From Rheinheimera sp. SA_1 (GTDB taxonomy: Bacteria > Pseudomonadota > Gammaproteobacteria > Enterobacterales > Alteromonadaceae), in NCBI RefSeq assembly GCF_001669775.1, contig NZ_LXWK01000011.1:186001-250000 (forward strand): 64,000 bases of DNA. The letters run 5' to 3'. The notes beneath the pieces were generated by a model. It saw nothing but the letters and a program-made list of their open reading frames with translations. It did no database searches and was not told the DNA's origin. The position numbers and the translations under genes were made by a program. Below, piece by piece: positions 1-64,000 of the stretch. Numbering within the stretch: the stretch's first letter is position 1; every line of letters begins with the position of its first letter.

Positions 1-298
1 GCAGCTGAAGCGCTGCTTATCCCTAAAAAAAGCGTTGAAAGTGCAAATATATACGGCCTGAACATCATTTTCACTCTTGAAAAATAAAATATCCCTATTT
101 TGCCTTTTATTTTTCCCTTACGTCCATGGTAAAGGAGAACGCAGGAAAATTAAAGTGTTTAACAACTTTACTACCAATAGTTGGCAGAATTTGTGCGTTA
201 TTTGGATAAATCCGGGACAAAACACCACTCTACCTTGTTGTTGTTACCAAAGTAGAGAATAATCAAAGCAGGGATTTTCGGTACCAAGGAGTTCGGCG
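1..298. other. Leader region without a convincing gene
   Basis: I see no gene I would defend here. A 61-codon open frame (77-262) has no recognisable family, no clear ribosome site and an odd composition, so I left it out. The last bases hold AAGGAG seven bases before the ATG at 299, the ribosome site of the next gene. Confidence 0.5.
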
Positions 299-1072
299 AT
301 GAAGCATTTGTTCCGTTGGCGGCCAACAAGCCCGGCACTGCTACTGTATCTATTGCCGATGCTGGCATTACCGGCGGTTGCTGCTGAAAAACTAAAGTTC
401 GTCCTGTATTACCCGCAAGTCCCCCCTTATATGTATCAGGAAGCCAACAGTCAAAAAGTAGTGGGGCTGGTACCGGATTTGGTCAGGGACTTTTTTAGCC
501 AGGAACAAATCGAGGTTGAATTTATTCTCGATAACCGACGTGGTGCCGAGCACCGGCTATATAGCGGCGATGTCGATGCGATGCTGCTGGCACGGGAATG
601 GGCGGTGGATCCAGAACAACTGCTGTTTTCTGAACCCGTACTTACCCATCGTGATTTTTTATTTGCTTTGCAACCTTTTAATGCCAAAGAACAACCAGAG
701 CAATGGCTGGCCGGTAAAAAAGTCTGTACCCGGCAGTATTATGTGTACGAAGCACTGGAACCCTATTTTCGAAAATCTGCTACCCAACGCATTGATTCGT
801 CAAGCGAACTGGCACAACTACGCATGTTGCAAAACGGCCGCTGTGACTTTGCCTATCTCAATGAACATGTGGCGAAATGGATAGCATCACACCACCTGTC
901 GGATGCCAAACTTTATCAATCACCGCTCGGCTTTGGGATGGTTGGCCTGACTATCGCCTTTCATCCCCGCTGGCAGGCTTATTTGCCCGGCTTAAATCAG
1001 TATCTGCAGAAAGTACGGCACCAAGGCTACATTGACGAAAAACTAGGTTGGTATATAAAAAAACCAGACTGA
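299..1072 (+). CDS. Periplasmic solute-binding protein, SBP_bac_3 type
   Basis: This 257-residue protein resembles family 3 extracellular solute-binding proteins, which bind amino acids or similar small solutes in the periplasm. A signal peptide covers about residues 1-29 (hydrophobic core, then AVAAE). The mature part has the usual bilobed pattern, with a Tyr-rich first lobe (VLYYPQVPPYMY), VGLVPDLV, and a late RCDFAYLNE stretch. No ABC permease or ATPase gene is adjacent, so it may serve sensing rather than transport. It is convergent with the chemoreceptor gene at 1127, and the two share a bidirectional terminator. The start has a good AAGGAG site. The ligand cannot be told from sequence. 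Confidence 0.85.
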   Translation: MKHLFRWRPTSPALLLYLLPMLALPAVAAEKLKFVLYYPQVPPYMYQEANSQKVVGLVPDLVRDFFSQEQIEVEFILDNRRGAEHRLYSGDVDAMLLAREWAVDPEQLLFSEPVLTHRDFLFALQPFNAKEQPEQWLAGKKVCTRQYYVYEALEPYFRKSATQRIDSSSELAQLRMLQNGRCDFAYLNEHVAKWIASHHLSDAKLYQSPLGFGMVGLTIAFHPRWQAYLPGLNQYLQKVRHQGYIDEKLGWYIKKPD

Positions 1073-1093
1073 GTGATGACTCAATCTGGTTTT
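1060..1093. terminator. Bidirectional terminator between binding protein and chemoreceptor
   Basis: A 15-bp stem with one mismatch (1060-1074 with 1079-1093) and a GATG loop. It is flanked by an A-run on the left and TTTT on the right, so it can serve both convergent genes. The TGA stop codon of the upstream gene lies inside the stem. Confidence 0.75.
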
Positions 1094-1126
1094 GGTGTGG
1101 GTGTCACCACAATCTTAACCGCAGTC

Positions 1127-3163
1127 TTAGATTTTAAACTGCGCCACCACCTGTTTCAGTTCACTGGCAGAGCCATCCAACTGCTTCGCTTCCTGCGTTA
1201 ATTCCAGTGCATGGCTGGCAGTGTTATCAATCAAAGCCGTAATTGAATGTAAACTTTGATTAATATCTTCAGCAACGATGGTTTGCTGTTCAGTTGCCAC
1301 TGCAATTTGCGTGCTTTGTTCCTGTACCACCACAATGGCTTTACTGATCGCCGCCAAAGCGAGTTGCATCGACTGTGCCCGACCGGCGCTGATCTCGGTC
1401 TGGCTGCGACCGCGCTCCATCACTTCTTCAGCCTGCTTGGCAATTTGTTGTAACTTTTCAACCATCCGCCGGATATCATCGGTGCTTTCGCGGGTACGCC
1501 CGGCCAACGACCGTACTTCGTCGGCAACCACCGCAAAACCACGTCCCTGCTCTCCCGCGCGCGCCGCTTCAATTGCCGCATTCAGTGCTAATAAGTTGGT
1601 TTGCTCGGCAATACCTTTAATCACATCGACCACAGTGCCAATACTTTCCGACTCTTTAGCAAGCCCCATTACCACTTGCACCGCTTCGACCATCCGGCTA
1701 TCAAGCTGGTTCATATCGAGCACAGCAAGCTCAGACAGTTTAAAGCCATCCTGACCCTGTTGCTGGGCGTGCGCCGCAGCATCGCTGGTCGATTGCGCGT
1801 TATGACTGATTTCCTGCACAGTTGCTGCCATTTCGGTCACAGCCGCCGATACGGCATCAATTTGCAGTTTACCGTGCTGAATTTCCTGATTGGTTAAACC
1901 AACCACTTGATTCAGATGTTGACTGGAACTTTGCACTTGATGCGCCTGCTCGCGGGTTAACTGCAACGAATGGCGTAATTTCCCGACGAAGGTATTAAAG
2001 TGCCCCGCCAGCGCGCCAACTTCGTCTTGCTGCTCAATCGCAATGGTGCGGGTTAAATCACCATCACCACTGGCGATATCCCGCATCGCGTCGGTTAGTT
2101 TAATCAGCGGGCGGGTGATCAGACTGGTACTGAACAAAATCGTCAGCGTGATAATCGACAGGATCAGCAAGGTTCCAATTAAAGCCCAGTTAATGGCCGA
2201 CTGAATAGGCCCGTCAATAAGCTTTGCCGGAACCATCACCCCCACCAGCCATGCCATCTGTGGAAACTCCAGCTGCACCGGCTGATAAGACACGTAATAA
2301 TCCTGCCCTTGAAACTTCAGCTGCGAAAAACCGGCGGTTCCAGCTTGTGCAGCTTTGGCTAAAGTGGCAAAACCCTGGCTGTCTTTGGCTTTTTGATCAA
2401 ATTCAGCAATGGCATCATTCGGTTTTACTTCAAGGCCTTGTTGTTCAGGGAAATGCACGATATTGCCTTTGCCATCCAGTAAAAACGGGATGCCCTCGCC
2501 CTGATAGCGGATGGTGTCGACTTTATCGCCAACTTTATTGATATGTAAATCTAAACCGCCCACACCAAGCAAGCGCCCGTCCGGCAAGTAAACAGGCCCT
2601 TCTACGACCGCTGATACAATGCCGGTGGTGAAATCGGCCGAAGGTGAACCGACAAAAAACTTATTGTGCTGCATCGATTCCAGATACCAGGGACGCTTAG
2701 TGGCAAAATAGCCTTTATCGACTTTGCCGGCATCCGGGCCTTCAGTATCAACACCAGTGCGGGAATCTTCCCGGAAATACTCCGCGGAACGATCCAATGC
2801 AAAAAACGCCGATAAAATAGTGTCATCACTGCTACTAATGGTTTTAAAGGTTTGGTTAATTTCGTTATAGCCAGGCAAGCCGGTTAATTCAGTGCCGCGC
2901 CCCGGATAACCGACAAACCATTGCTGAAATTGTGGACTGTGTAAAAAAGTACGGGCGACCTGCGCGTACTCCGCAAAAAATTGTTCAACTGACACCGCTT
3001 CCTTTTGCATCAGACTATTTACTTCGGCTTCAACCTGCGCCCGGGTTTGTGTCGCCAAATGGCTGACCACCAGCACAGCAGCCAACATAAACAACACTGC
3101 GGTAGAACCGCCTACCGTCATTAATATTTTAGTTTTTATTGATGTTATTTTTTTATACAACAT
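1127..3163 (-). CDS. Methyl-accepting chemotaxis protein with dCache sensor
   Basis: Membrane chemoreceptor of 678 residues that would signal to the CheA/CheW complex. In order it has an N-terminal membrane helix (about 12-36), a large periplasmic dCache-like ligand domain (about 40-315, with the RPWYLES motif), a second helix (about 323-345), a HAMP domain and a long cytoplasmic signalling coil. The coil carries the invariant hairpin tip ([20 protein letters not shown]). No C-terminal CheR-tethering pentapeptide is present. I chose the ATG at 3163, which follows GGGGG, over the frame-open ATG at 3190. The periplasmic domain probably binds an amino or organic acid, but the ligand is not readable. 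Confidence 0.93.
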
Positions 3164-3490
3164 GAGACCCCCAAAAAGTTGCCGCCCCATAAAAACATAA
3201 CGACCATCAGAAATCCAGAGGGCTAAGAAGCAAGAGCCTGTTATATTTTTTCTTTATGTCGCACTAATTTAGCGCAATATCCGCACCCAAAAGCAGCTAC
3301 TTAATGTATTAGCAGCTATCACCATTTCCGGCTCAGGATGACATCAGAGTTGCCACGAATATTGTGTAGCAGCGTTTGCGCCAGTTAAGTGCAGTGACGA
3401 GCCGTGATGATGACTGTTTGGGAGTTAACAGAACAAAATCGATTGAAAGATTCAGAAACAAAACAAGGGATTGGATAATTACAGGATGTA
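3164..3490. other. Intergenic region, chemoreceptor leader
   Basis: This gap should hold the promoter of the minus-strand chemoreceptor. I looked for a FliA-type promoter (TAAA, then GCCGATAA) and did not find a convincing one. No gene is visible. An open frame across the tRNA region (3376-3801) runs through RNA genes and repeats and is not real. Confidence 0.5.
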
Positions 3491-3494
3491 GCAA

Positions 3495-3640
3495 ACACAA
3501 AAACGCCGGGAGCGTTTTTTTACAGCTTCAGCTGGTCCCGAAGGGATTTTCTACAGGGATGAAGAAAACACAAAAACGCCGGGAGCGTTTTTTTTCAGCT
3601 TCAGCTGGTCCCGCAGGGATTTTCTACAGGGATGTAGAAA
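3495..3640. repeat. Two tandem 73-bp repeats, each with a terminator-like hairpin
   Basis: Two nearly identical 73-bp units (3495-3567 and 3568-3640) differ at only a few positions. Each contains an 8-bp stem, AAAAACGC with GCGTTTTT around the loop CGGGA, which is a T-flanked hairpin on either strand. On the minus strand the units lie directly downstream of the tRNA operon and of its first terminator, so read-through would meet two further terminators. The rest of the unit, containing CAGCTTCAGCTGGTCCC, is of unknown role. Confidence 0.85.
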
Positions 3641-3642
3641 AC

Positions 3643-3666
3643 AAAAAACCTGCGCTAGGCAGGTTT
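3643..3666 (-). terminator. Terminator of the tRNA operon
   Basis: On the minus strand AAACCTG pairs with CAGGTTT around a 7-base loop and is followed by further T residues. It starts just past the CCA end of the second tRNA-Arg, as expected for a Rho-independent terminator. Confidence 0.75.
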
Positions 3667-3668
3667 AA

Positions 3669-3745
3669 TGGTGGACGCAGGAGGATTCGAACCTCCGACC
3701 GCTCGGTTCGTAGCCGAGTACTCTATCCAGCTGAGCTATGCGTCC
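3669..3745 (-). tRNA. tRNA-Arg (anticodon ACG), copy 2
   Basis: A 77-base gene including an encoded CCA. The acceptor GGACGCA pairs with TGCGTCC, the anticodon loop CTACGAA gives anticodon ACG, and the T arm GGAGG-TTCGAAT-CCTCC is perfect. The A34 is expected to be edited to inosine by TadA and to read CGU, CGC and CGA. It is identical to the copy at 3820-3896 and probably cotranscribed with it. Confidence 0.97.
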
Positions 3746-3819
3746 GTTGTACTAATTTTTTACTTCTTTTACTACTATTTTTACTGCATCCAGCAAGGTA
3801 GCTTTTTAGTTGATTTAGA

Positions 3820-3896
3820 TGGTGGACGCAGGAGGATTCGAACCTCCGACCGCTCGGTTCGTAGCCGAGTACTCTATCCAGCTGAGCTATGCGTCC
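3820..3896 (-). tRNA. tRNA-Arg (anticodon ACG), copy 1
   Basis: Identical 77-base copy of the tRNA-Arg(ACG) gene with encoded CCA, separated by 74 bp from its twin. Both follow tRNA-Ser(GCT) on the minus strand in a csrA-Ser-Arg-Arg order also known from Vibrio and Shewanella relatives. Confidence 0.97.
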
Positions 3897-3913
3897 ATCT
3901 AATCTAAAACAAC

Positions 3914-4003
3914 TGGCGGAGGGAGAGGGATTCGAACCCTCGATAGAGTTTCCCCTATACACCCTTAGCAGGGGTGCGCCTTCAGCCACTCGGCCATCTC
4001 TCC
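3914..4003 (-). tRNA. tRNA-Ser (anticodon GCT)
   Basis: A 90-base class II tRNA with a long variable arm and encoded CCA. The anticodon loop CTGCTAA gives GCT, reading AGC and AGU. The T arm GAGGG-TTCGAAT-CCCTC is perfect. The acceptor GGAGAGA against TCCCTCC leaves one A-C mismatch at pair 5-68, which is unusual. It is first in the tRNA operon. Confidence 0.95.
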
Positions 4004-4022
4004 GCGCTACGTTGCGGTGCGT

Positions 4023-4050
4023 ATATTAATGTCTCAGGAAAATAAGTCAA
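4023..4050 (-). promoter_or_regulatory. Promoter of the tRNA-Ser/Arg/Arg operon
   Basis: On the minus strand TTGACT and TAATAT are separated by 16 bp. A GC-rich stretch between the -10 element and the tRNA follows, resembling the stringently controlled discriminator of stable RNA promoters. It lies just upstream of tRNA-Ser. Confidence 0.65.
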
Positions 4051-4170
4051 ACATTTTTTCCTGCTTAAAAGTTTGTTTGCTGACCTTTTAAGCAATCTGA
4101 GCAATTAATGACGAAACCGGGCAAAAATCACACAACAAAACAACAAAAACAAATATTTAGCGCAACAGTC

Positions 4171-4374
4171 TTATTGATCATCATCCGGGGTGTAGCTGCC
4201 GGGAGTGCCTTTTTCTGCCTGAATTCGCATATAAATTTCTTCGCGGTGCACTGAGACTTCTTTTGGTGCATTCACACCGATGCGTACCTGATTTCCTTTG
4301 ACACCTAACACTGTGACCGTCACTTCATCACCGATCATTAAAGTCTCACCGACCCGACGGGTTAATATAAGCAT
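4171..4374 (-). CDS. csrA: Carbon storage regulator CsrA
   Basis: A 67-residue RNA-binding global regulator that binds GGA motifs in mRNA leaders and controls carbon flow, motility and biofilm. The whole family sequence is present: [18 protein letters not shown] at the start, the beta-strand core with GNQVRIG, and the VHREEIY motif that forms part of the RNA-binding face. Length is normal. GGAG precedes the ATG. The gene follows alaS and lysC on the same strand and precedes the tRNA operon, the classical gammaproteobacterial arrangement. Confidence 0.97.
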
Positions 4375-4490
4375 TCGCTTGCTCCTATCCTTTTAAAAAA
4401 TCCAGTTTTATTGTTCGACGCATTGCCTGAGGGATCCGCGTCCATGTCCACAATCATAACCCAGCATTCAAATTTATGAAAATACTGGAA

Positions 4491-5702
4491 TTAACTCTCC
4501 GTGGTTACTAATGCCTGATGCAGGCGCGCCGCTACTTTTTCAAGGAGCTCCGCTGCGATTAATACTGAAAACCGGCTTTCCGCATGACAAAGTGCCCAAA
4601 TTTGCACATTCATCTCAAAAAGCAGGCTGAAAATCCTGGCCACTAACATCGGATCAGATTTGATTCCAATCCCTACAACCGACAGTTTAGCAAGGTTCTG
4701 GTCGGGATGATGTACAGTAATAACACTATTTTCGGTTATTTTCTGCAATGCATCAGTCACTTGTAGCAAGTCTGCTGCGGCAAGGCTGAAGCTGATCGTT
4801 AGCTGTTCCGGCCATAAACCGGATTGCTGCAGCATGTCGGTCTCTATATTCAACTCCGCCAACATACCGACGACTTGCTGCCACTGAGTGATTGTGACTG
4901 TCTCCAGCCGCAATAACGTCACCCCGCTTTGTCCGGCAATGCCTGAAATATAAGGCTGGGTCATTAACTTATCCTCATCCACAATCAAAGTCCCGGCGTC
5001 CGGTTTAAAAGTCGATAACACCCGCAGCGGCACTTTAAAGCGTCCGGCGTATTCCACCGAGCGTGAATGCAACACTTTGGCGCCAAGGCTTGCCAACTCC
5101 AGCATATCGGTAAATGGCATCAGTGGTAGTCGTCTGGCGTCCGGGCAAATTCGCGGATCAATACTGTATACGCCATCGACATCGGTATAGATCTGACACT
5201 CATCAGCAGAAATAGCTGCTGCCAGCGCCACTGCCGAAGTATCCGAGCCACCCCGACCCAATGTTGTGACATTTCCTTCGATATCACGGCCCTGAAAACC
5301 TGCTGCAACCACGATGTGGCCTTGCTCCAGTTCTTGCAACAACCGCTCACTGTCGACTGCTACAATGCGGGCTTTGCCAAATTTATTATCGGTGTGAATA
5401 CAAATCTGATCAGCCAGCAACGATACCGCCGGATAACCGCGTTTTATCAGCGCCATCGCCAGCAACGCCACAGTAACCTGCTCGCCAGTGGCCGCTAATA
5501 CATCGAGCTCACGGCTGGCCGCACGTGGGTCTATCTGTTGCGCCAGGCCAAGCAGACGATTGGTTTCACCTGCCATTGCTGACACTACAGCCACCACTTT
5601 GTGGCCCGCCTGAATACTGCGGATGATCAGCTCCGCCACCCGTTCAATCCGATCGGTGGACCCGACTGAGGTGCCACCGAATTTCTGAACTAATAAAGCC
5701 AC
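4491..5702 (-). CDS. lysC: Aspartate kinase
   Basis: A 403-residue cytoplasmic enzyme that phosphorylates aspartate, the first step towards lysine, threonine and methionine. The kinase domain begins with KFGGTSVG (residues 7-14) and contains GRGGSDTSAVALA for aspartate binding. The last 140 residues form the paired ACT regulatory region, expected to bind lysine or threonine. It is monofunctional, with no homoserine dehydrogenase part. It starts 5 bases after the alaS stop, so the two are cotranscribed. The feedback effector cannot be fixed from sequence. Confidence 0.94.
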   Translation of the reverse strand: MALLVQKFGGTSVGSTDRIERVAELIIRSIQAGHKVVAVVSAMAGETNRLLGLAQQIDPRAASRELDVLAATGEQVTVALLAMALIKRGYPAVSLLADQICIHTDNKFGKARIVAVDSERLLQELEQGHIVVAAGFQGRDIEGNVTTLGRGGSDTSAVALAAAISADECQIYTDVDGVYSIDPRICPDARRLPLMPFTDMLELASLGAKVLHSRSVEYAGRFKVPLRVLSTFKPDAGTLIVDEDKLMTQPYISGIAGQSGVTLLRLETVTITQWQQVVGMLAELNIETDMLQQSGLWPEQLTISFSLAAADLLQVTDALQKITENSVITVHHPDQNLAKLSVVGIGIKSDPMLVARIFSLLFEMNVQIWALCHAESRFSVLIAAELLEKVAARLHQALVTTES

Positions 5703-5707
5703 TTAAA

Positions 5708-8332
5708 TTACAGCTTTGAACTTAAGTAGTCAGGTACAGTAGCCAATACGCCTGCTAATGCTGCGACATTGGTACCACCGGCCTGAGCTAAATCCGGCTT
5801 ACCGCCGCCTTTGCCACCGACCTGCTCTGCTGCCCAGCCAATCAACACGCCGGCCTGAACTTTATCCGTGAGATCTTTGGTGACACCGGCAATCAGACTA
5901 ACTTTGTCATCTGCCGCTGTAGCCAGCAAAATCACGCCTGAACCTAATTTCACTTTCAGTTCGTCCACCATAGTGCGGAAGCCCTTGGCATCAGCACCTG
6001 GTAAATTGGCAATTAACACCTTCACGCCGTTAATCTGCACCACTTGATCCAATAATGATGCACCAGCAGCACTAGCCAGTTTAGCTTTAAGCTGTTCCAG
6101 TTCTTTTTCCAGCGATTTGCTCTTGTCTAAAGCTTGAGTCACGCGCTCGGCAATACTCATCACGTCGCCTTTGAGCATCGACGCCACTAACTGCGCTTGT
6201 TGCTCTAATTTATGCAAATGCGCAACTGCGCCTTCACCAGTGACGGCTTCAATGCGACGAATACCTGCGGCAATACCACTTTCGACCACAATTTTAAATA
6301 AACCAATATCGCCGGTACGTGCTACGTGGGTGCCACCACAGAGTTCAGTCGAGAATTCGCCCATCGACAACACCCGCACATCGTCGTCGTATTTCTCACC
6401 AAACAGCGCCATTGCGCCAGCGGCTTTGGCAGCATCCAGATTCATCAAACGGGTGCTGACTTGATGATTTTGCTGAATTTGCTGGTTGACTAACACTTCA
6501 ATAGTGCGAATTTCATCGGCCTTCACAGCCTCAAAATGCGAGAAGTCAAAACGTAACCGTTCAGCGCCAACCAACGAGCCTTTTTGCGTGACGTGTTCAC
6601 CCAGCACCTGGCGCAGCGCAGCATGCAATAAGTGGGTGGCCGAGTGGTTTTTCTTAATCGCATCACGGCGAGCGCTGTCGATGACGGCTTCAACCCGGTC
6701 GTTCAGCTGCAATGCCCCAGACAAGGTACCTTTGTGCGCAAAAGCTTTGCCGATTTTTAGAGTGTCGGTCACGGTGAACACACCGCCATCCGCCAGTTTT
6801 AACACACCGCTGTCGCCAGACTGACCACCCGACTCGGCATAAAATGGCGTTTGGTCCAGAATGATCAACGCTTGCTGACCGTCAATTAACGACGTCACTG
6901 CCGCGCCATCCCGCAGAATTTCGACTACGGTTGCATTGCCGTGCTCTTCGCTGTAACCAGTAAATTCGGTGACGTTAGCGGACGTTAGCGCCTGATTGTA
7001 ATCAGCGCCAAAATTAGAGGCTTGTTGCGCGCGTTTGCGCTGAGCTTCCATCGCCGCTTCAAAACCGGCCTGATCCACGCTAAAACCACGTTCGCGCGCT
7101 ACATCAGAAGTTAAATCAATCGGGAAACCGTAGGTGTCGTACAGTTTAAAAGCGATTTCGCCTGGGATCACGGTACTATCACCGAGCTGACCCAGCACGT
7201 CGGTCAGCAGTAACAAACCACGTTCCAGCGTTTTGCCAAACTGCTCTTCTTCCATCCGCAGCACTTTTTCGATAATGGCTTGTTTTTCAATTAGCTCTGG
7301 ATAGGCTTCGCCCATCTGCACACCAAGTTCAGCCACTAACCTGCTGAAAAATACCCCTTTGGCGCCCAGTTGGTTACCGTGACGTACGGCACGGCGGATG
7401 ATCCGGCGTAGCACATAACCACGACCTTCGTTGCTTGGCATCACGCCATCAGCCACTAAGAACGAACAAGAACGGATATGGTCGGCAATGACTCGCAAAG
7501 ATTTATTGTCTAAATCGGTAGTACCGGTCACGGCAGCCGCAGCTTTAATCAACCCCTGGAAAATATCAATTTCGTAGTTGCTGTGCACGTGTTGCAAAAT
7601 GGCAGAAATGCGCTCCAAACCCATGCCGGTATCCACGCTTGGTTTTGGCAGTGGTTCCATCCGGCCATCAGCGTGGCGGTTGAACTGCATAAACACGTTA
7701 TTCCAGATTTCGATGTAACGATCGCCGTCTTCGTCTGGTGAACCCGGTGGGCCGCCCCAGATATGGTCGCCGTGATCATAGAAAATCTCGGTACAAGGGC
7801 CACAAGGACCGGTATCACCCATCGCCCAGAAATTATCTGACGCAAAAGGTGCACCTTTGTTGTCACCAATGCGAATGGCGCGATCAGCCGGAATACCAAT
7901 TTCTTTGGTCCAGATATCGTAAGCTTCGTCGTCGGTGGCGTAGACAGTGATTAGCAGTTTTTCTTTCGGTAACTGCAAAACTTCAGTCAGAAATTGCCAG
8001 GCATAATGAATAGCGTCACGTTTGAAATAATCACCAAAGCTGAAGTTACCCAGCATCTCGAAAAAAGTGTGGTGACGTGCAGTATAACCAACGTTTTCTA
8101 AGTCGTTATGCTTACCACCGGCCCGTACACAACGTTGTGACGACACAGCTCGGTTGTAGCTACGCTTGTCCTGACCTAAAAATACGTCTTTAAACTGCAC
8201 CATGCCGGCATTGGTGAACAGCAAGGTTGGATCGTTGCCTGGGATCAATGAACTGCTGGCAACTACCTGGTGATCTTTACTGGCAAAATAATCCAGAAAT
8301 GCGCGCCGAAGCTGCGCTGATGTCATGTACAT
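5708..8332 (-). CDS. alaS: Alanyl-tRNA synthetase
   Basis: Full-length enzyme of 874 residues that charges tRNA-Ala. It has the class II catalytic core at the N terminus (LRRAFLDYF, then [15 protein letters not shown]), the editing and zinc site HSATH (about residue 561) with CGGTH (about 662), and the C-terminal oligomerisation domain ending [15 protein letters not shown]. The frame stays open to a TTG at 8338. I prefer the ATG at 8332 because AGGA lies seven bases upstream; another ATG is at 8326. It lies between recX and lysC on the same strand. Confidence 0.97.
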
Positions 8333-8391
8333 ATCCAAATCCTAACTGTCGTGATGATGTCTGCCCGTTGTTGTTGCCTTGCTTGCTGCAA

Positions 8392-8883
8392 CTACTCCGG
8401 CTTTAAGGCGTACTGGATTTGCGCGGAGTTAAAACCACGCCGCTGCATAAATCCCATGCGTTTTTGTTTGTCTTGAAAATCTGTGATTGGCTTGTCGGCA
8501 AATTTCTTTTGATATTGCGATAGTGCCAGTTCAAACCAGTCGATCTCGAGTTCCTCGAGCGTTTGCGTCAGTATTTCGCGGTCGATGCCATTTTCGCGTG
8601 CGGCCTGCGAAACGAATGCCGGACCGTAGCCTTTATTCACTTTCGCGCGCACCAGCATGGCGCAATAACGACTATCACTCTGATAATTTTCACTGGTACA
8701 CCAGTCAATCACTTCGGCGATCACCTCAGCTTCGCCACCTTTTAGCAGCAATTTTTGCTTTAATTCCTGACGGCTATGATCACGTCGGCTTAATAAATCG
8801 ATAGCGATTTTTTTAAGTTCTGCAGCACTGAGCGCAGTGGTTTGGTCTGGATCAGACTTCAAGGAAACCGGCCTTGTCGTCAT
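8392..8883 (-). CDS. recX: Regulatory protein RecX
   Basis: RecX binds RecA filaments and dampens recombination and the SOS response. This copy has 163 residues and the typical helical three-repeat pattern (AIDLLSRRDHSRQELKQKL, VIDWCTSENYQSDSRYCAMLV, then MQRRGFNSAQIQYAL). I use the ATG at 8883; it overlaps the upstream membrane-protein gene by 32 bases. An earlier open-frame start at 8919 adds residues unlike the family. It is placed before alaS as usual, but recA, normally its upstream partner, is absent and a membrane-protein gene takes that place. Confidence 0.9.
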   Translation of the reverse strand: MTTRPVSLKSDPDQTTALSAAELKKIAIDLLSRRDHSRQELKQKLLLKGGEAEVIAEVIDWCTSENYQSDSRYCAMLVRAKVNKGYGPAFVSQAARENGIDREILTQTLEELEIDWFELALSQYQKKFADKPITDFQDKQKRMGFMQRRGFNSAQIQYALKPE

Positions 8884-9598
8884 CTTTATCACCACCACTG
8901 CCGTTGCTGTCTGTATCAACCGGCGTTAAGGCAAAAAACTCAGTAAACGACAGAAAGAAACTGATCGATAACAGCGGTAACACGACGATCCAGCTGATAA
9001 ATAAACTTGGGATTCCGGTACTAATCAATAAAATTGCCACCGCACCGTACAAGGACAACGGTTGGACATTACGCCAGCACGCCATAAAGCTGGCTTGGAA
9101 AATAGGGAACAATCGGGTCTCTTTTAGAAAATAGGCAATGGCAATCGCATAGGCAAACAACATCAACACCAGTGTCATGCCAACCACAAATACTAATAAT
9201 AACAAGAAGTTGACACTTCCCGTTTGCACTTGCTGGTAGAGTTCCTGTGCCAGCAGCGTCAGCGGAATACTGAACAACATATTGGCGGCCGCCAATCGCA
9301 AAAAAACCGGGCGGCAAGCGGGCTCTTTCAGTGGCTGCCAAAACTGCGCCAGACTGACTGTTGCACCTTTTTGACTGGCAACAATACAGCGGTACAAACC
9401 TGCAGTTAAAAATGGATTTAATAACGCCACCAACACACCAAGCAACGGGTGGATTGCGCCTAATAATGAAGATAAGTGAATAATTAATACCAGTTGGATC
9501 CATAAACCAGGCTGTTGTTTAAAAAGTGCCCAAGCCTGTTGCAACCAACGTAACCCAGCCGCGGCAGGAGCCCGGCGTACCACCAGTTGCAATTTCAT
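8852..9598 (-). CDS. Membrane protein of the BPSS1780 type
   Basis: A 248-residue integral membrane protein with about six hydrophobic segments. The start is typical of the poorly characterised BPSS1780 family: a short basic N terminus, then RWLQQAWALFKQQPGLWIQLVLI. The family has no established function. The acidic, hydrophilic C-terminal tail (DTDSNGSGGDKDDDKAGF) would lie in the cytoplasm. The gene overlaps the start of recX, which suggests cotranscription with recX, alaS and lysC. Confidence 0.75.
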   Translation of the reverse strand: MKLQLVVRRAPAAAGLRWLQQAWALFKQQPGLWIQLVLIIHLSSLLGAIHPLLGVLVALLNPFLTAGLYRCIVASQKGATVSLAQFWQPLKEPACRPVFLRLAAANMLFSIPLTLLAQELYQQVQTGSVNFLLLLVFVVGMTLVLMLFAYAIAIAYFLKETRLFPIFQASFMACWRNVQPLSLYGAVAILLISTGIPSLFISWIVVLPLLSISFFLSFTEFFALTPVDTDSNGSGGDKDDDKAGFLEV

Positions 9599-9811
9599 CT
9601 GATTCTCTCCAAACCCAACATCATCGACACCCTGAACCTTTCACCGCTGTGGGAATACCAAATAGCAGCGCCATTCGCAGGTTTTAAAAGCGCCCTATCA
9701 TACTGCAAAAAATGCTGAATACCAATCGGGATAAGGGATTGTGGTCTGGTCGGGTCTTACCAATGCATTCAGAGAATTTAGCAATACTGGTCAGTAGTGG
9801 CGAAGTGTATT

Positions 9812-9852
9812 AAAACAAAAGGCGCATCGTAGCTGGTCTACCATGCGCCTTT
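9812..9852 (-). terminator. Terminator of the S46 peptidase gene
   Basis: AAAGGCGCAT (9818-9827) pairs with ATGCGCCTTT (9843-9852), and a small inner stem GTAG/CTAC lies in the loop. On the minus strand it is followed by TTTTGTTTTA. It sits 28 bp past the stop codon of the peptidase. Confidence 0.75.
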
Positions 9853-9879
9853 GATTAGAACTTTATAATGGAAACAAGC

Positions 9880-12042
9880 TTAACGCACAATCTCCATTTC
9901 TTTCAGCAGATTATCAGCACCATCCACTTTTTCCATTTGCCACAGCATATAACGGCTGTCGACGTGGATAGAGCGGTTCAGTGCTGGATCGTAATCGACG
10001 TCACCGATAATGCCTTCAATCACACCATCAAACAGCAGGCCGACTAATTCAGCTTTGCCATTGAGGGTTGGCGAGCCTGAGTTACCGCCGGTCGTGTCGA
10101 CATTACTTAAGAAATTGACTGGCACAGTGTTCAGCACCGGATGGGTGTAACCAGCAAAATCTGCCTTTTGAATGGCCGCGAGCTGGGCTGGGGGTGCATC
10201 AAACGGATCGATGCCGGTGGCTTTTTCGACAATGCCTTTCACCGTGGTGAATGGGCTATAACTGACCGCATCACGTGGCTGATAACCCTGCACTGTGCCG
10301 AAAGTGACCCGTAAAGTGCCGTTGGCATCGGCATAAACCGGTTTATTTTGGGTTTTATTAAAAGCAATGACTGCTTCCATCACTTTTGGTCGCGCTACTG
10401 CAAACTTGCCCATCAACTCTTTGCCGGCATTTTCTTCCGCCAGATCGGTCTCAAACATCGCGACCGCAAACTGAATCATCGGATCAGCGCTTGCTTTAAA
10501 ATCTTCCACTGATTTACCAACCCAAGCCAGCCGTTCCACTTCGTCACCGAGCTTGGTCTGCTGATACATCGTCTGCAGTTTTTCTTTTAAGGCTTTTTCA
10601 TCAACATCTGTGCCGGTCAGACCAAAAAACGTATCCACAGCAGCTACTCGTTGTTTTGCTGGTAACTGGCTGTAATGTTTCAGAAAATGCAAAGCAATTT
10701 CCAGATCAACTTGTGGATCGAAACTACGTGACATCCGTTTTAAACTGGCGACAAACCGTTCCTGATCCCGTTCCTGATAACCGGTTTCACGATCTTCATT
10801 TGGTTTCGTCGATTCATGCGCCAAGCGATAAAGTTTACGCGCCGTGCTGAATGTCTGGGCGTAGCCAAAATAATTCAAAATCAAATCACGTTGTTGAAAC
10901 TCGATACTCTGCTCTGACAAGTCCTGCAGGTTTTTCAACGCCGGAGCAAACCGCGCCTGTCGACCAGCGTCAGCTTTAATCCAGCGCAGCATAATTTGCT
11001 CCGAGGTATCTTTACGCTGCTGCGTTGTGCCTTTCTGATAGCTTTGCAACATGCCTTCGTAGTTTTTGGCATAGTTAGCAAGGCCAGCCAGAATCGACTC
11101 ATACTTAATTCTGGTTTCTGAGCCGGCTGGAGCAATTTGTTTAATCAACTCAATGGTTTGTTCGCGGTAAGCTTTAGAAAGTGGCAAATTTTGGGTGAAC
11201 ATATTTTTCAGTTCAAACGCGGTGTTGTAGCGATTGGTGCGGCCAGGATAGCCAATCACCATCACCAAATCGTTTTCCTGCACACCTTTGGCCGACACTT
11301 TTAAGAAAGATGGTGGTGTGAAAGGCACGTTTTCAGCATTAAATTCCGCTGGTTTGCCGTCTTTACCGACATAAGCCCGGTAAAACGAATAATCGCCGGT
11401 GTGACGTGGCCACATCCAGTTGTCGATATCACCACCAAATTTGCCAACACCGCCAGCCGGGGCATGCACTAACCGCACATCATTGATTTCCAACTGTTTA
11501 ATCAGGTAATACTCCAGACCACCATGAAAACTGTACACGCCACAACGATAACCAGCTGTTGCTTCACATTCAGCGATCAACTCTTTGCGCAACTGATCAA
11601 TTTTATCAAACCGGTCTTTGCCGAGCAGTTGTGGTGTCAGTTCCTGATTAATTTGTTTGGTGACATTACTGACTTGTTCGGTGACAAAAATTTTTGAACC
11701 TGGTGCAGCTGGCAGTTCTTCATTGAGAGCTTTGGCCAGAAAACCAGTTTGCAATAAGTTATTTTGGGCGGTGCTGTTATGTTGAATACTGCCATAAGCG
11801 CAGTGATGATTGGTTACCGCCAAGCCCTGATTCGAAATAAAAGACGCAGTACAGCCACCTAAGCTAATCACAGCATTCATTGGGAAAGTGGTCAGCTGTG
11901 TGATGCTGGCGGCATCAATTTGCAAACCTTTACTTTTTAATACAGCTTCAAGTTCTGGCAATTGATGAGGCTGCCACATCCCTTCATCAGCCCAGCCATT
12001 GGCACTTAACACCAATGCCATCGCCAACATGGTTTTTTTCAT
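9880..12042 (-). CDS. S46 family dipeptidyl peptidase, DPP7-like
   Basis: A 720-residue serine peptidase with a signal peptide (cleavage near residue 18, NGWADEG) that removes dipeptides from peptides in the periplasm. Family S46 marks are all visible: TNHHCAYG near residue 79 with the catalytic His, GGDIDNWMWPRHTGDY with the catalytic Asp, and GNSGSPTLNG near residue 645 with the nucleophile Ser. The residue 18 positions after that Ser is Gly (LLFDG). In this family Gly there goes with DPP7-like preference for hydrophobic P1 residues, whereas Arg marks the acidic-specific DPP11. It is monocistronic with its own terminator. Confidence 0.93.
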   Translation of the reverse strand: MKKTMLAMALVLSANGWADEGMWQPHQLPELEAVLKSKGLQIDAASITQLTTFPMNAVISLGGCTASFISNQGLAVTNHHCAYGSIQHNSTAQNNLLQTGFLAKALNEELPAAPGSKIFVTEQVSNVTKQINQELTPQLLGKDRFDKIDQLRKELIAECEATAGYRCGVYSFHGGLEYYLIKQLEINDVRLVHAPAGGVGKFGGDIDNWMWPRHTGDYSFYRAYVGKDGKPAEFNAENVPFTPPSFLKVSAKGVQENDLVMVIGYPGRTNRYNTAFELKNMFTQNLPLSKAYREQTIELIKQIAPAGSETRIKYESILAGLANYAKNYEGMLQSYQKGTTQQRKDTSEQIMLRWIKADAGRQARFAPALKNLQDLSEQSIEFQQRDLILNYFGYAQTFSTARKLYRLAHESTKPNEDRETGYQERDQERFVASLKRMSRSFDPQVDLEIALHFLKHYSQLPAKQRVAAVDTFFGLTGTDVDEKALKEKLQTMYQQTKLGDEVERLAWVGKSVEDFKASADPMIQFAVAMFETDLAEENAGKELMGKFAVARPKVMEAVIAFNKTQNKPVYADANGTLRVTFGTVQGYQPRDAVSYSPFTTVKGIVEKATGIDPFDAPPAQLAAIQKADFAGYTHPVLNTVPVNFLSNVDTTGGNSGSPTLNGKAELVGLLFDGVIEGIIGDVDYDPALNRSIHVDSRYMLWQMEKVDGADNLLKEMEIVR

Positions 12043-12299
12043 TCTGAATTTCCTTTGTCTAAACTGTGATTACACCGCGAATTCAAGGCGTGGAAAAACC
12101 CGATAGTTAACGGGCTGTGGCTGGCATTGTGCGATAAATTTAATAAATGTACAGTACACTCACCGACAAATTCTCACTGTTGGTTGATTTTCAAGATAAA
12201 ATCCCAATATCTGAAGTGCATTCTTTTTTAAACTTTATTTTATGAATGGTTTGTTGCGAATTCAGCAAGCGTTCGATAGCAGCGTTAATGGGAACTTCG

Positions 12300-12794
12300 A
12301 TGGAAAAATTACTGGAACAGCTGATTTATGCTTCACGCTGGATTATGGCACCAATTTACCTCGGACTCAGTCTGGTATTGCTGGCACTTGGCATAAAATT
12401 TTTTCAGGAAGTGTTCTATATTCTGCCGGCGGTGTTCAGCATCAAAGAAGTGGATTTAATTCTGGTGGTACTGTCGTTGATTGATATAGCCCTGGTTGGC
12501 GGCTTAATCGTGATGGTGATGTTCTCTGGTTATGAAAACTTTGTCTCACGGCTTGATATCAATGAAACTGATGAAAAATTAAACTGGCTAGGTAAAGTTG
12601 ATTCGGCATCGTTAAAGAACAAAGTAGCAGCGTCGATTGTCGCCATTTCTTCCATTCATTTATTAAAAATATTTATGAATACTCCGAACATTCCGAACGA
12701 TAAAATCATGTGGTACTTATTGATCCATATCACTTTTGTGGTTTCAGCCTTCGCAATGGGCTACCTGGATAAAATCATGAAAGACAAAGTTTAA
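12300..12794 (+). CDS. YqhA / UPF0114 family membrane protein
   Basis: A 164-residue inner-membrane protein of the UPF0114 (TIGR00645, E. coli YqhA) family, of unknown function. It has an amphipathic start ([20 protein letters not shown]), a long hydrophobic segment, the conserved [27 protein letters not shown]-like region (residues about 85-115) and two further membrane helices. I chose the ATG at 12300, which matches the family start; the frame stays open to 12246. It is divergent from the S46 peptidase gene. Confidence 0.9.
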
Positions 12795-13042
12795 ACAATA
12801 TCTCAATTAGCAACTCAACACGGCCAAATCCCGGCTGCAACAATCATCTGGCCGGATAACAAAAGCGTACCATTGTCCGGTCTGAGCTTTTGTGTCACAG
12901 ATATGATGCCAGAGCTTTTATGCCAAAGCTTTTATGCCAAAGCTTTTATGTCAAAGATTAGTGTAATTTTTGCTTTAGCTTATCGGACTTTGCCATGTAC
13001 TATAGCTTTGTCTAAAGTTTGACCTGAGTGAGCCAACAGGTC
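12795..13042. other. Intergenic region with short repeat
   Basis: No gene is visible between the YqhA gene and the ERIC-type element. It contains the 14-bp triplicate repeat listed separately and imperfect hairpin-forming stretches around 12853-12888 (CCGGAT with GTCCGG) that may end the YqhA transcript. Confidence 0.5.
12914..12955. repeat. 14-bp direct repeat, three copies
   Basis: The unit GCTTTTATGCCAAA is repeated three times in a row; the last copy has TGT for TGC. It lies in a non-coding gap and looks like a small slippage repeat. Confidence 0.8.
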
Positions 13043-13170
13043 TATACCCAAAATCATTGAAGATTCGGGTAGGCGGCAACTGAACAAATCCCCGGGAGCT
13101 TAGCTGTTCTAAGTGACCGGGGTGAGTGAAGGCGGCCAACAACCCCGAACCTTCAAGGATGACGGGTATA
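13043..13170 (+). repeat. ERIC-type palindromic element, copy 1
   Basis: A 128-bp imperfect palindrome with ends TATACCC and GGGTATA. The layout follows the enterobacterial ERIC/IRU element as I remember it: TATACCCAAAAT at one end, AGGCGGCAA, ATCCCCGGGAGC, a central hairpin, GTGACCGGGGTGAG, AAGGCGGCCAAC and GATGACGGGTATA at the other end. The outer stem TTGAAGATTCGGG pairs with CCCGAACCTTCAA with one mismatch. It lies just before the sensor kinase gene in the direction of transcription. Confidence 0.85.
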
Positions 13171-13210
13171 TACAACCGGGTCAGTGCTAATAAGTATAAA
13201 GAGGTACAGT

Positions 13211-16200
13211 GTGCAGGGATCCGCGCCTGGCGTTTCGCCATCCCCCTTCAATTCATGTTGTCGCAAGCTGTGGTTATGGCTGTGTTTATCGTTGCTGGTA
13301 GTCGGCAACGTTGCTGCCACAGCCAGCGAAAATGGTTTACCTCTGCTGAAAAACTATAAGCCCAAAGCCTACAATGCCGGCACCCAAAACTGGGCCATCG
13401 TGCAGGATCAACGTGGTATTTTGTATGTTGGCAATAATGTCGGTGTGCTGGAATTTGACGGTGTGCAGTGGCAAACCATTCAAACTTCAAATCAGTCGGT
13501 TGTCCGTTCGTTGGCCGTTGGACCCGATGGCCGGATTTTTGTCGGTGCCAAAGGTGATTTAGGTTATATCGACCCTGCCGTTGGTCCGCATTTTGTGTCC
13601 TGGACCGAACGTATTCCAGAACAATACCGTGATTTTTCTGACATCCGGCAAACCTTCGTCACCCCTGCTGGCGTGATGTTTGTATCACGCCGTGATGTGT
13701 TCTTAATGAATGAACAACAGGTTCATACCTGGCGCAGCGACAGCCATTTTGGCAAAGCCTTTCAGATTGGCGAGAAAATATTAATTGTCGATGCCGAACT
13801 TGGGCTGTTGCAATTCACTGAAGGAAAGTTGCAGCCGGTTGCCGGCACTTCAGCACTGCTGAACAAAAACATTTTTGTCATTGAAGCATGGCACAATAAT
13901 CAACTGCTGATTGGCTGCCGTAACACCGGCTTTTTTCTGCTGAATGATCAAGGGCTGCACCCCTTTGCGACAGATATCGACAGCCGTTTAAATCAGACCC
14001 TGCTCTACAACAGCAAAAAATTACGCAATGGTTTACTGGCCATCGCCACGGTGCGTGACGGGGTGTTTTTGCTGAACGAGCAAGGCAAACTTGTTAATCA
14101 TCTTAATATCAATTCAGGTTTGCTAAACGACAATGTGCGCGCCATGTATGAAGATCCACAACAAGGTTTATGGCTGGCACTTGACCACGGCCTGGCGCGG
14201 GTGGAAGCATCTTCGGCGATTTCGTTATACAACCATGTCACAGGTCTTACCGGCAACGTCCACGCCTTACATCGTCATCAGCAGCAACTTTATGCTGGTA
14301 CCAGCCAGGGCTTGTTCCGGCTTGAATCAACCAGTGGCAAACAATCGGCTTTTTTGCAATTACCACAACTGAAATTTCAAACCTGGGATTTGGCCAGCGT
14401 CGGCGACGACTTATTAGTTGCCAATAACAAAGGCGTGTATCTGCTGGTCAATGAACAGGCGCAACCGCTGTTGAGTTCGCCGGTATCCAGTAAGGTGTTG
14501 TTGCAATCAAAGCAGCAGCCACAACAGGTGTGGATTGGACTACAAAATGGCCTGATGAGCTTGCGAAAAACCGCAGCCGGCTGGCAGGCTGAACCTGAAA
14601 TTGAAGGGGTGGCCGGGAATATCAACAGCCTGGTTGAAACTGCCGGAGGTGAATTGTGGGTGGGTTCGCTGGCGCATGGCATCTACCGTTTGCAGCTGCC
14701 ACCTGCCACTGCCGATCAACAACGCCCTGCACCTATTGTGACTCACTTTGGCGAGGTTCATGGACTCCCCAGTGACAATCGTAATTCAGTGTCGTTACTC
14801 GATCAGAAATTGTTAATTTCCACAGTTCGTGGTTTGTATCGTTTTGATCCAGCCAGTCAGCGGTTTTCCCCGGATAGCGCTTATCAGTCGTTGTTTACCG
14901 ATCAACCCTGGGTGCGGGCGCCGTCACGCGATAGTCAGGGGCGACTGTGGATGTTGACCTGGAGTAACCAGACCGGCGAACGTCAGGCCGGTGCCGCAGT
15001 GCCGGTAACCGCCGCTAAAACCGGTGCAGATCAGGCCACTGTACAGTCGGCTGATGGTGCTGGCTCTGGCATGGATACGAGCAGCGCCAACCTGCAGTGG
15101 ACCACGGCGCCGCTTTATCCGCTCGCCGACACGCCACTGGATGAAATTCTGATCGAATCCGACGACGTGATCTGGTTTGGTGGTGCCGAAGGTATTTTCC
15201 GCTTTGCCGCTGCCAAAAACCAAACCGAGCTTACGCCAACCCAGCAATTCCCGCCGTTAATCCGTCGGGTGCAACATCAGGGCGTGCCATTGGCGCAGCT
15301 AGCGGGTCAGCCGCTGCAATTGTCGGCCAGCCAGAACTCATTGCGCCTGGAATATACAGTGCCGCGATTTGGGCATTTGGATACCATGTTATTCCGGGTA
15401 AAACTTAATGGTTTTGAAACCGACTGGTCGAGGTGGAGCAACGAAACTTACCGCGACTACACCAACTTACCAGCCGGTCGTTATCAGTTTGAAGTGCAAT
15501 ACAAAAATGCTTTTGGCGATATCAGCACGGCCAGTCCTTATCAACTGCAGATTGTCAGCCCCTGGTATTTACGCTGGTGGGCGGTGGTCAGTTATTTGCT
15601 GCTGATTGCTTTGGGCGTGCTGTCGGTGATGCGTTGGCGGTTAAATCTGGCGCTGCGCGAGCAACAAAGGCTCAGCCTGCTGGTGAACGAACGCACCCAA
15701 CATCTGGAAAATACCATGCAGATGCTGGAGCAAGCCAAAACCAAGGCCGAAGCAGCGGCGCAGGCGAAAAGTGAATTTCTGGCCAATATGAGTCATGAGA
15801 TCCGCACCCCAATGAACGCCATTATTGGTTTTTCACAGCTCGCACAAAATACCGAATCCTTTGCTGAGCAGCAGCTATACCTTTCGAAAATCACCAATTC
15901 CAGTAAAATATTATTGAGTATTATCAATGATATACTCGACTTCTCCAAAGTCGAAGCCGGCAAACTGGAGCTGGAAAAAGTCCGGTTTCGGTTAAGCGAT
16001 ATGCTGCAGCAAGTGCGGGATTTATTTATCGAGCAAAGCCGGCAAAAACGCCTCGAATTACAGTTTAGCGTTGAGCCTGGTGTACCAGATTTTCTGGTCG
16101 GCGACCCACTGCGATTAAGCCAGGTGCTGGTGAATTTACTCAGTAACGCTGTGAAATTTACCGGAACCGGTCAGGTGACTTTAACGGTGGATCACTGTGC

Positions 16201-16915
16201 GGATCTGACCAAAACAGCACAGAGCGGCGAAGGTTGCCATGATGAAATCTGGTTGCAGTTTGCGGTCAAGGACACCGGCATTGGTTTAACGCAGGAGCAA
16301 TGTGACAATCTGTTCCAGGCTTTTAGCCAGGCCGACAGCTCGACCAGCCGAAAATACGGCGGCACTGGCCTTGGCTTAAGCATTGCCCAGCGGTTAGTTG
16401 GCTTGATGGGCGGCAGTATTCAGGTGCAAAGTGAAGTCGGGATCGGCAGTACTTTTAGCTTTAGTGCCCGTTGTTATACCGCTACAGCTGTTGCCCCCCC
16501 CCCTGGTCAGCAACCAACGGCCGCGGCCCAGGCAGGCACCTCGACAAGTGGCGCGCCGGGTCTGGTGTTGTTGGTCGAAGACAACAGTTACAACCAGACA
16601 CTGGCAAGGATCATTCTGCAGCATGCCGGTTTTTCCGTGAATATCGCTGAAAATGGTGCGCAGGCGCTGGAAATGCTGAAGGAACAATCTTATCAACTAG
16701 TGCTAATGGATGTGCATATGCCGGTGATGGATGGCTACACCGCCACCCGCGCGATTCGGGCACAAGCGCAATATGCCAGACTACCGGTGATCGCATTAAC
16801 CGCGCACGTCACGGCGGATTTCCACCAGGAATGTCTGGACGCCGGCATGAACGATTTTGTCACCAAGCCAATTGACGCCCGTACCTTGCTGGATAAAGTC
16901 CGGGAGTGGGTGTAA
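13211..16915 (+). CDS. Hybrid sensor histidine kinase with periplasmic propeller
   Basis: A membrane sensor of 1234 residues. It has a signal region (about 20-42), then about 600 residues of two-component-regulator propeller repeats ([39 protein letters not shown]), a Y_Y_Y domain, a membrane helix, and a coiled linker. Next come a HisKA domain with the phospho-accepting His in [10 protein letters not shown] (about 862), an ATPase domain ([14 protein letters not shown]) and a receiver with Asp in [11 protein letters not shown] (about 1167). There is no DNA-binding output, so another protein must act on genes. I prefer the GTG at 13211, with AAAGAGG six bases upstream, over the GTG at 13184. 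A run of ten C lies between ATPase and receiver. It is convergent with the pectate lyase gene, so it may sense pectin fragments. Confidence 0.9.
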
Positions 16916-16921
16916 TCCACG

Positions 16922-16993
16922 GTTAACATCTGGGGTCAGAGTCAATTGTTAACAGATTTTTGTTAACAATTGACTCTGACCCCAGATGTTAAC
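16922..16993. repeat. 32-bp perfect inverted repeat, bidirectional terminator or REP-like palindrome
   Basis: Arms 16922-16953 and 16962-16993 are exact reverse complements around an 8-base loop AGATTTTT. The core TCTGGGGTCAGAGTCAATT is a sequence I know from palindromes near IS200-like REP-associated transposases in marine gammaproteobacteria. Here it lies between the convergent ends of the sensor kinase and pectate lyase genes, where it would act as a strong hairpin for both transcripts. Confidence 0.85.
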
Positions 16994-17007
16994 TAACGCG
17001 AAGTCTT

Positions 17008-18240
17008 TCACTCATTCTGCTGCCATTTGGGGTAAGCCTTCAGCACCGCTGCGGCATTATTTTGATACCAGCCATAACCTTGTTGCCGCTCCAACGATAA
17101 ATCGCTGACTTTGGCTTTGATACTGCCGTCGCGATCAACAAACAGCGGTTGCTGGGTTTTTAAATCATAAAACCTGGCCCACAGTGGTTTGGCGCCTGGA
17201 GCTGCCACCAGTCGCATCCCTTTGTCGTCGCGCTCCACTTTGGTATCGAGAATTTGTTTTTCCGAAAACCAGCTCACTGCCGCTTCTACCGCTTGCACCA
17301 CAGCCGCTGATGGCCTTGGTAATTCCATCAATAACAAAGTAACCCCGGCACTTTCGCTACTGGCAAGCGCCGCTAGTTCATATGCACGCGCCGCCATCGG
17401 CTCTAAAGTTAATGGATGATGTTGCGCCGCCCAAATGGTCAGTTTGCCGTTTAATTTCACCTGCGCTTTTAACAACAATTCAGTGCCAAGCACAAACTGC
17501 TGCTGTGCCTGTTGCCGCATTTGCGTCGGCAGCAGCGCAAACTGTGGTGCCGTCGCGACATCTTTTAGCAATCTTAATAATTCCACCAATACATGATCGT
17601 TGAGAGTCAATGCATCATGATAACCACCCCGCAGCGGATAAATCTGCGCAAAACCACCATTGGGATATTGCGCCGCCAGCACAAACAATACCCCCTGCTC
17701 CAGCGCTGCTTTTATCTGAGATTTTAAGGTTGCGGGCGCATAAGGATAAAATGCCGCCAGCCAGCGTAATTGGGTGGTGGTAGCACCATTATCAAAAGTC
17801 GGAATATAGTTTTTCTCGACGCCAAACATTTGGCCGGGTTGCCGTAGCTGGCCCGCCATATCGGTTCTTTTACTCCAGCCACCGGATGGCGTCTGAAAAG
17901 ACAAAATCACTTGGGCTACCCGAATGGCATCCGGGCTTTGCAGGTATTCGATGCTTGGCTCTGGCTCAAAACCAAATTGTTTGTGCTTAAATGGCTTAGC
18001 GGCTTTGGTCTGCTTCAATGCCACCAGCTCGTGTTGCAACAATGCCTGATCCTTGGCCGCTAATGCCGTTGAGCGCGCAAAATAGGCCTGCCAGGCTGGG
18101 TCTTGCGCAACTTGTTGACGCCATTCAACACTTTGATCCTGCTCTGGATCCGTCGTTGTTGCATTGCTATTCAATGGCAGTGCTGACAACACTACCCATA
18201 CGAAAAAACACCATGAAATCCCTAAAATTTTTCTTAACAT
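17008..18240 (-). CDS. Pectate lyase, PL10 family (PelA/Pel-15E type)
   Basis: A secreted enzyme of 410 residues that cleaves de-esterified polygalacturonate by beta-elimination and gives unsaturated oligomers. The signal peptide ends near residue 28 (LNSNATTTD). Family marks are GGWSKRTDMAGQ, DNGATTTQLRWLA, a repeated helical-toroid pattern, and NGGFAQIYPLRGGYHDALTLND, with the conserved Asp and Arg of the active site. Length is close to a single PL10 domain with no carbohydrate-binding module. It follows the TonB receptor and gapN on the same strand, with about 97 bp between. Unsaturated ends it makes would feed GH105, KduI and KduD. Confidence 0.92.
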   Translation of the reverse strand: MLRKILGISWCFFVWVVLSALPLNSNATTTDPEQDQSVEWRQQVAQDPAWQAYFARSTALAAKDQALLQHELVALKQTKAAKPFKHKQFGFEPEPSIEYLQSPDAIRVAQVILSFQTPSGGWSKRTDMAGQLRQPGQMFGVEKNYIPTFDNGATTTQLRWLAAFYPYAPATLKSQIKAALEQGVLFVLAAQYPNGGFAQIYPLRGGYHDALTLNDHVLVELLRLLKDVATAPQFALLPTQMRQQAQQQFVLGTELLLKAQVKLNGKLTIWAAQHHPLTLEPMAARAYELAALASSESAGVTLLLMELPRPSAAVVQAVEAAVSWFSEKQILDTKVERDDKGMRLVAAPGAKPLWARFYDLKTQQPLFVDRDGSIKAKVSDLSLERQQGYGWYQNNAAAVLKAYPKWQQNE

Positions 18241-18337
18241 AGTTTGTCCATCTGGCTAACCAACGCGCATCCGGACTTGCTGCCAAAACCAGGTCCGGAG
18301 TGGTTCAAACAACTTGGTTCATCGAGGAAGTTACCGC

Positions 18338-21300
18338 TTAAAACGATCCACGAACCCCAACCAAATACTGGCGCCCGGTCAGCAGATATTCCACCGGACG
18401 AGACGTATATACATCACTCCACTGCTCGGTTGGCGCATTCGTCAAATTCAGCGCTTCAAACGACAACGACAGATGTTCATTAATCTGATAACGCGCCGAA
18501 AAGTTCAACTGACCTTTGTCTTCATAACCTCGGCCAAAACTGCCTTCGTCTTTGTATTTATCCAAGTACTCTTTGGTGTAACGTTCGCGGAAGTTATACG
18601 ACACCCGCGCGCCCCAGTTGTCCTGCTCAAAATACACTGTGTAGTTATAACTTAATCGCGAGGTTTCTTCGGCTAGTAAACTTGCAACCTGCACGGTAAA
18701 TGGGTCGGTAATATCACGTTTATAGTCAATCCAGGTTAGATTCGACAAGAAACCAAAACCATTCCAGGGCTCTGGCAAAAAGCTAAACGGTTGTTGGTAA
18801 ATCAATTCCAGACCTGTCACACCTTCTGCTGGTGTATTCAGCAATTGCGTGACATCCCAGGTGATGGTTGCAGGGTCAACTTCACCCAAATCAATGCCCA
18901 TCGCGCTTAACTGCTCACGCGAATACACTTCTTGCTTGGAGCCTTTACTAAGACCCGTGATGTCTTTATAAAACGCTGCCACCGCCAATAACGATTCTTC
19001 AGCAAAATACCATTCTAATCCGATATCCACCTGATTGGATTCATAAGGACGCAAGGTTGGCCCAGCGCCTTGCTCGATGGTCGCCGTTGGATCTTTGCTA
19101 TCCGGTGTATTCACTTTGATAGCCGAGGCCAAATCGGCAATCGCAGGCCGGGTGATGGCTTGGGACAAGCTAAAACGGGCGACGACATCGTCGGTTAAAT
19201 CATAGGCCAGGTTTAAAGACGGCAATACATCGCGGCTTTCACTGACCGTTTCGCGCCAGCCGTAACCACCGGCGAAATTAGCGCCATCGCCACGGCCTGG
19301 CGTGTAACCGTCGGCATAAATATGATCGAGGTTCACAATGGCCGAGGTGTTGGTATTTTCAATCACCCGTACACCGATATTGCCGCGGACATCTTTATCA
19401 AACAGAGTTTTAGTAAAATCGAGTTGCAGATAAGCACCGGTCACTTGTTCTTTGACATCATAAGTGGTGGCATAACGTTCTTTCGCTTCGAAGAAACTTT
19501 CACCACCAAAAGCGGCCAAAGATTTAGCGTAATCCGGTGTTAACCAGCTACCAGCGGTTAAGGTTGAAGAACCTGGTACCGAGGCGGCATTGCCAAAAGA
19601 AGCGCCGACATCACTCAGCGACAAGCCAAATAATGCCCCCCGTAGCCTATCTGCCGCCAGTTTTTGCACCAACGCTTCGGCGCTGTCGCCGCTGGTTTTA
19701 TTGGTGGCGGTATTCAGCACTTTCCAACCGTTATCACCCTGCACGTTGGCCGTTTCAAATACCCGGTGATTCAGACCAAACTTCAGACTGTAATCATCGT
19801 TCAGTACATATTTAAAGCTCAGGCTTAAATTGCTGTTTTCGCTGTCAATATACTGATCTTTATTTCGCGCCAAGCCAATGCTGTATAGATCCGGGTTTAA
19901 CATCAGCTGCTGTAATTGCGCAGCAGTGTAAGTCGCGCCAGGTTTTTGCGCCGGGGCAAAAGCAAAAGAAGGCATATCCATATTCATCGAACCGGCGCCG
20001 ATGCTGGTACCTTTTTGGCCAATCAATGCCACGGGGTCGATAGCACCATCAAAACTGTAGGCAAAAGTCGAGTTAAAGGAATCCAGCGCAAAAGTATGCT
20101 GAAACGGCGTCTCTAATTTCGATTCACCAAAACCGGCCAGCGCCACCAGTGATAGCGCGTCATTGAGTTGCCAGTCGGCGGTGAGCGTCACTTGATTAAA
20201 GTCAGAAGTGGACACATCTTTACGCGCTTCTGAGCGGATTGGCACGCCAGATAAAGTCGCAGCGACCACGGTATTGTTGGCATCAACGACCAGATTCTCG
20301 GCGTAAATATTGGTTTTGCTGCTGACATTACCGCGTAGCAGTGCCGAATAATGAAATTCATCCATGGTGCTATCAAGCGAAGCATGCAGCAGATCCAGAC
20401 TAAAACGTAAATCATCAGTCGCCTGATATTGCAGCGCCCCGGTTAAACCCAACCGGTCTTGGGCTTTATTAAAAATCGAATAACGCGGAATACGTGGTAG
20501 ATACAAACCTTCCATATTGGCATTGGTGTAGGCGCCTTTGGGCGACAATAAAAACACCGGCGCTGCGCTCAGTTTGTTATCTGGCGAACCGGCTTTAAAG
20601 GATGGATGGTTGATATTCCAACGCAAGGTCGTGGCACCTTCACTTTGTACCAAGCCTTCCGAATAGGCGGCAGAAAATAACACGCCAAATTTGTTGTCCC
20701 AGTTTTTGCTGAACATCATTGATGCACGCGGCGTCACTTCTTCCGCCACATCGTTGTAACGGGCGTTCAGGTTATAAGCGAATTTATCTTCCTGATACTG
20801 AAAAGGCCGCGCCGTTTGTAAATTCACGTTACCAGAAATACCACCATCTTCTAGTTCAGCGGAACTGGTTTTATTGACATCAATCTGGGTAAAGAGCTCG
20901 GAGGCAAAGACGTTAAAATCAAAAGCCCGGCTTTTATTGGCGCCGCCGGCAGCATCGGTGGCGGCTCCGGCGGATGCCGATTCCATGCCGTTAATGGTGG
21001 TTTTGACAAAGGTTGAGCCCAAACCACGCAAACTGATTTGCCGCCCTTCACCGGCGTCTTGTTCAATGGCAATGCCAGGCACCCGCGCGAGCGCATCGGC
21101 GATATTTAAATCCGGGAATTTACCTAAATCTTCCGCGAGGATAGTTTCTTTGGAGCCGACCGCTTCTCGTTTGGCCATTAACGCCACATTTAAGCTGCCG
21201 CGAAAACCGGAGACGGCGATCACTTCGATGTCTTTTTCTTTGGCTGTTGCGGCTGCTGGCTTGTTAGTATCAACTGAGCTTTGTGCCTGCGCTGTATTCT

Positions 21301-21448
21301 CCGGCGTCACCATTTCTTGTGCTACCGCCGGTTGCAGCAATATCGTCATGCCGCCTGCTAATAACATCGCCTGAAATAATGGCTGCAAACGGTTTAACTC
21401 TGTTGACTGGTGCGCGCCAGTCTGTTGATTCGATTTTTGTAATGTCAT
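18338..21448 (-). CDS. TonB-dependent receptor (pectin oligomer uptake, copy A)
   Basis: Outer-membrane active transporter of 1036 residues. The signal region ends near residue 43 (AVAQEM). The plug domain includes VIAVSGFRGSL, ILAEDLGKFPDLNIADALARVPG and GRQISLRGLG, a form typical of the Xanthomonas/Caulobacter-type receptors used for oligosaccharides. The barrel ends with the aromatic terminal strand QYLVGVRGSF. It lies between gapN and the pectate lyase, and a LacI-type palindrome sits about 107 bp upstream. The likely cargo is oligogalacturonate; this comes from context only. Confidence 0.92.
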   Translation of the reverse strand: MTLQKSNQQTGAHQSTELNRLQPLFQAMLLAGGMTILLQPAVAQEMVTPENTAQAQSSVDTNKPAAATAKEKDIEVIAVSGFRGSLNVALMAKREAVGSKETILAEDLGKFPDLNIADALARVPGIAIEQDAGEGRQISLRGLGSTFVKTTINGMESASAGAATDAAGGANKSRAFDFNVFASELFTQIDVNKTSSAELEDGGISGNVNLQTARPFQYQEDKFAYNLNARYNDVAEEVTPRASMMFSKNWDNKFGVLFSAAYSEGLVQSEGATTLRWNINHPSFKAGSPDNKLSAAPVFLLSPKGAYTNANMEGLYLPRIPRYSIFNKAQDRLGLTGALQYQATDDLRFSLDLLHASLDSTMDEFHYSALLRGNVSSKTNIYAENLVVDANNTVVAATLSGVPIRSEARKDVSTSDFNQVTLTADWQLNDALSLVALAGFGESKLETPFQHTFALDSFNSTFAYSFDGAIDPVALIGQKGTSIGAGSMNMDMPSFAFAPAQKPGATYTAAQLQQLMLNPDLYSIGLARNKDQYIDSENSNLSLSFKYVLNDDYSLKFGLNHRVFETANVQGDNGWKVLNTATNKTSGDSAEALVQKLAADRLRGALFGLSLSDVGASFGNAASVPGSSTLTAGSWLTPDYAKSLAAFGGESFFEAKERYATTYDVKEQVTGAYLQLDFTKTLFDKDVRGNIGVRVIENTNTSAIVNLDHIYADGYTPGRGDGANFAGGYGWRETVSESRDVLPSLNLAYDLTDDVVARFSLSQAITRPAIADLASAIKVNTPDSKDPTATIEQGAGPTLRPYESNQVDIGLEWYFAEESLLAVAAFYKDITGLSKGSKQEVYSREQLSAMGIDLGEVDPATITWDVTQLLNTPAEGVTGLELIYQQPFSFLPEPWNGFGFLSNLTWIDYKRDITDPFTVQVASLLAEETSRLSYNYTVYFEQDNWGARVSYNFRERYTKEYLDKYKDEGSFGRGYEDKGQLNFSARYQINEHLSLSFEALNLTNAPTEQWSDVYTSRPVEYLLTGRQYLVGVRGSF

Positions 21449-21524
21449 GGATATACCCTGTCTTTTTTTGTTGTGATTACAGATTCTTACTGCGACCTGC
21501 TTGTTGGTTTAAAGGCGAAAATGC

Positions 21525-21562
21525 TGCCATTGGTAGCCAAAATCATTCAGCCACCGGTGGCA
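21525..21562. promoter_or_regulatory. LacI-type operator pair before TonB receptor A
   Basis: GCCACCGGTGGC at 21550-21561 is a perfect 12-bp palindrome that matches the operators before GH28 and TonB receptor B. A weaker match (TGCCATTGGTAGCC, 10 of 14) lies at 21525-21538, so the two centres are 24 bp apart. The main site is centred about 107 bp upstream of the receptor start. Confidence 0.65.
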
Positions 21563-21580
21563 ATTAAGTTAATTAAAAAA

Positions 21581-23215
21581 TCAAAACAAAAAGTCCGTCG
21601 CCAGAAAGCTTGAACTGCGCTGATGGATCATTTGTTTTAATAAGGCAATTTGCTGATCGTTTTGCTTGGCGGCGACCAGCGTTGGAATAGAAAACTGCAA
21701 CAAGGCGTCTTCCACCGACAAGGTGCCTTCGGCTGAGTCTTTGCGACCGGTAAAGGGGAAACTATCCGGACTGCGCTGACACTGACTGTTGATATTGATA
21801 CGGCCCACCTGATTGGCAAAAATATCCACCAACTCACCGACTTGTTGTGGCTCACGACCAAAGATACTGAGCTGCTGGCCAAAGTCAGCATGGATCACAT
21901 AATCAATCACTTCGCTGATGTCATGAAATGGCACTACCGGCACCAGCGGACCAAATTGTTCTTCCTGGTATAAGCGCATCTCGGCAGTTACCGGATACAA
22001 CACCGCCGGTTTAAATAACGATGCCGCCACGTCGCCGCCACCTTGGTTCATCACCTGCGAACCTTTTGAAGTAGCATCTTCTAATAACGCGGTTAAAGCA
22101 GCGGTTTTACCGGGTTCCGGCAACGGGGTAATTTGCGCACCGGCTTGCCATGGCATCGCGAGTTTCAGCACATTGACTTCCAGCGCCAGCTTTTGCACAA
22201 ATTCGTCGGCAATCGACTGATGCACAAACAGAATTTTTAACGCGGTACAGCGCTGGCCGTTAAAACTCAAGGCGCCGGACACCGCTTCTTTCACCGTGGC
22301 GTTCAGATCGCAGCATGGCAAAATAATCGCCGGATTTTTCGCATCTAACCCCAGCACCGCGCGCAGCCGGTGTGGTTTTGGATGGAGTTTTTTTAAGTCG
22401 CTGGCGCCTTTATTAGTCCCGATAAAAGCAAATAGATCAATTTTGCCACTTTCCATCAGTACGCCAACCGTTTCGCGGCCACGGCCATAAATGATGTTAA
22501 TCACCCCAGCCGGAAAACTGTCGGCGAACGCCTGCAACAACGGCTGGATCAGTAACACGCCATATTTAGCCGGTTTAAAAATCACCGTATTGCCCATGAT
22601 CAAGGCCGGGATCAAGGTGGTAAAAGTTTCATTCAGCGGATAGTTAAAAGGCCCCATACAAAGCGCCACACCGACTGGTACCCGGCGGATTTTGCCGATG
22701 GTGCCCTGCTCGACAATAAAGTGTGCGGCGTTGCGATCCTGCTGTTTTAGCGCATGAATAGTGTCGCGGATATAGTCACAGGTGCGGTCAAATTCTTTGC
22801 TGGCATCGGCTTCATTTTTGCCGATTTCCCACATCAGCAGCCGGATGACTTCGCTGCGGGTTTTCAGCATCGCCTGCAGGAATTTTTCTACATGCAGCAC
22901 CCGCTCCAGCACCGGCAGCGTCGGCCATTCACCACGGCCTAAATCGTAAGCCTTGAGCGCTGCATCCAACGCGGTTAAGGCAGCGGCACCATCGAGCAAC
23001 GGCGTGGCACCGAGCACATAAGGCGTTAATTCATTTGTGTTTTCATCACGTAAACAGACCGGACTCACCACCGGCGCCAATTCGCCCGGCCAGCTTTTGA
23101 GTGCACCACCGATTAAATAGTCGCGTTGAAACACCGGTTCGCCCGGCGCAAATTGCGGCGGAATATCGGCACTGGTTGGAAATAATCCGGCTAAAGGGCT
23201 GACTGGTTGGTTCAC
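21581..23215 (-). CDS. gapN: NADP-dependent glyceraldehyde-3-phosphate dehydrogenase (GapN type)
   Basis: A 544-residue aldehyde dehydrogenase superfamily enzyme of the GapN branch, which oxidises glyceraldehyde-3-phosphate straight to 3-phosphoglycerate and makes NADPH. Seen are GNTVIFKPAKYG (cofactor binding), FIGTNKGA, the catalytic Cys in FNGQRCTALK and the late FTGRKDSAEGTLSVED. In this locus the aldolase Eda yields pyruvate and glyceraldehyde-3-phosphate, which makes GapN a fitting next step. A different aldehyde such as a sugar semialdehyde cannot be excluded from sequence alone. It lies between kdgK and the TonB receptor on the same strand. Confidence 0.82.
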   Translation of the reverse strand: MNQPVSPLAGLFPTSADIPPQFAPGEPVFQRDYLIGGALKSWPGELAPVVSPVCLRDENTNELTPYVLGATPLLDGAAALTALDAALKAYDLGRGEWPTLPVLERVLHVEKFLQAMLKTRSEVIRLLMWEIGKNEADASKEFDRTCDYIRDTIHALKQQDRNAAHFIVEQGTIGKIRRVPVGVALCMGPFNYPLNETFTTLIPALIMGNTVIFKPAKYGVLLIQPLLQAFADSFPAGVINIIYGRGRETVGVLMESGKIDLFAFIGTNKGASDLKKLHPKPHRLRAVLGLDAKNPAIILPCCDLNATVKEAVSGALSFNGQRCTALKILFVHQSIADEFVQKLALEVNVLKLAMPWQAGAQITPLPEPGKTAALTALLEDATSKGSQVMNQGGGDVAASLFKPAVLYPVTAEMRLYQEEQFGPLVPVVPFHDISEVIDYVIHADFGQQLSIFGREPQQVGELVDIFANQVGRININSQCQRSPDSFPFTGRKDSAEGTLSVEDALLQFSIPTLVAAKQNDQQIALLKQMIHQRSSSFLATDFLF

Positions 23216-23277
23216 GTTGCTGCTCCTGCAAAAGGCTAATGTGCTGCTATTAATTAGGTAATTGCCGAATTTCAGGC

Positions 23278-23307
23278 AAAAAAAGCCCGTACTGCGGCGA
23301 ACCGCAG
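23278..23307 (-). terminator. Terminator or attenuator after kdgK
   Basis: On the minus strand CTGCGG-TTCG-CCGCAG forms a tight stem with a stable UUCG loop, followed after seven bases by TTTTTTT. It lies between kdgK and gapN and could lower expression of gapN and the genes beyond it. Confidence 0.6.
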
Positions 23308-23338
23308 CAAAAATTGCTTCGAACGAGAAATTCGTTAA

Positions 23339-24289
23339 CTAGAAATCGGCGATCGGATTTTTAGTTTGAAACTCGGCAAATTTGTCTTTGGCGACAATAG
23401 CGCCGGTATGTTCCACCACAAATGCCGCCAAAGTCGCTGCGTACTGACAAGCCGCTTTCGGCGATTTGCCTTGTAACCGCGCCGACAAATAACCGCCATT
23501 GTAGGAATCGCCAGCGGCTGTGGTATCGACCACTTTTTTCACCTGCACCGCCGGGCTATGAAAAGAATCACCATCCACCAGCGCCAGCACACCTTCTTTG
23601 CCGTTTTTAACAATGATTTCCTGCACGCCATAACTGACTAACCGCGCCAGCACAGCTGCAGAGTCGACATCGTTAAACAGCACTTTATGGTCGTCGACGC
23701 CCGGCAGCGCTAAGTCCGCCAGCTGATAAGCGCGGATAAAATTCTCCCGCGCCTGCTCCGGATTTTGCCATAAAGCCGGCCGGTAATTGGGGTCAAAGCC
23801 GATACGACAACCGCTGGTTTTAAGTTCCTTTACCAGTGCAAACAAAGCTTCGCGATCTTCCGGCGACAAAATGGCCAGCGTGATACCAGAGAAATAAAAC
23901 AGATCCGTAGCTGTTAACGAAGCTTGTAGTTGCTGCGCTTGCAGGCATTGCAGCACTTGTTTTGCCGCCGAGGTTTCGCGCCAGTAGACAAAACTACGTT
24001 CGCCAAAACAGTCGGTATTGATCATATACAGGCCAGGACGGGCGGTTTTGGTGCGCAGTAATAAATCGGTGTCGATTTTTTCATCCTGCACTGCTCGCAG
24101 CAATTTATCGCTAATCAGATCAGTACCGATGGCGCTGAAAAACTGCACTTGAGCCTCAGAGCCGACACTGCGTTTTAAATACACCGCGGTATTAAACACG
24201 TCGCCAGCAAAATTCTGGTGGTAAACGTTTTCGACCAGTTGGAACAGCTCGACCATACATTCACCCATCATGATAACCCGTTGTGTCAT
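23339..24289 (-). CDS. kdgK: 2-dehydro-3-deoxygluconokinase
   Basis: A PfkB-family sugar kinase of 316 residues that phosphorylates KDG to KDPG in the cytoplasm. Visible are the N-terminal GECMVEL and the substrate-binding lid region, and near the C terminus the DTTAAGDSYNGGYLSARLQG motif with the catalytic Asp and anion hole. The frame extends to 24409, but the ATG at 24289 gives the family start (MTQRVIMMGECMVEL). It lies 73 bp after eda and completes KDG use from both the galacturonate and the unsaturated uronate branches. Confidence 0.92.
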   Translation of the reverse strand: MTQRVIMMGECMVELFQLVENVYHQNFAGDVFNTAVYLKRSVGSEAQVQFFSAIGTDLISDKLLRAVQDEKIDTDLLLRTKTARPGLYMINTDCFGERSFVYWRETSAAKQVLQCLQAQQLQASLTATDLFYFSGITLAILSPEDREALFALVKELKTSGCRIGFDPNYRPALWQNPEQARENFIRAYQLADLALPGVDDHKVLFNDVDSAAVLARLVSYGVQEIIVKNGKEGVLALVDGDSFHSPAVQVKKVVDTTAAGDSYNGGYLSARLQGKSPKAACQYAATLAAFVVEHTGAIVAKDKFAEFQTKNPIADF

Positions 24290-24362
24290 AGTCTTTCGCC
24301 GTCCGTCTGAGTTGCTAATTGTCTGCGTTAACAGTCGTTTAAAAGATAAGCAATGTGCCAGT

Positions 24363-25058
24363 TTAAGCCCTGCGCTGCAAGGCAGCGACTGGCTTGCAAC
24401 GATGTGCAACCGCTACCGCAGCTGCCGCCAAATCCGTGATCTGTTGCCATTCACCGGCTTTCACCAGTGCTGCTGGCGAAATCCAGGAGCCGCCGACCAC
24501 AAACACATTGGTCAAACTTAAATAATCCGCCAGATTATGCTGAGCAATTCCGCCGGTCGGACAAAACCGCACTTGCTGATAGATACCGCTCAGAGCTTTG
24601 AGCATTTCTGTGCCACCACTTAAATGCGCCGGAAAAAACTTCAATTCGGTTAAGCCCATTTCCAGCGCCATCGCCACTTCTGAACTAGTCGACACACCAG
24701 GCGCCATCGCCAGACCGGTATCGATCATCGCTTGCAACAACGCTGGGGTGCTGGCCGGGCTCACCAAAAACTGAGCTCCGGCGTTTTTGCAATTGTCGGC
24801 ATCGGCTTTACTCAGCACTGTTCCTGCGCCGACTAACAAATCCGGGCATTGCTGGCGAATAGCACTGATGCCATCGAGCGCAGCGGCGGTGCGAAGAACC
24901 ACTTCCACTGCGCTGATGCCGCCTTGTTGCATCGCTTTGGCGATGTGCACCGCTTGCGCTGCGCTATCGGCCTGAATAATCGGCAATAAAGCTGGGCCGC
25001 TGATTAGGGAAGACAATGCGGGCTGTGCCGAAGTAGATGGTGAAGAAAAAACGGTCAT
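24363..25058 (-). CDS. eda: KDPG / KHG aldolase
   Basis: A 231-residue class I aldolase that splits 2-keto-3-deoxy-6-phosphogluconate into pyruvate and glyceraldehyde-3-phosphate. Family marks are the ALLPIIQADSAAQAVHIAKA start, GISAVEVVLRT, LLVGAGTVLSKADADN, the Schiff-base Lys in LTELKFFPAHLSGG and RFCPTGGI. The N terminus is about 20 residues longer than E. coli Eda. The start ATGA overlaps the stop of the upstream reductase by four bases, so the two are translationally coupled. Confidence 0.94.
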   Translation of the reverse strand: MTVFSSPSTSAQPALSSLISGPALLPIIQADSAAQAVHIAKAMQQGGISAVEVVLRTAAALDGISAIRQQCPDLLVGAGTVLSKADADNCKNAGAQFLVSPASTPALLQAMIDTGLAMAPGVSTSSEVAMALEMGLTELKFFPAHLSGGTEMLKALSGIYQQVRFCPTGGIAQHNLADYLSLTNVFVVGGSWISPAALVKAGEWQQITDLAAAAVAVAHRCKPVAALQRRA

Positions 25059-26656
25059 GCCGAAACTCCGTCTGGCTGCAATTGCAGCGCTAAAGTAGAA
25101 AGTTGTAATTGATCAAGGCTGGTGTAGGCCTGCTTCAGCGCTGCGACAAAACGGCTGTCCAGCGCCAATTTGGGCGGGAATACCGCGTCTAAGGTTAGAA
25201 ACAGCGCAATATCGGTGCCAGCATCAATTGAGGCTGTTGCCGAAGAAACTGGCGAACACTGCGCCGCCACCGCCAGCAATTGTGCCGCCAATGGATCGAC
25301 CAGCGTCACCCCTGCAGCCTGCTGTGAAGAACGCAACCGGATAAACCGACACCAGGCGGCAATCGCCAGCGCCAGTTTGGCAATAGGACGACCGGCCGCT
25401 AAATTATCCTGAATAATCGGAATAAGCCGCATCGGTAACTTTTGCGAGCCATCCCAGGCGATTTGCGCCAGTAAATGCCGCACTGACGGGTTTTCAAAAC
25501 GGCGGAAAATATCGGCACTATAACTTGCCAAATCGAGCTCGGCTGGCGCCTGAAACGACGGCTGAATTTCTTCAGCTACCAGCGTTTTTAAGAAACTAAC
25601 CAACACCGGTTGTTGCATCGCGTCATAGACGGTTTCAATGCCAAGCAACACACCAAGGTAAGCCATGGTGGAATGTGGCGCGTTGAGTAGCCGCAACTTG
25701 GCTTTTTCAAAAGCACTGACGTCGCTGGCATAAATCACCCCAGCTTTGCCCCAGGTTGGGCGGTCGGCAGGCAGAATATCTTCGATGACCCACTGGCAAA
25801 AAGCTTCGCGTTTAATCGGCCAGGCGTCAGTTAAACCAAGCTCATGAGCAACTGCTTCACGCAGCGCATCATCGGTTGCCGGAGTAATACTATCGACCAT
25901 GGTGCAAGGGCTAATCAGCTGCTGTTTCAGCCAATTGGCCAGCGCCGGTGAGCTTTTTTCGGCAAAGGCCAATAACGCATTTTTCAGCTTATGACCGTTG
26001 TCGGTTAAGTTATCGCAGCTAATCACCACAAAAGGCGGCACATTGGCGGTAAAACGCAGTTGCAAGGCTTTCACCAATAAGCCAATAGCTGATTTGGGCT
26101 GACTGTCATCAGCGAAACTCTGTAAATCATGCACAATATCAGCATGTTGCAGATCCAGCTGCCCGGCACCGTTTAAGCAGTAACCTTTTTCGGTAATGGT
26201 CATGGTGACATATTTGGCCGATGCTGCTGTTAAGCGCGCCAGCACCTGCGGGAAATGTTTCGGTGCGACCAGCACTTCGGCTACTGAGCCAATCAGCTGA
26301 TAACTAGTTTGCTGCTCCATCACCGCCAGCGTATATAAACCATCTTGCGGCGTTAATGCATCCGATACGTCAGAACTTCTAAGCGCCACGGCACAAATCC
26401 GCCAGTCGCCGCCCTGCTTGAGCGCTTGGTGCGTATACCAGGCCTGATGGCCGCGGAAAAATGCGCCGGGGCCTAAATGCACGATGCCAATGCCGGGCTG
26501 CTGTGAGCTGGCTTTTTGTAAATAATCCGGCAGCGCTAACTCAGCAGCAACCGCGGAATTGCGTAGCGTCTGCTGACTTAACCGCGCGAGGGTTGAAGTA
26601 TTGGTTTCTGCCAGCGGTGGCATTGTTTGTGCGTTTGCGCTCATCACAAAATCCAT
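25055..26656 (-). CDS. Hexuronate reductase, UxuB-type (mannitol dehydrogenase family)
   Basis: A 533-residue NAD-dependent long-chain polyol dehydrogenase. Seen are GIGIVHLGPGAFFRGHQAWY (cofactor site), MTITEKGYCLNGAGQLDL, VISCDNLTDNGH, PCTMVDSITPA and the catalytic Lys region KLRLLNAPHSTMAYLG. By sequence it is closest to fructuronate reductase (UxuB). Its neighbours are uxaC and uxaA, and uxaA needs altronate, so the expected reaction here is tagaturonate to altronate. No uxuA (mannonate dehydratase) is in the window. It may serve both substrates. No clear ribosome site decides between the ATG codons at 26656 and 26644. Confidence 0.88.
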   Translation of the reverse strand: MDFVMSANAQTMPPLAETNTSTLARLSQQTLRNSAVAAELALPDYLQKASSQQPGIGIVHLGPGAFFRGHQAWYTHQALKQGGDWRICAVALRSSDVSDALTPQDGLYTLAVMEQQTSYQLIGSVAEVLVAPKHFPQVLARLTAASAKYVTMTITEKGYCLNGAGQLDLQHADIVHDLQSFADDSQPKSAIGLLVKALQLRFTANVPPFVVISCDNLTDNGHKLKNALLAFAEKSSPALANWLKQQLISPCTMVDSITPATDDALREAVAHELGLTDAWPIKREAFCQWVIEDILPADRPTWGKAGVIYASDVSAFEKAKLRLLNAPHSTMAYLGVLLGIETVYDAMQQPVLVSFLKTLVAEEIQPSFQAPAELDLASYSADIFRRFENPSVRHLLAQIAWDGSQKLPMRLIPIIQDNLAAGRPIAKLALAIAAWCRFIRLRSSQQAAGVTLVDPLAAQLLAVAAQCSPVSSATASIDAGTDIALFLTLDAVFPPKLALDSRFVAALKQAYTSLDQLQLSTLALQLQPDGVSA

Positions 26657-26714
26657 AGTTACTAAAACGCTACTGGAACTATTTAAAGTCCCAGCGGAAA
26701 TTAAATCCGCCAGC

Positions 26715-28130
26715 TTACGCCAGCTGATAAGCCTTTTTCACCAGCCCATACGTCAGCTGATAAGCCAGTTCGGCCGCTTCGTCTTCACCTAACCGATGTT
26801 CGGCCACTAAGCCTGCCAGGAAACGGCAGTCGATGCGCCGCGCGACATCGTGGCGTGCCGGAATGGAGAAGAAAGCCCGGGTGTCATCATTAAAGCCAAC
26901 AGTGTTATAAAAACCTGCAGTTTCAGTGACCTGATGGCGAAAACGCAGCATGCCTTCCGGGCTGTCATGGAACCACCAGGCTGGTCCTAACTTCAGACAG
27001 GGATAATGGCCAGCCAATGGCGCCAGTTCACGGGCGTAAGTGGTTTCATCCAGCGTAAACAGGATGATTTTTAAATCAGAGTTATTACCGTACTTATCCA
27101 GCAAGGGTTTTAAATTACTGACAAATTCAGTCGGGCTTGGAATATCGGCGCCTTTATCCGGGCCAAAATTCTGGAAAATAACCGGGTTATGATTACGAAA
27201 GGCGCCTGGATGGATTTGCATGGTCATGCCATCTTCAATGCTCATGCCGGCCATTTCGGTCAACATTTGCGCGCGGAATAATTCGGTTTGCTGCGTGCTG
27301 GCCTCGCCTTTTAAACAAAGCGCAAACAGCGCAGCAGCTTCGGCTTTGGATAAATCGGCGGTTTTGGCAGTTGGGTGCCCGTGATCGGTCGCAGTTGCGC
27401 CGTGGTCGCGGAAAAATTGCCGGCGAATGCGCAGCGCCTGTAAATAACCTTCAAAGCTTTGCGTGTCCTGGCCGGTCAGCTCGCCGAGCTTTTGCACATT
27501 GGCGGCAAAATCAGCGCGATCGGCATCGACCACATCATCGGGGCGGAAAGTGGTGATGACTTTTTTGTCATAACCGGTGCCTTTGAGCGCGCCATGGTAT
27601 TTCAGTGAATTGAGCGCACCTTCGGTGGTCGCCAACAGTTCAATATTAAAACGGTCTAACAAAGTGCGTGGTTTAAATTCAGGCTTCACTAGCTGCGCAT
27701 TGATGCTGTCGTAAAAATTGTCTGCGGTGGCTGTAGTTAAGGCTTCGGTCAAACCAAAGACTTCGCTAAACACATGATCCAGCCACATCCGCGATGGCGT
27801 ACCACGGAACAAATGATAGTGACTGGCAAAAGTCTGGAAAATTTTGCGGTAATCGCTTTCCACCGCTACACCGTCTTTACGGCGAATACCTAAGCTTTCC
27901 AGCGGAATACCCTGGCTATATAACATCCGGAATACATAATGGTCCGGCAGCAATAACAGACTGGTGGCGTTGTCAAAATTGGCGTTTTCGGCAAACCATT
28001 TTGGATCAGTATGCCCATGTGGGCTGACAATCGGTAAACCGGCGATTTCGCGGTATAAGCGCTGCGCGATGGCCCGAACTGTTGGATCGGACGGAAATAA
28101 ACGGTCTGGATGTAAAGTTAACGCGGCCAT
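26715..28130 (-). CDS. uxaC: Glucuronate/galacturonate isomerase UxaC
   Basis: A 471-residue cytoplasmic isomerase of the amidohydrolase-like fold that turns D-galacturonate into D-tagaturonate and glucuronate into fructuronate. Family features are the start LHPDRLFPSDPTVRAIAQRLY, SPHGHTDPKWFAEN with the metal-binding His pair, MQIHPGAFRNHN, and NTVGFNDDTRAFFSIPARHDVARR near the end. Length is normal. It is second in the uxaA-uxaC-reductase-eda-kdgK run, 45 bp after uxaA. Confidence 0.96.
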   Translation of the reverse strand: MAALTLHPDRLFPSDPTVRAIAQRLYREIAGLPIVSPHGHTDPKWFAENANFDNATSLLLLPDHYVFRMLYSQGIPLESLGIRRKDGVAVESDYRKIFQTFASHYHLFRGTPSRMWLDHVFSEVFGLTEALTTATADNFYDSINAQLVKPEFKPRTLLDRFNIELLATTEGALNSLKYHGALKGTGYDKKVITTFRPDDVVDADRADFAANVQKLGELTGQDTQSFEGYLQALRIRRQFFRDHGATATDHGHPTAKTADLSKAEAAALFALCLKGEASTQQTELFRAQMLTEMAGMSIEDGMTMQIHPGAFRNHNPVIFQNFGPDKGADIPSPTEFVSNLKPLLDKYGNNSDLKIILFTLDETTYARELAPLAGHYPCLKLGPAWWFHDSPEGMLRFRHQVTETAGFYNTVGFNDDTRAFFSIPARHDVARRIDCRFLAGLVAEHRLGEDEAAELAYQLTYGLVKKAYQLA

Positions 28131-28175
28131 CTGGGCTCCTTCAATTGCCGGTGTTTACGGCAACTTATTCAATAG

Positions 28176-29777
28176 TTAAAGCGTGACGCCGTTTTTCCAC
28201 AGCGCAATTTCTTTATTCTCAGACTTCTCATTGCGGGTGTACTGACCTGACGCCACCTGCAGTAAATAACGGAAAAATTCTTTACTAAATTGCTGACTAT
28301 CCACGCCCGGTAACAACATGGCACCGGCATCGTAGTCAATCCACATCGGCTTACGGGCAGCTAAATTTGAGTTCGAGGAAATCTTCACTGTTGGTACCGG
28401 AAAGCCTAATGGCGTGCCACGACCGGTGGTGAATAACAGCAAAGTCGCGCCGGCCGCAGTCAGTGCAGTGGACGACACCGCGTCATTGCCCGGCCCTTCC
28501 AGCAAAGTAAGACCCGGCACGCTGGCTAGTTCACCGTACTGGATCACTTGCTCAACAATGGCCGAACCGCCTTTTTGAATGGCGCCTAACGATTTTTCTT
28601 CCAGCGTGGTCAAACCACCGGCTTTATTGCCCGGGCTTGGGTTTTCATACACCGGTTGGTTGTTGTCGATAAAATACTGTTTAAAACTGTTCACCAGTTT
28701 CACGATGTCGTTAAACACTGTTTCATTGCGGGCCCGCGCCATAAAGACTTGCTCGGCTCCAAACATTTCCGGTGTTTCAGTCAAAATCACTTTACCGCCA
28801 GCGCCTGCGGCTAAATCTGCCACCTGCCCGACTAAAGAATTAGCAGTGAGGCCACTTAAACCGTCCGAGCCACCACATTTCATGCCAAACACCAGTTCGG
28901 ACACCGGGCAAGCCGACCGCTTATCTTCAGCCATCAAACCCAGTAATTCTTCAACGGCGGTGATGCCCTCTTCAACTTCATCTTCCACTTGCTGCGCGTT
29001 AAAAGAGCGAATGCGGCTGCTATCGACGCCGGGGCTGGCTTCCAACAGTTTCGCCAGCTGATTGTTTTCACAGCCAAGGCCCACCACCAGCACAGCACCA
29101 GCGTTTGGATGCTGGATCAACCCGGCCAAGATCGTGCGGGTATGGGCAAGATCATCACCTAATTGCGAGCAACCAAAAGGATGGGTGTAGGCAAACACGC
29201 CATCGATATTGGTGTGCAAAATATCGGTATTTAAAATGCCAGCCGCCGCCAACCGTTTATTGGCTTCAGCGGCAATGCGGGTGGCGGCGCGGTTGACACA
29301 ACCGACGGTATTGATGATCCAAAGCTCGTTGCGGGTGCCGACTTTGCCATTTTTCCGCCGATAGCCCATAAATTCGGTCGGTAAATCAGCAGGATAACTA
29401 AGCTCCGTCGCCTGACAGCCACTGTAGTTGTAGGCCAGTTCGCCGCTCAGATTCGTTGCCGTATTGTGCGAGTGAATATGGCTACCGGCTTTGACCGCAG
29501 CCGTAGTAGCGCCAATAGCAAAACCGTATTTGCGCACTTCTGCGCCTTGAGCTAAATCGGCAATTGCAACCTTATGGCCAGCCGGAATTTCTTCTAATGC
29601 GGTGACCTGCTGATAAGGCTCTGGCAACACTTCGCCTTGGGCGATAGCGCGCAGTGCAATTAATACATTGTCGCGTGGATGCACTTGCCACAAAGCAACG
29701 GTTTGAGTAGCGCCCGGCTCTGGCAAGCTCACACTGCAACCAGGTTTGCTGGCTGCTGTTGTTGATTCAGTCGACAT
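28176..29777 (-). CDS. uxaA: Altronate dehydratase UxaA
   Basis: A 533-residue iron-dependent enzyme that dehydrates D-altronate to KDG. An N-terminal SAF domain (about residues 20-115, ending with GSHIHSHNT) is followed by the large catalytic part with GYRRKNGKVGTRNELWIINTVGCVNR, FGCSQLGDD, GLGCENNQ and MKCGGSDGLSG. GGAG lies seven bases before the ATG. It is the first catabolic gene after GH28 on the same strand, with a weak LacI-type site just upstream. Confidence 0.95.
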   Translation of the reverse strand: MSTESTTAASKPGCSVSLPEPGATQTVALWQVHPRDNVLIALRAIAQGEVLPEPYQQVTALEEIPAGHKVAIADLAQGAEVRKYGFAIGATTAAVKAGSHIHSHNTATNLSGELAYNYSGCQATELSYPADLPTEFMGYRRKNGKVGTRNELWIINTVGCVNRAATRIAAEANKRLAAAGILNTDILHTNIDGVFAYTHPFGCSQLGDDLAHTRTILAGLIQHPNAGAVLVVGLGCENNQLAKLLEASPGVDSSRIRSFNAQQVEDEVEEGITAVEELLGLMAEDKRSACPVSELVFGMKCGGSDGLSGLTANSLVGQVADLAAGAGGKVILTETPEMFGAEQVFMARARNETVFNDIVKLVNSFKQYFIDNNQPVYENPSPGNKAGGLTTLEEKSLGAIQKGGSAIVEQVIQYGELASVPGLTLLEGPGNDAVSSTALTAAGATLLLFTTGRGTPLGFPVPTVKISSNSNLAARKPMWIDYDAGAMLLPGVDSQQFSKEFFRYLLQVASGQYTRNEKSENKEIALWKNGVTL

Positions 29778-29800
29778 CGACTTGCTCCTGTGCCCCGTTT

Positions 29801-29814
29801 GGCTAGCGGTGGCA
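29801..29814. promoter_or_regulatory. Weak LacI-type operator half in the uxaA leader
   Basis: GGCTAGCGGTGGCA matches the consensus operator at 11 of 14 positions, and its right half is perfect. It is 24-37 bases before the uxaA start, in the gap after GH28, so it could govern an internal promoter or block read-through. Confidence 0.4.
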
Positions 29815-29859
29815 ATTTTAAAAAATATAAGTTTTAAAGTCGCTGTAGCGACAAGTCCA

Positions 29860-31344
29860 CTACAGCTTTAACGGTTTACCGTTATAAAGTACGTTATCCA
29901 ACAGCAGCTGCGTCGCACCTTCAACCACGCCAATTTCGGCCTGATCGATGGTGACATTCGACAACTGCACCAAGCCGACCGGCGCCCTTGGTAACCCCCG
30001 CACTTCAAAAATCCGCTTGGCTTTTTTCACATGCAAATTGCTAACAAAAATATTCTGCACCAACGGCAAGTGGTCACCGGCGTCACCTTCTTCGTAATAG
30101 AAGTTAATGACGATGGCATCTTTCACTTCGCCAATTTCGATATCAGTTAAAGCCACAGTATCAATCAGACCACCGCGCAACGAGTTGGTTTTGATGCGCA
30201 GGCCACGCTCTAAATCCGGGCTGCTCATCCGCAAACGGCGGGCGAAAATGTGGTTGGCTCCACCGGAAATTTCGCTACCAAGCACCACACCACCGTGACC
30301 GGATTTCATCATGCAATCCTGGATCACCACGTTTTGCACAGGTTCGGCCAAACGACGACCATCGTTATTGCGACCGGATTTCAGCGCAATACAATCATCG
30401 CCGGTATCAAACAAGCAGTTTTCAATCAAGACGCGGTTACAGGATTCGGGGTCGCAGCCATCGGAATTTGGACCATGGCTAAAAAAATTTACACCACGCA
30501 CAATCACGTCGGTACAAAGCACCGGATTGACCAGCCAGAATGGTGAATTGCGAATGGTCACGCCTTCAATCAGCACCCGGCTACAACGATACGGCTGGAT
30601 AAATGGCGGTCGTAAAAAATTTTTCTCAAACACCCGATCCGCCACTGGCACACCCGCTTCGGCCATCGCAAATAACGGTGCACGGGTTTGCTGTTGATCG
30701 GTTGCTGCATCTAACTGCCATGGCGTATGTTTCCATTGGCCTTTCCATGGCCACCAGCTTTGGTTGCTGCCGCCACCTTCCAGAATACCCTCGCCAGTAA
30801 TGGCAATATTGTCTTGCTCAAAAGCGTAAATCAGCGGCGAGTACCCCATCAGCTCCACCCCTTCCCAGCGAGTGAATACATATGGCAAATAGGCTTTAGG
30901 ATCAGTTGAAAACGCCAGCACGGCGTTTTTCTGCAGGTGCAAATTCACATTCGATTTTAAATGCACAGCGCCGGTCAGCCAGCGACCTTCCGGCACCACC
31001 ACCCGGCCACCGCCAGCTTTGGCGCAAGAGGCAATCGCATGAGCAATAGCGCTGGTGCAATCAGAGCCTGCAACAGCGCCAAACCGGGTAATGAGAAAAT
31101 CGCGGGCGGCAAATTGGGTTGGCGCGATACTTTTTACAATAGCGTCGGCTTGTTGCCAGAGCTGCTGTTGTGTCAGTTGTGAGTGACTTAATGGATTTAA
31201 ATTCGCAGCTTGTGTTGCCGAATTCGCATCAGTCGATTGAGTTTTAGCACAGCCCGACAACCAGCCGCCGAGCGGCAACGATAAAGCAGCCAATGACCCC
31301 AGGCTGCCTTTAATGTGCTGTCGTTTTTGTCGATTGATGGTCAC
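29860..31344 (-). CDS. Polygalacturonase, GH28, lipoprotein
   Basis: A 494-residue pectin hydrolase of family GH28. A basic start (TINRQKRQHIKGSL) and hydrophobic segment lead to a lipobox LSGC near residue 32, so the enzyme is probably anchored to a membrane. All four active-site motifs of the family are present: NSDGCDPE, DTGDDCIALKSG, GHGGVVLGSE and RIKTN, set in a right-handed beta-helix. I chose the GTG at 31344 because GGAG lies eight bases upstream; the open frame reaches an ATG at 31380. It is first on the minus strand before uxaA and has two LacI-type operators upstream. It may be exo-acting on oligomers. Confidence 0.92.
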   Translation of the reverse strand: MTINRQKRQHIKGSLGSLAALSLPLGGWLSGCAKTQSTDANSATQAANLNPLSHSQLTQQQLWQQADAIVKSIAPTQFAARDFLITRFGAVAGSDCTSAIAHAIASCAKAGGGRVVVPEGRWLTGAVHLKSNVNLHLQKNAVLAFSTDPKAYLPYVFTRWEGVELMGYSPLIYAFEQDNIAITGEGILEGGGSNQSWWPWKGQWKHTPWQLDAATDQQQTRAPLFAMAEAGVPVADRVFEKNFLRPPFIQPYRCSRVLIEGVTIRNSPFWLVNPVLCTDVIVRGVNFFSHGPNSDGCDPESCNRVLIENCLFDTGDDCIALKSGRNNDGRRLAEPVQNVVIQDCMMKSGHGGVVLGSEISGGANHIFARRLRMSSPDLERGLRIKTNSLRGGLIDTVALTDIEIGEVKDAIVINFYYEEGDAGDHLPLVQNIFVSNLHVKKAKRIFEVRGLPRAPVGLVQLSNVTIDQAEIGVVEGATQLLLDNVLYNGKPLKL

Positions 31345-31813
31345 GGTATTCACTCCAACTGCCGGTAAACTGCCCAACAACTGCTACAGATTTGCGTATT
31401 GACCAACAATATAACGCATCTGCCACCGGTGGCAATAGCTGACAGAAATTTTTTGCCACCGCTGGCAGGATGCTGATTGTTGGTTTCAGATATGAAATAA
31501 CGGCCTGGATGGCAAGGTTACTGTCGATGCGGCACTTGCAATAATTTCAGCGGCTCGTTTGCCATAACCGGCAACAGCACCTGGGTTGCAGCCAACGCAA
31601 AGCAACTTCTTCTAAGCATCTGAAATCAAAAAACTTTATGCTCCAGAACGCCAGCAAAACCTGCACCAGCGTTCCACAAAACGGCTTGGTAAATATTTTG
31701 CTAATCCTTGATAAAGAACAAATTTATCATCTCCAACCAAAAAAAAGCCGCTGCATCTACGCAAAGCTCAACTACGCTTGAGATGATTACCCACAATAAC
31801 AAAAGGATAGGCG
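31345..31813. other. Divergent regulatory region between GH28 and porin genes
   Basis: This 469-bp gap separates the minus-strand GH28 from the plus-strand porin. It holds the paired operators at 31421-31467. The remaining 340 bp contain no gene I can support. It ends with AAAAGGATAGGCG before the porin ATG. Confidence 0.6.
31421..31467. promoter_or_regulatory. Paired LacI-type operators before GH28
   Basis: TGCCACCGGTGGCA at 31421-31434 is a perfect 14-bp palindrome with a central CG, as LacI-family proteins prefer. TGCCACCGCTGGCA at 31454-31467 has one mismatch. Their centres are exactly 33 bp apart (three helical turns) and lie about 83 and 116 bp upstream of the GH28 start. The same spacing is found before TonB receptor B. 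Confidence 0.75.
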
Positions 31814-33016
31814 ATGAAACTGCAATATAACCCGCGGCAACGCTGGCTGATTGGTTCGGTGTTGCTCACGACCCTCTATCTGCCAACCGCAGTGGCGGAA
31901 GTGAAACTCAATGGCTTTGCGTCGATCCGCGGCACGTCTGTCTCTTCTGATGGCGGACTTGCCCCTTACCCTGGTTACGAAGAAGGCGAACTGTCATTTA
32001 AAACCGAATCGTTGTTTGCCATTCAGGCATCTGCCGATTTATCTGAAGGTTTATCCGCCACAGTGCAATTATTTGGTGAAGGTGCCAATGATTTTGAAGT
32101 GGACGCCCGCTGGGCCTACTTCAGCTATCAGTTGAATGATACACATCGGCTGAGTGCCGGACGGTTTGCCAACCCAATTTTTCACCAGTCGGAATATGAA
32201 AAAGTTGGCTACGCCCATAATTTTTCCCGATTGCCCAAAGCGGTCTATATTGGACTGGATTTCAGCACCATCGAAGGTATTGCGGTCGACAGCCAATTTA
32301 ATATTGGCGATTACAGCCTGCAGACCAAAGTGTTGTACGGCGGCTGGTCGGGTGAAGTGTTTAGTGCAGTCACCAACAATACCGTAAGTTTTGGGCTCGA
32401 TAATATTATGTCGGCTAATGCCACACTCGCCGGTGATTGGTGGCAACTGTTCGGTGGCATTTTTGCGGCGGAAATTGATGGTGCGGTGATCGACAGCACT
32501 ACAGTCTTTCCATTGGCCGCCGGCGGTATTGCGCTAGCAACAGCCAATGGCGCGACTGCGGCGCAAGTTGCAGATTTCAGAAACAGAATTGGCTGGAACG
32601 AAAAAGATGCGTTTTACTGGTTCAGTGGTTTTGCAGTTGATTACAGTAACTGGCTGGTCGATTTCGAATATGTCAGTTATGAAGTAAAAGAATCAACCGA
32701 TGTGCTGAATAACTCCTGGTATCTGGCTCTGGGTCACCGTTTTGATAATGTGGTGGTGACTGTGCATACCGAAGACTATGCTCAGGATCCAGACTTTGGA
32801 TACTTAAACGGAGTGACACATCCGGTGCTGCAGGCAACAGGCCGTGGTATTACCTCCGCTTTTGGTCAGCGCGAGTTTGACGGCGTTGGCTTATCAGTGC
32901 GTTATGACTTCCATCCAAGCGCCGCCTTTAAAGCGGATTATTTTAAAGGTACCGATACCAGAGCAACAGTCGATGATTATCAACTAATCTCTTTTGGCGT
33001 CGATTTGGTTTTTTAA
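31814..33016 (+). CDS. Outer-membrane porin-like beta-barrel protein
   Basis: A 400-residue protein with a signal peptide (cleavage near residue 28, AVAEV) and a repeated amphipathic strand pattern ending in a terminal aromatic residue (LISFGVDLVF), as in outer-membrane barrels. Stretches such as GFASIRGTSVSSDGG, AYFSYQLNDTHRLSAGRF and FWFSGFAVDYSNW-like segments resemble general porins of Shewanella relatives. It is followed after 10 bp by a small PstS-like gene, and the two form an operon. The cargo is unknown; location inside the pectin locus suggests an acidic sugar, or phosphate given the partner. Confidence 0.75.
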   Translation: MKLQYNPRQRWLIGSVLLTTLYLPTAVAEVKLNGFASIRGTSVSSDGGLAPYPGYEEGELSFKTESLFAIQASADLSEGLSATVQLFGEGANDFEVDARWAYFSYQLNDTHRLSAGRFANPIFHQSEYEKVGYAHNFSRLPKAVYIGLDFSTIEGIAVDSQFNIGDYSLQTKVLYGGWSGEVFSAVTNNTVSFGLDNIMSANATLAGDWWQLFGGIFAAEIDGAVIDSTTVFPLAAGGIALATANGATAAQVADFRNRIGWNEKDAFYWFSGFAVDYSNWLVDFEYVSYEVKESTDVLNNSWYLALGHRFDNVVVTVHTEDYAQDPDFGYLNGVTHPVLQATGRGITSAFGQREFDGVGLSVRYDFHPSAAFKADYFKGTDTRATVDDYQLISFGVDLVF

Positions 33017-33026
33017 GGGGCATCTG

Positions 33027-33446
33027 ATGAAAAACAGAATTTTAGTACTGTCGACCTTACTCACCACCCTCAGCAGTGCAATGGTATTTGCCGAAGTCGC
33101 GGTGATAGTTCATCCATCGAACGCCAATGCACTGGATGCGGCAACGGTGGCAAAAATTTACCTGGGCCGCGAAAAGTCTTTTGCCGATGGGCAATCTGTA
33201 GTGCCAATGTCGTTGGTGGAAACGGCGCCAAGCAGTGCCACTTTTAACGATGTGGTGCTGAAGAAATCGGCCAGTCAATTAAAGGCCTATTGGTCGAAGC
33301 TGGTATTTACCGGCAAAGGCACACCGCCGAAAGAACTGGCCACTGAAGAAGAAATGCTGAAACTGGTGGCTGGCAATCCAAGCCTGATTGGCTTTGTCGA
33401 TGCCAGCAAAGTAGACGCTTCGGTCAAAGTCGCGTTTAAGTTCTGA
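33027..33446 (+). CDS. Small PstS-like periplasmic substrate-binding protein
   Basis: A 139-residue protein with a signal peptide (ends near residue 23, VFAEV). The mature part resembles one lobe of phosphate ABC transporter binding proteins: AVIVHPSNANALDAATVAKIYLGREKSFADG, then FTGKGTPPKEL and a GFVDAS turn, but it is about half the usual PstS length. I chose the ATG at 33027 because AAGGGG lies six bases upstream. It is the second gene of a porin operon, with no permease nearby, so it may assist the porin or act as a periplasmic sensor. It has no assured function. Confidence 0.8.
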   Translation: MKNRILVLSTLLTTLSSAMVFAEVAVIVHPSNANALDAATVAKIYLGREKSFADGQSVVPMSLVETAPSSATFNDVVLKKSASQLKAYWSKLVFTGKGTPPKELATEEEMLKLVAGNPSLIGFVDASKVDASVKVAFKF

Positions 33447-33473
33447 TTCGGCTTTTGTATCATCCCTGAAATG

Positions 33474-33501
33474 AACCGGCCGTCGTAGTTGACGGTCGGT
33501 T
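33474..33501 (+). terminator. Hairpin after the porin operon
   Basis: AACCGGCCGTC pairs with GACGGTCGGTT around a 6-base loop, with one G-T pair. The T-run after it is short, so it may be a weak terminator or act as a transcript-stabilising stem. It lies between the convergent PstS-like gene and the diguanylate cyclase gene. Confidence 0.5.
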
Positions 33502-33530
33502 TGATGCTCGCTTTAATGGCGACGACCTAA

Positions 33531-36482
33531 CTAACTGCAAACGGTATTGCGGCCTTTGGCTTTGGCCTGATACAGCAAACTATCAGCACGGGAAATCAGC
33601 TTGTCGTAATGTGCCAGACCGGTGTTCACCGCCAGGCCAAAACTAGCAGTCACTGTTAACCCTGCAGCAATATCTTGATAATCGGTACTTTCGATGGCGT
33701 GACGCAAACGGTCACAAACTTCGTGTCCTTGTTGCAAACTGGTTTGCGGCAGTAACAACGCAAACTCTTCACCGCCCCACCGCGACGTCATATCAATATC
33801 ACGACTATGCAATTTCAGAATTTGCGCAATCCGTTTCAGCACTTCGTCACCGGCCATATGCGACCACTGATCGTTGATCCGTTTAAAATGATCAATGTCG
33901 ATAATCACCAGACATAGCTGATGATGCAACCGCTGTGCCCGGTTAAATTCAGACGCCAGCTGCTCATCAAATGCCCGGCGATTGGCCAGGCCAGTCAGAC
34001 CATCTTCACGTGCCTGAGCTTCAAATGCCGCAGCTTGTAGCCGTAACTGTTCGGCCAGAATACTTTTCTCTTCCACCGCTAAGGTCAGAATTTCTGCTTG
34101 CTGGCGCAAAGCCGAAGTTTTTTCGAGCACCTGGCGGCGCAGCTTTTGTTCGTTGCGACGCAGGCTGTGAATACGCCAGTGATACAAAGCCAACATCAGT
34201 AGCAACAATCCGCTTGCTGCAATCACCATAAAACTGGTGCGTTGCCAGAAAAACGGCAAAATTTCCAGCTGCACTGTGGCAGGTTCGGCTGACCAATCAC
34301 CATCCGGATATGCCGCGCTGACCAAAAACTGATAATTGCCTGGCGTCAGATTGGTGTATTCAGCGACATGCTGCGGGCCACGATCCACCCAGTCTTTATC
34401 AAACCCCACTAACTTAGTGCGATATTGAATGCGGGTCGGCATCACATAACTTAACCCGGCAAACTGCATTTCCACCCGGCGGGTACCGGCCGGCAACTGA
34501 TTCGCTGCAACCGGATATTGCACGCCATCGGCACTGAGTTTTTGCACCACCACAGGAGGCGTTCTGATCACAAATTCACTCAGCCGCGCTGGTGTCACCA
34601 TCGCTACCCCTTGTGAGGTGGCAAACCACAAACTGCCATCTTGGCGGGCAACAGCGGCTGGCATCGACCCACCATTACATTGGGCACTTTGCATGCCGTC
34701 ACTTTCGCCAAATAACTCATAGCCGACCAGCTTCGACTGAGCCCCGGTGGCCACCTGCAATACATCCTGCTGCTTCACCCGCAAAATTCCGCGGTTTGAA
34801 CTGAGCCAAAAATACTGATCCGTTTCAGCAGCAATGGCGAAAATTTTATCAAAGGGTAATCCTGCCGCTCTGCCGACCAGCTGGAACTGGTTTTTTGTTG
34901 CGTCGAACCGCACCAGACCACGATCAGTTGCCAGCCATAAATCCTCACTTTCAGATGGCTGATAAAACCCAAACACATAGTCGGCCTGATCAAAATTGTT
35001 CAGTGGTAACTGCCGGAATGTGTCGCCGTCCTGTATCGACACACCACTGCCGGTGCCGACCCAAAGTTTGCCATTGGGCTGCACGGTCAACGCAGTGACA
35101 AATTCGCCAGATAAACCATCTTTAACATGAAACTCCCGCACTTTGCCTTCAACCACATGGCTGAGACCACCGGACGTGCCCACCCAAACACTGCCATCCT
35201 TCATCGGCAAAATCGCACGCACTTCATTGGAAGTAAGGCCTAATGCGCGGTCAAATACGGCAATGACTTTGTCAGCGCGCAACCGCATCAGCCCCTTAGA
35301 ATAGCTGCCGACCCAAACGTCGCCATCCGGACCTTCGGCCAGACTAAGCACCGACGTAAGCGGCCCACCTTGCGGATTAGTCACCGCTGAAATTTTGCCA
35401 TTGAGATGCCGGTCCAGACCACCGCTGGAGCCAATCCACACCGAGCCATCGCTGTGCTCAAGCACGGTTCGTACATAGTTATCGGACAACCCCTTGCTGG
35501 TCGTCAGATTGCTAAAAGGCGCATCCCGCAGCCGCAGAACACCGCCGTTGGTGCCGATCCAAATACTTTTCTCACGATCCTGCCATAACGCCAGCACCCG
35601 GTTATTCGGTAATCCATCGGCTACGGTCAGTTGTTCTAGTCCTAACTGACCAAGACGCAGCACGCCCTGATTGATGGTCCCAAGCCAGATTTGTTGTTGC
35701 TGATCCAGCATCATCACCGACACTGCGACCCCTTGCAAGCCAGGATCTAATAGCAAAAATTGCTGATCCAGCCGTTTAAATGCGCCTTGCTCAGTGCCTA
35801 CCAGCAAAGTACCGTCAGCACCCAGCGTCAGGGCAAAAATCGAAGTCAGTGGCATGCCCTGCTCAGGACCTGCCAAATGGAATTCCGGATTTGCCAGGGA
35901 TGGATCAAACCAATATAAACCTTGTTGCGTCGCCAGCCAGATTTTGCCTTGGGTATCATCCAGCAAACGATAGATCACGGTGGGTGTCAGACCATCGGCA
36001 GCTCCAAACTGCCTCGTTTGACCATCTGCTTGTTGCAGGAGTAGACCACCGCCTTCGGTGGCGATCCACAAGCGACCATTGACGTCGCGGGTTAAATCAT
36101 TGATCAGTTTTTCAACGGCGGGTAACGATTGCCACTGGCCGTCTTTGACCAAAGCCATGCCGCCACGGGAACCGCCCATCAGTAAATCGCCGTTGCGATC
36201 CAGACTAAACACCCGAACGCCGGAATCTGGTAAGCCGGTTAGCTCACTGCGACCAAACACGGTGAAATTCCGGCCGTCATAACGGGCCGCCCCTTCCCAG
36301 GTGGCGAACCATAAATAACCGTCTTTGCTTTGAATAATACTATTGATGGTGTTGTGCGGCAGACCGTCACGGGTGGTCCAGCTTTCGCGGAAATAATCAG
36401 CTAATGGCGCAGGGCGCGCCAGCACGTCACTGCTGTAGAGGTACAGCAACAGTTGCAACAGCAAAATGAAAATCAAACGCAC
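33531..36482 (-). CDS. Diguanylate cyclase with periplasmic propeller sensor
   Basis: A 983-residue membrane protein that makes cyclic di-GMP. After a signal peptide (to about residue 22) come about 600 residues of two-component-regulator propeller repeats (DGYLWFATWEGAARYDG, repeated GSVWVGTSGGL forms), a Y_Y_Y domain, a membrane helix near 745-765, a coiled coil, and a GGDEF domain. The active-site loop reads RWGGEEF near residue 900. No phosphodiesterase EAL domain is present. The start SWTTRDGLPHNTINSI is the typical first blade. It stands in the middle of the pectin locus, so it may link pectin fragments to biofilm or motility; that is inference. Confidence 0.92.
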   Translation of the reverse strand: MRLIFILLLQLLLYLYSSDVLARPAPLADYFRESWTTRDGLPHNTINSIIQSKDGYLWFATWEGAARYDGRNFTVFGRSELTGLPDSGVRVFSLDRNGDLLMGGSRGGMALVKDGQWQSLPAVEKLINDLTRDVNGRLWIATEGGGLLLQQADGQTRQFGAADGLTPTVIYRLLDDTQGKIWLATQQGLYWFDPSLANPEFHLAGPEQGMPLTSIFALTLGADGTLLVGTEQGAFKRLDQQFLLLDPGLQGVAVSVMMLDQQQQIWLGTINQGVLRLGQLGLEQLTVADGLPNNRVLALWQDREKSIWIGTNGGVLRLRDAPFSNLTTSKGLSDNYVRTVLEHSDGSVWIGSSGGLDRHLNGKISAVTNPQGGPLTSVLSLAEGPDGDVWVGSYSKGLMRLRADKVIAVFDRALGLTSNEVRAILPMKDGSVWVGTSGGLSHVVEGKVREFHVKDGLSGEFVTALTVQPNGKLWVGTGSGVSIQDGDTFRQLPLNNFDQADYVFGFYQPSESEDLWLATDRGLVRFDATKNQFQLVGRAAGLPFDKIFAIAAETDQYFWLSSNRGILRVKQQDVLQVATGAQSKLVGYELFGESDGMQSAQCNGGSMPAAVARQDGSLWFATSQGVAMVTPARLSEFVIRTPPVVVQKLSADGVQYPVAANQLPAGTRRVEMQFAGLSYVMPTRIQYRTKLVGFDKDWVDRGPQHVAEYTNLTPGNYQFLVSAAYPDGDWSAEPATVQLEILPFFWQRTSFMVIAASGLLLLMLALYHWRIHSLRRNEQKLRRQVLEKTSALRQQAEILTLAVEEKSILAEQLRLQAAAFEAQAREDGLTGLANRRAFDEQLASEFNRAQRLHHQLCLVIIDIDHFKRINDQWSHMAGDEVLKRIAQILKLHSRDIDMTSRWGGEEFALLLPQTSLQQGHEVCDRLRHAIESTDYQDIAAGLTVTASFGLAVNTGLAHYDKLISRADSLLYQAKAKGRNTVCS

Positions 36483-36582
36483 CAGACGATACTTCCTGTG
36501 ATCGTAATGCCAGTGCGTTTTACAATACCCGAATCTGCACCAGAATGGCAGTCCGAATGTAAGTTTTTGCTAATATCGGAAC

Positions 36583-37617
36583 TCAGGCTTGCGGCTCAGC
36601 AAAACGGGCAGTTGACTCCCGTACCACCAAAGTTGGCGCCACCTTGGCAGCTACGTTATTGGCAGCTTTGCTGTTATGTTCGATATCCATAATGATTTTA
36701 CTAGCTGCTAATTGCGCCATTTGCCGCACCGGACGACGAATGGTGGTCAGCGCCGGAATGACGCGGGATGCCAGTAAGTTATCATCGAAGCCGGCCACCG
36801 ATAATTGCCGTGGAATAGCAATACCTAAATCATGGGCTGCTTTTAACACCCCGGCTGCCATCTGGTCATTATTCGCAAAAATGGCACTCGGCAACGGCTG
36901 TTGTTGCAATAATTGCCGCGCACATTCAATACCGGTTTCGTACGTATTGTTGCCTTCGATAATCCGTTCCGGTTTGAGTGCAATGCCATAAGCCGACAAA
37001 CCAAGTTTAAAACCTTCCATCCGCTCGCTGGACGATTTATATCGTTGTGGCCCGCTGATAAAAGCAATATCGCTGTGACCAAGCTGGGCAAAATATCGTG
37101 CCATTTCGGCAGCAGCTGCACGGTCGTCCGACACCACGCTATGCCTGGTTTCATCCAGCAATACTGAAGTTAAACGGACATAAGGCCGGCCAGCTTCTTT
37201 TAAAGCCGAGGCCAGATGATCCAGCTCCGACACCGGCGGCAATACAATGACGCCATCCAGTTTCGAGCGGTTGATAAAATTAAAACAATCCTGTACCAGC
37301 GTCTCGCTGCGATAACGACAAGGATGCACCACCAGTTCATAACCGAGCTGCGAACACACTTCCAGCACGCCACGTTGCACGTCATCGAGGTACAAGGCAT
37401 CCGGGTTATCGTAAATTAATCCGAGCAGGTAAGATCGGCTGGACGCCAGTCCCCGCGCCTGAGTATTAGGCGAATAATTTAATTCGCTGATAATTTTCTC
37501 GACCCGCTCGCGGGTGCCGTCGCCGACACTGAGCGAGCCATTGATCACCCTTGATACGGTGCGTTTGGAGACACCGGCGAGTCTTGCAACATCATTGATC
37601 GTCGAAGTTTTATGCAT
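36583..37617 (-). CDS. LacI-family transcriptional regulator
   Basis: A 344-residue repressor-type protein. The helix-turn-helix is at the N terminus (TINDVARLAGVSKRTVSRVINGS, residues 5-27), followed by a hinge helix (YSPNTQARGLASSRS) and a periplasmic-binding-protein-like effector domain (LLGLIYDNP, DGVIVLPP, AGFDDNLLASRVIPALTTI). I chose the ATG at 37617, with AGAAGG four bases upstream, over the open frame to 37641. It is the best candidate to bind the TGCCACCGGTGGCA operators found before GH28 and both TonB receptors. An ERIC-type element lies in its leader. The effector may be a uronate or KDG; unproven. Confidence 0.92.
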   Translation of the reverse strand: MHKTSTINDVARLAGVSKRTVSRVINGSLSVGDGTRERVEKIISELNYSPNTQARGLASSRSYLLGLIYDNPDALYLDDVQRGVLEVCSQLGYELVVHPCRYRSETLVQDCFNFINRSKLDGVIVLPPVSELDHLASALKEAGRPYVRLTSVLLDETRHSVVSDDRAAAAEMARYFAQLGHSDIAFISGPQRYKSSSERMEGFKLGLSAYGIALKPERIIEGNNTYETGIECARQLLQQQPLPSAIFANNDQMAAGVLKAAHDLGIAIPRQLSVAGFDDNLLASRVIPALTTIRRPVRQMAQLAASKIIMDIEHNSKAANNVAAKVAPTLVVRESTARFAEPQA

Positions 37618-37656
37618 GTGACCTTCTGAGATAGTGCCCATTTACTTCTGCATTTT

Positions 37657-37783
37657 TATACCCGTCATCCTTGAAGATACGGGGTTGTTGCCTTCGCTCG
37701 TTCGCCCCAGTCACATAGACGGCTATGTTCCTGGGGTCTCACTCACTCGGCGCCTACCCGTATCTTCAATGATTTTGGGTATT
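37657..37783 (-). repeat. ERIC-type palindromic element, copy 2
   Basis: A 127-bp element with ends TATACCC and GGGTATT, inverted relative to copy 1. The outer stem TTGAAGATACGGG pairs perfectly with CCCGTATCTTCAA. The central hairpin has CATAG-CCGT-CTATG on the minus strand inside CCCCAG/CTGGGG. It lies between IclR and LacI genes and starts 40 bp before the LacI start, in the transcript leader if the two are cotranscribed. Confidence 0.85.
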
Positions 37784-37794
37784 AGGTTGTTTGC

Positions 37795-38571
37795 TTAACG
37801 CGTTCCAACCAACAATTCCGGCCGGTAAGTCGCCAGCGATACTGCAATAGCCGCTTGCTTCACTTGTTGTGCAATGGTCGCAGTGGCCAGTTCCGGAAAC
37901 AACTGCAACGGGCCGGTGACGCCAATAGCGGCCACTACCACACCGCGCTGATCGCGCACCGGCACTGCCAGACAACGCACACCATCGCGGTATTCCTGCT
38001 CGTCCAGCGCGTAACCACGCGCTTGAATACGCTGCAATTCTACCTTGAGCGCTGCCGGATCGGTAATAGTTTGTGCGGTGTGCCGGATAAAGCCCGGTGT
38101 CACGGCAAGTTCGGTTAATTGCTCGAAATATAAATGGGTTAAAAACAGCTTTCCCGCTGCTGAGCAGTGTAATTGCGCACAAAAACCCGGCCGCGCCGCC
38201 ATACCAAAGTTATTTGGGCTATCAACCACTTCCGCAACCAGCGCACTGCCTTGTTGTGGCAACAGCAACTGCGCACTTAAACCGCTGGACAATGCCAGCT
38301 GCTGCAAGTGCGGTAACGCCTGTTGATGCAGCGGATTGTGATTAATCAGATCCAGTCCCAACCGGTACAACCCCGTACCCACCAGATACTTACGGCCTTG
38401 TTTACACAGCACTTGTTGCTGACACAAGGTTTGTAAAATCCGAAAGGCGGTGGTGCGCGGCAACGACAGCTGTTGCTCCAATTCCGACAAACTGAGCCCC
38501 AGCGGCGAGCGCGCCACCAGTTCCAGCAAGCGGCAGGCATTGGCGAGATTTGGGATCACATAGCTGCTCAT
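37795..38571 (-). CDS. IclR-family transcriptional regulator
   Basis: A 258-residue regulator with an N-terminal winged helix (LARSPLGLSLSELEQQLSLPRTTAFRILQTL-type region, about residues 18-50) and a C-terminal effector domain. This family includes KdgR, the pectin-pathway repressor of enterobacteria, which responds to KDG. By position directly after the TRAP transporter genes and near kduI and kduD, it is a likely local controller. I found no convincing KdgR box. It starts 13 bp after dctM. Confidence 0.9.
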   Translation of the reverse strand: MSSYVIPNLANACRLLELVARSPLGLSLSELEQQLSLPRTTAFRILQTLCQQQVLCKQGRKYLVGTGLYRLGLDLINHNPLHQQALPHLQQLALSSGLSAQLLLPQQGSALVAEVVDSPNNFGMAARPGFCAQLHCSAAGKLFLTHLYFEQLTELAVTPGFIRHTAQTITDPAALKVELQRIQARGYALDEQEYRDGVRCLAVPVRDQRGVVVAAIGVTGPLQLFPELATATIAQQVKQAAIAVSLATYRPELLVGTR

Positions 38572-38583
38572 GACCGCCTCCTT

Positions 38584-39879
38584 TTATAAACCAAAGACTG
38601 ATGGCAACCATTCACTAATTGCCGGAATGTAGGTGACCAGCATCAGCACCACAAACATCGCGGCGTACATTGGCAATAAGGGTTTGAGCAGCTGTTCCAG
38701 CCTGACTTTGGCGATGGCACAAGCGACAAAGAGCACACTACCGACCGGCGGCGACACCAGTCCTATCGACAGGTTTAAAATCATCATGATGCCAAAATGC
38801 AGTGGCGACATGCCCAGTTCTACCGCCACCGGCAGGAAAATCGGCGTAAAGATTAACACCGCCGGCGTCATGTCCATAAAGGCACCAACCATCAGTAAGA
38901 TGATATTAATCAATAATAAAATCAGAATTGGATTGTCGCTTAAGGTCAATAACCCCTGACTGACCGTTTGTGGGATATTCTCATAGGATAAAATCCACGA
39001 CATCGCCGCCGAAGTGGCAATGAGCGCCAGAACTATCGCGGTGGTTTCGGTCGATTTTAATAGAATATTCCCAAGTTCCGACACTTTGACTTCGCGGTAC
39101 ACCACTACAGCCAACACAAAGGAATACACCACCGCAATGGCGCCCGCTTCGGTTGCGGTAAATGCGCCGCTGATAATGCCGCCAATCACCAGAAAAATCA
39201 TAAACAAGCTTGGAATTGCCGCCGCCACTTTTTGCGCCACCAATTTTAACGGTAACCGCGCGCCGGTCGGGTAACCTTTGACTTTGGCATAACCAGCACA
39301 GACGATCATCAACGCGATACCTAATAAAATCCCCGGTAAATAACCGGCAACAAACAAGGCAGCAATCGACACCCCACCGCTGGCGATGGCGTACACAATC
39401 ATAATATTCGACGGTGGGATCAACATACCAGTGGTGGCGGCAGCCGCTGTTACTGCCGCACTATAGCTGTCGTCATAACCTTGTTTTTTCATTTCCGGCA
39501 GCATAAAACTACCAATCGCCGAAGTTGCCGCCACAGCTGAACCAGAAATTGCGCCAAACAACATACAGGACATCACGTTCACCAGCGCCAGACCGCCTGG
39601 CAGCGCGCCAACCAGCGCCATCGCACATTCAATCAATCGTTTGGCGATGCCGCCGCGCCCCATCAACAACCCCGATAGCACAAAAAACGGGATCGCCAGT
39701 AAGGCAAAACTGTTCAGGCCACCCGCCATCCGCTGCGCCAATGTGGTCAGCGCCGGTAATAAATCCATACTGAGCAACATGGTGGCCAGCGTGGCCAAGC
39801 CAATACAAAATGAAATAGGTACGTTGAGCATCAACAGTGCAAAAAATACCAGCAGTAATACCAGTGCCGATAATTCCAT
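38584..39879 (-). CDS. TRAP transporter large permease (DctM type)
   Basis: A 431-residue integral membrane protein with about 12 hydrophobic helices, the main permease of a tripartite Na+-coupled sugar acid transporter. Family features include the start LVLLLVFFALLMLNVPISFCIG, the conserved loop IGSFMLPEMKKQGYDDSYSAAVTAAAATTGMLIPPSN and the second repeat GAFMDMTPAVLIFTPIFLPV. It starts one base after the DctQ stop, so the genes are coupled. Context points to galacturonate or unsaturated digalacturonate as substrate. Confidence 0.94.
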   Translation of the reverse strand: MELSALVLLLVFFALLMLNVPISFCIGLATLATMLLSMDLLPALTTLAQRMAGGLNSFALLAIPFFVLSGLLMGRGGIAKRLIECAMALVGALPGGLALVNVMSCMLFGAISGSAVAATSAIGSFMLPEMKKQGYDDSYSAAVTAAAATTGMLIPPSNIMIVYAIASGGVSIAALFVAGYLPGILLGIALMIVCAGYAKVKGYPTGARLPLKLVAQKVAAAIPSLFMIFLVIGGIISGAFTATEAGAIAVVYSFVLAVVVYREVKVSELGNILLKSTETTAIVLALIATSAAMSWILSYENIPQTVSQGLLTLSDNPILILLLINIILLMVGAFMDMTPAVLIFTPIFLPVAVELGMSPLHFGIMMILNLSIGLVSPPVGSVLFVACAIAKVRLEQLLKPLLPMYAAMFVVLMLVTYIPAISEWLPSVFGL

Positions 39880-39880
39880 C

Positions 39881-40378
39881 TTAACAATCCTCCGCCGGGG
39901 TCAGCTCAATCTTCTGCCACAGACAGCGCAGCTGACACAGGCCATAAAAAGCAATCAATAAACCACTTAAGGGCAAGGCCAGATAAATCCAGCTGACCCG
40001 AATGCCAAGCGCTGCCGACATCTGATCCAGCTGATACGTCAGCAGCACCAGCTGTCCGCCGCCGACGACCATCGCCGCCAGCGCAAACATCACCACAGCT
40101 GCAGTTAATACCAGTGCGACCCGCTGCTGCCAAATCGCCGGCATTTTGCGGGTTAAAATATCCAGTCCCAAATGCTGCCCGGTGCGATACGCAAAAGCGG
40201 CGCCGAGCATGCCAATCCACAACAACAGACAGCGGGCAATTTCTTCAGTCATTGAACTGGGTTCCCCCAGCACAAAACGTGACAACACTTGCCAGCACAC
40301 CACCAACACAATCGATGCCATCAGCACCATCAGAGTGCGACGTAAAATTTGGTCGACCCAAAACACTGTCTTATTCAT
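39881..40378 (-). CDS. TRAP transporter small permease (DctQ type)
   Basis: A 165-residue membrane protein with four helices, the small permease subunit. The pattern VLVVCWQVLSRFVLGEPSSMTEEIARCLLLWIGMLGAAFAYRTGQHLGLD is the family signature (about residues 24-75). I chose the ATG at 40378 with GGAGG five bases upstream. It overlaps the end of the dctP gene by eight bases and is followed directly by dctM. Confidence 0.92.
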   Translation of the reverse strand: MNKTVFWVDQILRRTLMVLMASIVLVVCWQVLSRFVLGEPSSMTEEIARCLLLWIGMLGAAFAYRTGQHLGLDILTRKMPAIWQQRVALVLTAAVVMFALAAMVVGGGQLVLLTYQLDQMSAALGIRVSWIYLALPLSGLLIAFYGLCQLRCLWQKIELTPAEDC

Positions 40379-41426
40379 GCGAACCTCCGGTTGCTGGAAC
40401 TGGGATTGATGTAGCAACAGGCTCGATGCTCACCGCAGTAATTTTGTTGACCAAATCACCCACAGCTGTGCCTTGTTGCGCCCGTAGTAACGGCTGCACG
40501 GCCTGTACAAAGGGCGTTTTATCCGGATAAATCACTTCTACACCATGGGCTTTGACTTTGGCCAGCGCATCATCACTGGCTTCTTGCCATAGTGTTTTCT
40601 GATACACCACCGAATCGGCCATTGCTTGCTCTAACCAGCCTTGTTGCTCCGGCGTCAGTTGGTTCCAGATATGCAGACTCATCAGGATCATGTCCGGCAC
40701 CATGCTGTGTTCATCCAGAATGTAATATTTCGACAATTCGTAATGCCGGGACAGGTAAAAACTCGGTGGGTTGTTTTCGGCACCATCCACCACGCCTTGT
40801 TGTAGCGCGGTGTACAGTTCGCCCCAGTCAACCGGTGTCGCCGCGCCGCCAAGCGCTTGCACCATTTCGACCGAAGTCTGGCTATTTGGGACCCGGAATT
40901 TCTGCCCGGCTAAATCGGCCGGGCTATGTAATGCTTTGTTGGTGGTATAAAAACTGCGGGCACCGGCGTCGTAATAGCCCAAGCCTTTTAACCGCACCGG
41001 TTCCAGCGCCGCCAGCAAACTTTGGCCAATCTCACCTTCCAGCACTGCCCACAAATGCGCAGAATCCCGAAAGACATAAGGCAAACTGAACACTTTCATC
41101 ACCGGCACAAAACCTTCCAGTGGTGCCGCCGACACTTTGGTCAGCGCCAGACTGCCAATTTGCAGCAGCTCAATCAGCTCGCGCTCGGAACCCAGCTGAC
41201 CACCGCTGTAGATCTGGATTTTCATGCTGCCGTTGGAATAAAACGCCATGCGCTCGGCCATTTTCACCATGGCTTTATGCACCACATGTTCCTGATCCAG
41301 CGTGTGCGCCATGCGTAAAGTGACAACGTCCTGCTGCTTAGTGCAGCTGCCGAGCAGCCACAAGGTACTGACAAACAGCAACAGCCAGCGCTTGGTACGC
41401 AGCTGTCGCCCGGGGAAAGTATTCAT
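40371..41426 (-). CDS. TRAP transporter substrate-binding protein (DctP type)
   Basis: A 351-residue binding protein that delivers the substrate to DctQM in the periplasm. The N terminus carries a lipobox LLGSC near residue 28, so it may be a lipoprotein, which is unusual for DctP. The fold marks are LRMAHTLDQEHVVHKAMVKMAE, SGGQLGSERELIELLQIG, FRVPNSQTSVEMVQALGGAATPVDWGELYTALQQGVVDGAENNPPSFYLS, including the conserved Arg that binds the carboxylate. It matches the uronate-binding branch in size and motif order. First gene of dctP-dctQ-dctM. Confidence 0.93.
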   Translation of the reverse strand: MNTFPGRQLRTKRWLLLFVSTLWLLGSCTKQQDVVTLRMAHTLDQEHVVHKAMVKMAERMAFYSNGSMKIQIYSGGQLGSERELIELLQIGSLALTKVSAAPLEGFVPVMKVFSLPYVFRDSAHLWAVLEGEIGQSLLAALEPVRLKGLGYYDAGARSFYTTNKALHSPADLAGQKFRVPNSQTSVEMVQALGGAATPVDWGELYTALQQGVVDGAENNPPSFYLSRHYELSKYYILDEHSMVPDMILMSLHIWNQLTPEQQGWLEQAMADSVVYQKTLWQEASDDALAKVKAHGVEVIYPDKTPFVQAVQPLLRAQQGTAVGDLVNKITAVSIEPVATSIPVPATGGSHE

Positions 41427-41606
41427 GTTGTTATGCCCTGTTGTGTTTTATTTTTATGCTGTTTTACTTTTTTTACTTTATTTACTGCTACCGCGTACCG
41501 CGCTGATGGTTTTATTCTGCTGCCGCATGACGCTTTGTGTGCCGACCGCGCAAACAGCAGGCATCACAGCTTCAGTTTTTTAATCGTCAGCTTTTTTGTG
41601 TCAGTC

Positions 41607-42452
41607 CTAGCGCAAACTACTGGCCGGAAATTTGTCCATATCGTGGTAATCAAGGTTTTCGCCGGCCATGCCCCAGATAAAGGCATAGTTGCTGGTGCCA
41701 CAACCGCTGTGAATTGACCAGGGTGGTGACACCACGGCTTGTTCACTGCCAACCCAGATGTGCCGTGTTTGTTGCGGTTCGCCCATAAAATGACAAACCT
41801 GCTGATCGGCGCCTAAATCAAAATAGAAATAGGCTTCCATCCGCCGGTCATGCTGATGCGCTGGCATGGTGTTCCAGACGCTGCCCGGTTTCAGTACCGT
41901 TAAGCCCATTTGTAACTGACAGGTTTGCACCACATCGCGGATCATTAACTGATAAATATCACGATGGTTACTGGTTTCCAGTGCGCCCATATGCAGCACG
42001 TTACATTGCGCCATGGTGATATGGGCGTTTGGGTAATTGCGATGCGCCGGAGTGGAATTTAAGTAAAACTTCGCCGGTGTGGTGGCATTGTCGCTATGAA
42101 AACTAACCTCGCGTGCGCCCATGCCAACATACAAAGCTTCTTTATTATCAAGCGGGTAGCTGACACCATCGACCAACACCACACCTTTACCACCAATGTT
42201 GATCACGCCGAGTTCACGCCGTTCTAAAAAATACGCCGCCTTCAGTGCATCAACTGTTGCTAACACCACCGGGCCTTTGACAGGCACCGCACTGCCAACC
42301 AGCATCCGCTCGTAATGGGTGTAATTGAGCACCAGCACATCCGGCTGCATCAGGTTATCCAGCAGAAAATGTTGGCGCAGTTCGTCGGTATCATAGTGGC
42401 GGACGTCATCCGGATGCGTGGCGTAGCGGTTGGTGAAAATGGGTGTACTCAT
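41607..42452 (-). CDS. kduI: 5-keto-4-deoxyuronate isomerase KduI
   Basis: A 281-residue cupin enzyme that turns 5-keto-4-deoxyuronate (from unsaturated galacturonate) into 2,5-diketo-3-deoxygluconate. Family features are RYATHPDDVRHYDTDELRQHF, INIGGKGVVLVDG, the zinc-binding cluster TMPAHQHDRRMEAYFYFDL, and SPPWSIHSGCGTSNYAFIWGMAGEN at the end. Length is normal. It is downstream of kduD on the same strand with about 90 bp between. Confidence 0.97.
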   Translation of the reverse strand: MSTPIFTNRYATHPDDVRHYDTDELRQHFLLDNLMQPDVLVLNYTHYERMLVGSAVPVKGPVVLATVDALKAAYFLERRELGVINIGGKGVVLVDGVSYPLDNKEALYVGMGAREVSFHSDNATTPAKFYLNSTPAHRNYPNAHITMAQCNVLHMGALETSNHRDIYQLMIRDVVQTCQLQMGLTVLKPGSVWNTMPAHQHDRRMEAYFYFDLGADQQVCHFMGEPQQTRHIWVGSEQAVVSPPWSIHSGCGTSNYAFIWGMAGENLDYHDMDKFPASSLR

Positions 42453-42543
42453 GGTTTGCTCCTAAAATCGGGTGGAAGCTGCCGCAATCGCGACAGCCAA
42501 AATTTGTCTACAGACCGAAAAGCCTGAATCCATCTGCCTGTGC

Positions 42544-43314
42544 TTAACGCGCCAGCCAGCCGCCATCAACCGCCAACACGTGGCCATTGACATAATTGCT
42601 GGCACGACTTGCCAAAAACACCACAGCGCCGGTTAGATCTTCCGGTTCACCCCAGCGTCCAGCCGGCAAACGCGCCAGAATTTGCGCGTTACGCTCCGGG
42701 TTTTGCTGCAGCGCAAAAGTGTTGTCGGTTTTAAAATAACCCGGCGCAATGGCGTTGACGTTCAGGCCAAACTGCGCCCATTCGTTGGCGAGTGCTTTGG
42801 TTAAACCGGCAATCGCGTGTTTACTGGCGGTATAAGCTGGCACCGTGATGCCACCGCTGTAACTGAGCATTGAAGCAATATTAATAACCTTGCCCTGACC
42901 GCGTTTGATCATGCCCTCGCCGACCAGCTGACAAAGTAGAAATGCCGCATCGAGGTTGACTGCCAAATTCTGCCGCCATTGCTGCATCGGGAATTCCACT
43001 GCTGGTGCGCGAAAAATAGTGCCGCCGCAGTTCACCAGAATATCGACCTGGCCTTGCCATTCAATGGCAGCAGCCGCCAGTGCACGTACTGAGGCTTCAT
43101 CAGCTAAATCAGCAGCCACTGCGATAGCTTCGCCACCTTGCGCCTGAATGGCCGCGACTGTATCAGCAGCACCTTCCACAGTAGAGCTGGAACAAATCAC
43201 GCGCGCGCCACTGCTCGCCAGAGCAAACGCAATCGCTTTACCCAAACCACGGCTGGCGCCTGTCACCAGTGCTGTTTGGCCATCAAGCCTGAATAAAGCA
43301 GAAATATCAGTCAT
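42544..43314 (-). CDS. kduD: 2-dehydro-3-deoxy-D-gluconate 5-dehydrogenase KduD
   Basis: A 256-residue short-chain dehydrogenase that reduces 2,5-diketo-3-deoxygluconate to KDG. The NAD(P) site is VTGASRGLGKAIA and the catalytic triad appears as Ser in SMLSYSGG, then YTASKHAIAGLTKALANEWAQ with Tyr and Lys. The later GYFKTDNTFALQQNPER and GRWGEPEDLTGAVVFLASRASNYVNGHVLAVDGGW are typical of KduD. It is divergent from TonB receptor B. Confidence 0.93.
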   Translation of the reverse strand: MTDISALFRLDGQTALVTGASRGLGKAIAFALASSGARVICSSSTVEGAADTVAAIQAQGGEAIAVAADLADEASVRALAAAAIEWQGQVDILVNCGGTIFRAPAVEFPMQQWRQNLAVNLDAAFLLCQLVGEGMIKRGQGKVINIASMLSYSGGITVPAYTASKHAIAGLTKALANEWAQFGLNVNAIAPGYFKTDNTFALQQNPERNAQILARLPAGRWGEPEDLTGAVVFLASRASNYVNGHVLAVDGGWLAR

Positions 43315-43712
43315 GGGTTAAAACTCCTTGCTGTAGATTTATGGCCAGTCGCAACACCTGAGAGCCGCTGGCGTCAATCGCCGTGAAGGTCAGCAACACT
43401 TTGCACCATATATGAAACAAAGTCCGACTTTATTCAGGGCTCAAAAAACATTTAAAACAATTAAATTCAATGCGTTACAAGTATTATGTCGCTAAAAGCT
43501 GCCATGTTTACTGATTTATTTTTGTTCGGTATTTGACAGTATGAATTCGTTGGTGTTAGCTTTTTGCCATCGGTGGCACAAAATAGCAAGCATTTTTTGC
43601 CACCGGTAGACAAAAATCAACAGGGAGCCGCCAGCAGGTGTCTTCCAGCAAAAAAATGTCGCAGGCATGTACCTTGAGCGACACCGAATATAGACAGGAC
43701 GAGGAAGGCATT
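43315..43712. other. Divergent regulatory region between kduD and TonB receptor B
   Basis: This 398-bp gap holds the operator pair at 43565-43611 and the ribosome site GAGGAAGG before 43713. A GTG at 43638 opens the frame earlier but adds a hydrophilic stretch before the signal peptide that is unlikely to be translated. No other gene is visible. Confidence 0.6.
43565..43611. promoter_or_regulatory. Paired LacI-type operators before TonB receptor B
   Basis: TGCCATCGGTGGCA at 43565-43578 (one mismatch) and TGCCACCGGTAGAC at 43598-43611 (three mismatches). Centres are 33 bp apart, the same as before GH28, and lie about 142 and 109 bp upstream of the receptor start. Confidence 0.7.
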
Positions 43713-46508
43713 ATGGCTGTTCAACGCTCACAATTTCGCCCCAATAAACTGGTTTCAGCCATGCTGCTGGCCGGTTTTACTTTTGGTTTCACCCCACAAC
43801 TGCTGGCACAACAAACACCGGCATCAGATGCCAAAGCGGCTGAAAAAGATATCGAAGTGATCCAGGTCACGGGCAGCTTCCGCGACAGTTTAAGCAACGC
43901 GCTGAACCAAAAACGTCAGGCCGACAGTGCCGTTGATTCCATCCTGGCTGAAGATATCGCCGACTTTCCTGATTTAAACTTAGCAGAATCGCTGCAACGT
44001 ATTCCTGGCGTGGCGATTACCCGCGCCGCCGGTGAAGGCCGGCAAATTTCAGTTCGCGGCTTAGGCCCGGATTTCACCCGTGTCCGGATTAACGGCATGG
44101 AAGCAATTTCAACCAGCGGCGGTACTGACCAGATCGGTGGTGCCAACCGTGGTCGTGGTTTTGACTTTAATACGTTCTCGTCAGATTTATTCAGCTCGCT
44201 CACCGTGCGCAAAACCGCCAGCGCCGATATTGAAGAAGGTTCGTTAGGTGCAACTGTTGACCTGCGTGCTGCGCGCCCTTTTGACTATGATGGTTTCACT
44301 TTTGCAGCTTCTGGCCAACTCGGTTACAACGATTTATCGGAAAAATCTGATCCTAAAACATCGTTTTTAGTCAGTAACATTTTCGCCGATGGCAAATTAG
44401 GTGCTTTGTTTTCAGCTTCTTATTCTGAACGCAGCTTAAAAGATCAAGGTTCAAGTACTGTCCGTTGGGGCAACGCCAACGACTTCGGTCGTTACAAAGG
44501 CAGCACAACTGCCACTGAGCTTAACGCCATCAATAATTCATTCCGGCCACGGCTGCCACGTTACGATTCGTACACCCATGAAATGGAACGTTTGGGTTTA
44601 AGCGCGGCGCTGCAGTACAAGCCAAACGACGACACCAAATTTGATTTAGATGTGCTGTATGCCAATACCGACGCTACCCGTAACGAAATTTTTATGCAGG
44701 GTATTTTAAACGCCGGTGGTAACCGTCCAACCACAGCAACAGCGGGCAATGGCATCAGCGGTGGTATGAATGTGGTGGATTATTTCATCGATGATACCAA
44801 CACCATGACCTACGGCAGTTTCGAAAATGCCACCATCCGCTCAGAAAACCGTTTTGATGAGCTAGGTACCGATTTCTCCCAAATTACCTTACACGGTAGT
44901 CATCATCTGAATGATAACTGGAAGCTTGATGGCATGATCGGCACCACCACGTCTAAATTCGACAACCCGGTGCAAACGACCTTGGTGATGGAAAAAACCG
45001 GCACTACCTTCAGCTACGACTACCGCGGTGCTGCGCGCGACAACCCCATTCTGACCTTTGGCAACAGCGTGTTTGACCCAACCGGCTGGACGTCGAACAG
45101 CGTGCGGTTACGTCCGCTGGGCGCTGAAAACGGCTTTGATACCGCAGAGCTGAATTTAGCCTGGACCCTGAACGATTACATCACCTTAAAAAGCGGCGTA
45201 CATTACAAAAAATTCAGCTTCGAAACTTATGAAGCGCGTCGTCTGACTGAAAACGGTGCTGGCATCGTCTACACACCAGACATGATTGCAACCTATAACT
45301 CTGGCCTGGGTCCGAATCCAAACTGGTTGATCCCAGACTTTGCAGCCATTGACGCTAAATATGGGCTGTACAGCAATACTGGCGCCTTTTTAGTCAGTAA
45401 AGATTTCCGTCGTCCGGACAACTATTCGGCCGAAGAAACCACCAACGGCGCATACCTGATGGCGTCATTTAACACTGAAGTAAAAGATGCGCCGCTGTGG
45501 GGTAATGCCGGGGTACGGCATGTCAAAACTGACCAAAGTTCAACAGCTTTTGCCACAGTTGGTGGTGCAGCGCAGCAACTGACCGCTGAGCACGATTACA
45601 ATGAAGTATTGCCTTCGCTGAACTTAAACTACGAGCCGTTTGAAGATGTGGTGCTGCGTTTTGGTTTTGCTGAAGTGATGGCGCGTGCCGGTTTAGGCTC
45701 GATTCGTCCGGACGTTTCAGTGTCAGTATCAGGCGGCAGCCGCTCAGTTTCTGGGGGTAACCCGCAGCTGGAACCAACTAAAGCCAAAACTTACGATTTA
45801 GGTCTGGAATTTTATTTCAGCGACGAAGCGATGTTAGGCCTGGCACTGTTCCAAAAAGATATCGACAGCCACGTGCAATCATTGCGTGAAACCAAACCAT
45901 TCACCGCGACCGGTTTACCTATTCAGGCAGCGATTGATGCTTGTACTGCAGGTCCTGGTTATGGCGGCAATTCTGGTTGTGACGAAAACGTCGACTGGCA
46001 AATCACTACCCCGCTCAATGGCCCTGGCGGCGACTTAAAAGGTTTTGAAGTCAGCTTCCAGATGCCGTTCACTGCCTTACCTGAGTTCTGGAACCGCTTT
46101 GGTTTTATCGGTAACTACACCGATGTAAAAGCGGAAATGGATTACATTAACGTCGCTGGCGTGGTGCAAGCAACCCGTGATTTACAAGGGTTAAGCCGCA
46201 GCACCACCGCAGCAACTTTGTACTACGAGCACGAAAAACTGAACGCACGGGTCAGCATGGCCAAACGTGATCGCTACCTGACTACAGCCATCGGTCGTGA
46301 CGGCAACGACATGGAAGGCACCAATGCCACCACCAATATCGATGCTTCTGTGTCCTATGCCTTCACTGACCAATGGAAACTGACTTTTGAAGCGCTGAAC
46401 CTGACTGATGAAGTGGATGATCAATGGGTCGATGATGCCGGTAACCGCCTGACTTATTACCATGAAACCGGTCGGCAGTATTATCTAGGAGTGCAGTACA
46501 AATACTGA
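43713..46508 (+). CDS. TonB-dependent receptor (pectin oligomer uptake, copy B)
   Basis: An outer-membrane receptor of 931 residues of the Xanthomonas/Caulobacter type. The signal peptide ends near residue 33 (LLAQQT). The plug contains VIQVTGSFRDSLSNALNQKRQA, EDIADFPDLNLAESLQRIPGVAI and GRQISVRGLGPDFTRVRINGM. The barrel ends in QYYLGVQYKY. The ATG at 43713 has GAGGAAGG four bases upstream. It has two LacI-type operators upstream, an ERIC-type element and terminator downstream, and the GH105, CE8 and CE12 genes following. Likely cargo is a pectin or rhamnogalacturonan fragment. Confidence 0.92.
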   Translation: MAVQRSQFRPNKLVSAMLLAGFTFGFTPQLLAQQTPASDAKAAEKDIEVIQVTGSFRDSLSNALNQKRQADSAVDSILAEDIADFPDLNLAESLQRIPGVAITRAAGEGRQISVRGLGPDFTRVRINGMEAISTSGGTDQIGGANRGRGFDFNTFSSDLFSSLTVRKTASADIEEGSLGATVDLRAARPFDYDGFTFAASGQLGYNDLSEKSDPKTSFLVSNIFADGKLGALFSASYSERSLKDQGSSTVRWGNANDFGRYKGSTTATELNAINNSFRPRLPRYDSYTHEMERLGLSAALQYKPNDDTKFDLDVLYANTDATRNEIFMQGILNAGGNRPTTATAGNGISGGMNVVDYFIDDTNTMTYGSFENATIRSENRFDELGTDFSQITLHGSHHLNDNWKLDGMIGTTTSKFDNPVQTTLVMEKTGTTFSYDYRGAARDNPILTFGNSVFDPTGWTSNSVRLRPLGAENGFDTAELNLAWTLNDYITLKSGVHYKKFSFETYEARRLTENGAGIVYTPDMIATYNSGLGPNPNWLIPDFAAIDAKYGLYSNTGAFLVSKDFRRPDNYSAEETTNGAYLMASFNTEVKDAPLWGNAGVRHVKTDQSSTAFATVGGAAQQLTAEHDYNEVLPSLNLNYEPFEDVVLRFGFAEVMARAGLGSIRPDVSVSVSGGSRSVSGGNPQLEPTKAKTYDLGLEFYFSDEAMLGLALFQKDIDSHVQSLRETKPFTATGLPIQAAIDACTAGPGYGGNSGCDENVDWQITTPLNGPGGDLKGFEVSFQMPFTALPEFWNRFGFIGNYTDVKAEMDYINVAGVVQATRDLQGLSRSTTAATLYYEHEKLNARVSMAKRDRYLTTAIGRDGNDMEGTNATTNIDASVSYAFTDQWKLTFEALNLTDEVDDQWVDDAGNRLTYYHETGRQYYLGVQYKY

Positions 46509-46666
46509 TATCCCCGTCATCTTTGACGAGCTGGGGTTGTTGGCCGCCTTCGTTCACTGGTGCGCCAGCCCGGTCCAATCGCATAGTTCACTATGCTCTG
46601 GATCGGACTGGCGTACCAGATTCACTTAGTTGCCGCCTACCCAGCTCGTCAATGATTTAGGGGATA
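46509..46666 (-). repeat. ERIC-type palindromic element, copy 3, long form
   Basis: A 158-bp member with a longer central stem. It starts one base after the stop of TonB receptor B. The outer stem TTGACGAGCTGGG pairs perfectly with CCCAGCTCGTCAA, with a sequence unlike that of copies 1, 2 and 4. The centre CGCATAG-TTCA-CTATGC is set in a long CTGG-rich stem. Ends are ATATCCCC and GGGGATA. Confidence 0.8.
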
Positions 46667-46685
46667 CTTTATCTATAGATAAGAG

Positions 46686-46714
46686 GTCAGCCTGTTTAGG
46701 CTGACTTTGTTTTT
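46686..46714 (+). terminator. Terminator after TonB receptor B
   Basis: GTCAGCC-TGTTTA-GGCTGAC followed by TTTGTTTTT. It lies after the ERIC-type element and 24 bp before the GH105 gene start, so GH105 would be partly insulated from the receptor transcript. Confidence 0.75.
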
Positions 46715-46737
46715 GAACGATAGATCAGGGGCTTTTT

Positions 46738-49236
46738 GTGAATTTTCTGCCTAACCGTATAATTTTATTGACCAGCCTGAGTGTGTTGCTTAGCGCCTGC
46801 TCGCAGCCAGCACCTGATGCGGCTGCACCTTCGACCGCAGCTGCGGCACCAGCAGCCGAAACGCCGGCACTGGCCAGCGCCACTATCGCCAATCTGCGGA
46901 TTGATAATCCATCCGATTTTGCCCGCAATCAGCAAGCGGTATTGTTACCTTTCACCGATTTAGGCGTGACGTTAAAACCTGGTGAAAACCTACGCGTCAG
47001 CGAATTGGCCGGCCAAGCGCTGCCGTCGCAATTAATTGACCGGGATGGTGATGGTCAGAAAGACAGCCTGTTAGTGGCCCCGGATTTTAGCGCTGGCGGC
47101 ACGAAAGAACTGCTGATCCAACAAGGTGAACCGGCAACAGCACCACAGCTGACCCAGGCAGAAATTTCTGAAAAATCCGGTGGTCAGTGGCAAGACGGTA
47201 AATATATTGGCGGTACTTTCCAGAACGTACAAAGCCTGACTCCACCGCCGCAATATACCGATCACAGTGAATTTATCCGCTACGAAGGCCCGGGCATTGA
47301 GTCGGATAAAGTGGGTTATCGCATTTACCTCGACTGGCGTAACGGCTTTGATATTTTTGGTAATAAAACCGGCAAACCGGTACTGCATCAGGTCGGGCTT
47401 GATGGGTACAAGTCCTACCACGAACCACAAGACTGGGGCATGGATGTACTCAAAGTCGGCAAATCCCTGGGCGCCGGTGGTTTTGGCTATTGGAATGGCG
47501 AAGCGGTTGAACTAGTCTCCAAACTATCTGGTCACACCGCTACCATCGTCGAAAATGGTCCACTCTATAGTGCGCTCACCATCGACTATAAAAACTGGCA
47601 GGTCGCCGGTAAAACCCTGAATATTCAGGCGCATTTATCGATGACTGCCGGTAGCCGTTTGCTGCAAAACCGGCTTAGCTTTAGTCAGCCACTGGACAAT
47701 TTAGCCATTGGCATCGTGAAATTTCCTGATACCCCCGATAGCAAAGTAAAAGTGCTGACCGGCACGCTGGAAAGCAGCGGTCATACCTACACTTATCTCG
47801 CCACTTACGGCAAGCAAAGTCTGGACGGCGCGAACTTAGGTATGGCGCTGCTGTTTAAGCGCGGCAAACTGCAAAAACTGACGTCCGATGCCAATAGCCA
47901 TGTCGCGGTGATGGACGTGTCTGGGCAACATTTGGAGTACTATTTTGTTGGCGCCTGGCAACATGAACTAAACGGTATCCAGAACCAGCAACAGTTTGTC
48001 GACTACTTACAGCAGGAAGTGGAAAAGCTGACCTTAGCGCCACGCCTGACTTTAAAAACGACACTCAGCAAAACCCAAACCGATCAACCACTGACCAGCG
48101 CCAGCGCTTTAGCCTGGAGTACCCGTTTTGCTGATAGCGACTTAAACCGTCAGGCCGGCCAATATTATTGGGGTGGCTGGGACAGCGAGCGTGACCGGCC
48201 GGTGGCGTTTGAATACACCACTGGCTTGTTAGTGCAGGCTTATGACGATCTCAATCAAGTGGCACCTAAGCCAGAATACCAAGCGGCAGTGAGCAAAATG
48301 GCCGACAGTTTTGTCGCAGCCGATGGCACTATTCATAGTTATGATGCCAGCAAATTTAATATCGACAGCATCAACAGCGGCTCGGTGCTGCTGCGGATGT
48401 TCGAAAAAACCGGTGATGCCAAATATCAGCTGGCTGCGGATAAGCTACGTGCACAGTTAACAGACCATCCAAAAACCAGCAATGGCGCCTACTGGCACAA
48501 AAAAATCTACCCGCATCAACTGTGGCTGGATGGCGTGTATATGGGCATGCCCTACCTCGCCTACTACAGCCAGTTATTTGAAAATGGTGCCAGCTTAAAA
48601 CAAGTGGTGCATGAGTTTGAAGTGAGCCGTGAGATGCTGCGTGACCCGGCAACCGGCTTGTATTTTCACGCCTGGGATGAATCTAAAAGCATGAACTGGG
48701 CCGATCCAGCGACTGGCCGTTCGAAGTTTTTCTGGAGCCGTGGTATCGGCTGGCTCGGCATGGCCTTAGTAGACGTGCTGGATCGTATTCCGCCGACCAG
48801 CACTGAACTGCGTCAACCGCTGCTTTTGATGATCCCGGAACTGGCTGATGCGCTGCTGCGTTATCAGGATCCAGCCTCAGGCGTCTGGTGGCAAATCACT
48901 GACAAGCCCGGTGAGCGTGGTAATTATTTAGAATCGAGCGCCAGCAGCATGTTTGTGTATTTCCTGGCCAAAGCGCAAAACAAAGGCTATTTACAAGGCC
49001 AACAATACCGCGATGCGACCGTCAAAGCTTATCAGGCTCTGCTGAACGAATTTGTGCTGGTGCATCCGGATCAAAGTATCAGTCTGACCAAGATGGTTCA
49101 GGTGGCCGGTCTTGGTGCTGGCCGTGATGGCAGTTACCACTATTACATGAGCGAGCCGATTTACCGCAACGACAGCAAAGGTACTGCGCCTTTTATCATG
49201 GCGGGCATCCAGGTGTCGCAGCTGCTGAAAAACTGA
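46738..49236 (+). CDS. Two-domain lipoprotein: DUF4861 and GH105 unsaturated glycuronyl hydrolase
   Basis: An 832-residue protein that begins with GTG after AGGGG. A signal peptide ends in a lipobox LLSAC near residue 21. Residues about 45-430 resemble the DUF4861 family (LRIDNPSDFARNQQAVLLPF, DWRNGFDIFGNKTGKPVL). The C-terminal half, from about 455, is a GH105 hydrolase. It contains YYWGGWDSERDRPVAFEYTTGLL, WHKKIYPHQLWLDGVYMGMP (catalytic Asp near 598), WSRGIGWLGMALVDVLD and YLESSASSMFVYFLAKA. GH105 removes the unsaturated uronate from oligomers made by lyases, feeding KduI. It is followed with a one-base overlap by the CE8 gene. The role of the first part is unknown. Confidence 0.9.
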   Translation: MNFLPNRIILLTSLSVLLSACSQPAPDAAAPSTAAAAPAAETPALASATIANLRIDNPSDFARNQQAVLLPFTDLGVTLKPGENLRVSELAGQALPSQLIDRDGDGQKDSLLVAPDFSAGGTKELLIQQGEPATAPQLTQAEISEKSGGQWQDGKYIGGTFQNVQSLTPPPQYTDHSEFIRYEGPGIESDKVGYRIYLDWRNGFDIFGNKTGKPVLHQVGLDGYKSYHEPQDWGMDVLKVGKSLGAGGFGYWNGEAVELVSKLSGHTATIVENGPLYSALTIDYKNWQVAGKTLNIQAHLSMTAGSRLLQNRLSFSQPLDNLAIGIVKFPDTPDSKVKVLTGTLESSGHTYTYLATYGKQSLDGANLGMALLFKRGKLQKLTSDANSHVAVMDVSGQHLEYYFVGAWQHELNGIQNQQQFVDYLQQEVEKLTLAPRLTLKTTLSKTQTDQPLTSASALAWSTRFADSDLNRQAGQYYWGGWDSERDRPVAFEYTTGLLVQAYDDLNQVAPKPEYQAAVSKMADSFVAADGTIHSYDASKFNIDSINSGSVLLRMFEKTGDAKYQLAADKLRAQLTDHPKTSNGAYWHKKIYPHQLWLDGVYMGMPYLAYYSQLFENGASLKQVVHEFEVSREMLRDPATGLYFHAWDESKSMNWADPATGRSKFFWSRGIGWLGMALVDVLDRIPPTSTELRQPLLLMIPELADALLRYQDPASGVWWQITDKPGERGNYLESSASSMFVYFLAKAQNKGYLQGQQYRDATVKAYQALLNEFVLVHPDQSISLTKMVQVAGLGAGRDGSYHYYMSEPIYRNDSKGTAPFIMAGIQVSQLLKN

Positions 49237-50495
49237 TGCCACAGCTGTTACCACTAATCGTGATGAGCAATCGCTTGTACTTGATCAAAAAAATGACGCG
49301 CCAGCTTTGCTGGCGTGTTGCTTTGGTGCTGCTGGTGAGCCTAGCTGCAGTGATGGTGAATGCTGCAGATCCGGTTGCAATCGCCAACACAAACCCGCCT
49401 CCGCTGATCCTGCAGATCGCCGCGCCGTCGGATCAGCACCACCAAACCGGCACTTTTCGCACCATCACGCAAGCGCTGGACGCACTGCCAACACTGGCGC
49501 CCGATCCGGCGCAGTGGGTGGTGCTGCAACTGGCCGCTGGTACTTATCGCGAAAAAATCTTTTTAGTGCGCGATAAAGTGGTGCTGGTCGGCATGGGTCG
49601 CGAGCAAACGATTGTGCAATATCCGGAACTGCGGCAACATTTTCTAAAACGTCAGGCCGCCGCGGATACAACAACAGCCGATACAGGCAAGCTCCCGACC
49701 GGTAAAGCACTGAGCCAGGACTGGGGCGCAGCAGTGGTCAATATCCAAAGCTCCGATATCGCCCTGCTCGATTTAACAGTGCACAACAGTTACGCCGATG
49801 AAAACCCAAAGGATCCGGACCGCTTTGAACATCAGTTTGCGGTGCGCGGTTTTGAACAAGCCACCCGCATCATTACCGATCACTGCGCCTTACTCACTTC
49901 TGGCGCCGACACTTTAAGTTTGTGGAATAAAACCAATGGCATGTATTACCACAGCTATTGTCAGTTCCGTGGCCGGGTCGATATGGTGTGTCCAAGGGGC
50001 ACCGCTTTTATCACCCATAGTGAATTTATCAATCAGAATAATTCGGCGACCTTATGGCATGACGGCGAGTTAAACCCGGCACAAAAACTGGTGGTGATGC
50101 ACTCCAGTTTTAAAGGCGCCAAGGGTTTTCAGCTGGGGCGGCGCCATTATGATGGGCAGTTTTATTTACTGCACAACAGCTTTAGCCCGGAGCTTGCCGA
50201 CCAGCCAATTTTCCGTCGCACTTATCCGGAAGATCCAAAACGCGATCAACCCAATTTATATGGCGATAGGAATTATTTTTATCAAAATCAAGGACCGGCT
50301 TATTCTTGGTTAGCTGATAATTTACCCAAAACGCAAGCGGCGCAGATCAATGCCGATTGGACCTTTGGCGGGCAATGGCAACCAGAAGTACAGCTAGAAC
50401 AAATCAGGATGTGGCTGCAGCAAGCCAAAGATGTTCATTCAAAACCAGCACAAAATTCAAAACCAGCCCCACATTCAAAACCAAATTCAAATTAA
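49236..50495 (+). CDS. Pectin methylesterase, CE8 family
   Basis: A 419-residue secreted esterase that removes methyl groups from pectin so that lyase and hydrolase can act. After a hydrophobic N-terminal segment (about 24-44) comes the right-handed helix fold with IRVRDK-like LQLAAGTYREKIFLVRDKVVLVGMG, HQFAVRGFEQATRI, ADTLSLW (first catalytic Asp), FRGRVDMVCPRGTAF (second Asp) and QLGRRHYDGQ with the active-site Arg. The motifs diverge from plant and Dickeya enzymes. The C terminus is a low-complexity tail of repeated KPAP and SKP units (about residues 395-419). TGATG links it to the GH105 stop. Confidence 0.87.
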   Translation: MPQLLPLIVMSNRLYLIKKMTRQLCWRVALVLLVSLAAVMVNAADPVAIANTNPPPLILQIAAPSDQHHQTGTFRTITQALDALPTLAPDPAQWVVLQLAAGTYREKIFLVRDKVVLVGMGREQTIVQYPELRQHFLKRQAAADTTTADTGKLPTGKALSQDWGAAVVNIQSSDIALLDLTVHNSYADENPKDPDRFEHQFAVRGFEQATRIITDHCALLTSGADTLSLWNKTNGMYYHSYCQFRGRVDMVCPRGTAFITHSEFINQNNSATLWHDGELNPAQKLVVMHSSFKGAKGFQLGRRHYDGQFYLLHNSFSPELADQPIFRRTYPEDPKRDQPNLYGDRNYFYQNQGPAYSWLADNLPKTQAAQINADWTFGGQWQPEVQLEQIRMWLQQAKDVHSKPAQNSKPAPHSKPNSN

Positions 50496-50507
50496 ACGGA
50501 ACTGCCA

Positions 50508-51302
50508 ATGAATTTTCTTTATCATGCTTTGCTATCCATCGTGCTTTGTTTTTATCTTTCGAGTGTTCACGCCATGAGTCAACCCGTTCCCAAAGGCACC
50601 AGTACCGATCTGCCGTCACCACGGCTGCATTTAGTCGGCGATTCGACCATGGCCGATAAAGTCAATTTGGCCTATCCGGAGCGTGGCTGGGGTCAGTTGT
50701 TACCGGAGTTTATGCTGCCGGAATTGTCGATTATCAACCACGCTGCCAATGGTCGCAGCACGTTGCGTTTTTTAAACGAAGGGCGCTGGCAATTGCTGGT
50801 GACCGAGCTGAAGCCTGGTGATTATGTATTGATCCAGTTTGGCCACAACGACCAAAAACAGGACGACCCAAGCCGCTACGCCGCGGCTGATTCCGCCTAC
50901 CCGCAACTGCTGAGCCGTTTTATCGCTGAAGTGCGCGCCAAAGACGCGATCCCGATGCTGGCAACGCCAATTTGCCGCCGTAGTTTTGATGCAACTGGCA
51001 AACTGGAAAATAACCTCGCCGACTATGCCGCAGCCACACGTGAAGTGGCTGCGAGCAAAAAAGTGGCGCTGTTTGATCTCAATGCGCAAAGCTGCGCCGA
51101 CATCAGCCGTTTTGGTCTGGCCGCCAGTCAGGCGTACTTTATTCAGGTACCGGCCGGTTTGTATCAGAAGTTTCCAGAAGGCAAAACCGATAACACCCAT
51201 TTAAATACCCAGGGCGCTAGCTGGATTGCGCAGTTGTTTGTGCGGGAGCTGAAAAAACAACAACATCCGCTGGCGGCCTTCGTTTGGCGCGAGTTGCTAT
51301 AA
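50508..51302 (+). CDS. Rhamnogalacturonan acetylesterase, CE12 (SGNH fold)
   Basis: A 264-residue secreted esterase that removes acetyl groups from rhamnogalacturonan. Signal peptide ends near residue 22 (SVHAMSQ). The SGNH blocks are clear: LVGDSTMADK with the nucleophile Ser, AANGRSTLRF, IQFGHNDQKQ, and DNTHLNTQGA with the Asp-x-x-His pair. It is the third gene after the GH105-CE8 pair, 12 bp downstream, and its stop is 7 bp from the LysR stop on the other strand. Confidence 0.93.
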   Translation: MNFLYHALLSIVLCFYLSSVHAMSQPVPKGTSTDLPSPRLHLVGDSTMADKVNLAYPERGWGQLLPEFMLPELSIINHAANGRSTLRFLNEGRWQLLVTELKPGDYVLIQFGHNDQKQDDPSRYAAADSAYPQLLSRFIAEVRAKDAIPMLATPICRRSFDATGKLENNLADYAAATREVAASKKVALFDLNAQSCADISRFGLAASQAYFIQVPAGLYQKFPEGKTDNTHLNTQGASWIAQLFVRELKKQQHPLAAFVWRELL

Positions 51303-51309
51303 AACCATC

Positions 51310-52206
51310 TTAGGCTCTGTTGAGTAATCTCGCTAACAACCAACGCGCCGCTGGCCCCGGCGTTTTTCCACGCTGACGCCACAACTCCAGTTGTACCGGC
51401 AATATCGACGAAGGTAATCCCGACGCTGGTTGCAATTGCAGTGGCACCAACGCCGCCGGACGCTCTGTCAAAGCAGTCTGTGCCAACGGCTCCGGCAACC
51501 AGGCCCAGCCAAGGCCCTGTTTCACCAGCGCCAGCACCGCCACATCACCTTCCAGCCACCAGACATCGGCCGCTAACCGGCCGCGTTGTTTTTCGACCCC
51601 TTGCAAGCGATCGGTGACCAGCAATTGCCGGTGCTGCTGCAACTGGTTTATTGTCACCCCATCCTCCACAAAAGCCGCCAACGGGTGCGTGGCCGCCACC
51701 AACAACACAAAATGAATCGCCTGCAATGGCCAGCGCTCGACATCGGCGGGTGGCGACAACGGCTGATAACTAATTGCCAAATCGGCATCGCCCTGACGCA
51801 ATAACAGCGTCAAATCTTCCAGCAGCGGAAATAACAATCGCAGTTCCAATCGCGGAAATACCAGCGCAAATTCAGCAAGAATTGGCGCCAGCCACGGCAA
51901 CTGCCCTTCATCATCCACCGCCAGCGTCAACGTGCTTTCTTCACCATCGGCCAGGCCAGCGGCTAATTCGCTAAGCGCCTGACACTGAGTGTTAATCAAT
52001 AAGGCCTGTTGTAACACCCGCTCACCCGCCGCAGTCAGTTGCGGGTATCTTTTGCTGCGATCAAAGAGGACAATCCCCAGATCAATTTCCAGCTCAGCAA
52101 TGGCATTACTGACTGCCGACTGGGCTTTTTGTAGCCGGCGTGCTGCCGCCGAAAAAGAACCGGTTTCAACCACCACGGCTAATGTTTGTAATTGTTGCAG
52201 ATTCAT
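51310..52206 (-). CDS. LysR-family transcriptional regulator
   Basis: A 298-residue regulator with an N-terminal winged helix (MNLQQLQTLAVVVETGSFSAAARRLQKAQSAVSNAIAELE, about 1-40) and a two-lobe effector domain. It is divergent from a PACE-type efflux gene with about 97 bp between. A T-N11-A palindrome in that gap fits a LysR operator, so it probably controls the efflux gene. No direct link with pectin genes, although its stop abuts the CE12 gene. Confidence 0.92.
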   Translation of the reverse strand: MNLQQLQTLAVVVETGSFSAAARRLQKAQSAVSNAIAELEIDLGIVLFDRSKRYPQLTAAGERVLQQALLINTQCQALSELAAGLADGEESTLTLAVDDEGQLPWLAPILAEFALVFPRLELRLLFPLLEDLTLLLRQGDADLAISYQPLSPPADVERWPLQAIHFVLLVAATHPLAAFVEDGVTINQLQQHRQLLVTDRLQGVEKQRGRLAADVWWLEGDVAVLALVKQGLGWAWLPEPLAQTALTERPAALVPLQLQPASGLPSSILPVQLELWRQRGKTPGPAARWLLARLLNRA

Positions 52207-52234
52207 CTATCTGTTTTCCTGATAGGTTCCAACT

Positions 52235-52259
52235 TTATCTGCCAGTAAAACACAGATAA
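52235..52259. promoter_or_regulatory. Putative LysR operator between the regulator and efflux gene
   Basis: TTATCTG and CAGATAA are perfect inverted 7-bp arms separated by 11 bases, the classical T-N11-A layout. It lies in the 97-bp gap between the divergent lysR and PACE genes. Confidence 0.6.
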
Positions 52260-52303
52260 TATCAGCGGTAAATCAAGTCGTTTTGCTATACAGGAATATG
52301 ATT

Positions 52304-52768
52304 ATGTCGCAACCAACACAGCTGAATCGCACCTTGCCGGATCGGATCCGGATGGCTTTAGCTTTTGAAATCATCGGTTTGCTATTGCTGGTACCAGTCA
52401 CCACCTGGTTATTGGACAAACCGTTGCTGCAACTGGGTGGTCTGGCGGTGATCATGTCGCTACTGGCGACCTGGTGGAACTATCAGTTTAATCTGTGGTT
52501 TGACCGGTATTACCTGATCCCACGCGGCCGCTGGCAAAAAACGTTAAGTGAACGGCTGTGGCATGCGTTGGCATTCGAAGCGGGGTTACTGATTTTATTT
52601 TTACCGTTAACCGCCTGGTTGCTGGCAATTAGCTTGTGGCAGGCCTTGCTGCTGGATTTGGCGTTTATGCTGTTTTATCTGGTGTATGGTTACGTCTATC
52701 ACTGGGGATACGACCGATTATTTCCGCTATCAGCCACGCTGCCACATGATCTGGCAGCGAAGCTGTAG
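52304..52768 (+). CDS. PACE family efflux transporter
   Basis: A 154-residue inner-membrane protein with four helices in two similar pairs, the layout of proteobacterial antimicrobial compound efflux proteins (AceI-like) that export biguanides, polyamines or related amines. Seen are RTLPDRIRMALAFEIIGLLLLVP, WNYQFNLWFDRYYL and the repeated LSERLWHALAFEAGLLILFLPLTAWLL. The Glu in the first helix that couples to protons is present (FEIIG). I chose the ATG at 52304 with AGGA eight bases upstream. The adjacent LysR is its likely regulator. Confidence 0.9.
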   Translation: MSQPTQLNRTLPDRIRMALAFEIIGLLLLVPVTTWLLDKPLLQLGGLAVIMSLLATWWNYQFNLWFDRYYLIPRGRWQKTLSERLWHALAFEAGLLILFLPLTAWLLAISLWQALLLDLAFMLFYLVYGYVYHWGYDRLFPLSATLPHDLAAKL

Positions 52769-52784
52769 CAGGTGCAACTTCGAA

Positions 52785-53906
52785 TTATTGCGGGATGGCC
52801 GGCAGAATTTTCTGCACCACTAATTCCATCAACCGGCGCTCCTGATCCCGCACATTCGAAGGAACGTTATGCCCCATCACCAGGATGGTGACATCTTGCG
52901 CTGGTAACGTCAGCGCAAACTGGCCGCCATAACCCCAGGCCAGTTGCAGTGGCCTGCCGTTATCGGCACCCAACCACCATAAAAAACCATAGCCGGTTAA
53001 ATTCAGCCCGCCGACACTGGAGCGCAAATTCCGCTGTGATTCTGCTGCTGTCAGTAGATAGCTTGCCGGAACCAGTTGTTGCTGCTGCCAGCGACCCTGT
53101 TGTTGCCACAGCACCGCCAACTTGGTTAAATCACGCGCCGTCAGCTGCAAACCGGCTGCGCCATTGGTGAAGCCATCCCGTAATTTTGGCCAGTTCCAAC
53201 TATTGATACCAAGCGGCGTAAATAATTTAGTCCGCGCATAACTTTCGGTACTCATGCCGGTGGCTTTGGTCAGGATCACCGACAACAAATGGCTGGCGCC
53301 AGAATTGTAATTAAATTGCAGACCCGGCGTGTTCAGCAGGTTGCGTTCAAGCACATAACGTGTTGGATCGGATGAGGTTTCCCATTCGGTATAGCTACTT
53401 AACTGACTTTCGTCCCAGCTAATACCAGAACTCATCGTCAGCAGATGGCGCAGCGTAATATCGGCTTTGTTGTTCAGTAAACTGCCATAATCTGCGCGCA
53501 AAAAATCGCTGATGGGTTGGTCAAGACTTTGAATTTTGCGCTCGGCGATGGCGATCCCAATCAACGTTGCCACCAGCGTTTTGGTGACAGAGCGTAAATG
53601 CAGCAAATCACTGGCTTTCTTCTCGTTGTAATAGGCCTCGCCCACCAACAAACCACGTTTTGCCACCAGCACGGCATATAAACCATTTTCGTTGCGACCC
53701 GCCTGATACGCCTGATCCAGCAAGCTGCTATTTAAGCCTTCCGCCGTCGCCGTGCTCACTTGCCAGTCGGCTCCTGCAGTAGGTTGCCAGTTGATGCTGG
53801 TTGGTTGTTCGCTCACCGGCGGTGCAGCATTTTCACCACTGCCGCCGCCACCACAACCAAACAGCAGACTGAAACACAGTGCCAACAGGCCATATTTTTT
53901 GTTCAT
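52785..53906 (-). CDS. Serine hydrolase, beta-lactamase class C fold, lipoprotein
   Basis: A 373-residue lipoprotein (lipobox LFGC near residue 17, then GGGG) of the beta-lactamase/D-Ala carboxypeptidase fold. The three usual active-site motifs are readable: SVTKT (SxxK), YNSG (Tyr-x-Asn/Ser) and GYGGQ in place of KTG. The substrate is unknown; members of this family are esterases, amidases or cell-wall enzymes. I chose the ATG at 53906, with AAGGA seven bases upstream, rather than 53975. It is convergent with the PACE gene. Confidence 0.88.
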   Translation of the reverse strand: MNKKYGLLALCFSLLFGCGGGGSGENAAPPVSEQPTSINWQPTAGADWQVSTATAEGLNSSLLDQAYQAGRNENGLYAVLVAKRGLLVGEAYYNEKKASDLLHLRSVTKTLVATLIGIAIAERKIQSLDQPISDFLRADYGSLLNNKADITLRHLLTMSSGISWDESQLSSYTEWETSSDPTRYVLERNLLNTPGLQFNYNSGASHLLSVILTKATGMSTESYARTKLFTPLGINSWNWPKLRDGFTNGAAGLQLTARDLTKLAVLWQQQGRWQQQQLVPASYLLTAAESQRNLRSSVGGLNLTGYGFLWWLGADNGRPLQLAWGYGGQFALTLPAQDVTILVMGHNVPSNVRDQERRLMELVVQKILPAIPQ

Positions 53907-54233
53907 GCATACATCCTTGAAGCCTGGAGTTTTAGGATCACTGGGTGAACCATCAATGCAGGTCATTAAATTCAATCGTTTTTCTGGTAAAACACCACAT
54001 ATATAAAGCGCGATGCAACGGCTTGCGGCCTGGCATCATACCGTTGCCGTAATGTAAATTCGAGACTTTTGGTTGCAATAAATTAGCACATTGCTGCTAT
54101 CACCATGGCGCGCCTGCTGATTGCTGATTTGTTCAACAATTTTGGCCACTATCGGCACATTTCGTCAACAGCAGTTCACTTGCAGATCCGCGAATACCCG
54201 CTAGGCTCTGTTTTATGGACAAGGAGGTTGATC

Positions 54234-55061
54234 ATGCGCGCTTTTTATTGCGATCTCACGACAGCACCGTTTGCTATAGTCTTTTTAACTCTGCTCAGCT
54301 GGTTTCCGCCGCTCACTAATGCCAGCGAACCACAACCCCCGATCCAAATTCTGACAGTCATTGAACCGCCGGCCAGCTATCTCAACAGCCACGGTGAGCT
54401 AAGCGGTTATGCCACCGAATTGGTGCAGGCACTGCAAAAACAAATACAGGATCGCAGCGATATTCAAATCATGCCGGAATCCAGGGTGTTATTGACTGCG
54501 GCTCGCCAACCCAATGTGCTGTTATTTGGCTTTTCCAGAACACAGGATCGGGAACAAAAATATCACTGGATCATGCCGTTATTGCGAAAAAGGTGGGTGG
54601 TCTATGTCCACAAAGACAGCCCGCTGCAAATCAACAATCTGGATGAACTGCGTAATCTGGACAGTATCGGCGTGGTCCGCGGTGATGTCCGCGAAGAATG
54701 GCTGACCGCACAAGGCTTTACCAATTTGCATAGTTCAGCCAGCCACGCCCAGAACCTGGCCAGACTACGCAGTGGCCGCTTAACGGCCATCGCTTACGAG
54801 CCGCAGGGCATGCAATATTTGCTCAAAGAAACCGGCCATCAGCCGGATGAATTTAAGCCAGTACTCCATTTTCACAGCTCAGAAGTCTGGTTGCTGATGT
54901 CGCGCCAAACTCACAGCAGCGAAGTGCAGCGTTGGCAATTGGCAGCAGAAGAGCTGAAATTAAGCGGTCAACCGCTGGAAATTGCCAGACACTGGCAACA
55001 ACGCCTGGCGCAAACCGAACAAATTCAAAGCACTGTACAGCAAGGTTTGTTGCAATTTTAG
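54234..55061 (+). CDS. Periplasmic solute-binding protein, SBP_bac_3 type (second copy)
   Basis: A 275-residue periplasmic binding protein with a signal peptide (ends near residue 30, TNASEP). It has the family 3 pattern: VIEPPASYLNSHGELSGYATELVQAL, FSRTQDREQKYHWIMP, LDSIGVVRGDVREEWLTAQGF and SGRLTAIAYEP. I chose the ATG at 54234 with GGAGG six bases upstream. The next gene is a chemoreceptor in the same direction, 96 bp downstream, so the pair may form a sensing unit. Confidence 0.88.
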   Translation: MRAFYCDLTTAPFAIVFLTLLSWFPPLTNASEPQPPIQILTVIEPPASYLNSHGELSGYATELVQALQKQIQDRSDIQIMPESRVLLTAARQPNVLLFGFSRTQDREQKYHWIMPLLRKRWVVYVHKDSPLQINNLDELRNLDSIGVVRGDVREEWLTAQGFTNLHSSASHAQNLARLRSGRLTAIAYEPQGMQYLLKETGHQPDEFKPVLHFHSSEVWLLMSRQTHSSEVQRWQLAAEELKLSGQPLEIARHWQQRLAQTEQIQSTVQQGLLQF

Positions 55062-55157
55062 AAAATAATCCCAGCAGAAATTAGCCAACAAATTGGAGAA
55101 ATCTTCAATCCGTGCCCATACTTGCGGCACAACAACACTCAGGACAAGGAACTTAAG

Positions 55158-56774
55158 ATGAACTTTCACAGTATCAGAGTGAAAAGCACCATTCCCATGC
55201 TGATGCTCGGCGTTACGCTACTGATCGTGGTGTCGATGTTTAGTTATTTATCAGCAATGCAACGCAGCGCTTTGGACGCGCAGGCCGACAATTTCCTCAA
55301 AGCCATTTCAGTGGTCTTAAACGCCGATCGTGATCTTTATCAGGCAAAACTGGCCACCACTCACTTTTTGAACAAGTTTGGCGATATTGAACAGCAGCGA
55401 AAAGATGTCGCCGAAAACGCCGAACAAGTCAAAGGACGTTTTGGCGAATATCTAAGTTATTTAAAAGCTTACCCTGATGTCACTAGTCAGTTCAGCCGCT
55501 TTGACCGGGAGTTTTCGCAGTGGCTACAAAGCACCAACAGTTTGATTGGCGCTGCCGATAACCAAGCCGATTTACAGGCACTGATTGCCGATGAAGAACA
55601 AAAATTTTCATCATTACGCGCGGTACTGGATGAAGCCGGTGATGCAGCTTTGCAAAAGTCCATTTCTGAACAGCAAATACTCACCGCTTCTATTTCGCGC
55701 TTTCAATGGATAACCTACGGCATCACGTTGACTATTTTGCTGATTGCCGGCTGGTTCAGTTATCAAATCCCGCGCACCTTAACCGGACAAATTAACTTCC
55801 TGACCCGGCGCATCAATGAAATCGCTTCGGGTGAAGGAGATTTAACGGCTCGGCTGAACGTGCAAAGCCGCGACGAGTTTGCCGATCTGGCTCGCGAATT
55901 TAATGGTTTTGTCGCCAATTTGTGCCAGTTGATTGCTTCAGTGCTGCAACAAGCCGGACAGCTCAGTCAGCTGACCGAACATTTATCGCAGTCGGCAAAT
56001 AACAGCAAAAACATCACCAATTCACTGAATGTGGCATCCGATTCAATTGTCAGCGCTGTGCATGAAATGACCATCGCCAATAAAGAAATGGCGGTGGTAG
56101 CCACCAATTCAGCACATGAAGCCGATCTTGCTAGCCGCAATGCCGAACAGGGCCTGCAAGTGGTGAATAGTGTCAATCAAAGCATGACGGCACTGTCCAG
56201 TGATGTCGATATGGCGCTGAGCTGTTCCACTGAACTGGAGAATAGTTCTGAAAATATCGCCTCGGTGTTGGACGTGATTCGAAGTATTGCCGATCAGACC
56301 AACTTGCTGGCACTCAATGCCGCCATTGAAGCGGCCAGGGCTGGCGAACAAGGCCGCGGTTTTGCGGTGGTTGCCGATGAAGTGCGTACTCTGGCATCGC
56401 GCACCCAACAAAGCACCAATCATATTCAGGAAATGATCCAGAGCCTGCAAAGCCGGGTCAATCAAGCGTCCGGCGCCATCAATAGCGGCAAAGCCAATGC
56501 CGATCGTACTTTGGAGTTTTTTGCCAAAGCTGATGAAGTGTTTCATCAGCTGCAGGAATCATCGCGCCGGGTCAACGATATGGCAACGCAAACCGCGGCA
56601 GCCACTGAAGAACAAAGTCTGGTGTCCGAGGAAATTACCAAAAATCTGTATGCCTTGCATGATCAGGCCAGCGCTGCGGGCGGTATTGCTGAAAGTAATG
56701 AGAAGTTGTCGGCGCAAATTAAACAGCTGTCGAATACGCTGTTTGGCTTGGTGGGCAGATTTAAAGTCAGTTGA
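55158..56774 (+). CDS. Methyl-accepting chemotaxis protein with four-helix-type sensor
   Basis: A 538-residue chemoreceptor. It has a first membrane helix (about 8-32), a periplasmic helical domain (to about 185, rich in Gln and Ala heptads, helical-bundle type), a second helix ([20 protein letters not shown]), a HAMP domain ([19 protein letters not shown]) and the conserved signalling tip ([21 protein letters not shown]). No CheR-binding tail. The ATG at 55158 follows AAGGAACTTAAG. It comes directly after the binding-protein gene. Confidence 0.93.
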
Positions 56775-56834
56775 TGTTCCGATTTTCTCGGGAGCGGTTG
56801 ATTGTATATTTTGAAATGAACAAATAGCAGCTGC

Positions 56835-56864
56835 AAAAAAGCCGGAACAAAATCCGGCTTTTTT
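56835..56864. terminator. Bidirectional terminator between chemoreceptor and grpE
   Basis: AAAAAAGCCGGA pairs with TCCGGCTTTTTT around ACAAAA. The stem with its A and T flanks acts for both convergent genes. Confidence 0.9.
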
Positions 56865-56883
56865 ACTTCAAAAAAAATACTAA

Positions 56884-57474
56884 TTAATCAGGCTTTTTCG
56901 ACACACCAACCATCGCTGGACGCAATAACCGGCCATTGAGTTCATAGCCTTTTTGCATCACAAAAATCACGGTATTGGCATCTAAATCGGCATTTGGCTG
57001 AATAGACATCGCCTGATGGAATTCCGGGTTAAACGGCTGACCTTGCGGGTCAATTTGTTGCACACCGAATTTCGCCACCGTATCCAGCATGCCTTTTAAG
57101 GTCAGCTCGACACCTTCGGCTAAAGCTTTGACGGCTTCATTGTCACGGTCGATAAAACTTAACGAACGTTCTAAATTATCCAGTACCGGTAATAAATCAC
57201 CAGCGAATTTTTCCAGAGCAAATTTATGTGCTTTTTCAACATCTTGTGCTGAACGACGTTTGCTGTTTTCAGCTTCGGCTTTCACCCGCAATGCCAGATC
57301 CTGTTGATCAGCGGCCAGTTGCTTTGCCGCAATCAGCTCAGCTTCCAATTTTGCAATGATCGCCTGCTCGCCTGATAACTGCACCGGCTCGCCGGCTTGC
57401 TCTGTGGTTTGCTGCTCCGCTGCCAGTTCGGCTGCTGTTTGCTGTTCGTTTTGCACTTTTTCTTGCTCGCTCAT
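56884..57474 (-). CDS. grpE: Nucleotide exchange factor GrpE
   Basis: A 196-residue cochaperone that releases ADP from DnaK. An N-terminal acidic, Gln-rich coil precedes the long dimerising helix ([44 protein letters not shown]-type pattern, about residues 60-110). The beta-wing ends in [22 protein letters not shown]. It is downstream of hrcA with 45 bp between, on the same strand. dnaK and dnaJ are not in the window. Confidence 0.97.
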
Positions 57475-57519
57475 CGATTAACTACTCCAAACCCAGGTCT
57501 CAAAACTTAAGTCTGGCTA

Positions 57520-58548
57520 TTATGGGGATTGTTTTGGCTGATTCAAGTGCTTTGACAATTGTTGCCCACAAGCCTCAACCAACGGGATTAATCGCGCATA
57601 GTTCATCCGTCTTGGGCCAAGCAGCGCCAGATAGCGATGCGGCTCTGCCTGATAACGGACGGTGATCACACTGACATTATGCAATTGCGCAATGCCCGAC
57701 TCGCGGCCAAGAATTAACTTGGTGCTGTCATCTAAGGTCAGTGGTTTTAATAAACTCATCAGACATGCTGGTTGTTCCAGCAACTGGATCACCTGCTGTA
57801 ATGCCGGATCTTTTTGCGATTCAGCCGCTTGCAATAAATGGTGTTGACCAAATACCAAGGGTTGGTTCTGCTGCAACTCATCGAGGCTTAATTGCCCCAT
57901 CACACCTTGCAACAGCCCGGCAATAGCGCCGGTTTCGGTTTTTAACATCAGCGCCAGCCTGGAAATACCATCCAGCCATTGCTGACCGCACAAAGCCGCA
58001 TTGAGTAGACACAAAGCACGACTTAACGTCATCGCATCAACACTTTGTTGTTGTGATAACACCCGGTGCAGAATATCGCCTTCTTCGTCAATCACCACCA
58101 ATAACAGCCGATCGGCGGCTAACCGCACCAAATCCACCTGCCGGATCACCCGGCCACTGCTTTTCGGCGGACTAAAAATACTAACCAGACCGGTGAGGTT
58201 GGCGAGCAACTGCCCGGCTTTTTGGCACAATAACGACACCGGCAGCTGTGGTTGCAGATTCTGCTGCATTTCACTGAGCCAGCGTGAAGGTAAAGGTTCC
58301 AGCTGCAACATTTTATCGATAAATAACCGGATGCCCTGGGTGGTCGGTATACGCCCGGCCGAGGTATGTGGTGAGCGGATCAAACCGAGTTGCTCAAGCT
58401 GCATCATGGTGTTACGCACTGTGGCAGAGCTGACCTGCAACGAGGTATGTTCTGAAATTGCCTTCGAGGATACCGGCGAACCATCTGCCAGATACTGCTC
58501 AACAATTAATTTCAGGATCAATTCTGATCGACTCAGGCCAAGCGTCAT
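57520..58548 (-). CDS. hrcA: Heat-inducible transcription repressor HrcA
   Basis: A 342-residue winged-helix repressor of chaperone genes. The N terminus has the HrcA helix-turn-helix (VEQYLADGSPVSSKAISEHTSLQVSSATVRNTMMQLEQLGLI, about 16-57), followed by SPHTSAGRIPTTQGIRLFIDKML, and the GAF-like inserted part. It comes just before grpE. No perfect CIRCE inverted repeat (TTAGCACTC) was seen upstream, though a heat-shock-type promoter is present. HrcA is less common in gammaproteobacteria than in Gram-positive bacteria. Confidence 0.9.
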   Translation of the reverse strand: MTLGLSRSELILKLIVEQYLADGSPVSSKAISEHTSLQVSSATVRNTMMQLEQLGLIRSPHTSAGRIPTTQGIRLFIDKMLQLEPLPSRWLSEMQQNLQPQLPVSLLCQKAGQLLANLTGLVSIFSPPKSSGRVIRQVDLVRLAADRLLLVVIDEEGDILHRVLSQQQSVDAMTLSRALCLLNAALCGQQWLDGISRLALMLKTETGAIAGLLQGVMGQLSLDELQQNQPLVFGQHHLLQAAESQKDPALQQVIQLLEQPACLMSLLKPLTLDDSTKLILGRESGIAQLHNVSVITVRYQAEPHRYLALLGPRRMNYARLIPLVEACGQQLSKHLNQPKQSP

Positions 58549-58576
58549 ACTGCCACCTTTGACTAAACACTTGCTT

Positions 58577-58604
58577 ATAGTGGGGCCTTGGCTGAAAAAA
58601 TCAA
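58577..58604 (-). promoter_or_regulatory. Putative sigma-32 promoter of hrcA-grpE
   Basis: On the minus strand a TTGATTT box and CCCCACTAT are separated by 12 bp. This resembles the sigma-32 consensus (CTTGAAA, 11-16 bp, CCCCATNT), most closely at the -10 box. It lies 29 bp before the hrcA start. Confidence 0.45.
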
Positions 58605-58704
58605 CTGCAGTGGTTTAACAAGCAGCAGTTGCCCTGTTTGCTACTGGTACAGAGCGTGAGTGCTGCGTATACTCAAAGCCAAACTTTCGCTGGATCAACA
58701 AGCT

Positions 58705-59586
58705 ATGAGCCACGCCTTTCGAACTATCGGCCTGATCGGCAAGCCCAATCATCAGGGTGCCAACCACACGCTGGTCAGTCTTTATCATTTTCTGAAACAG
58801 TATCAGCTACAGGTTTATGTCGAAGAAAAAGTCGCCGGCTCCCTTGGCCTGGACGGTGTGCAGGCGATGGATTTAGTTGATTTGGGTAAAAATTGTGATT
58901 TAGCCATCGTCGTTGGCGGTGATGGCAATATGCTGGGCGCCGCAAGAGTTCTCGCCCGATTTGGCGTGGCGGTGCTGGGCGTCAACCGCGGTAATCTGGG
59001 CTTTTTAACCGATTTATCACCGGAAAGTTTTCAAATTCCACTGGCCGAAGTACTGGCCGGTAATTACGTGAATGAACACCGTAACTTGCTGGAAATTGAA
59101 GTGCATCGCCATGACAGTATTAAAAGCAGCAACAGCGCGGTCAATGAAGCGGTATTACATGCCGACAAAGTCGCGCATATGATTGAATTTGAAGCCTATA
59201 TCAATGACGAATTTGTCTTTAGCCAAAGATCCGATGGTCTGATCGTCAGCACCCCAACCGGTTCAACCGCTTATTCCTTATCTGGCGGCGGTCCGATTTT
59301 AACGCCAGAACTGGATGCGATGAGCCTGGTGCCAATGTTCCCGCACACCTTAAGCAGCAGGCCGCTGGTGGTTTCCGGCAACAGCGAAATCCGTTTAAAA
59401 GTCGCACCAAGTAACGACGCCCACTTACAAATCAGTTGCGACAGCCACGTCATTCTGGCGGTGATGCCGGGTGATGAAATCGTCATCCGCAAACATCCAA
59501 AACCACTAAAACTGGTCCATCCGCCGGGCTACAGTTATTTTAATGTGCTGCGCAATAAACTGGGTTGGGGTTCTAAACTTTATTAA
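58705..59586 (+). CDS. nadK: NAD kinase
   Basis: A 293-residue enzyme that phosphorylates NAD to NADP. Visible are the start [17 protein letters not shown], the [20 protein letters not shown] motif (about residues 73-86), [13 protein letters not shown], and [16 protein letters not shown]. The open frame begins at 58660, but the ATG at 58705 gives the family start. It is divergent from hrcA and upstream of recN, the usual grpE/nadK/recN arrangement. Confidence 0.95.
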
Positions 59587-59670
59587 AATCAATCGTCTTT
59601 GGCAGTTGTGTTTTAACAGTTTTCTGCAATCTGAAAATTTTTCTTTTTCGAGCCTTGCCAGTCGCGCAAT

Positions 59671-59690
59671 TACTGTATAAATTCACAGTC
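59671..59690 (+). promoter_or_regulatory. LexA (SOS) box before recN
   Basis: TACTGTATAAATTCACAGTC contains CTGT and ACAG around 8 bases and agrees well with the TACTGTATATATATACAGTA consensus. It is 37 bp upstream of the recN start. Confidence 0.85.
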
Positions 59691-59726
59691 ATGAATTTTA
59701 TCCAGTAGTTTTGCCCGGAGGCCTTC

Positions 59727-61394
59727 ATGTTAACCCATCTGCATATCAGCAATTTTGCCATAGTCCGGGCGCTGGAAATTGAATGGCACGCCGGCATGAC
59801 CACTATCACCGGCGAAACCGGCGCCGGTAAATCCATTTCACTGGACGCTTTGGCATTATGTCTGGGTGAACGCGCCGATGGCACTGTCGTTCGACCGGGC
59901 ACCGATAAAGCCGATTTTGTCGCAACCTTTGATATTAGTAATTTACCTGCAGCGCAGCACTGGCTACAAAACCAGGATCTGGCGATGGGCAACGAATGTA
60001 TCGTCCGCCGTGTCGTCGGCAGCGAAGGCCGCTCCCGCGGTTACATCAACGGCGTGCAGGTGCCGGCACAACAACTTAAACTGTTAGGCCAGCTGCTACT
60101 GAGTATTCACGGTCAGCACGCGCATCAACTGTTATTAAAATCCGATCATCAACGCCAGTTGCTGGATGCCTTTGCCGATCACCCCGCCCTGCTCGCCAGC
60201 GTCAAACAACATTGGAAAAGCTGGCAGCAATTGAAGCAGGAATATCAGGAACTACAAAAATCCCAGCAACAACGCGAAGCACAGCGGCAACTGCTGGAAT
60301 ATCAGGTGGCGGAACTTGATCAATTTGCACCACAAGCCGACGAATTTTCCGCTTTGGAAAACGAACATCAACGGTTGAGCCACAGTGCACAGCTGATTGA
60401 GTCGAGCCAACAATGCCTGCAATTACTCAGCGACAGTGACGATGGCAATGTGCTCAGCTTGCTTCGACTGGCCGCGCATCAAATTTCCGATGCTTGTGCA
60501 ATAGACTCAAAGCTTGGCAGTGTCGACCAGATGTTGCAGGAAGCCTTGGTACAAGTGGATGAAGCCAGCCGTGAATTACGCCGTTATGGCGAACGGGTTG
60601 ATATTGACCCAGAGCGGCTCAGCGAAATTGATAACCGGTTAGGCCAATGGCTGACCTTAAGCCGCAAACATCAGGTTCCGAATGACCAGCTTGCACTGCA
60701 CCATCAGCATTTAAGTTCGCAACTGCTGCAGCTGGCCGGAGATGATGAACGCCTGAACGAACTGGATCTGGCCATAGCACAAGCGGCTCGTCAGTACAGC
60801 GAGACAGCAGCGACGCTCACCGAACAACGGCAACAAGCTGCGCTGGAACTTAGCTGTAAAATAGCAGCCAGCATGGCCGATTTAAGCATGCACAACGCCA
60901 GATTCCAGATTGAAGTACAGACGCTGGCCCTGGATAAAGCTAATGCGCAGGGTCTTGATCATATTGAATTTATTGTCAGCACCAACCCAGGCCAGCCATT
61001 GCAGCCGATGCATAAGGTGGCTTCTGGTGGTGAACTTTCACGGATTAGCCTGGCAGTACAAGTGATCCTCGCAGATAAAGTCACCACCCCAACGCTGATT
61101 TTTGATGAAGTGGACGTAGGCATCAGCGGACCTGTCGCTGCGGGTGTCGGCCGGTTGTTACGGCAACTTGGCAGCGCGACGCAGGTTATTTGTGTCACCC
61201 ACTTGCCGCAGGTGGCAAGCCAGGGCCATCAGCAAATGTATGTCGAAAAATATACCGATGGTATTCATACCGAAACCCGGATGCGTAACCTGAACGACGA
61301 TGAAAGAGTGCAGGAAATTGCCCGGTTACTGGCCGGTGAAAATGTCAGTGCCAGTGCTATCGCCAACGCCCGCGAACTTTTATGTACCCCTTAG
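59727..61394 (+). CDS. recN: DNA repair protein RecN
   Basis: A 555-residue SMC-like ATPase that helps repair double-strand breaks. Walker A GETGAGKS is at residues 30-37, a long coiled-coil covers the middle (about 160-370, rich in Gln and Leu), and the C terminus has HKVASGGELSRISLAVQV (signature) and TLIFDEVDVGISG (Walker B). A LexA box lies upstream, so it is SOS-induced. A GGAGG lies before the ATG. Confidence 0.96.
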   Translation: MLTHLHISNFAIVRALEIEWHAGMTTITGETGAGKSISLDALALCLGERADGTVVRPGTDKADFVATFDISNLPAAQHWLQNQDLAMGNECIVRRVVGSEGRSRGYINGVQVPAQQLKLLGQLLLSIHGQHAHQLLLKSDHQRQLLDAFADHPALLASVKQHWKSWQQLKQEYQELQKSQQQREAQRQLLEYQVAELDQFAPQADEFSALENEHQRLSHSAQLIESSQQCLQLLSDSDDGNVLSLLRLAAHQISDACAIDSKLGSVDQMLQEALVQVDEASRELRRYGERVDIDPERLSEIDNRLGQWLTLSRKHQVPNDQLALHHQHLSSQLLQLAGDDERLNELDLAIAQAARQYSETAATLTEQRQQAALELSCKIAASMADLSMHNARFQIEVQTLALDKANAQGLDHIEFIVSTNPGQPLQPMHKVASGGELSRISLAVQVILADKVTTPTLIFDEVDVGISGPVAAGVGRLLRQLGSATQVICVTHLPQVASQGHQQMYVEKYTDGIHTETRMRNLNDDERVQEIARLLAGENVSASAIANARELLCTP

Positions 61395-61410
61395 GTCAGA
61401 AGGAGGGTTT

Positions 61411-61538
61411 TAAACCCAAAATCATTGACGATTCGGGTAGGCGGCAACTGAACAAATCCCCAGGAGCATAGCTGTTCTATGTGACTGGGGTGCGTGAAGG
61501 CGGCCAACAACCCCGAATCTTCAAGGATGAAGGGTTTT
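61411..61538 (+). repeat. ERIC-type palindromic element, copy 4
   Basis: A 128-bp element in the same orientation as copy 1. The core CCCCAGGAGCATAG-CTGTT-CTATGTGACTGGGG differs from copy 1 by paired changes (CCCCGG/CCGGGG to CCCCAG/CTGGGG; CTTAG/CTAAG to CATAG/CTATG). The ends are TAAACCC and GGGTTTT rather than TATACCC/GGGTATA, and the outer stem TTGACGATTCGGG pairs with CCCGAATCTTCAA with one mismatch. It lies between recN and bamE. Confidence 0.85.
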
Positions 61539-61582
61539 AAACCTCCTATTGCTTGCGGTATGATGCAAGCCTAACTTAAAAA

Positions 61583-61960
61583 ATGAAGAGTGTTATGGCA
61601 GCTGTATTCTCAAAATCAATCAGCAAATGGCTGATTGCCGCAAGTTGCGCCCTATCGGTATCAGCTTGCAGTAACTGGATTTTCCGGATTGATGTGCCAC
61701 AAGGCAACTTTCTGGAACAAAAAGACATCGACAAACTGCGGATCGCAATGACCAAAGAGCAAGTGCAGTTTGTGCTTGGCAACCCGGTGGCAGAAAATAG
61801 TTTCGACAATGACGTTTGGCATTACTTTTATGCCTTAAAACGTGGCAACGGCGAACATTTCGAGAAAAAACTGGTGCTGACTTTCGCCGACAATAAGCTG
61901 GCGCAAATGACCGGTGATTTCGAAACACCAGCCCAATTTAATACCGCGCTGGATCAATAA
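61583..61960 (+). CDS. bamE: Outer membrane assembly factor BamE
   Basis: A small lipoprotein (125 residues) of the BAM complex that inserts outer-membrane proteins. The lipobox LSVSAC is near residue 29. Conserved parts are RIDVPQGNFLEQKDIDKLRIAMTKEQVQFVLGNPV, DVWHYFYALKRG and the C-terminal LVLTFADNKL. Two starts four codons apart (61583, 61595) are possible. A long octamer repeat and a terminator follow it. Located between recN and the convergent rnfH gene, as in many gammaproteobacteria. Confidence 0.93.
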   Translation: MKSVMAAVFSKSISKWLIAASCALSVSACSNWIFRIDVPQGNFLEQKDIDKLRIAMTKEQVQFVLGNPVAENSFDNDVWHYFYALKRGNGEHFEKKLVLTFADNKLAQMTGDFETPAQFNTALDQ

Positions 61961-61974
61961 CAGCATCAGCTGAA

Positions 61975-62078
61975 GCGGATTAGCGGATTAGCGGATTAGC
62001 GGATTAGCGGATTAGCGGATTAGCGGATTAGCGGATTAGCGGATTAGCGGATTAGCGGATTAGCGGATTAGCGGATTA
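61975..62078. repeat. Octamer microsatellite, 13 copies of GCGGATTA
   Basis: A perfect tandem array of 13 copies of an 8-bp unit in the bamE 3' untranslated region, before its terminator. All copies are identical as read. Such arrays change length easily by slippage. Confidence 0.92.
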
Positions 62079-62084
62079 GTATCA

Positions 62085-62116
62085 GGGTATCCCACCAGGT
62101 GGCGATACCCTTTTTT
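62085..62116 (+). terminator. Terminator of bamE
   Basis: GGGTATC pairs with GATACCC, and an inner CCACC pairs with GGTGG around a single-base loop. TTTTTT follows directly. Strong Rho-independent terminator. Confidence 0.85.
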
Positions 62117-62154
62117 GTGCCTGATCGTTTTAAATAGAATTGGCATCAACGTCG

Positions 62155-62484
62155 TTAATGCTGCGGCCGGCCACCGGTCGTTTTATCGGCCCGACCTTCT
62201 TCTTTGGCTTTTTCAGCCCGACGGCGGCGCATATCTTTTGGATCGGCAATCAGCGCCCGGTAGATTTCAATCCGGTCGCCATTTTTCACCAACTCATCCA
62301 ATTTGACGGTGCGACTCCAGATCCCAACTTTATTCACATCCAGTTTTATTTCAGGGTAAGTGGTTAAAATTCCTGAAGTTTCGATCACCTGCAGCACCGT
62401 TGAACCAACAGGCACCGACAAACTCAACAGGCTTTGCCGCTCCGGCAACGCAAAAGCGACTTCCACCGACAGTTGTTCAGCCAT
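62155..62484 (-). CDS. RnfH-family ubiquitin-like protein (RatB)
   Basis: A 109-residue protein of the RnfH family, a ubiquitin-fold protein whose biochemical role is unclear; in E. coli it is the YfjF/RatB partner of RatA. Visible are [34 protein letters not shown], the [16 protein letters not shown] and [22 protein letters not shown] segments. I chose the ATG at 62484 (GGAG six bases upstream); it overlaps the ratA stop by eight bases. The basic tail ([18 protein letters not shown]) is likely unstructured. Confidence 0.9.
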
Positions 62485-62920
62485 GTTGATCTCCATAAAT
62501 GTGTTTAGCGCGTTCAGTAAACGCCTGCACCATCGCCAGCGTCAGTTCATTAAAAATTTTACCAAAGGCAAATTCGACCAACTTACTGGAAAACTCAAAC
62601 TCCAGCGCCAGCACCACTTTGCAGGCCTGTTCATTCAGCGGCATAAACTGCCACCCCCCCCGTAAAAATTTAAACGGGCCGTCGACCAGCTCCATCGCCA
62701 GTCGCTCATGCGGAATGAGAGTATTTCGGGTGGTGAAGCTTTTGCCAATCCCGGCTTTGGAAACTTCGAGGGTGGCAGTCTGTACTTTGCCATCAAAAGA
62801 CAACACCGCAGACTTGCTGCATCCTGGTAAAAACTGCGGATAAGAAGGCACATCGGCGACCAACTCAAACATCTGACGGGCACTGTAAAAAACCAGCGCG
62901 CTACGTTCAATTTGTGGCAT
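62477..62920 (-). CDS. ratA: RatA-type START-domain protein
   Basis: A 147-residue protein of the START-like superfamily (polyketide cyclase/coenzyme Q-binding COQ10 group; E. coli RatA). It has [31 protein letters not shown] and [32 protein letters not shown]. coli RatA was described as a ribosome association toxin, but a role in ubiquinone handling is also proposed for the family. The ATG at 62920 follows AGGGGAG; the GTG at 62926 is an alternative. Confidence 0.9.
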
Positions 62921-63035
62921 ACTCACTCCCCTGAATCAGGCGCCGATTGTAGCAGAATCAGCGCCTGTAACAAGTTTCACGGGCAATTCCAAAGCATTCA
63001 TTCTGATAGCCCCACTTAGCATACCTTGAGCAAGC

Positions 63036-63518
63036 ATGAGTAAAAAAACAAGTAAATCCAATGACGGCGGCACGATTGCCTCCAACAGAAAAGCCCGGCA
63101 CGACTATTTCCTGCAAGACCGCTTTGAAGGCGGTATGGCATTGCAAGGCTGGGAAATCAAAAGTATCAGGGTCGGAAAAGTCAATATTTCCGATTCTTAC
63201 GTCGTAATCAAAAACGGCGAAGCATTCCTGTTTGGCGCCATTATTACGCCACTGAATAGTGCGTCCAGCCACGTGGTTTGTGATCCAGAGCGGTCACGAA
63301 AACTGCTGCTGAACAAACGCGAATTAAACAAGCTGATTGGCGCCACCGAGCGTGATGGCTTTACGTTAATCGCCACTTCGATGTATTGGAAAGGTCCTTG
63401 GGTCAAACTTGAGTTTTACCTGGCTAAAGGTAAACGCGAATTTGATAAACGCGACGACGTGAAAGACCGCGACTGGTCACGCGAAAAAGAACGGATGATG
63501 AAACATTCCAAGCGTTAA
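63036..63518 (+). CDS. smpB: SsrA-binding protein SmpB
   Basis: A 160-residue protein that binds tmRNA and brings it to stalled ribosomes. Seen are the start [32 protein letters not shown], the [13 protein letters not shown] strand, [23 protein letters not shown] and a basic tail [15 protein letters not shown] needed for decoding-centre entry. It is divergent from ratA and upstream of ssrA. Confidence 0.97.
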
Positions 63519-63623
63519 TCCGCAAAAGTTTGTTTTATTTGCAGGGTAATGCTTGAAACTGGCGAAACAATCGCCACTTAGTAAAAAGACGGTGAACAAA
63601 GCAGCAAAGCCTCCAAGCATTGC

Positions 63624-63652
63624 TTGCCGCACTCAACGTCAGGGCGTAGAAT
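63624..63652 (+). promoter_or_regulatory. Promoter of ssrA
   Basis: TTGCCG and TAGAAT are 17 bp apart, close to the sigma-70 consensus. The mature tmRNA start is 38 bases further on, and the leader contains the hairpin GAAGCG-TTCG-CTTC that could mark the precursor for processing. Confidence 0.7.
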
Positions 63653-63690
63653 GCCCACGTTACTGAAGCGTTCGCTTCACGAAGAATTCG

Positions 63691-64000
63691 GGGCTGATAC
63701 TGGATTCGACGGGATACTCGAACTCCTAAGTGCATGCCGAGGGGCGGTTGGCCTCGTAAAAAGCCGCAAAAAAGTAGTCGCAAACGACGAAACATACGCA
63801 CTCGCTGCCTAATAAGCAGTAGAGAGCTCTTCCCCTCACGCATGCCTATAAGCTGAGACTCTGGAAGATCACCCTAATTAGGATCGCATGGCGGCTTCGT
63901 CCGTAGCCAAGATGCTAAAACCAATCGGACTCGCCCGACGAGAGCCTGCCATTCGGCGCTCATAGGGTCAACTAAATGAATGGATAAGCATGTAGTACTG
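63691..64000 (+). ncRNA. ssrA: Transfer-messenger RNA (ssrA), 3' end beyond the window
   Basis: tmRNA frees stalled ribosomes and tags the unfinished protein. It starts with GGGGCTGATACTGGATTCGA, the usual 5' half of the tRNA-like part. The tag frame begins with resume codon GCA at 63780 and reads ANDETYALAA then TAA TAA (63810-63815); the E. coli tag is ANDENYALAA. The pseudoknot region follows and the window ends about 50 bases before the expected CCA end. smpB lies directly upstream. Confidence 0.96.

Follow-up and report, generated by a model that had tools for sequence, protein, structure and literature searches.

ERIC elements have been known for more than 30 years. Among other short bacterial repeats, pneumococcal BOX and E. 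coli BIMEs are mosaics, and REPINs are mobilised by RAYT transposases. ERIC/IRU/RU-1 elements of Enterobacterales and Vibrionaceae are about 127 bp long and target TA; they have TATACCC/GGGTATA ends, a core of CCCCAGGAGC...GTGACTGGGGTGAG, an imperfect long hairpin and an intergenic placement. These general properties are described in PMC2229807, PMC2759123 and PMC10969869, the first of which cites the ERIC reports of 1990-91. The elements analysed here share this plan and occur in Rheinheimera, whereas the review PMC10969869 names Enterobacteriaceae and Vibrionaceae as hosts.

ERIC elements in the Rheinheimera window and genome

The analysed stretch of 64,000 nucleotides (the window) contains four palindromes, which lie at the positions and on the strands proposed by an earlier sequence-only reading (Table 1). 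The paired stem variants quoted in that reading, CCCCGG/CCGGGG in copy 1 against CCCCAG/CTGGGG in copies 2 and 4 and CTTAG/CTAAG against CATAG/CTATG, were all located in the sequence, as was the AGGCGGC direct repeat in the arms. The TATACCC/GGGTATA ends hold in general, except that copy 4 starts with TAAACCC and finishes with GGGTTTT. The outer stem has one mismatch in copy 1 and one in copy 4. All four copies fold into a long imperfect hairpin in one strand (z of -4.9 to -10.9 against 200 dinucleotide shuffles on both strands, copy 3 being folded as 46517-46658).

Table 1. Coordinates of the four ERIC copies, their parts and their neighbours in the window.
Feature	Position	Strand	Basis and remarks
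ERIC copy 1, 128 bp, without modules	13043..13170	+	156.6 bits to covariance model R1
Copy 1 neighbours: UPF0114 gene / two-component hybrid sensor gene			Pfam
Copy 1 outer stem P3, left arm	13057..13069	+	fold; pairs with 13144-13156; helix 2 of covariation test
Copy 1 outer stem P3, right arm	13144..13156	+	fold; helix 2 of covariation test
Copy 1 core stem CCCCGG/CCGGGG and apical hairpin CTTAG/CTAAG	13090..13122	+	fold; helices 3-5
Copy 1 AGGCGGC direct repeat, first	13071..13077	+	sequence
Copy 1 AGGCGGC direct repeat, second	13130..13136	+	sequence
ERIC copy 2, 127 bp	37657..37783	-	sequence, R1 match, Pfam
Copy 2 neighbours: LacI-type regulator gene / IclR-type regulator gene			Pfam
ERIC copy 3, 158 bp, extended core stem	46509..46666	-	sequence, R1 match, Pfam
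Copy 3 adjoining gene: TonB-dependent receptor	ends 46508		element begins immediately after
Copy 3 left core extension (module B)	46600..46619	-	hand-counted positions; pairs with 46557-46576 in fold
Copy 3 right core extension (module C)	46557..46576	-	hand-counted positions; fold
ERIC copy 4, 128 bp, between recN and bamE	61411..61538	+	sequence, R1 match, orthologue comparison

Judged by their sequence, the four palindromes are ERIC elements, a family most familiar from gut bacteria and from vibrios. Copy 1 aligned with E. coli ERICs without gaps over 128 of 128 positions (75% identity, E 1e-14), which bears out the ERIC/IRU plan recognised in the sequence-only reading. Blastn against E. 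coli gave a match at E<=1 in 4547 of 5426 genomes, 855 of them covering at least 80% of the query. Overall, 43 plasmid records matched; the 19 listed (Klebsiella, Yersinia, Salmonella, E. coli, Citrobacter, Pantoea and Vibrio) aligned along 98% or more of the query at 70-76% identity. Covariance model R1, built from ten ERIC copies, was matched over its whole length by 30 of 31 hits in Klebsiella, Salmonella and Vibrio records. In the window, R1 detected the four copies at 110-157 bits together with weaker opposite-strand echoes, and nothing more at E<=10.

Rfam at the gathering score annotates the window with just tmRNA and three tRNAs. An unrelated RNA family as the identity of the palindromes was rejected, the sole Rfam match to copy 1 at E<=1 being V_AS5 (RF02818), which aligned at full length with 35.7 bits and did not reach the gathering threshold of 96. 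Three Vibrio ERIC copies scored 100-104 bits against V_AS5 over positions 1-129, exceeding the threshold, and four enteric copies scored 38-55 bits at full length; copy L222 of G069, a genome from another genus, gave no match at E<=0.01. V_AS5 (Vibrio RNA AS5) is the Vibrio ERIC. Rfam classes RF02818 as an antisense RNA gene and not as a mobile repeat, and its recognition as ERIC would correct the label of the RNA family.

The sequence-only reading had proposed a covariance-model search for further copies. R1 matches 137 places in the genome that holds the window (the own genome), two of which are opposite-strand echoes, giving at least 135 copies, a lower bound with 150 of 2791 first-look candidates scored. 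TA-ended TATACCC/GGGTATA terminal inverted repeats are typical, 53 of the 135 copies are 127-128 bp long, and 132 lie between predicted genes, two inside and one at an edge, as counted with a simple longest-ORF gene finder and with short ORFs across the element ignored. All 22 Rheinheimera genomes searched have matches (5-144 each, echoes still counted). At the family level, matches were found in 21 of 118 genomes and 15 of 52 genera, own included, under strict filters with 29 candidates scored per genome; at the class level the count was 7 of 369 genomes, own included, an underestimate with nine candidates scored per genome. The Rheinheimera affiliation is supported by the five closest loci, four of which are named Rheinheimera and the fifth of which is from a gammaproteobacterial MAG.

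Mosaic modules and TA insertion sites

Rheinheimera ERICs are mosaics, with many combinations of optional parts: a self-hairpin and two arm extensions that pair with each other. The own copies form a size ladder of 127-128, 140-144, 154-160, 171-176 and 187-189 bp, with 53, 19, 28, 6 and 3 of the 135 copies, respectively. This ladder and the interchangeable 15-16-bp arm modules distinguish the own-genome ERICs from ERIC/IRU/RU-1. Like BOX and BIMEs, they combine short modules; unlike those repeats, they have each module at a fixed place within an ERIC framework, and two of the modules face each other across one stem.

Between recN and bamE the insertion site is the same but the modules of the copy vary with the species: G000 and G007 have none, G018 has A, and G012 has B and C, two of these states coming from metagenome-assembled genomes. 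Differing modules at one orthologous insertion indicate that internal segments were swapped, acquired or deleted in situ. The copy of R. riviphila at C16:238551 likewise has other modules, its left flank being diverged and orthology unsure.

Orthologous gaps were compared at 14 sites (recN-bamE and 13 others), of which 13 aligned. The TA duplication raised in the sequence-only reading was seen at a few sites, and at most others the flanks of relatives were too diverged to resolve it. The empty recN-bamE site reads TT-TA-ATCTCC (G015) and the filled right junction GGGTT-TA-ATCTCC (G007 and G018); site 5 has a clean TA duplication relative to G012. TA insertion with TA duplication was thus found at recN-bamE and site 5, and at sites 2 and 7 the duplication was present within one base. 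Two relatives do not have the element at the copy 1 site, and R. riviphila (G004) retains a single TA in place of copy 2. The recN-bamE insertion is common to three relatives, with a left end of TAAACCC in two and TAAGCCC in one, and two of the three have modules. R. riviphila has no element in this gap, which resembles an unoccupied target with a duplication of 12 bases; because three relatives have the same insertion, loss through recombination between the ends is likelier. The own genome might also conceivably have acquired its copy independently.

Stem covariation and the outer-stem wobble asymmetry

The covariation noticed in the sequence-only reading is genuine, and paired changes exceed the controls. 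Changes on both sides were present in 25 of 34 pairs. The covariation score was 0.191, compared with 0.020-0.047 when partners were slid, and none of 500 shuffles scored as high; the alignment (116 of the 135 copies, those with E<=1e-15) was fitted to the tested structure and favours it. Mean corrected mutual information was 0.123 for paired columns and -0.003 for unpaired stem columns. Covariation could be apparent and due to common descent if a few subfamilies with different stems had been amplified; subfamilies do exist and their arms are linked within them. We regard such passive inheritance as highly improbable, for the paired and unpaired columns share the same ancestry (the statistics being not tree-aware) and slid partners reach at most a quarter of the score.

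Selection on the folded form in the visible copies, which the sequence-only reading had deduced from covariation, is not supported as stated. Among rare wobble states of the outer stem, 28 are G·T and 26 A·C (13:10 in G000 and 9:11 in G002); equal abundance of the two is as expected without constraint after insertion. The wobble types shared by many copies, in contrast, comprise 10 G·T and 0 A·C on the ERIC plus strand in five lineages (sign test p=0.002; shared types vs rare cells p=0.004). The shared/rare cut of 3 copies and 5% was our choice, and other cuts gave similar rare counts. Several shared types (18 G·T, 21 T·G) are found in more than one lineage, which probably reflects common ancestry; the 10 shared types are therefore not ten independent events. 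G004, left out of the pool, has rare states only (4 G·T cells and 1 A·C cell). An asymmetry across the whole hairpin was rejected, as it is confined to the outer stem: the 13 distinct B/C extensions have A·C, read either way round, at five positions (up to 9 of the 13 extensions) and G·T at three; in G002 shared A·C accompanies shared G·T in the core, and one A·C type is shared in P1. The outer-stem pattern suggests that plus-strand single-strand pairing would matter in spreading copies and not in resident ones.

Paired change might also arise at the DNA level without selection, one arm being rewritten from the other by hairpin-templated correction or gene conversion from another copy replacing both. 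The orthologue of copy 3 in R. riviphila, in which the core is deleted, differs from copy 3 at four adjacent outer-stem pairs on both arms, with both bases changed by transversion in two of these pairs, and module states vary at one orthologous site. The four adjacent pairs indicate that whole-segment exchange, not stepwise compensation, may be behind some of the covariation. As the full account, DNA-level change is rather doubtful; strand-symmetric arm correction would not give shared G·T types without A·C.

Resident ERICs could alternatively preserve the fold as RNA elements in host mRNAs, acting as a stabiliser or RNase site as has been suggested for Yersinia, where ERICs affect mRNA decay according to the review PMC10969869. 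Of the 79 own-genome copies that lie between co-directional genes, 65 are oriented with the plus strand as the mRNA-sense strand (p=5e-9), with the bias present in both gene directions (26 of 33 and 39 of 46). Orientation shows no significant bias in samples from G002 (20 of 53), G004 (11 of 17) and G069 (9 of 13), and A·C would be expected to be selected against in resident RNA, whereas the rare outer-stem states are balanced; we therefore consider the mRNA role unlikely. Orientation was dropped as a family trait. In gaps between divergent genes of the own genome, the plus strand runs in the direction of the nearer gene in 20 of 26 cases, and in convergent gaps in just 7 of 27.

Spread of the elements and their relatives in another genus

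We favour, as the probable reading, ERICs as non-autonomous, TA-ended mobile mosaics of about 127 bp, with pairing of plus-strand P3 required in source copies. The elements have TA as their target, and their insertions almost always fall between genes; they would spread from a few source copies that depend on a paired outer stem P3 in the plus strand when it is single-stranded, as ssDNA or RNA. Pairing in the sources is indicated by G·T wobbles having spread with lineages and A·C mismatches not. Once inserted, a copy would drift, and part of the covariation would come from segment exchange between copies. A fuller version, in which ERIC moves by way of a strand-specific intermediate that is single-stranded (ssDNA or RNA) and needs its plus-strand outer stem paired, and hairpin modules are exchanged between copies both in place and during amplification, is put forward only tentatively. 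REPINs are likewise short mobile palindromes in intergenic space, and strand-specific single-strand recognition of the REPIN type would account for the outer-stem wobble pattern; the likeness is by analogy, ERIC, unlike REPINs, consisting of one TA-ended hairpin of 127 bp.

The mechanism of ERIC mobilisation had not been elucidated according to PMC2759123. G069 has a mosaic ERIC-like family with other modules and with TATAGTC/GACTATA ends in place of TATACCC/GGGTATA. One 16-base left end has 286 matches there, 100 of them listed. Twenty stretches around selected matches contain 24 left ends. For 21 of these, which are length variants, a right end follows at no more than 420 bases; the other three have none in that range, the stretch ending first in one case. 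No longer element with the same ends, as an autonomous partner, was found in the twenty stretches, and no transposase was recognisable by eye among the ORFs listed in three of them.

G069, with many near-identical copies, and Rheinheimera, with well-kept copies, both of which we take to be environmental, offer hosts for study, and the mosaic structure provides a natural module-swap experiment. The way ERIC stems vary is a clue to how such elements spread. If it is true that spread depends on pairing in one strand, the search for the mechanism would narrow to single-strand or RNA-based processes, which is testable.

ERIC copies in the window and their spread

Inspection of the sequence confirmed the four palindromic elements that the sequence-only reading had described in the window (copies 1-4; see table), and a search of the window with R1, a covariance model built from ten ERIC copies, returned these four with their weaker opposite-strand echoes and nothing further. 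On either strand, the folds of all four are much more stable than those of shuffled sequences. Copy 1 aligned with E. coli ERICs over 128/128 bases, ungapped, at 75% identity, which upheld the proposed family membership. It matched 4547 of 5426 E. coli genomes at E≤1 (855 covering at least 80% of the query) and 43 plasmid records; in 19 of these records the match spanned 80% or more of the query, at 70-76% identity, and their sources were Klebsiella, Yersinia, E. coli, Salmonella, Citrobacter, Pantoea, and Vibrio. The sole Rfam match of copy 1, full length and under threshold, was V_AS5 (RF02818), which is filed as the antisense 'Vibrio RNA AS5' and matches Vibrio ERIC. Three Vibrio ERIC copies (L306, L309, and L312) exceeded the V_AS5 gathering score, and four enteric ERIC copies scored 38-55 bits. 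The homology of copy 1 and the Rfam scores mark the elements as ERIC and V_AS5 as its Vibrio form; this Rfam family is an ERIC repeat.

Copies were found at no fewer than 135 places in the own genome after removal of two opposite-strand echoes. R1 matches were present in 22/22 genus genomes (5-144 each, echoes included), in 21 of 118 genomes and 15 of 52 genera of the GTDB family (own included), and in 7 of 369 genomes of a class sample searched at low sensitivity; the spread across family and class is patchy. According to three papers, ERIC has TA ends and a TA duplication, is hosted by Enterobacteriaceae and Vibrionaceae, and has an unelucidated mechanism of transfer (PMC10969869, PMC2229807, PMC2759123). 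The elements thus belong to a known family, rightly recognised by the sequence-only reading, in a host group beyond those the review names. In the open-licence literature searched, no paper joined ERIC with Rheinheimera, and none of those listed dealt with ERIC in this host group or with ERIC modules; an earlier description is possible. Two features are unexpected: the elements are built as mosaics whose modules can differ in place, and the outer stem shows a distinctive wobble pattern.

Positions of ERIC copies and associated features
Feature	Position	Strand	Remark
Copy 1	window 13043-13170	+	
Copy 2	window 37657-37783	-	
Copy 3	window 46509-46666	-	
Copy 4	window 61411-61538	+	recN-bamE gap
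GCTTGCGGTATGATG block	window 61551-61565		upstream of bamE
Pectin-use region	window 17008-51302		encloses copies 2 and 3
Mini-ERICs	C1:1313531, C12:302011, C21:55505, C16:440472, C22:73134, C1:1321365		57-70 bases
Folded copy	C1:1460398		159 bases
G069 left ends without right end	L348 1300, L349 184, L334 238		

Mosaic construction in two genera

Among the 135 own-genome copies, 53 measure 127-128 bases, 19 140-144, 28 154-160, six 171-176, and three 187-189. Six more are mini-ERICs, which keep both ends, have lost the core, and are probably internal deletions. Module A is a self-hairpin in the left arm; module B lengthens the left core arm, and module C adds a single unit (C1) or a pair of units (C2) to the right one. 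In the fold of a 159-base copy, B pairs with C. The central hairpin could be placed in 123 of the 127 copies that reach 100 bases, and 119 were classed by arm length: 68 carry neither B nor C, 34 both, 10 B alone, and 7 C alone, so B and C are linked strongly, not strictly. Module A occurs with every B/C class.

Modules also differ in place. One insertion in the recN-bamE gap, in the same orientation, is common to the own genome and the relatives G007, G018, and G012; it has no module in the own genome and G007, A in G018, and B and C in G012. Its left end is TAAACCC in the first three and TAAGCCC in G012. The relative G004 has one copy of a 12-base end repeat in place of the element; precise loss is the simplest explanation. 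An independent insertion in G011, in opposite orientation, lies at the very 3' end of recN (L124), where the RecN match ends three residues before the query end; this ERIC probably supplies a new protein end. Named genomes supplied five RecN loci, from R. riviphila (97% identity), R. texasensis, two Rheinheimera MAGs, and one gammaproteobacterial MAG; G012 and G018 match two of these MAG contigs. All 22 genus genomes carry the GCTTGCGGTATGATG block, perhaps the bamE promoter, regardless of what the ERIC site holds.

G069, from another genus of the family, gave 108 R1 matches, the best 30 all of 129 bases. One 16-base end alone matched 286 times with at most one mismatch (reversed control, 0). 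The elements have TATAGTC/GACTATA ends and a recognisably ERIC core. In 20 stretches, mostly picked for being unlisted by R1, 20 of 24 left ends had a right end and core; ten of these elements measure 176-178 bases, one 198, four 224-226, four 270-273, and one 343, variants carrying from one to three modules, or more, at set positions. One further element (174 bases) is without core. Mosaic ERICs thus occur in two genera with different modules. Three left ends had no right end within 420 bases and run into sequence common to them, which may belong to another, longer relative of this element.

Insertion sites and orientation

Fourteen insertion sites were queried and thirteen aligned with relatives. 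TA duplication was borne out by one TA in empty and two in filled states at recN-bamE and site 5 (against G012), and by agreement within one base at sites 2 and 7; at most remaining sites the relatives' flanks are too diverged to compare. G004 is filled at the copy-3 site and at C16:238551 (orthology unsure) and holds an internally deleted remnant at site 5. Copies within six bases of each other lie head to tail in 5/5 cases among the 135 own places and 16/16 among 120 places in G002, another genome compared, with spacings between a five-base overlap and a one-base gap; they look like tandem duplications. In G004 one adjacent pair is inverted.

Between co-directional genes, 65 of 79 own-genome copies read with the genes, against 20 of 53 in G002 (arrays collapsed to leave 86 places out of 101 copies, themselves from 121 matches; own genome versus G002, p=3e-7), 11 of 17 in G004 (best 30 of 128 matches), and 9 of 13 in G069 (best 30 copies); the bias is therefore not a constant family trait. 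In the own genome the plus strand runs with whichever gene is nearer in 20 of 26 divergent gaps but only 7 of 27 convergent ones, the ERIC right end tending toward that gene. A 2005 Yersinia study reportedly noted ERIC orientation preferences close to stop codons. The pectin-use region, identified among 18 proteins scanned, encodes a pectate lyase, TonB receptors, a KduI-type isomerase, a TRAP transporter, GH88, a GDSL-lipase, and regulators.

Pairing in the outer stem

Of the 127 own-genome copies no shorter than 100 bases, 119 had outer arms that could be aligned, 104 of them distinct. True pairs make up six of the top eight left-right column pairs by mutual information, and mean corrected mutual information was 0.123 for 23 paired versus -0.003 for 506 unpaired stem-stem combinations. 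The covariation claimed from four copies exceeds controls: with 116 copies aligned, 25 of 34 pairs are altered on both sides, with a covariation score of 0.191 against at most 0.047 with slid partners (alignment fitted to structure). At the copy-3 site, G004 matches both flanks and lacks the core; four neighbouring outer-stem pairs differ from the own genome on both arms with pairing kept, and segment exchange accounts for these double changes as well as compensation does.

A plus-strand G·T is a minus-strand A·C, and mutation should supply both equally from every pair, so an imbalance shows which strand needs to pair. We compared outer-stem pairs 15-25, calling a state shared if three copies or more, making up 5% or more of the distinct arms, had it (distinct arms: own, 106; G002, 88; G069, 23; enteric, 13; Vibrio, 9). 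Every shared outer-stem wobble state was G·T, with four types in the own genome, five in G002, three in G069, three in enteric, and two in Vibrio copies, and none was A·C; pooled by homologous position, these are seven plus three in G069. Rarer states were balanced (28 G·T versus 26 A·C), giving p=0.002 (sign test) and p=0.004 (shared types versus rare cells). Some shared G·T types are common by descent. G004 (best 30 copies, unpooled) had rare states only (G·T, 4; A·C, 1). A strand-biased mutation rate was rejected, since it would unbalance the rare states, which are balanced. Shared A·C pairs occur in the extension stem, the G002 core, and one G002 end pair, which confines the G·T rule to the outer stem. 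In our reading, spreading copies would need a paired plus-strand outer stem, and the wobble pattern points to a plus-strand single-stranded step, as ssDNA or RNA, in the spread of ERIC.
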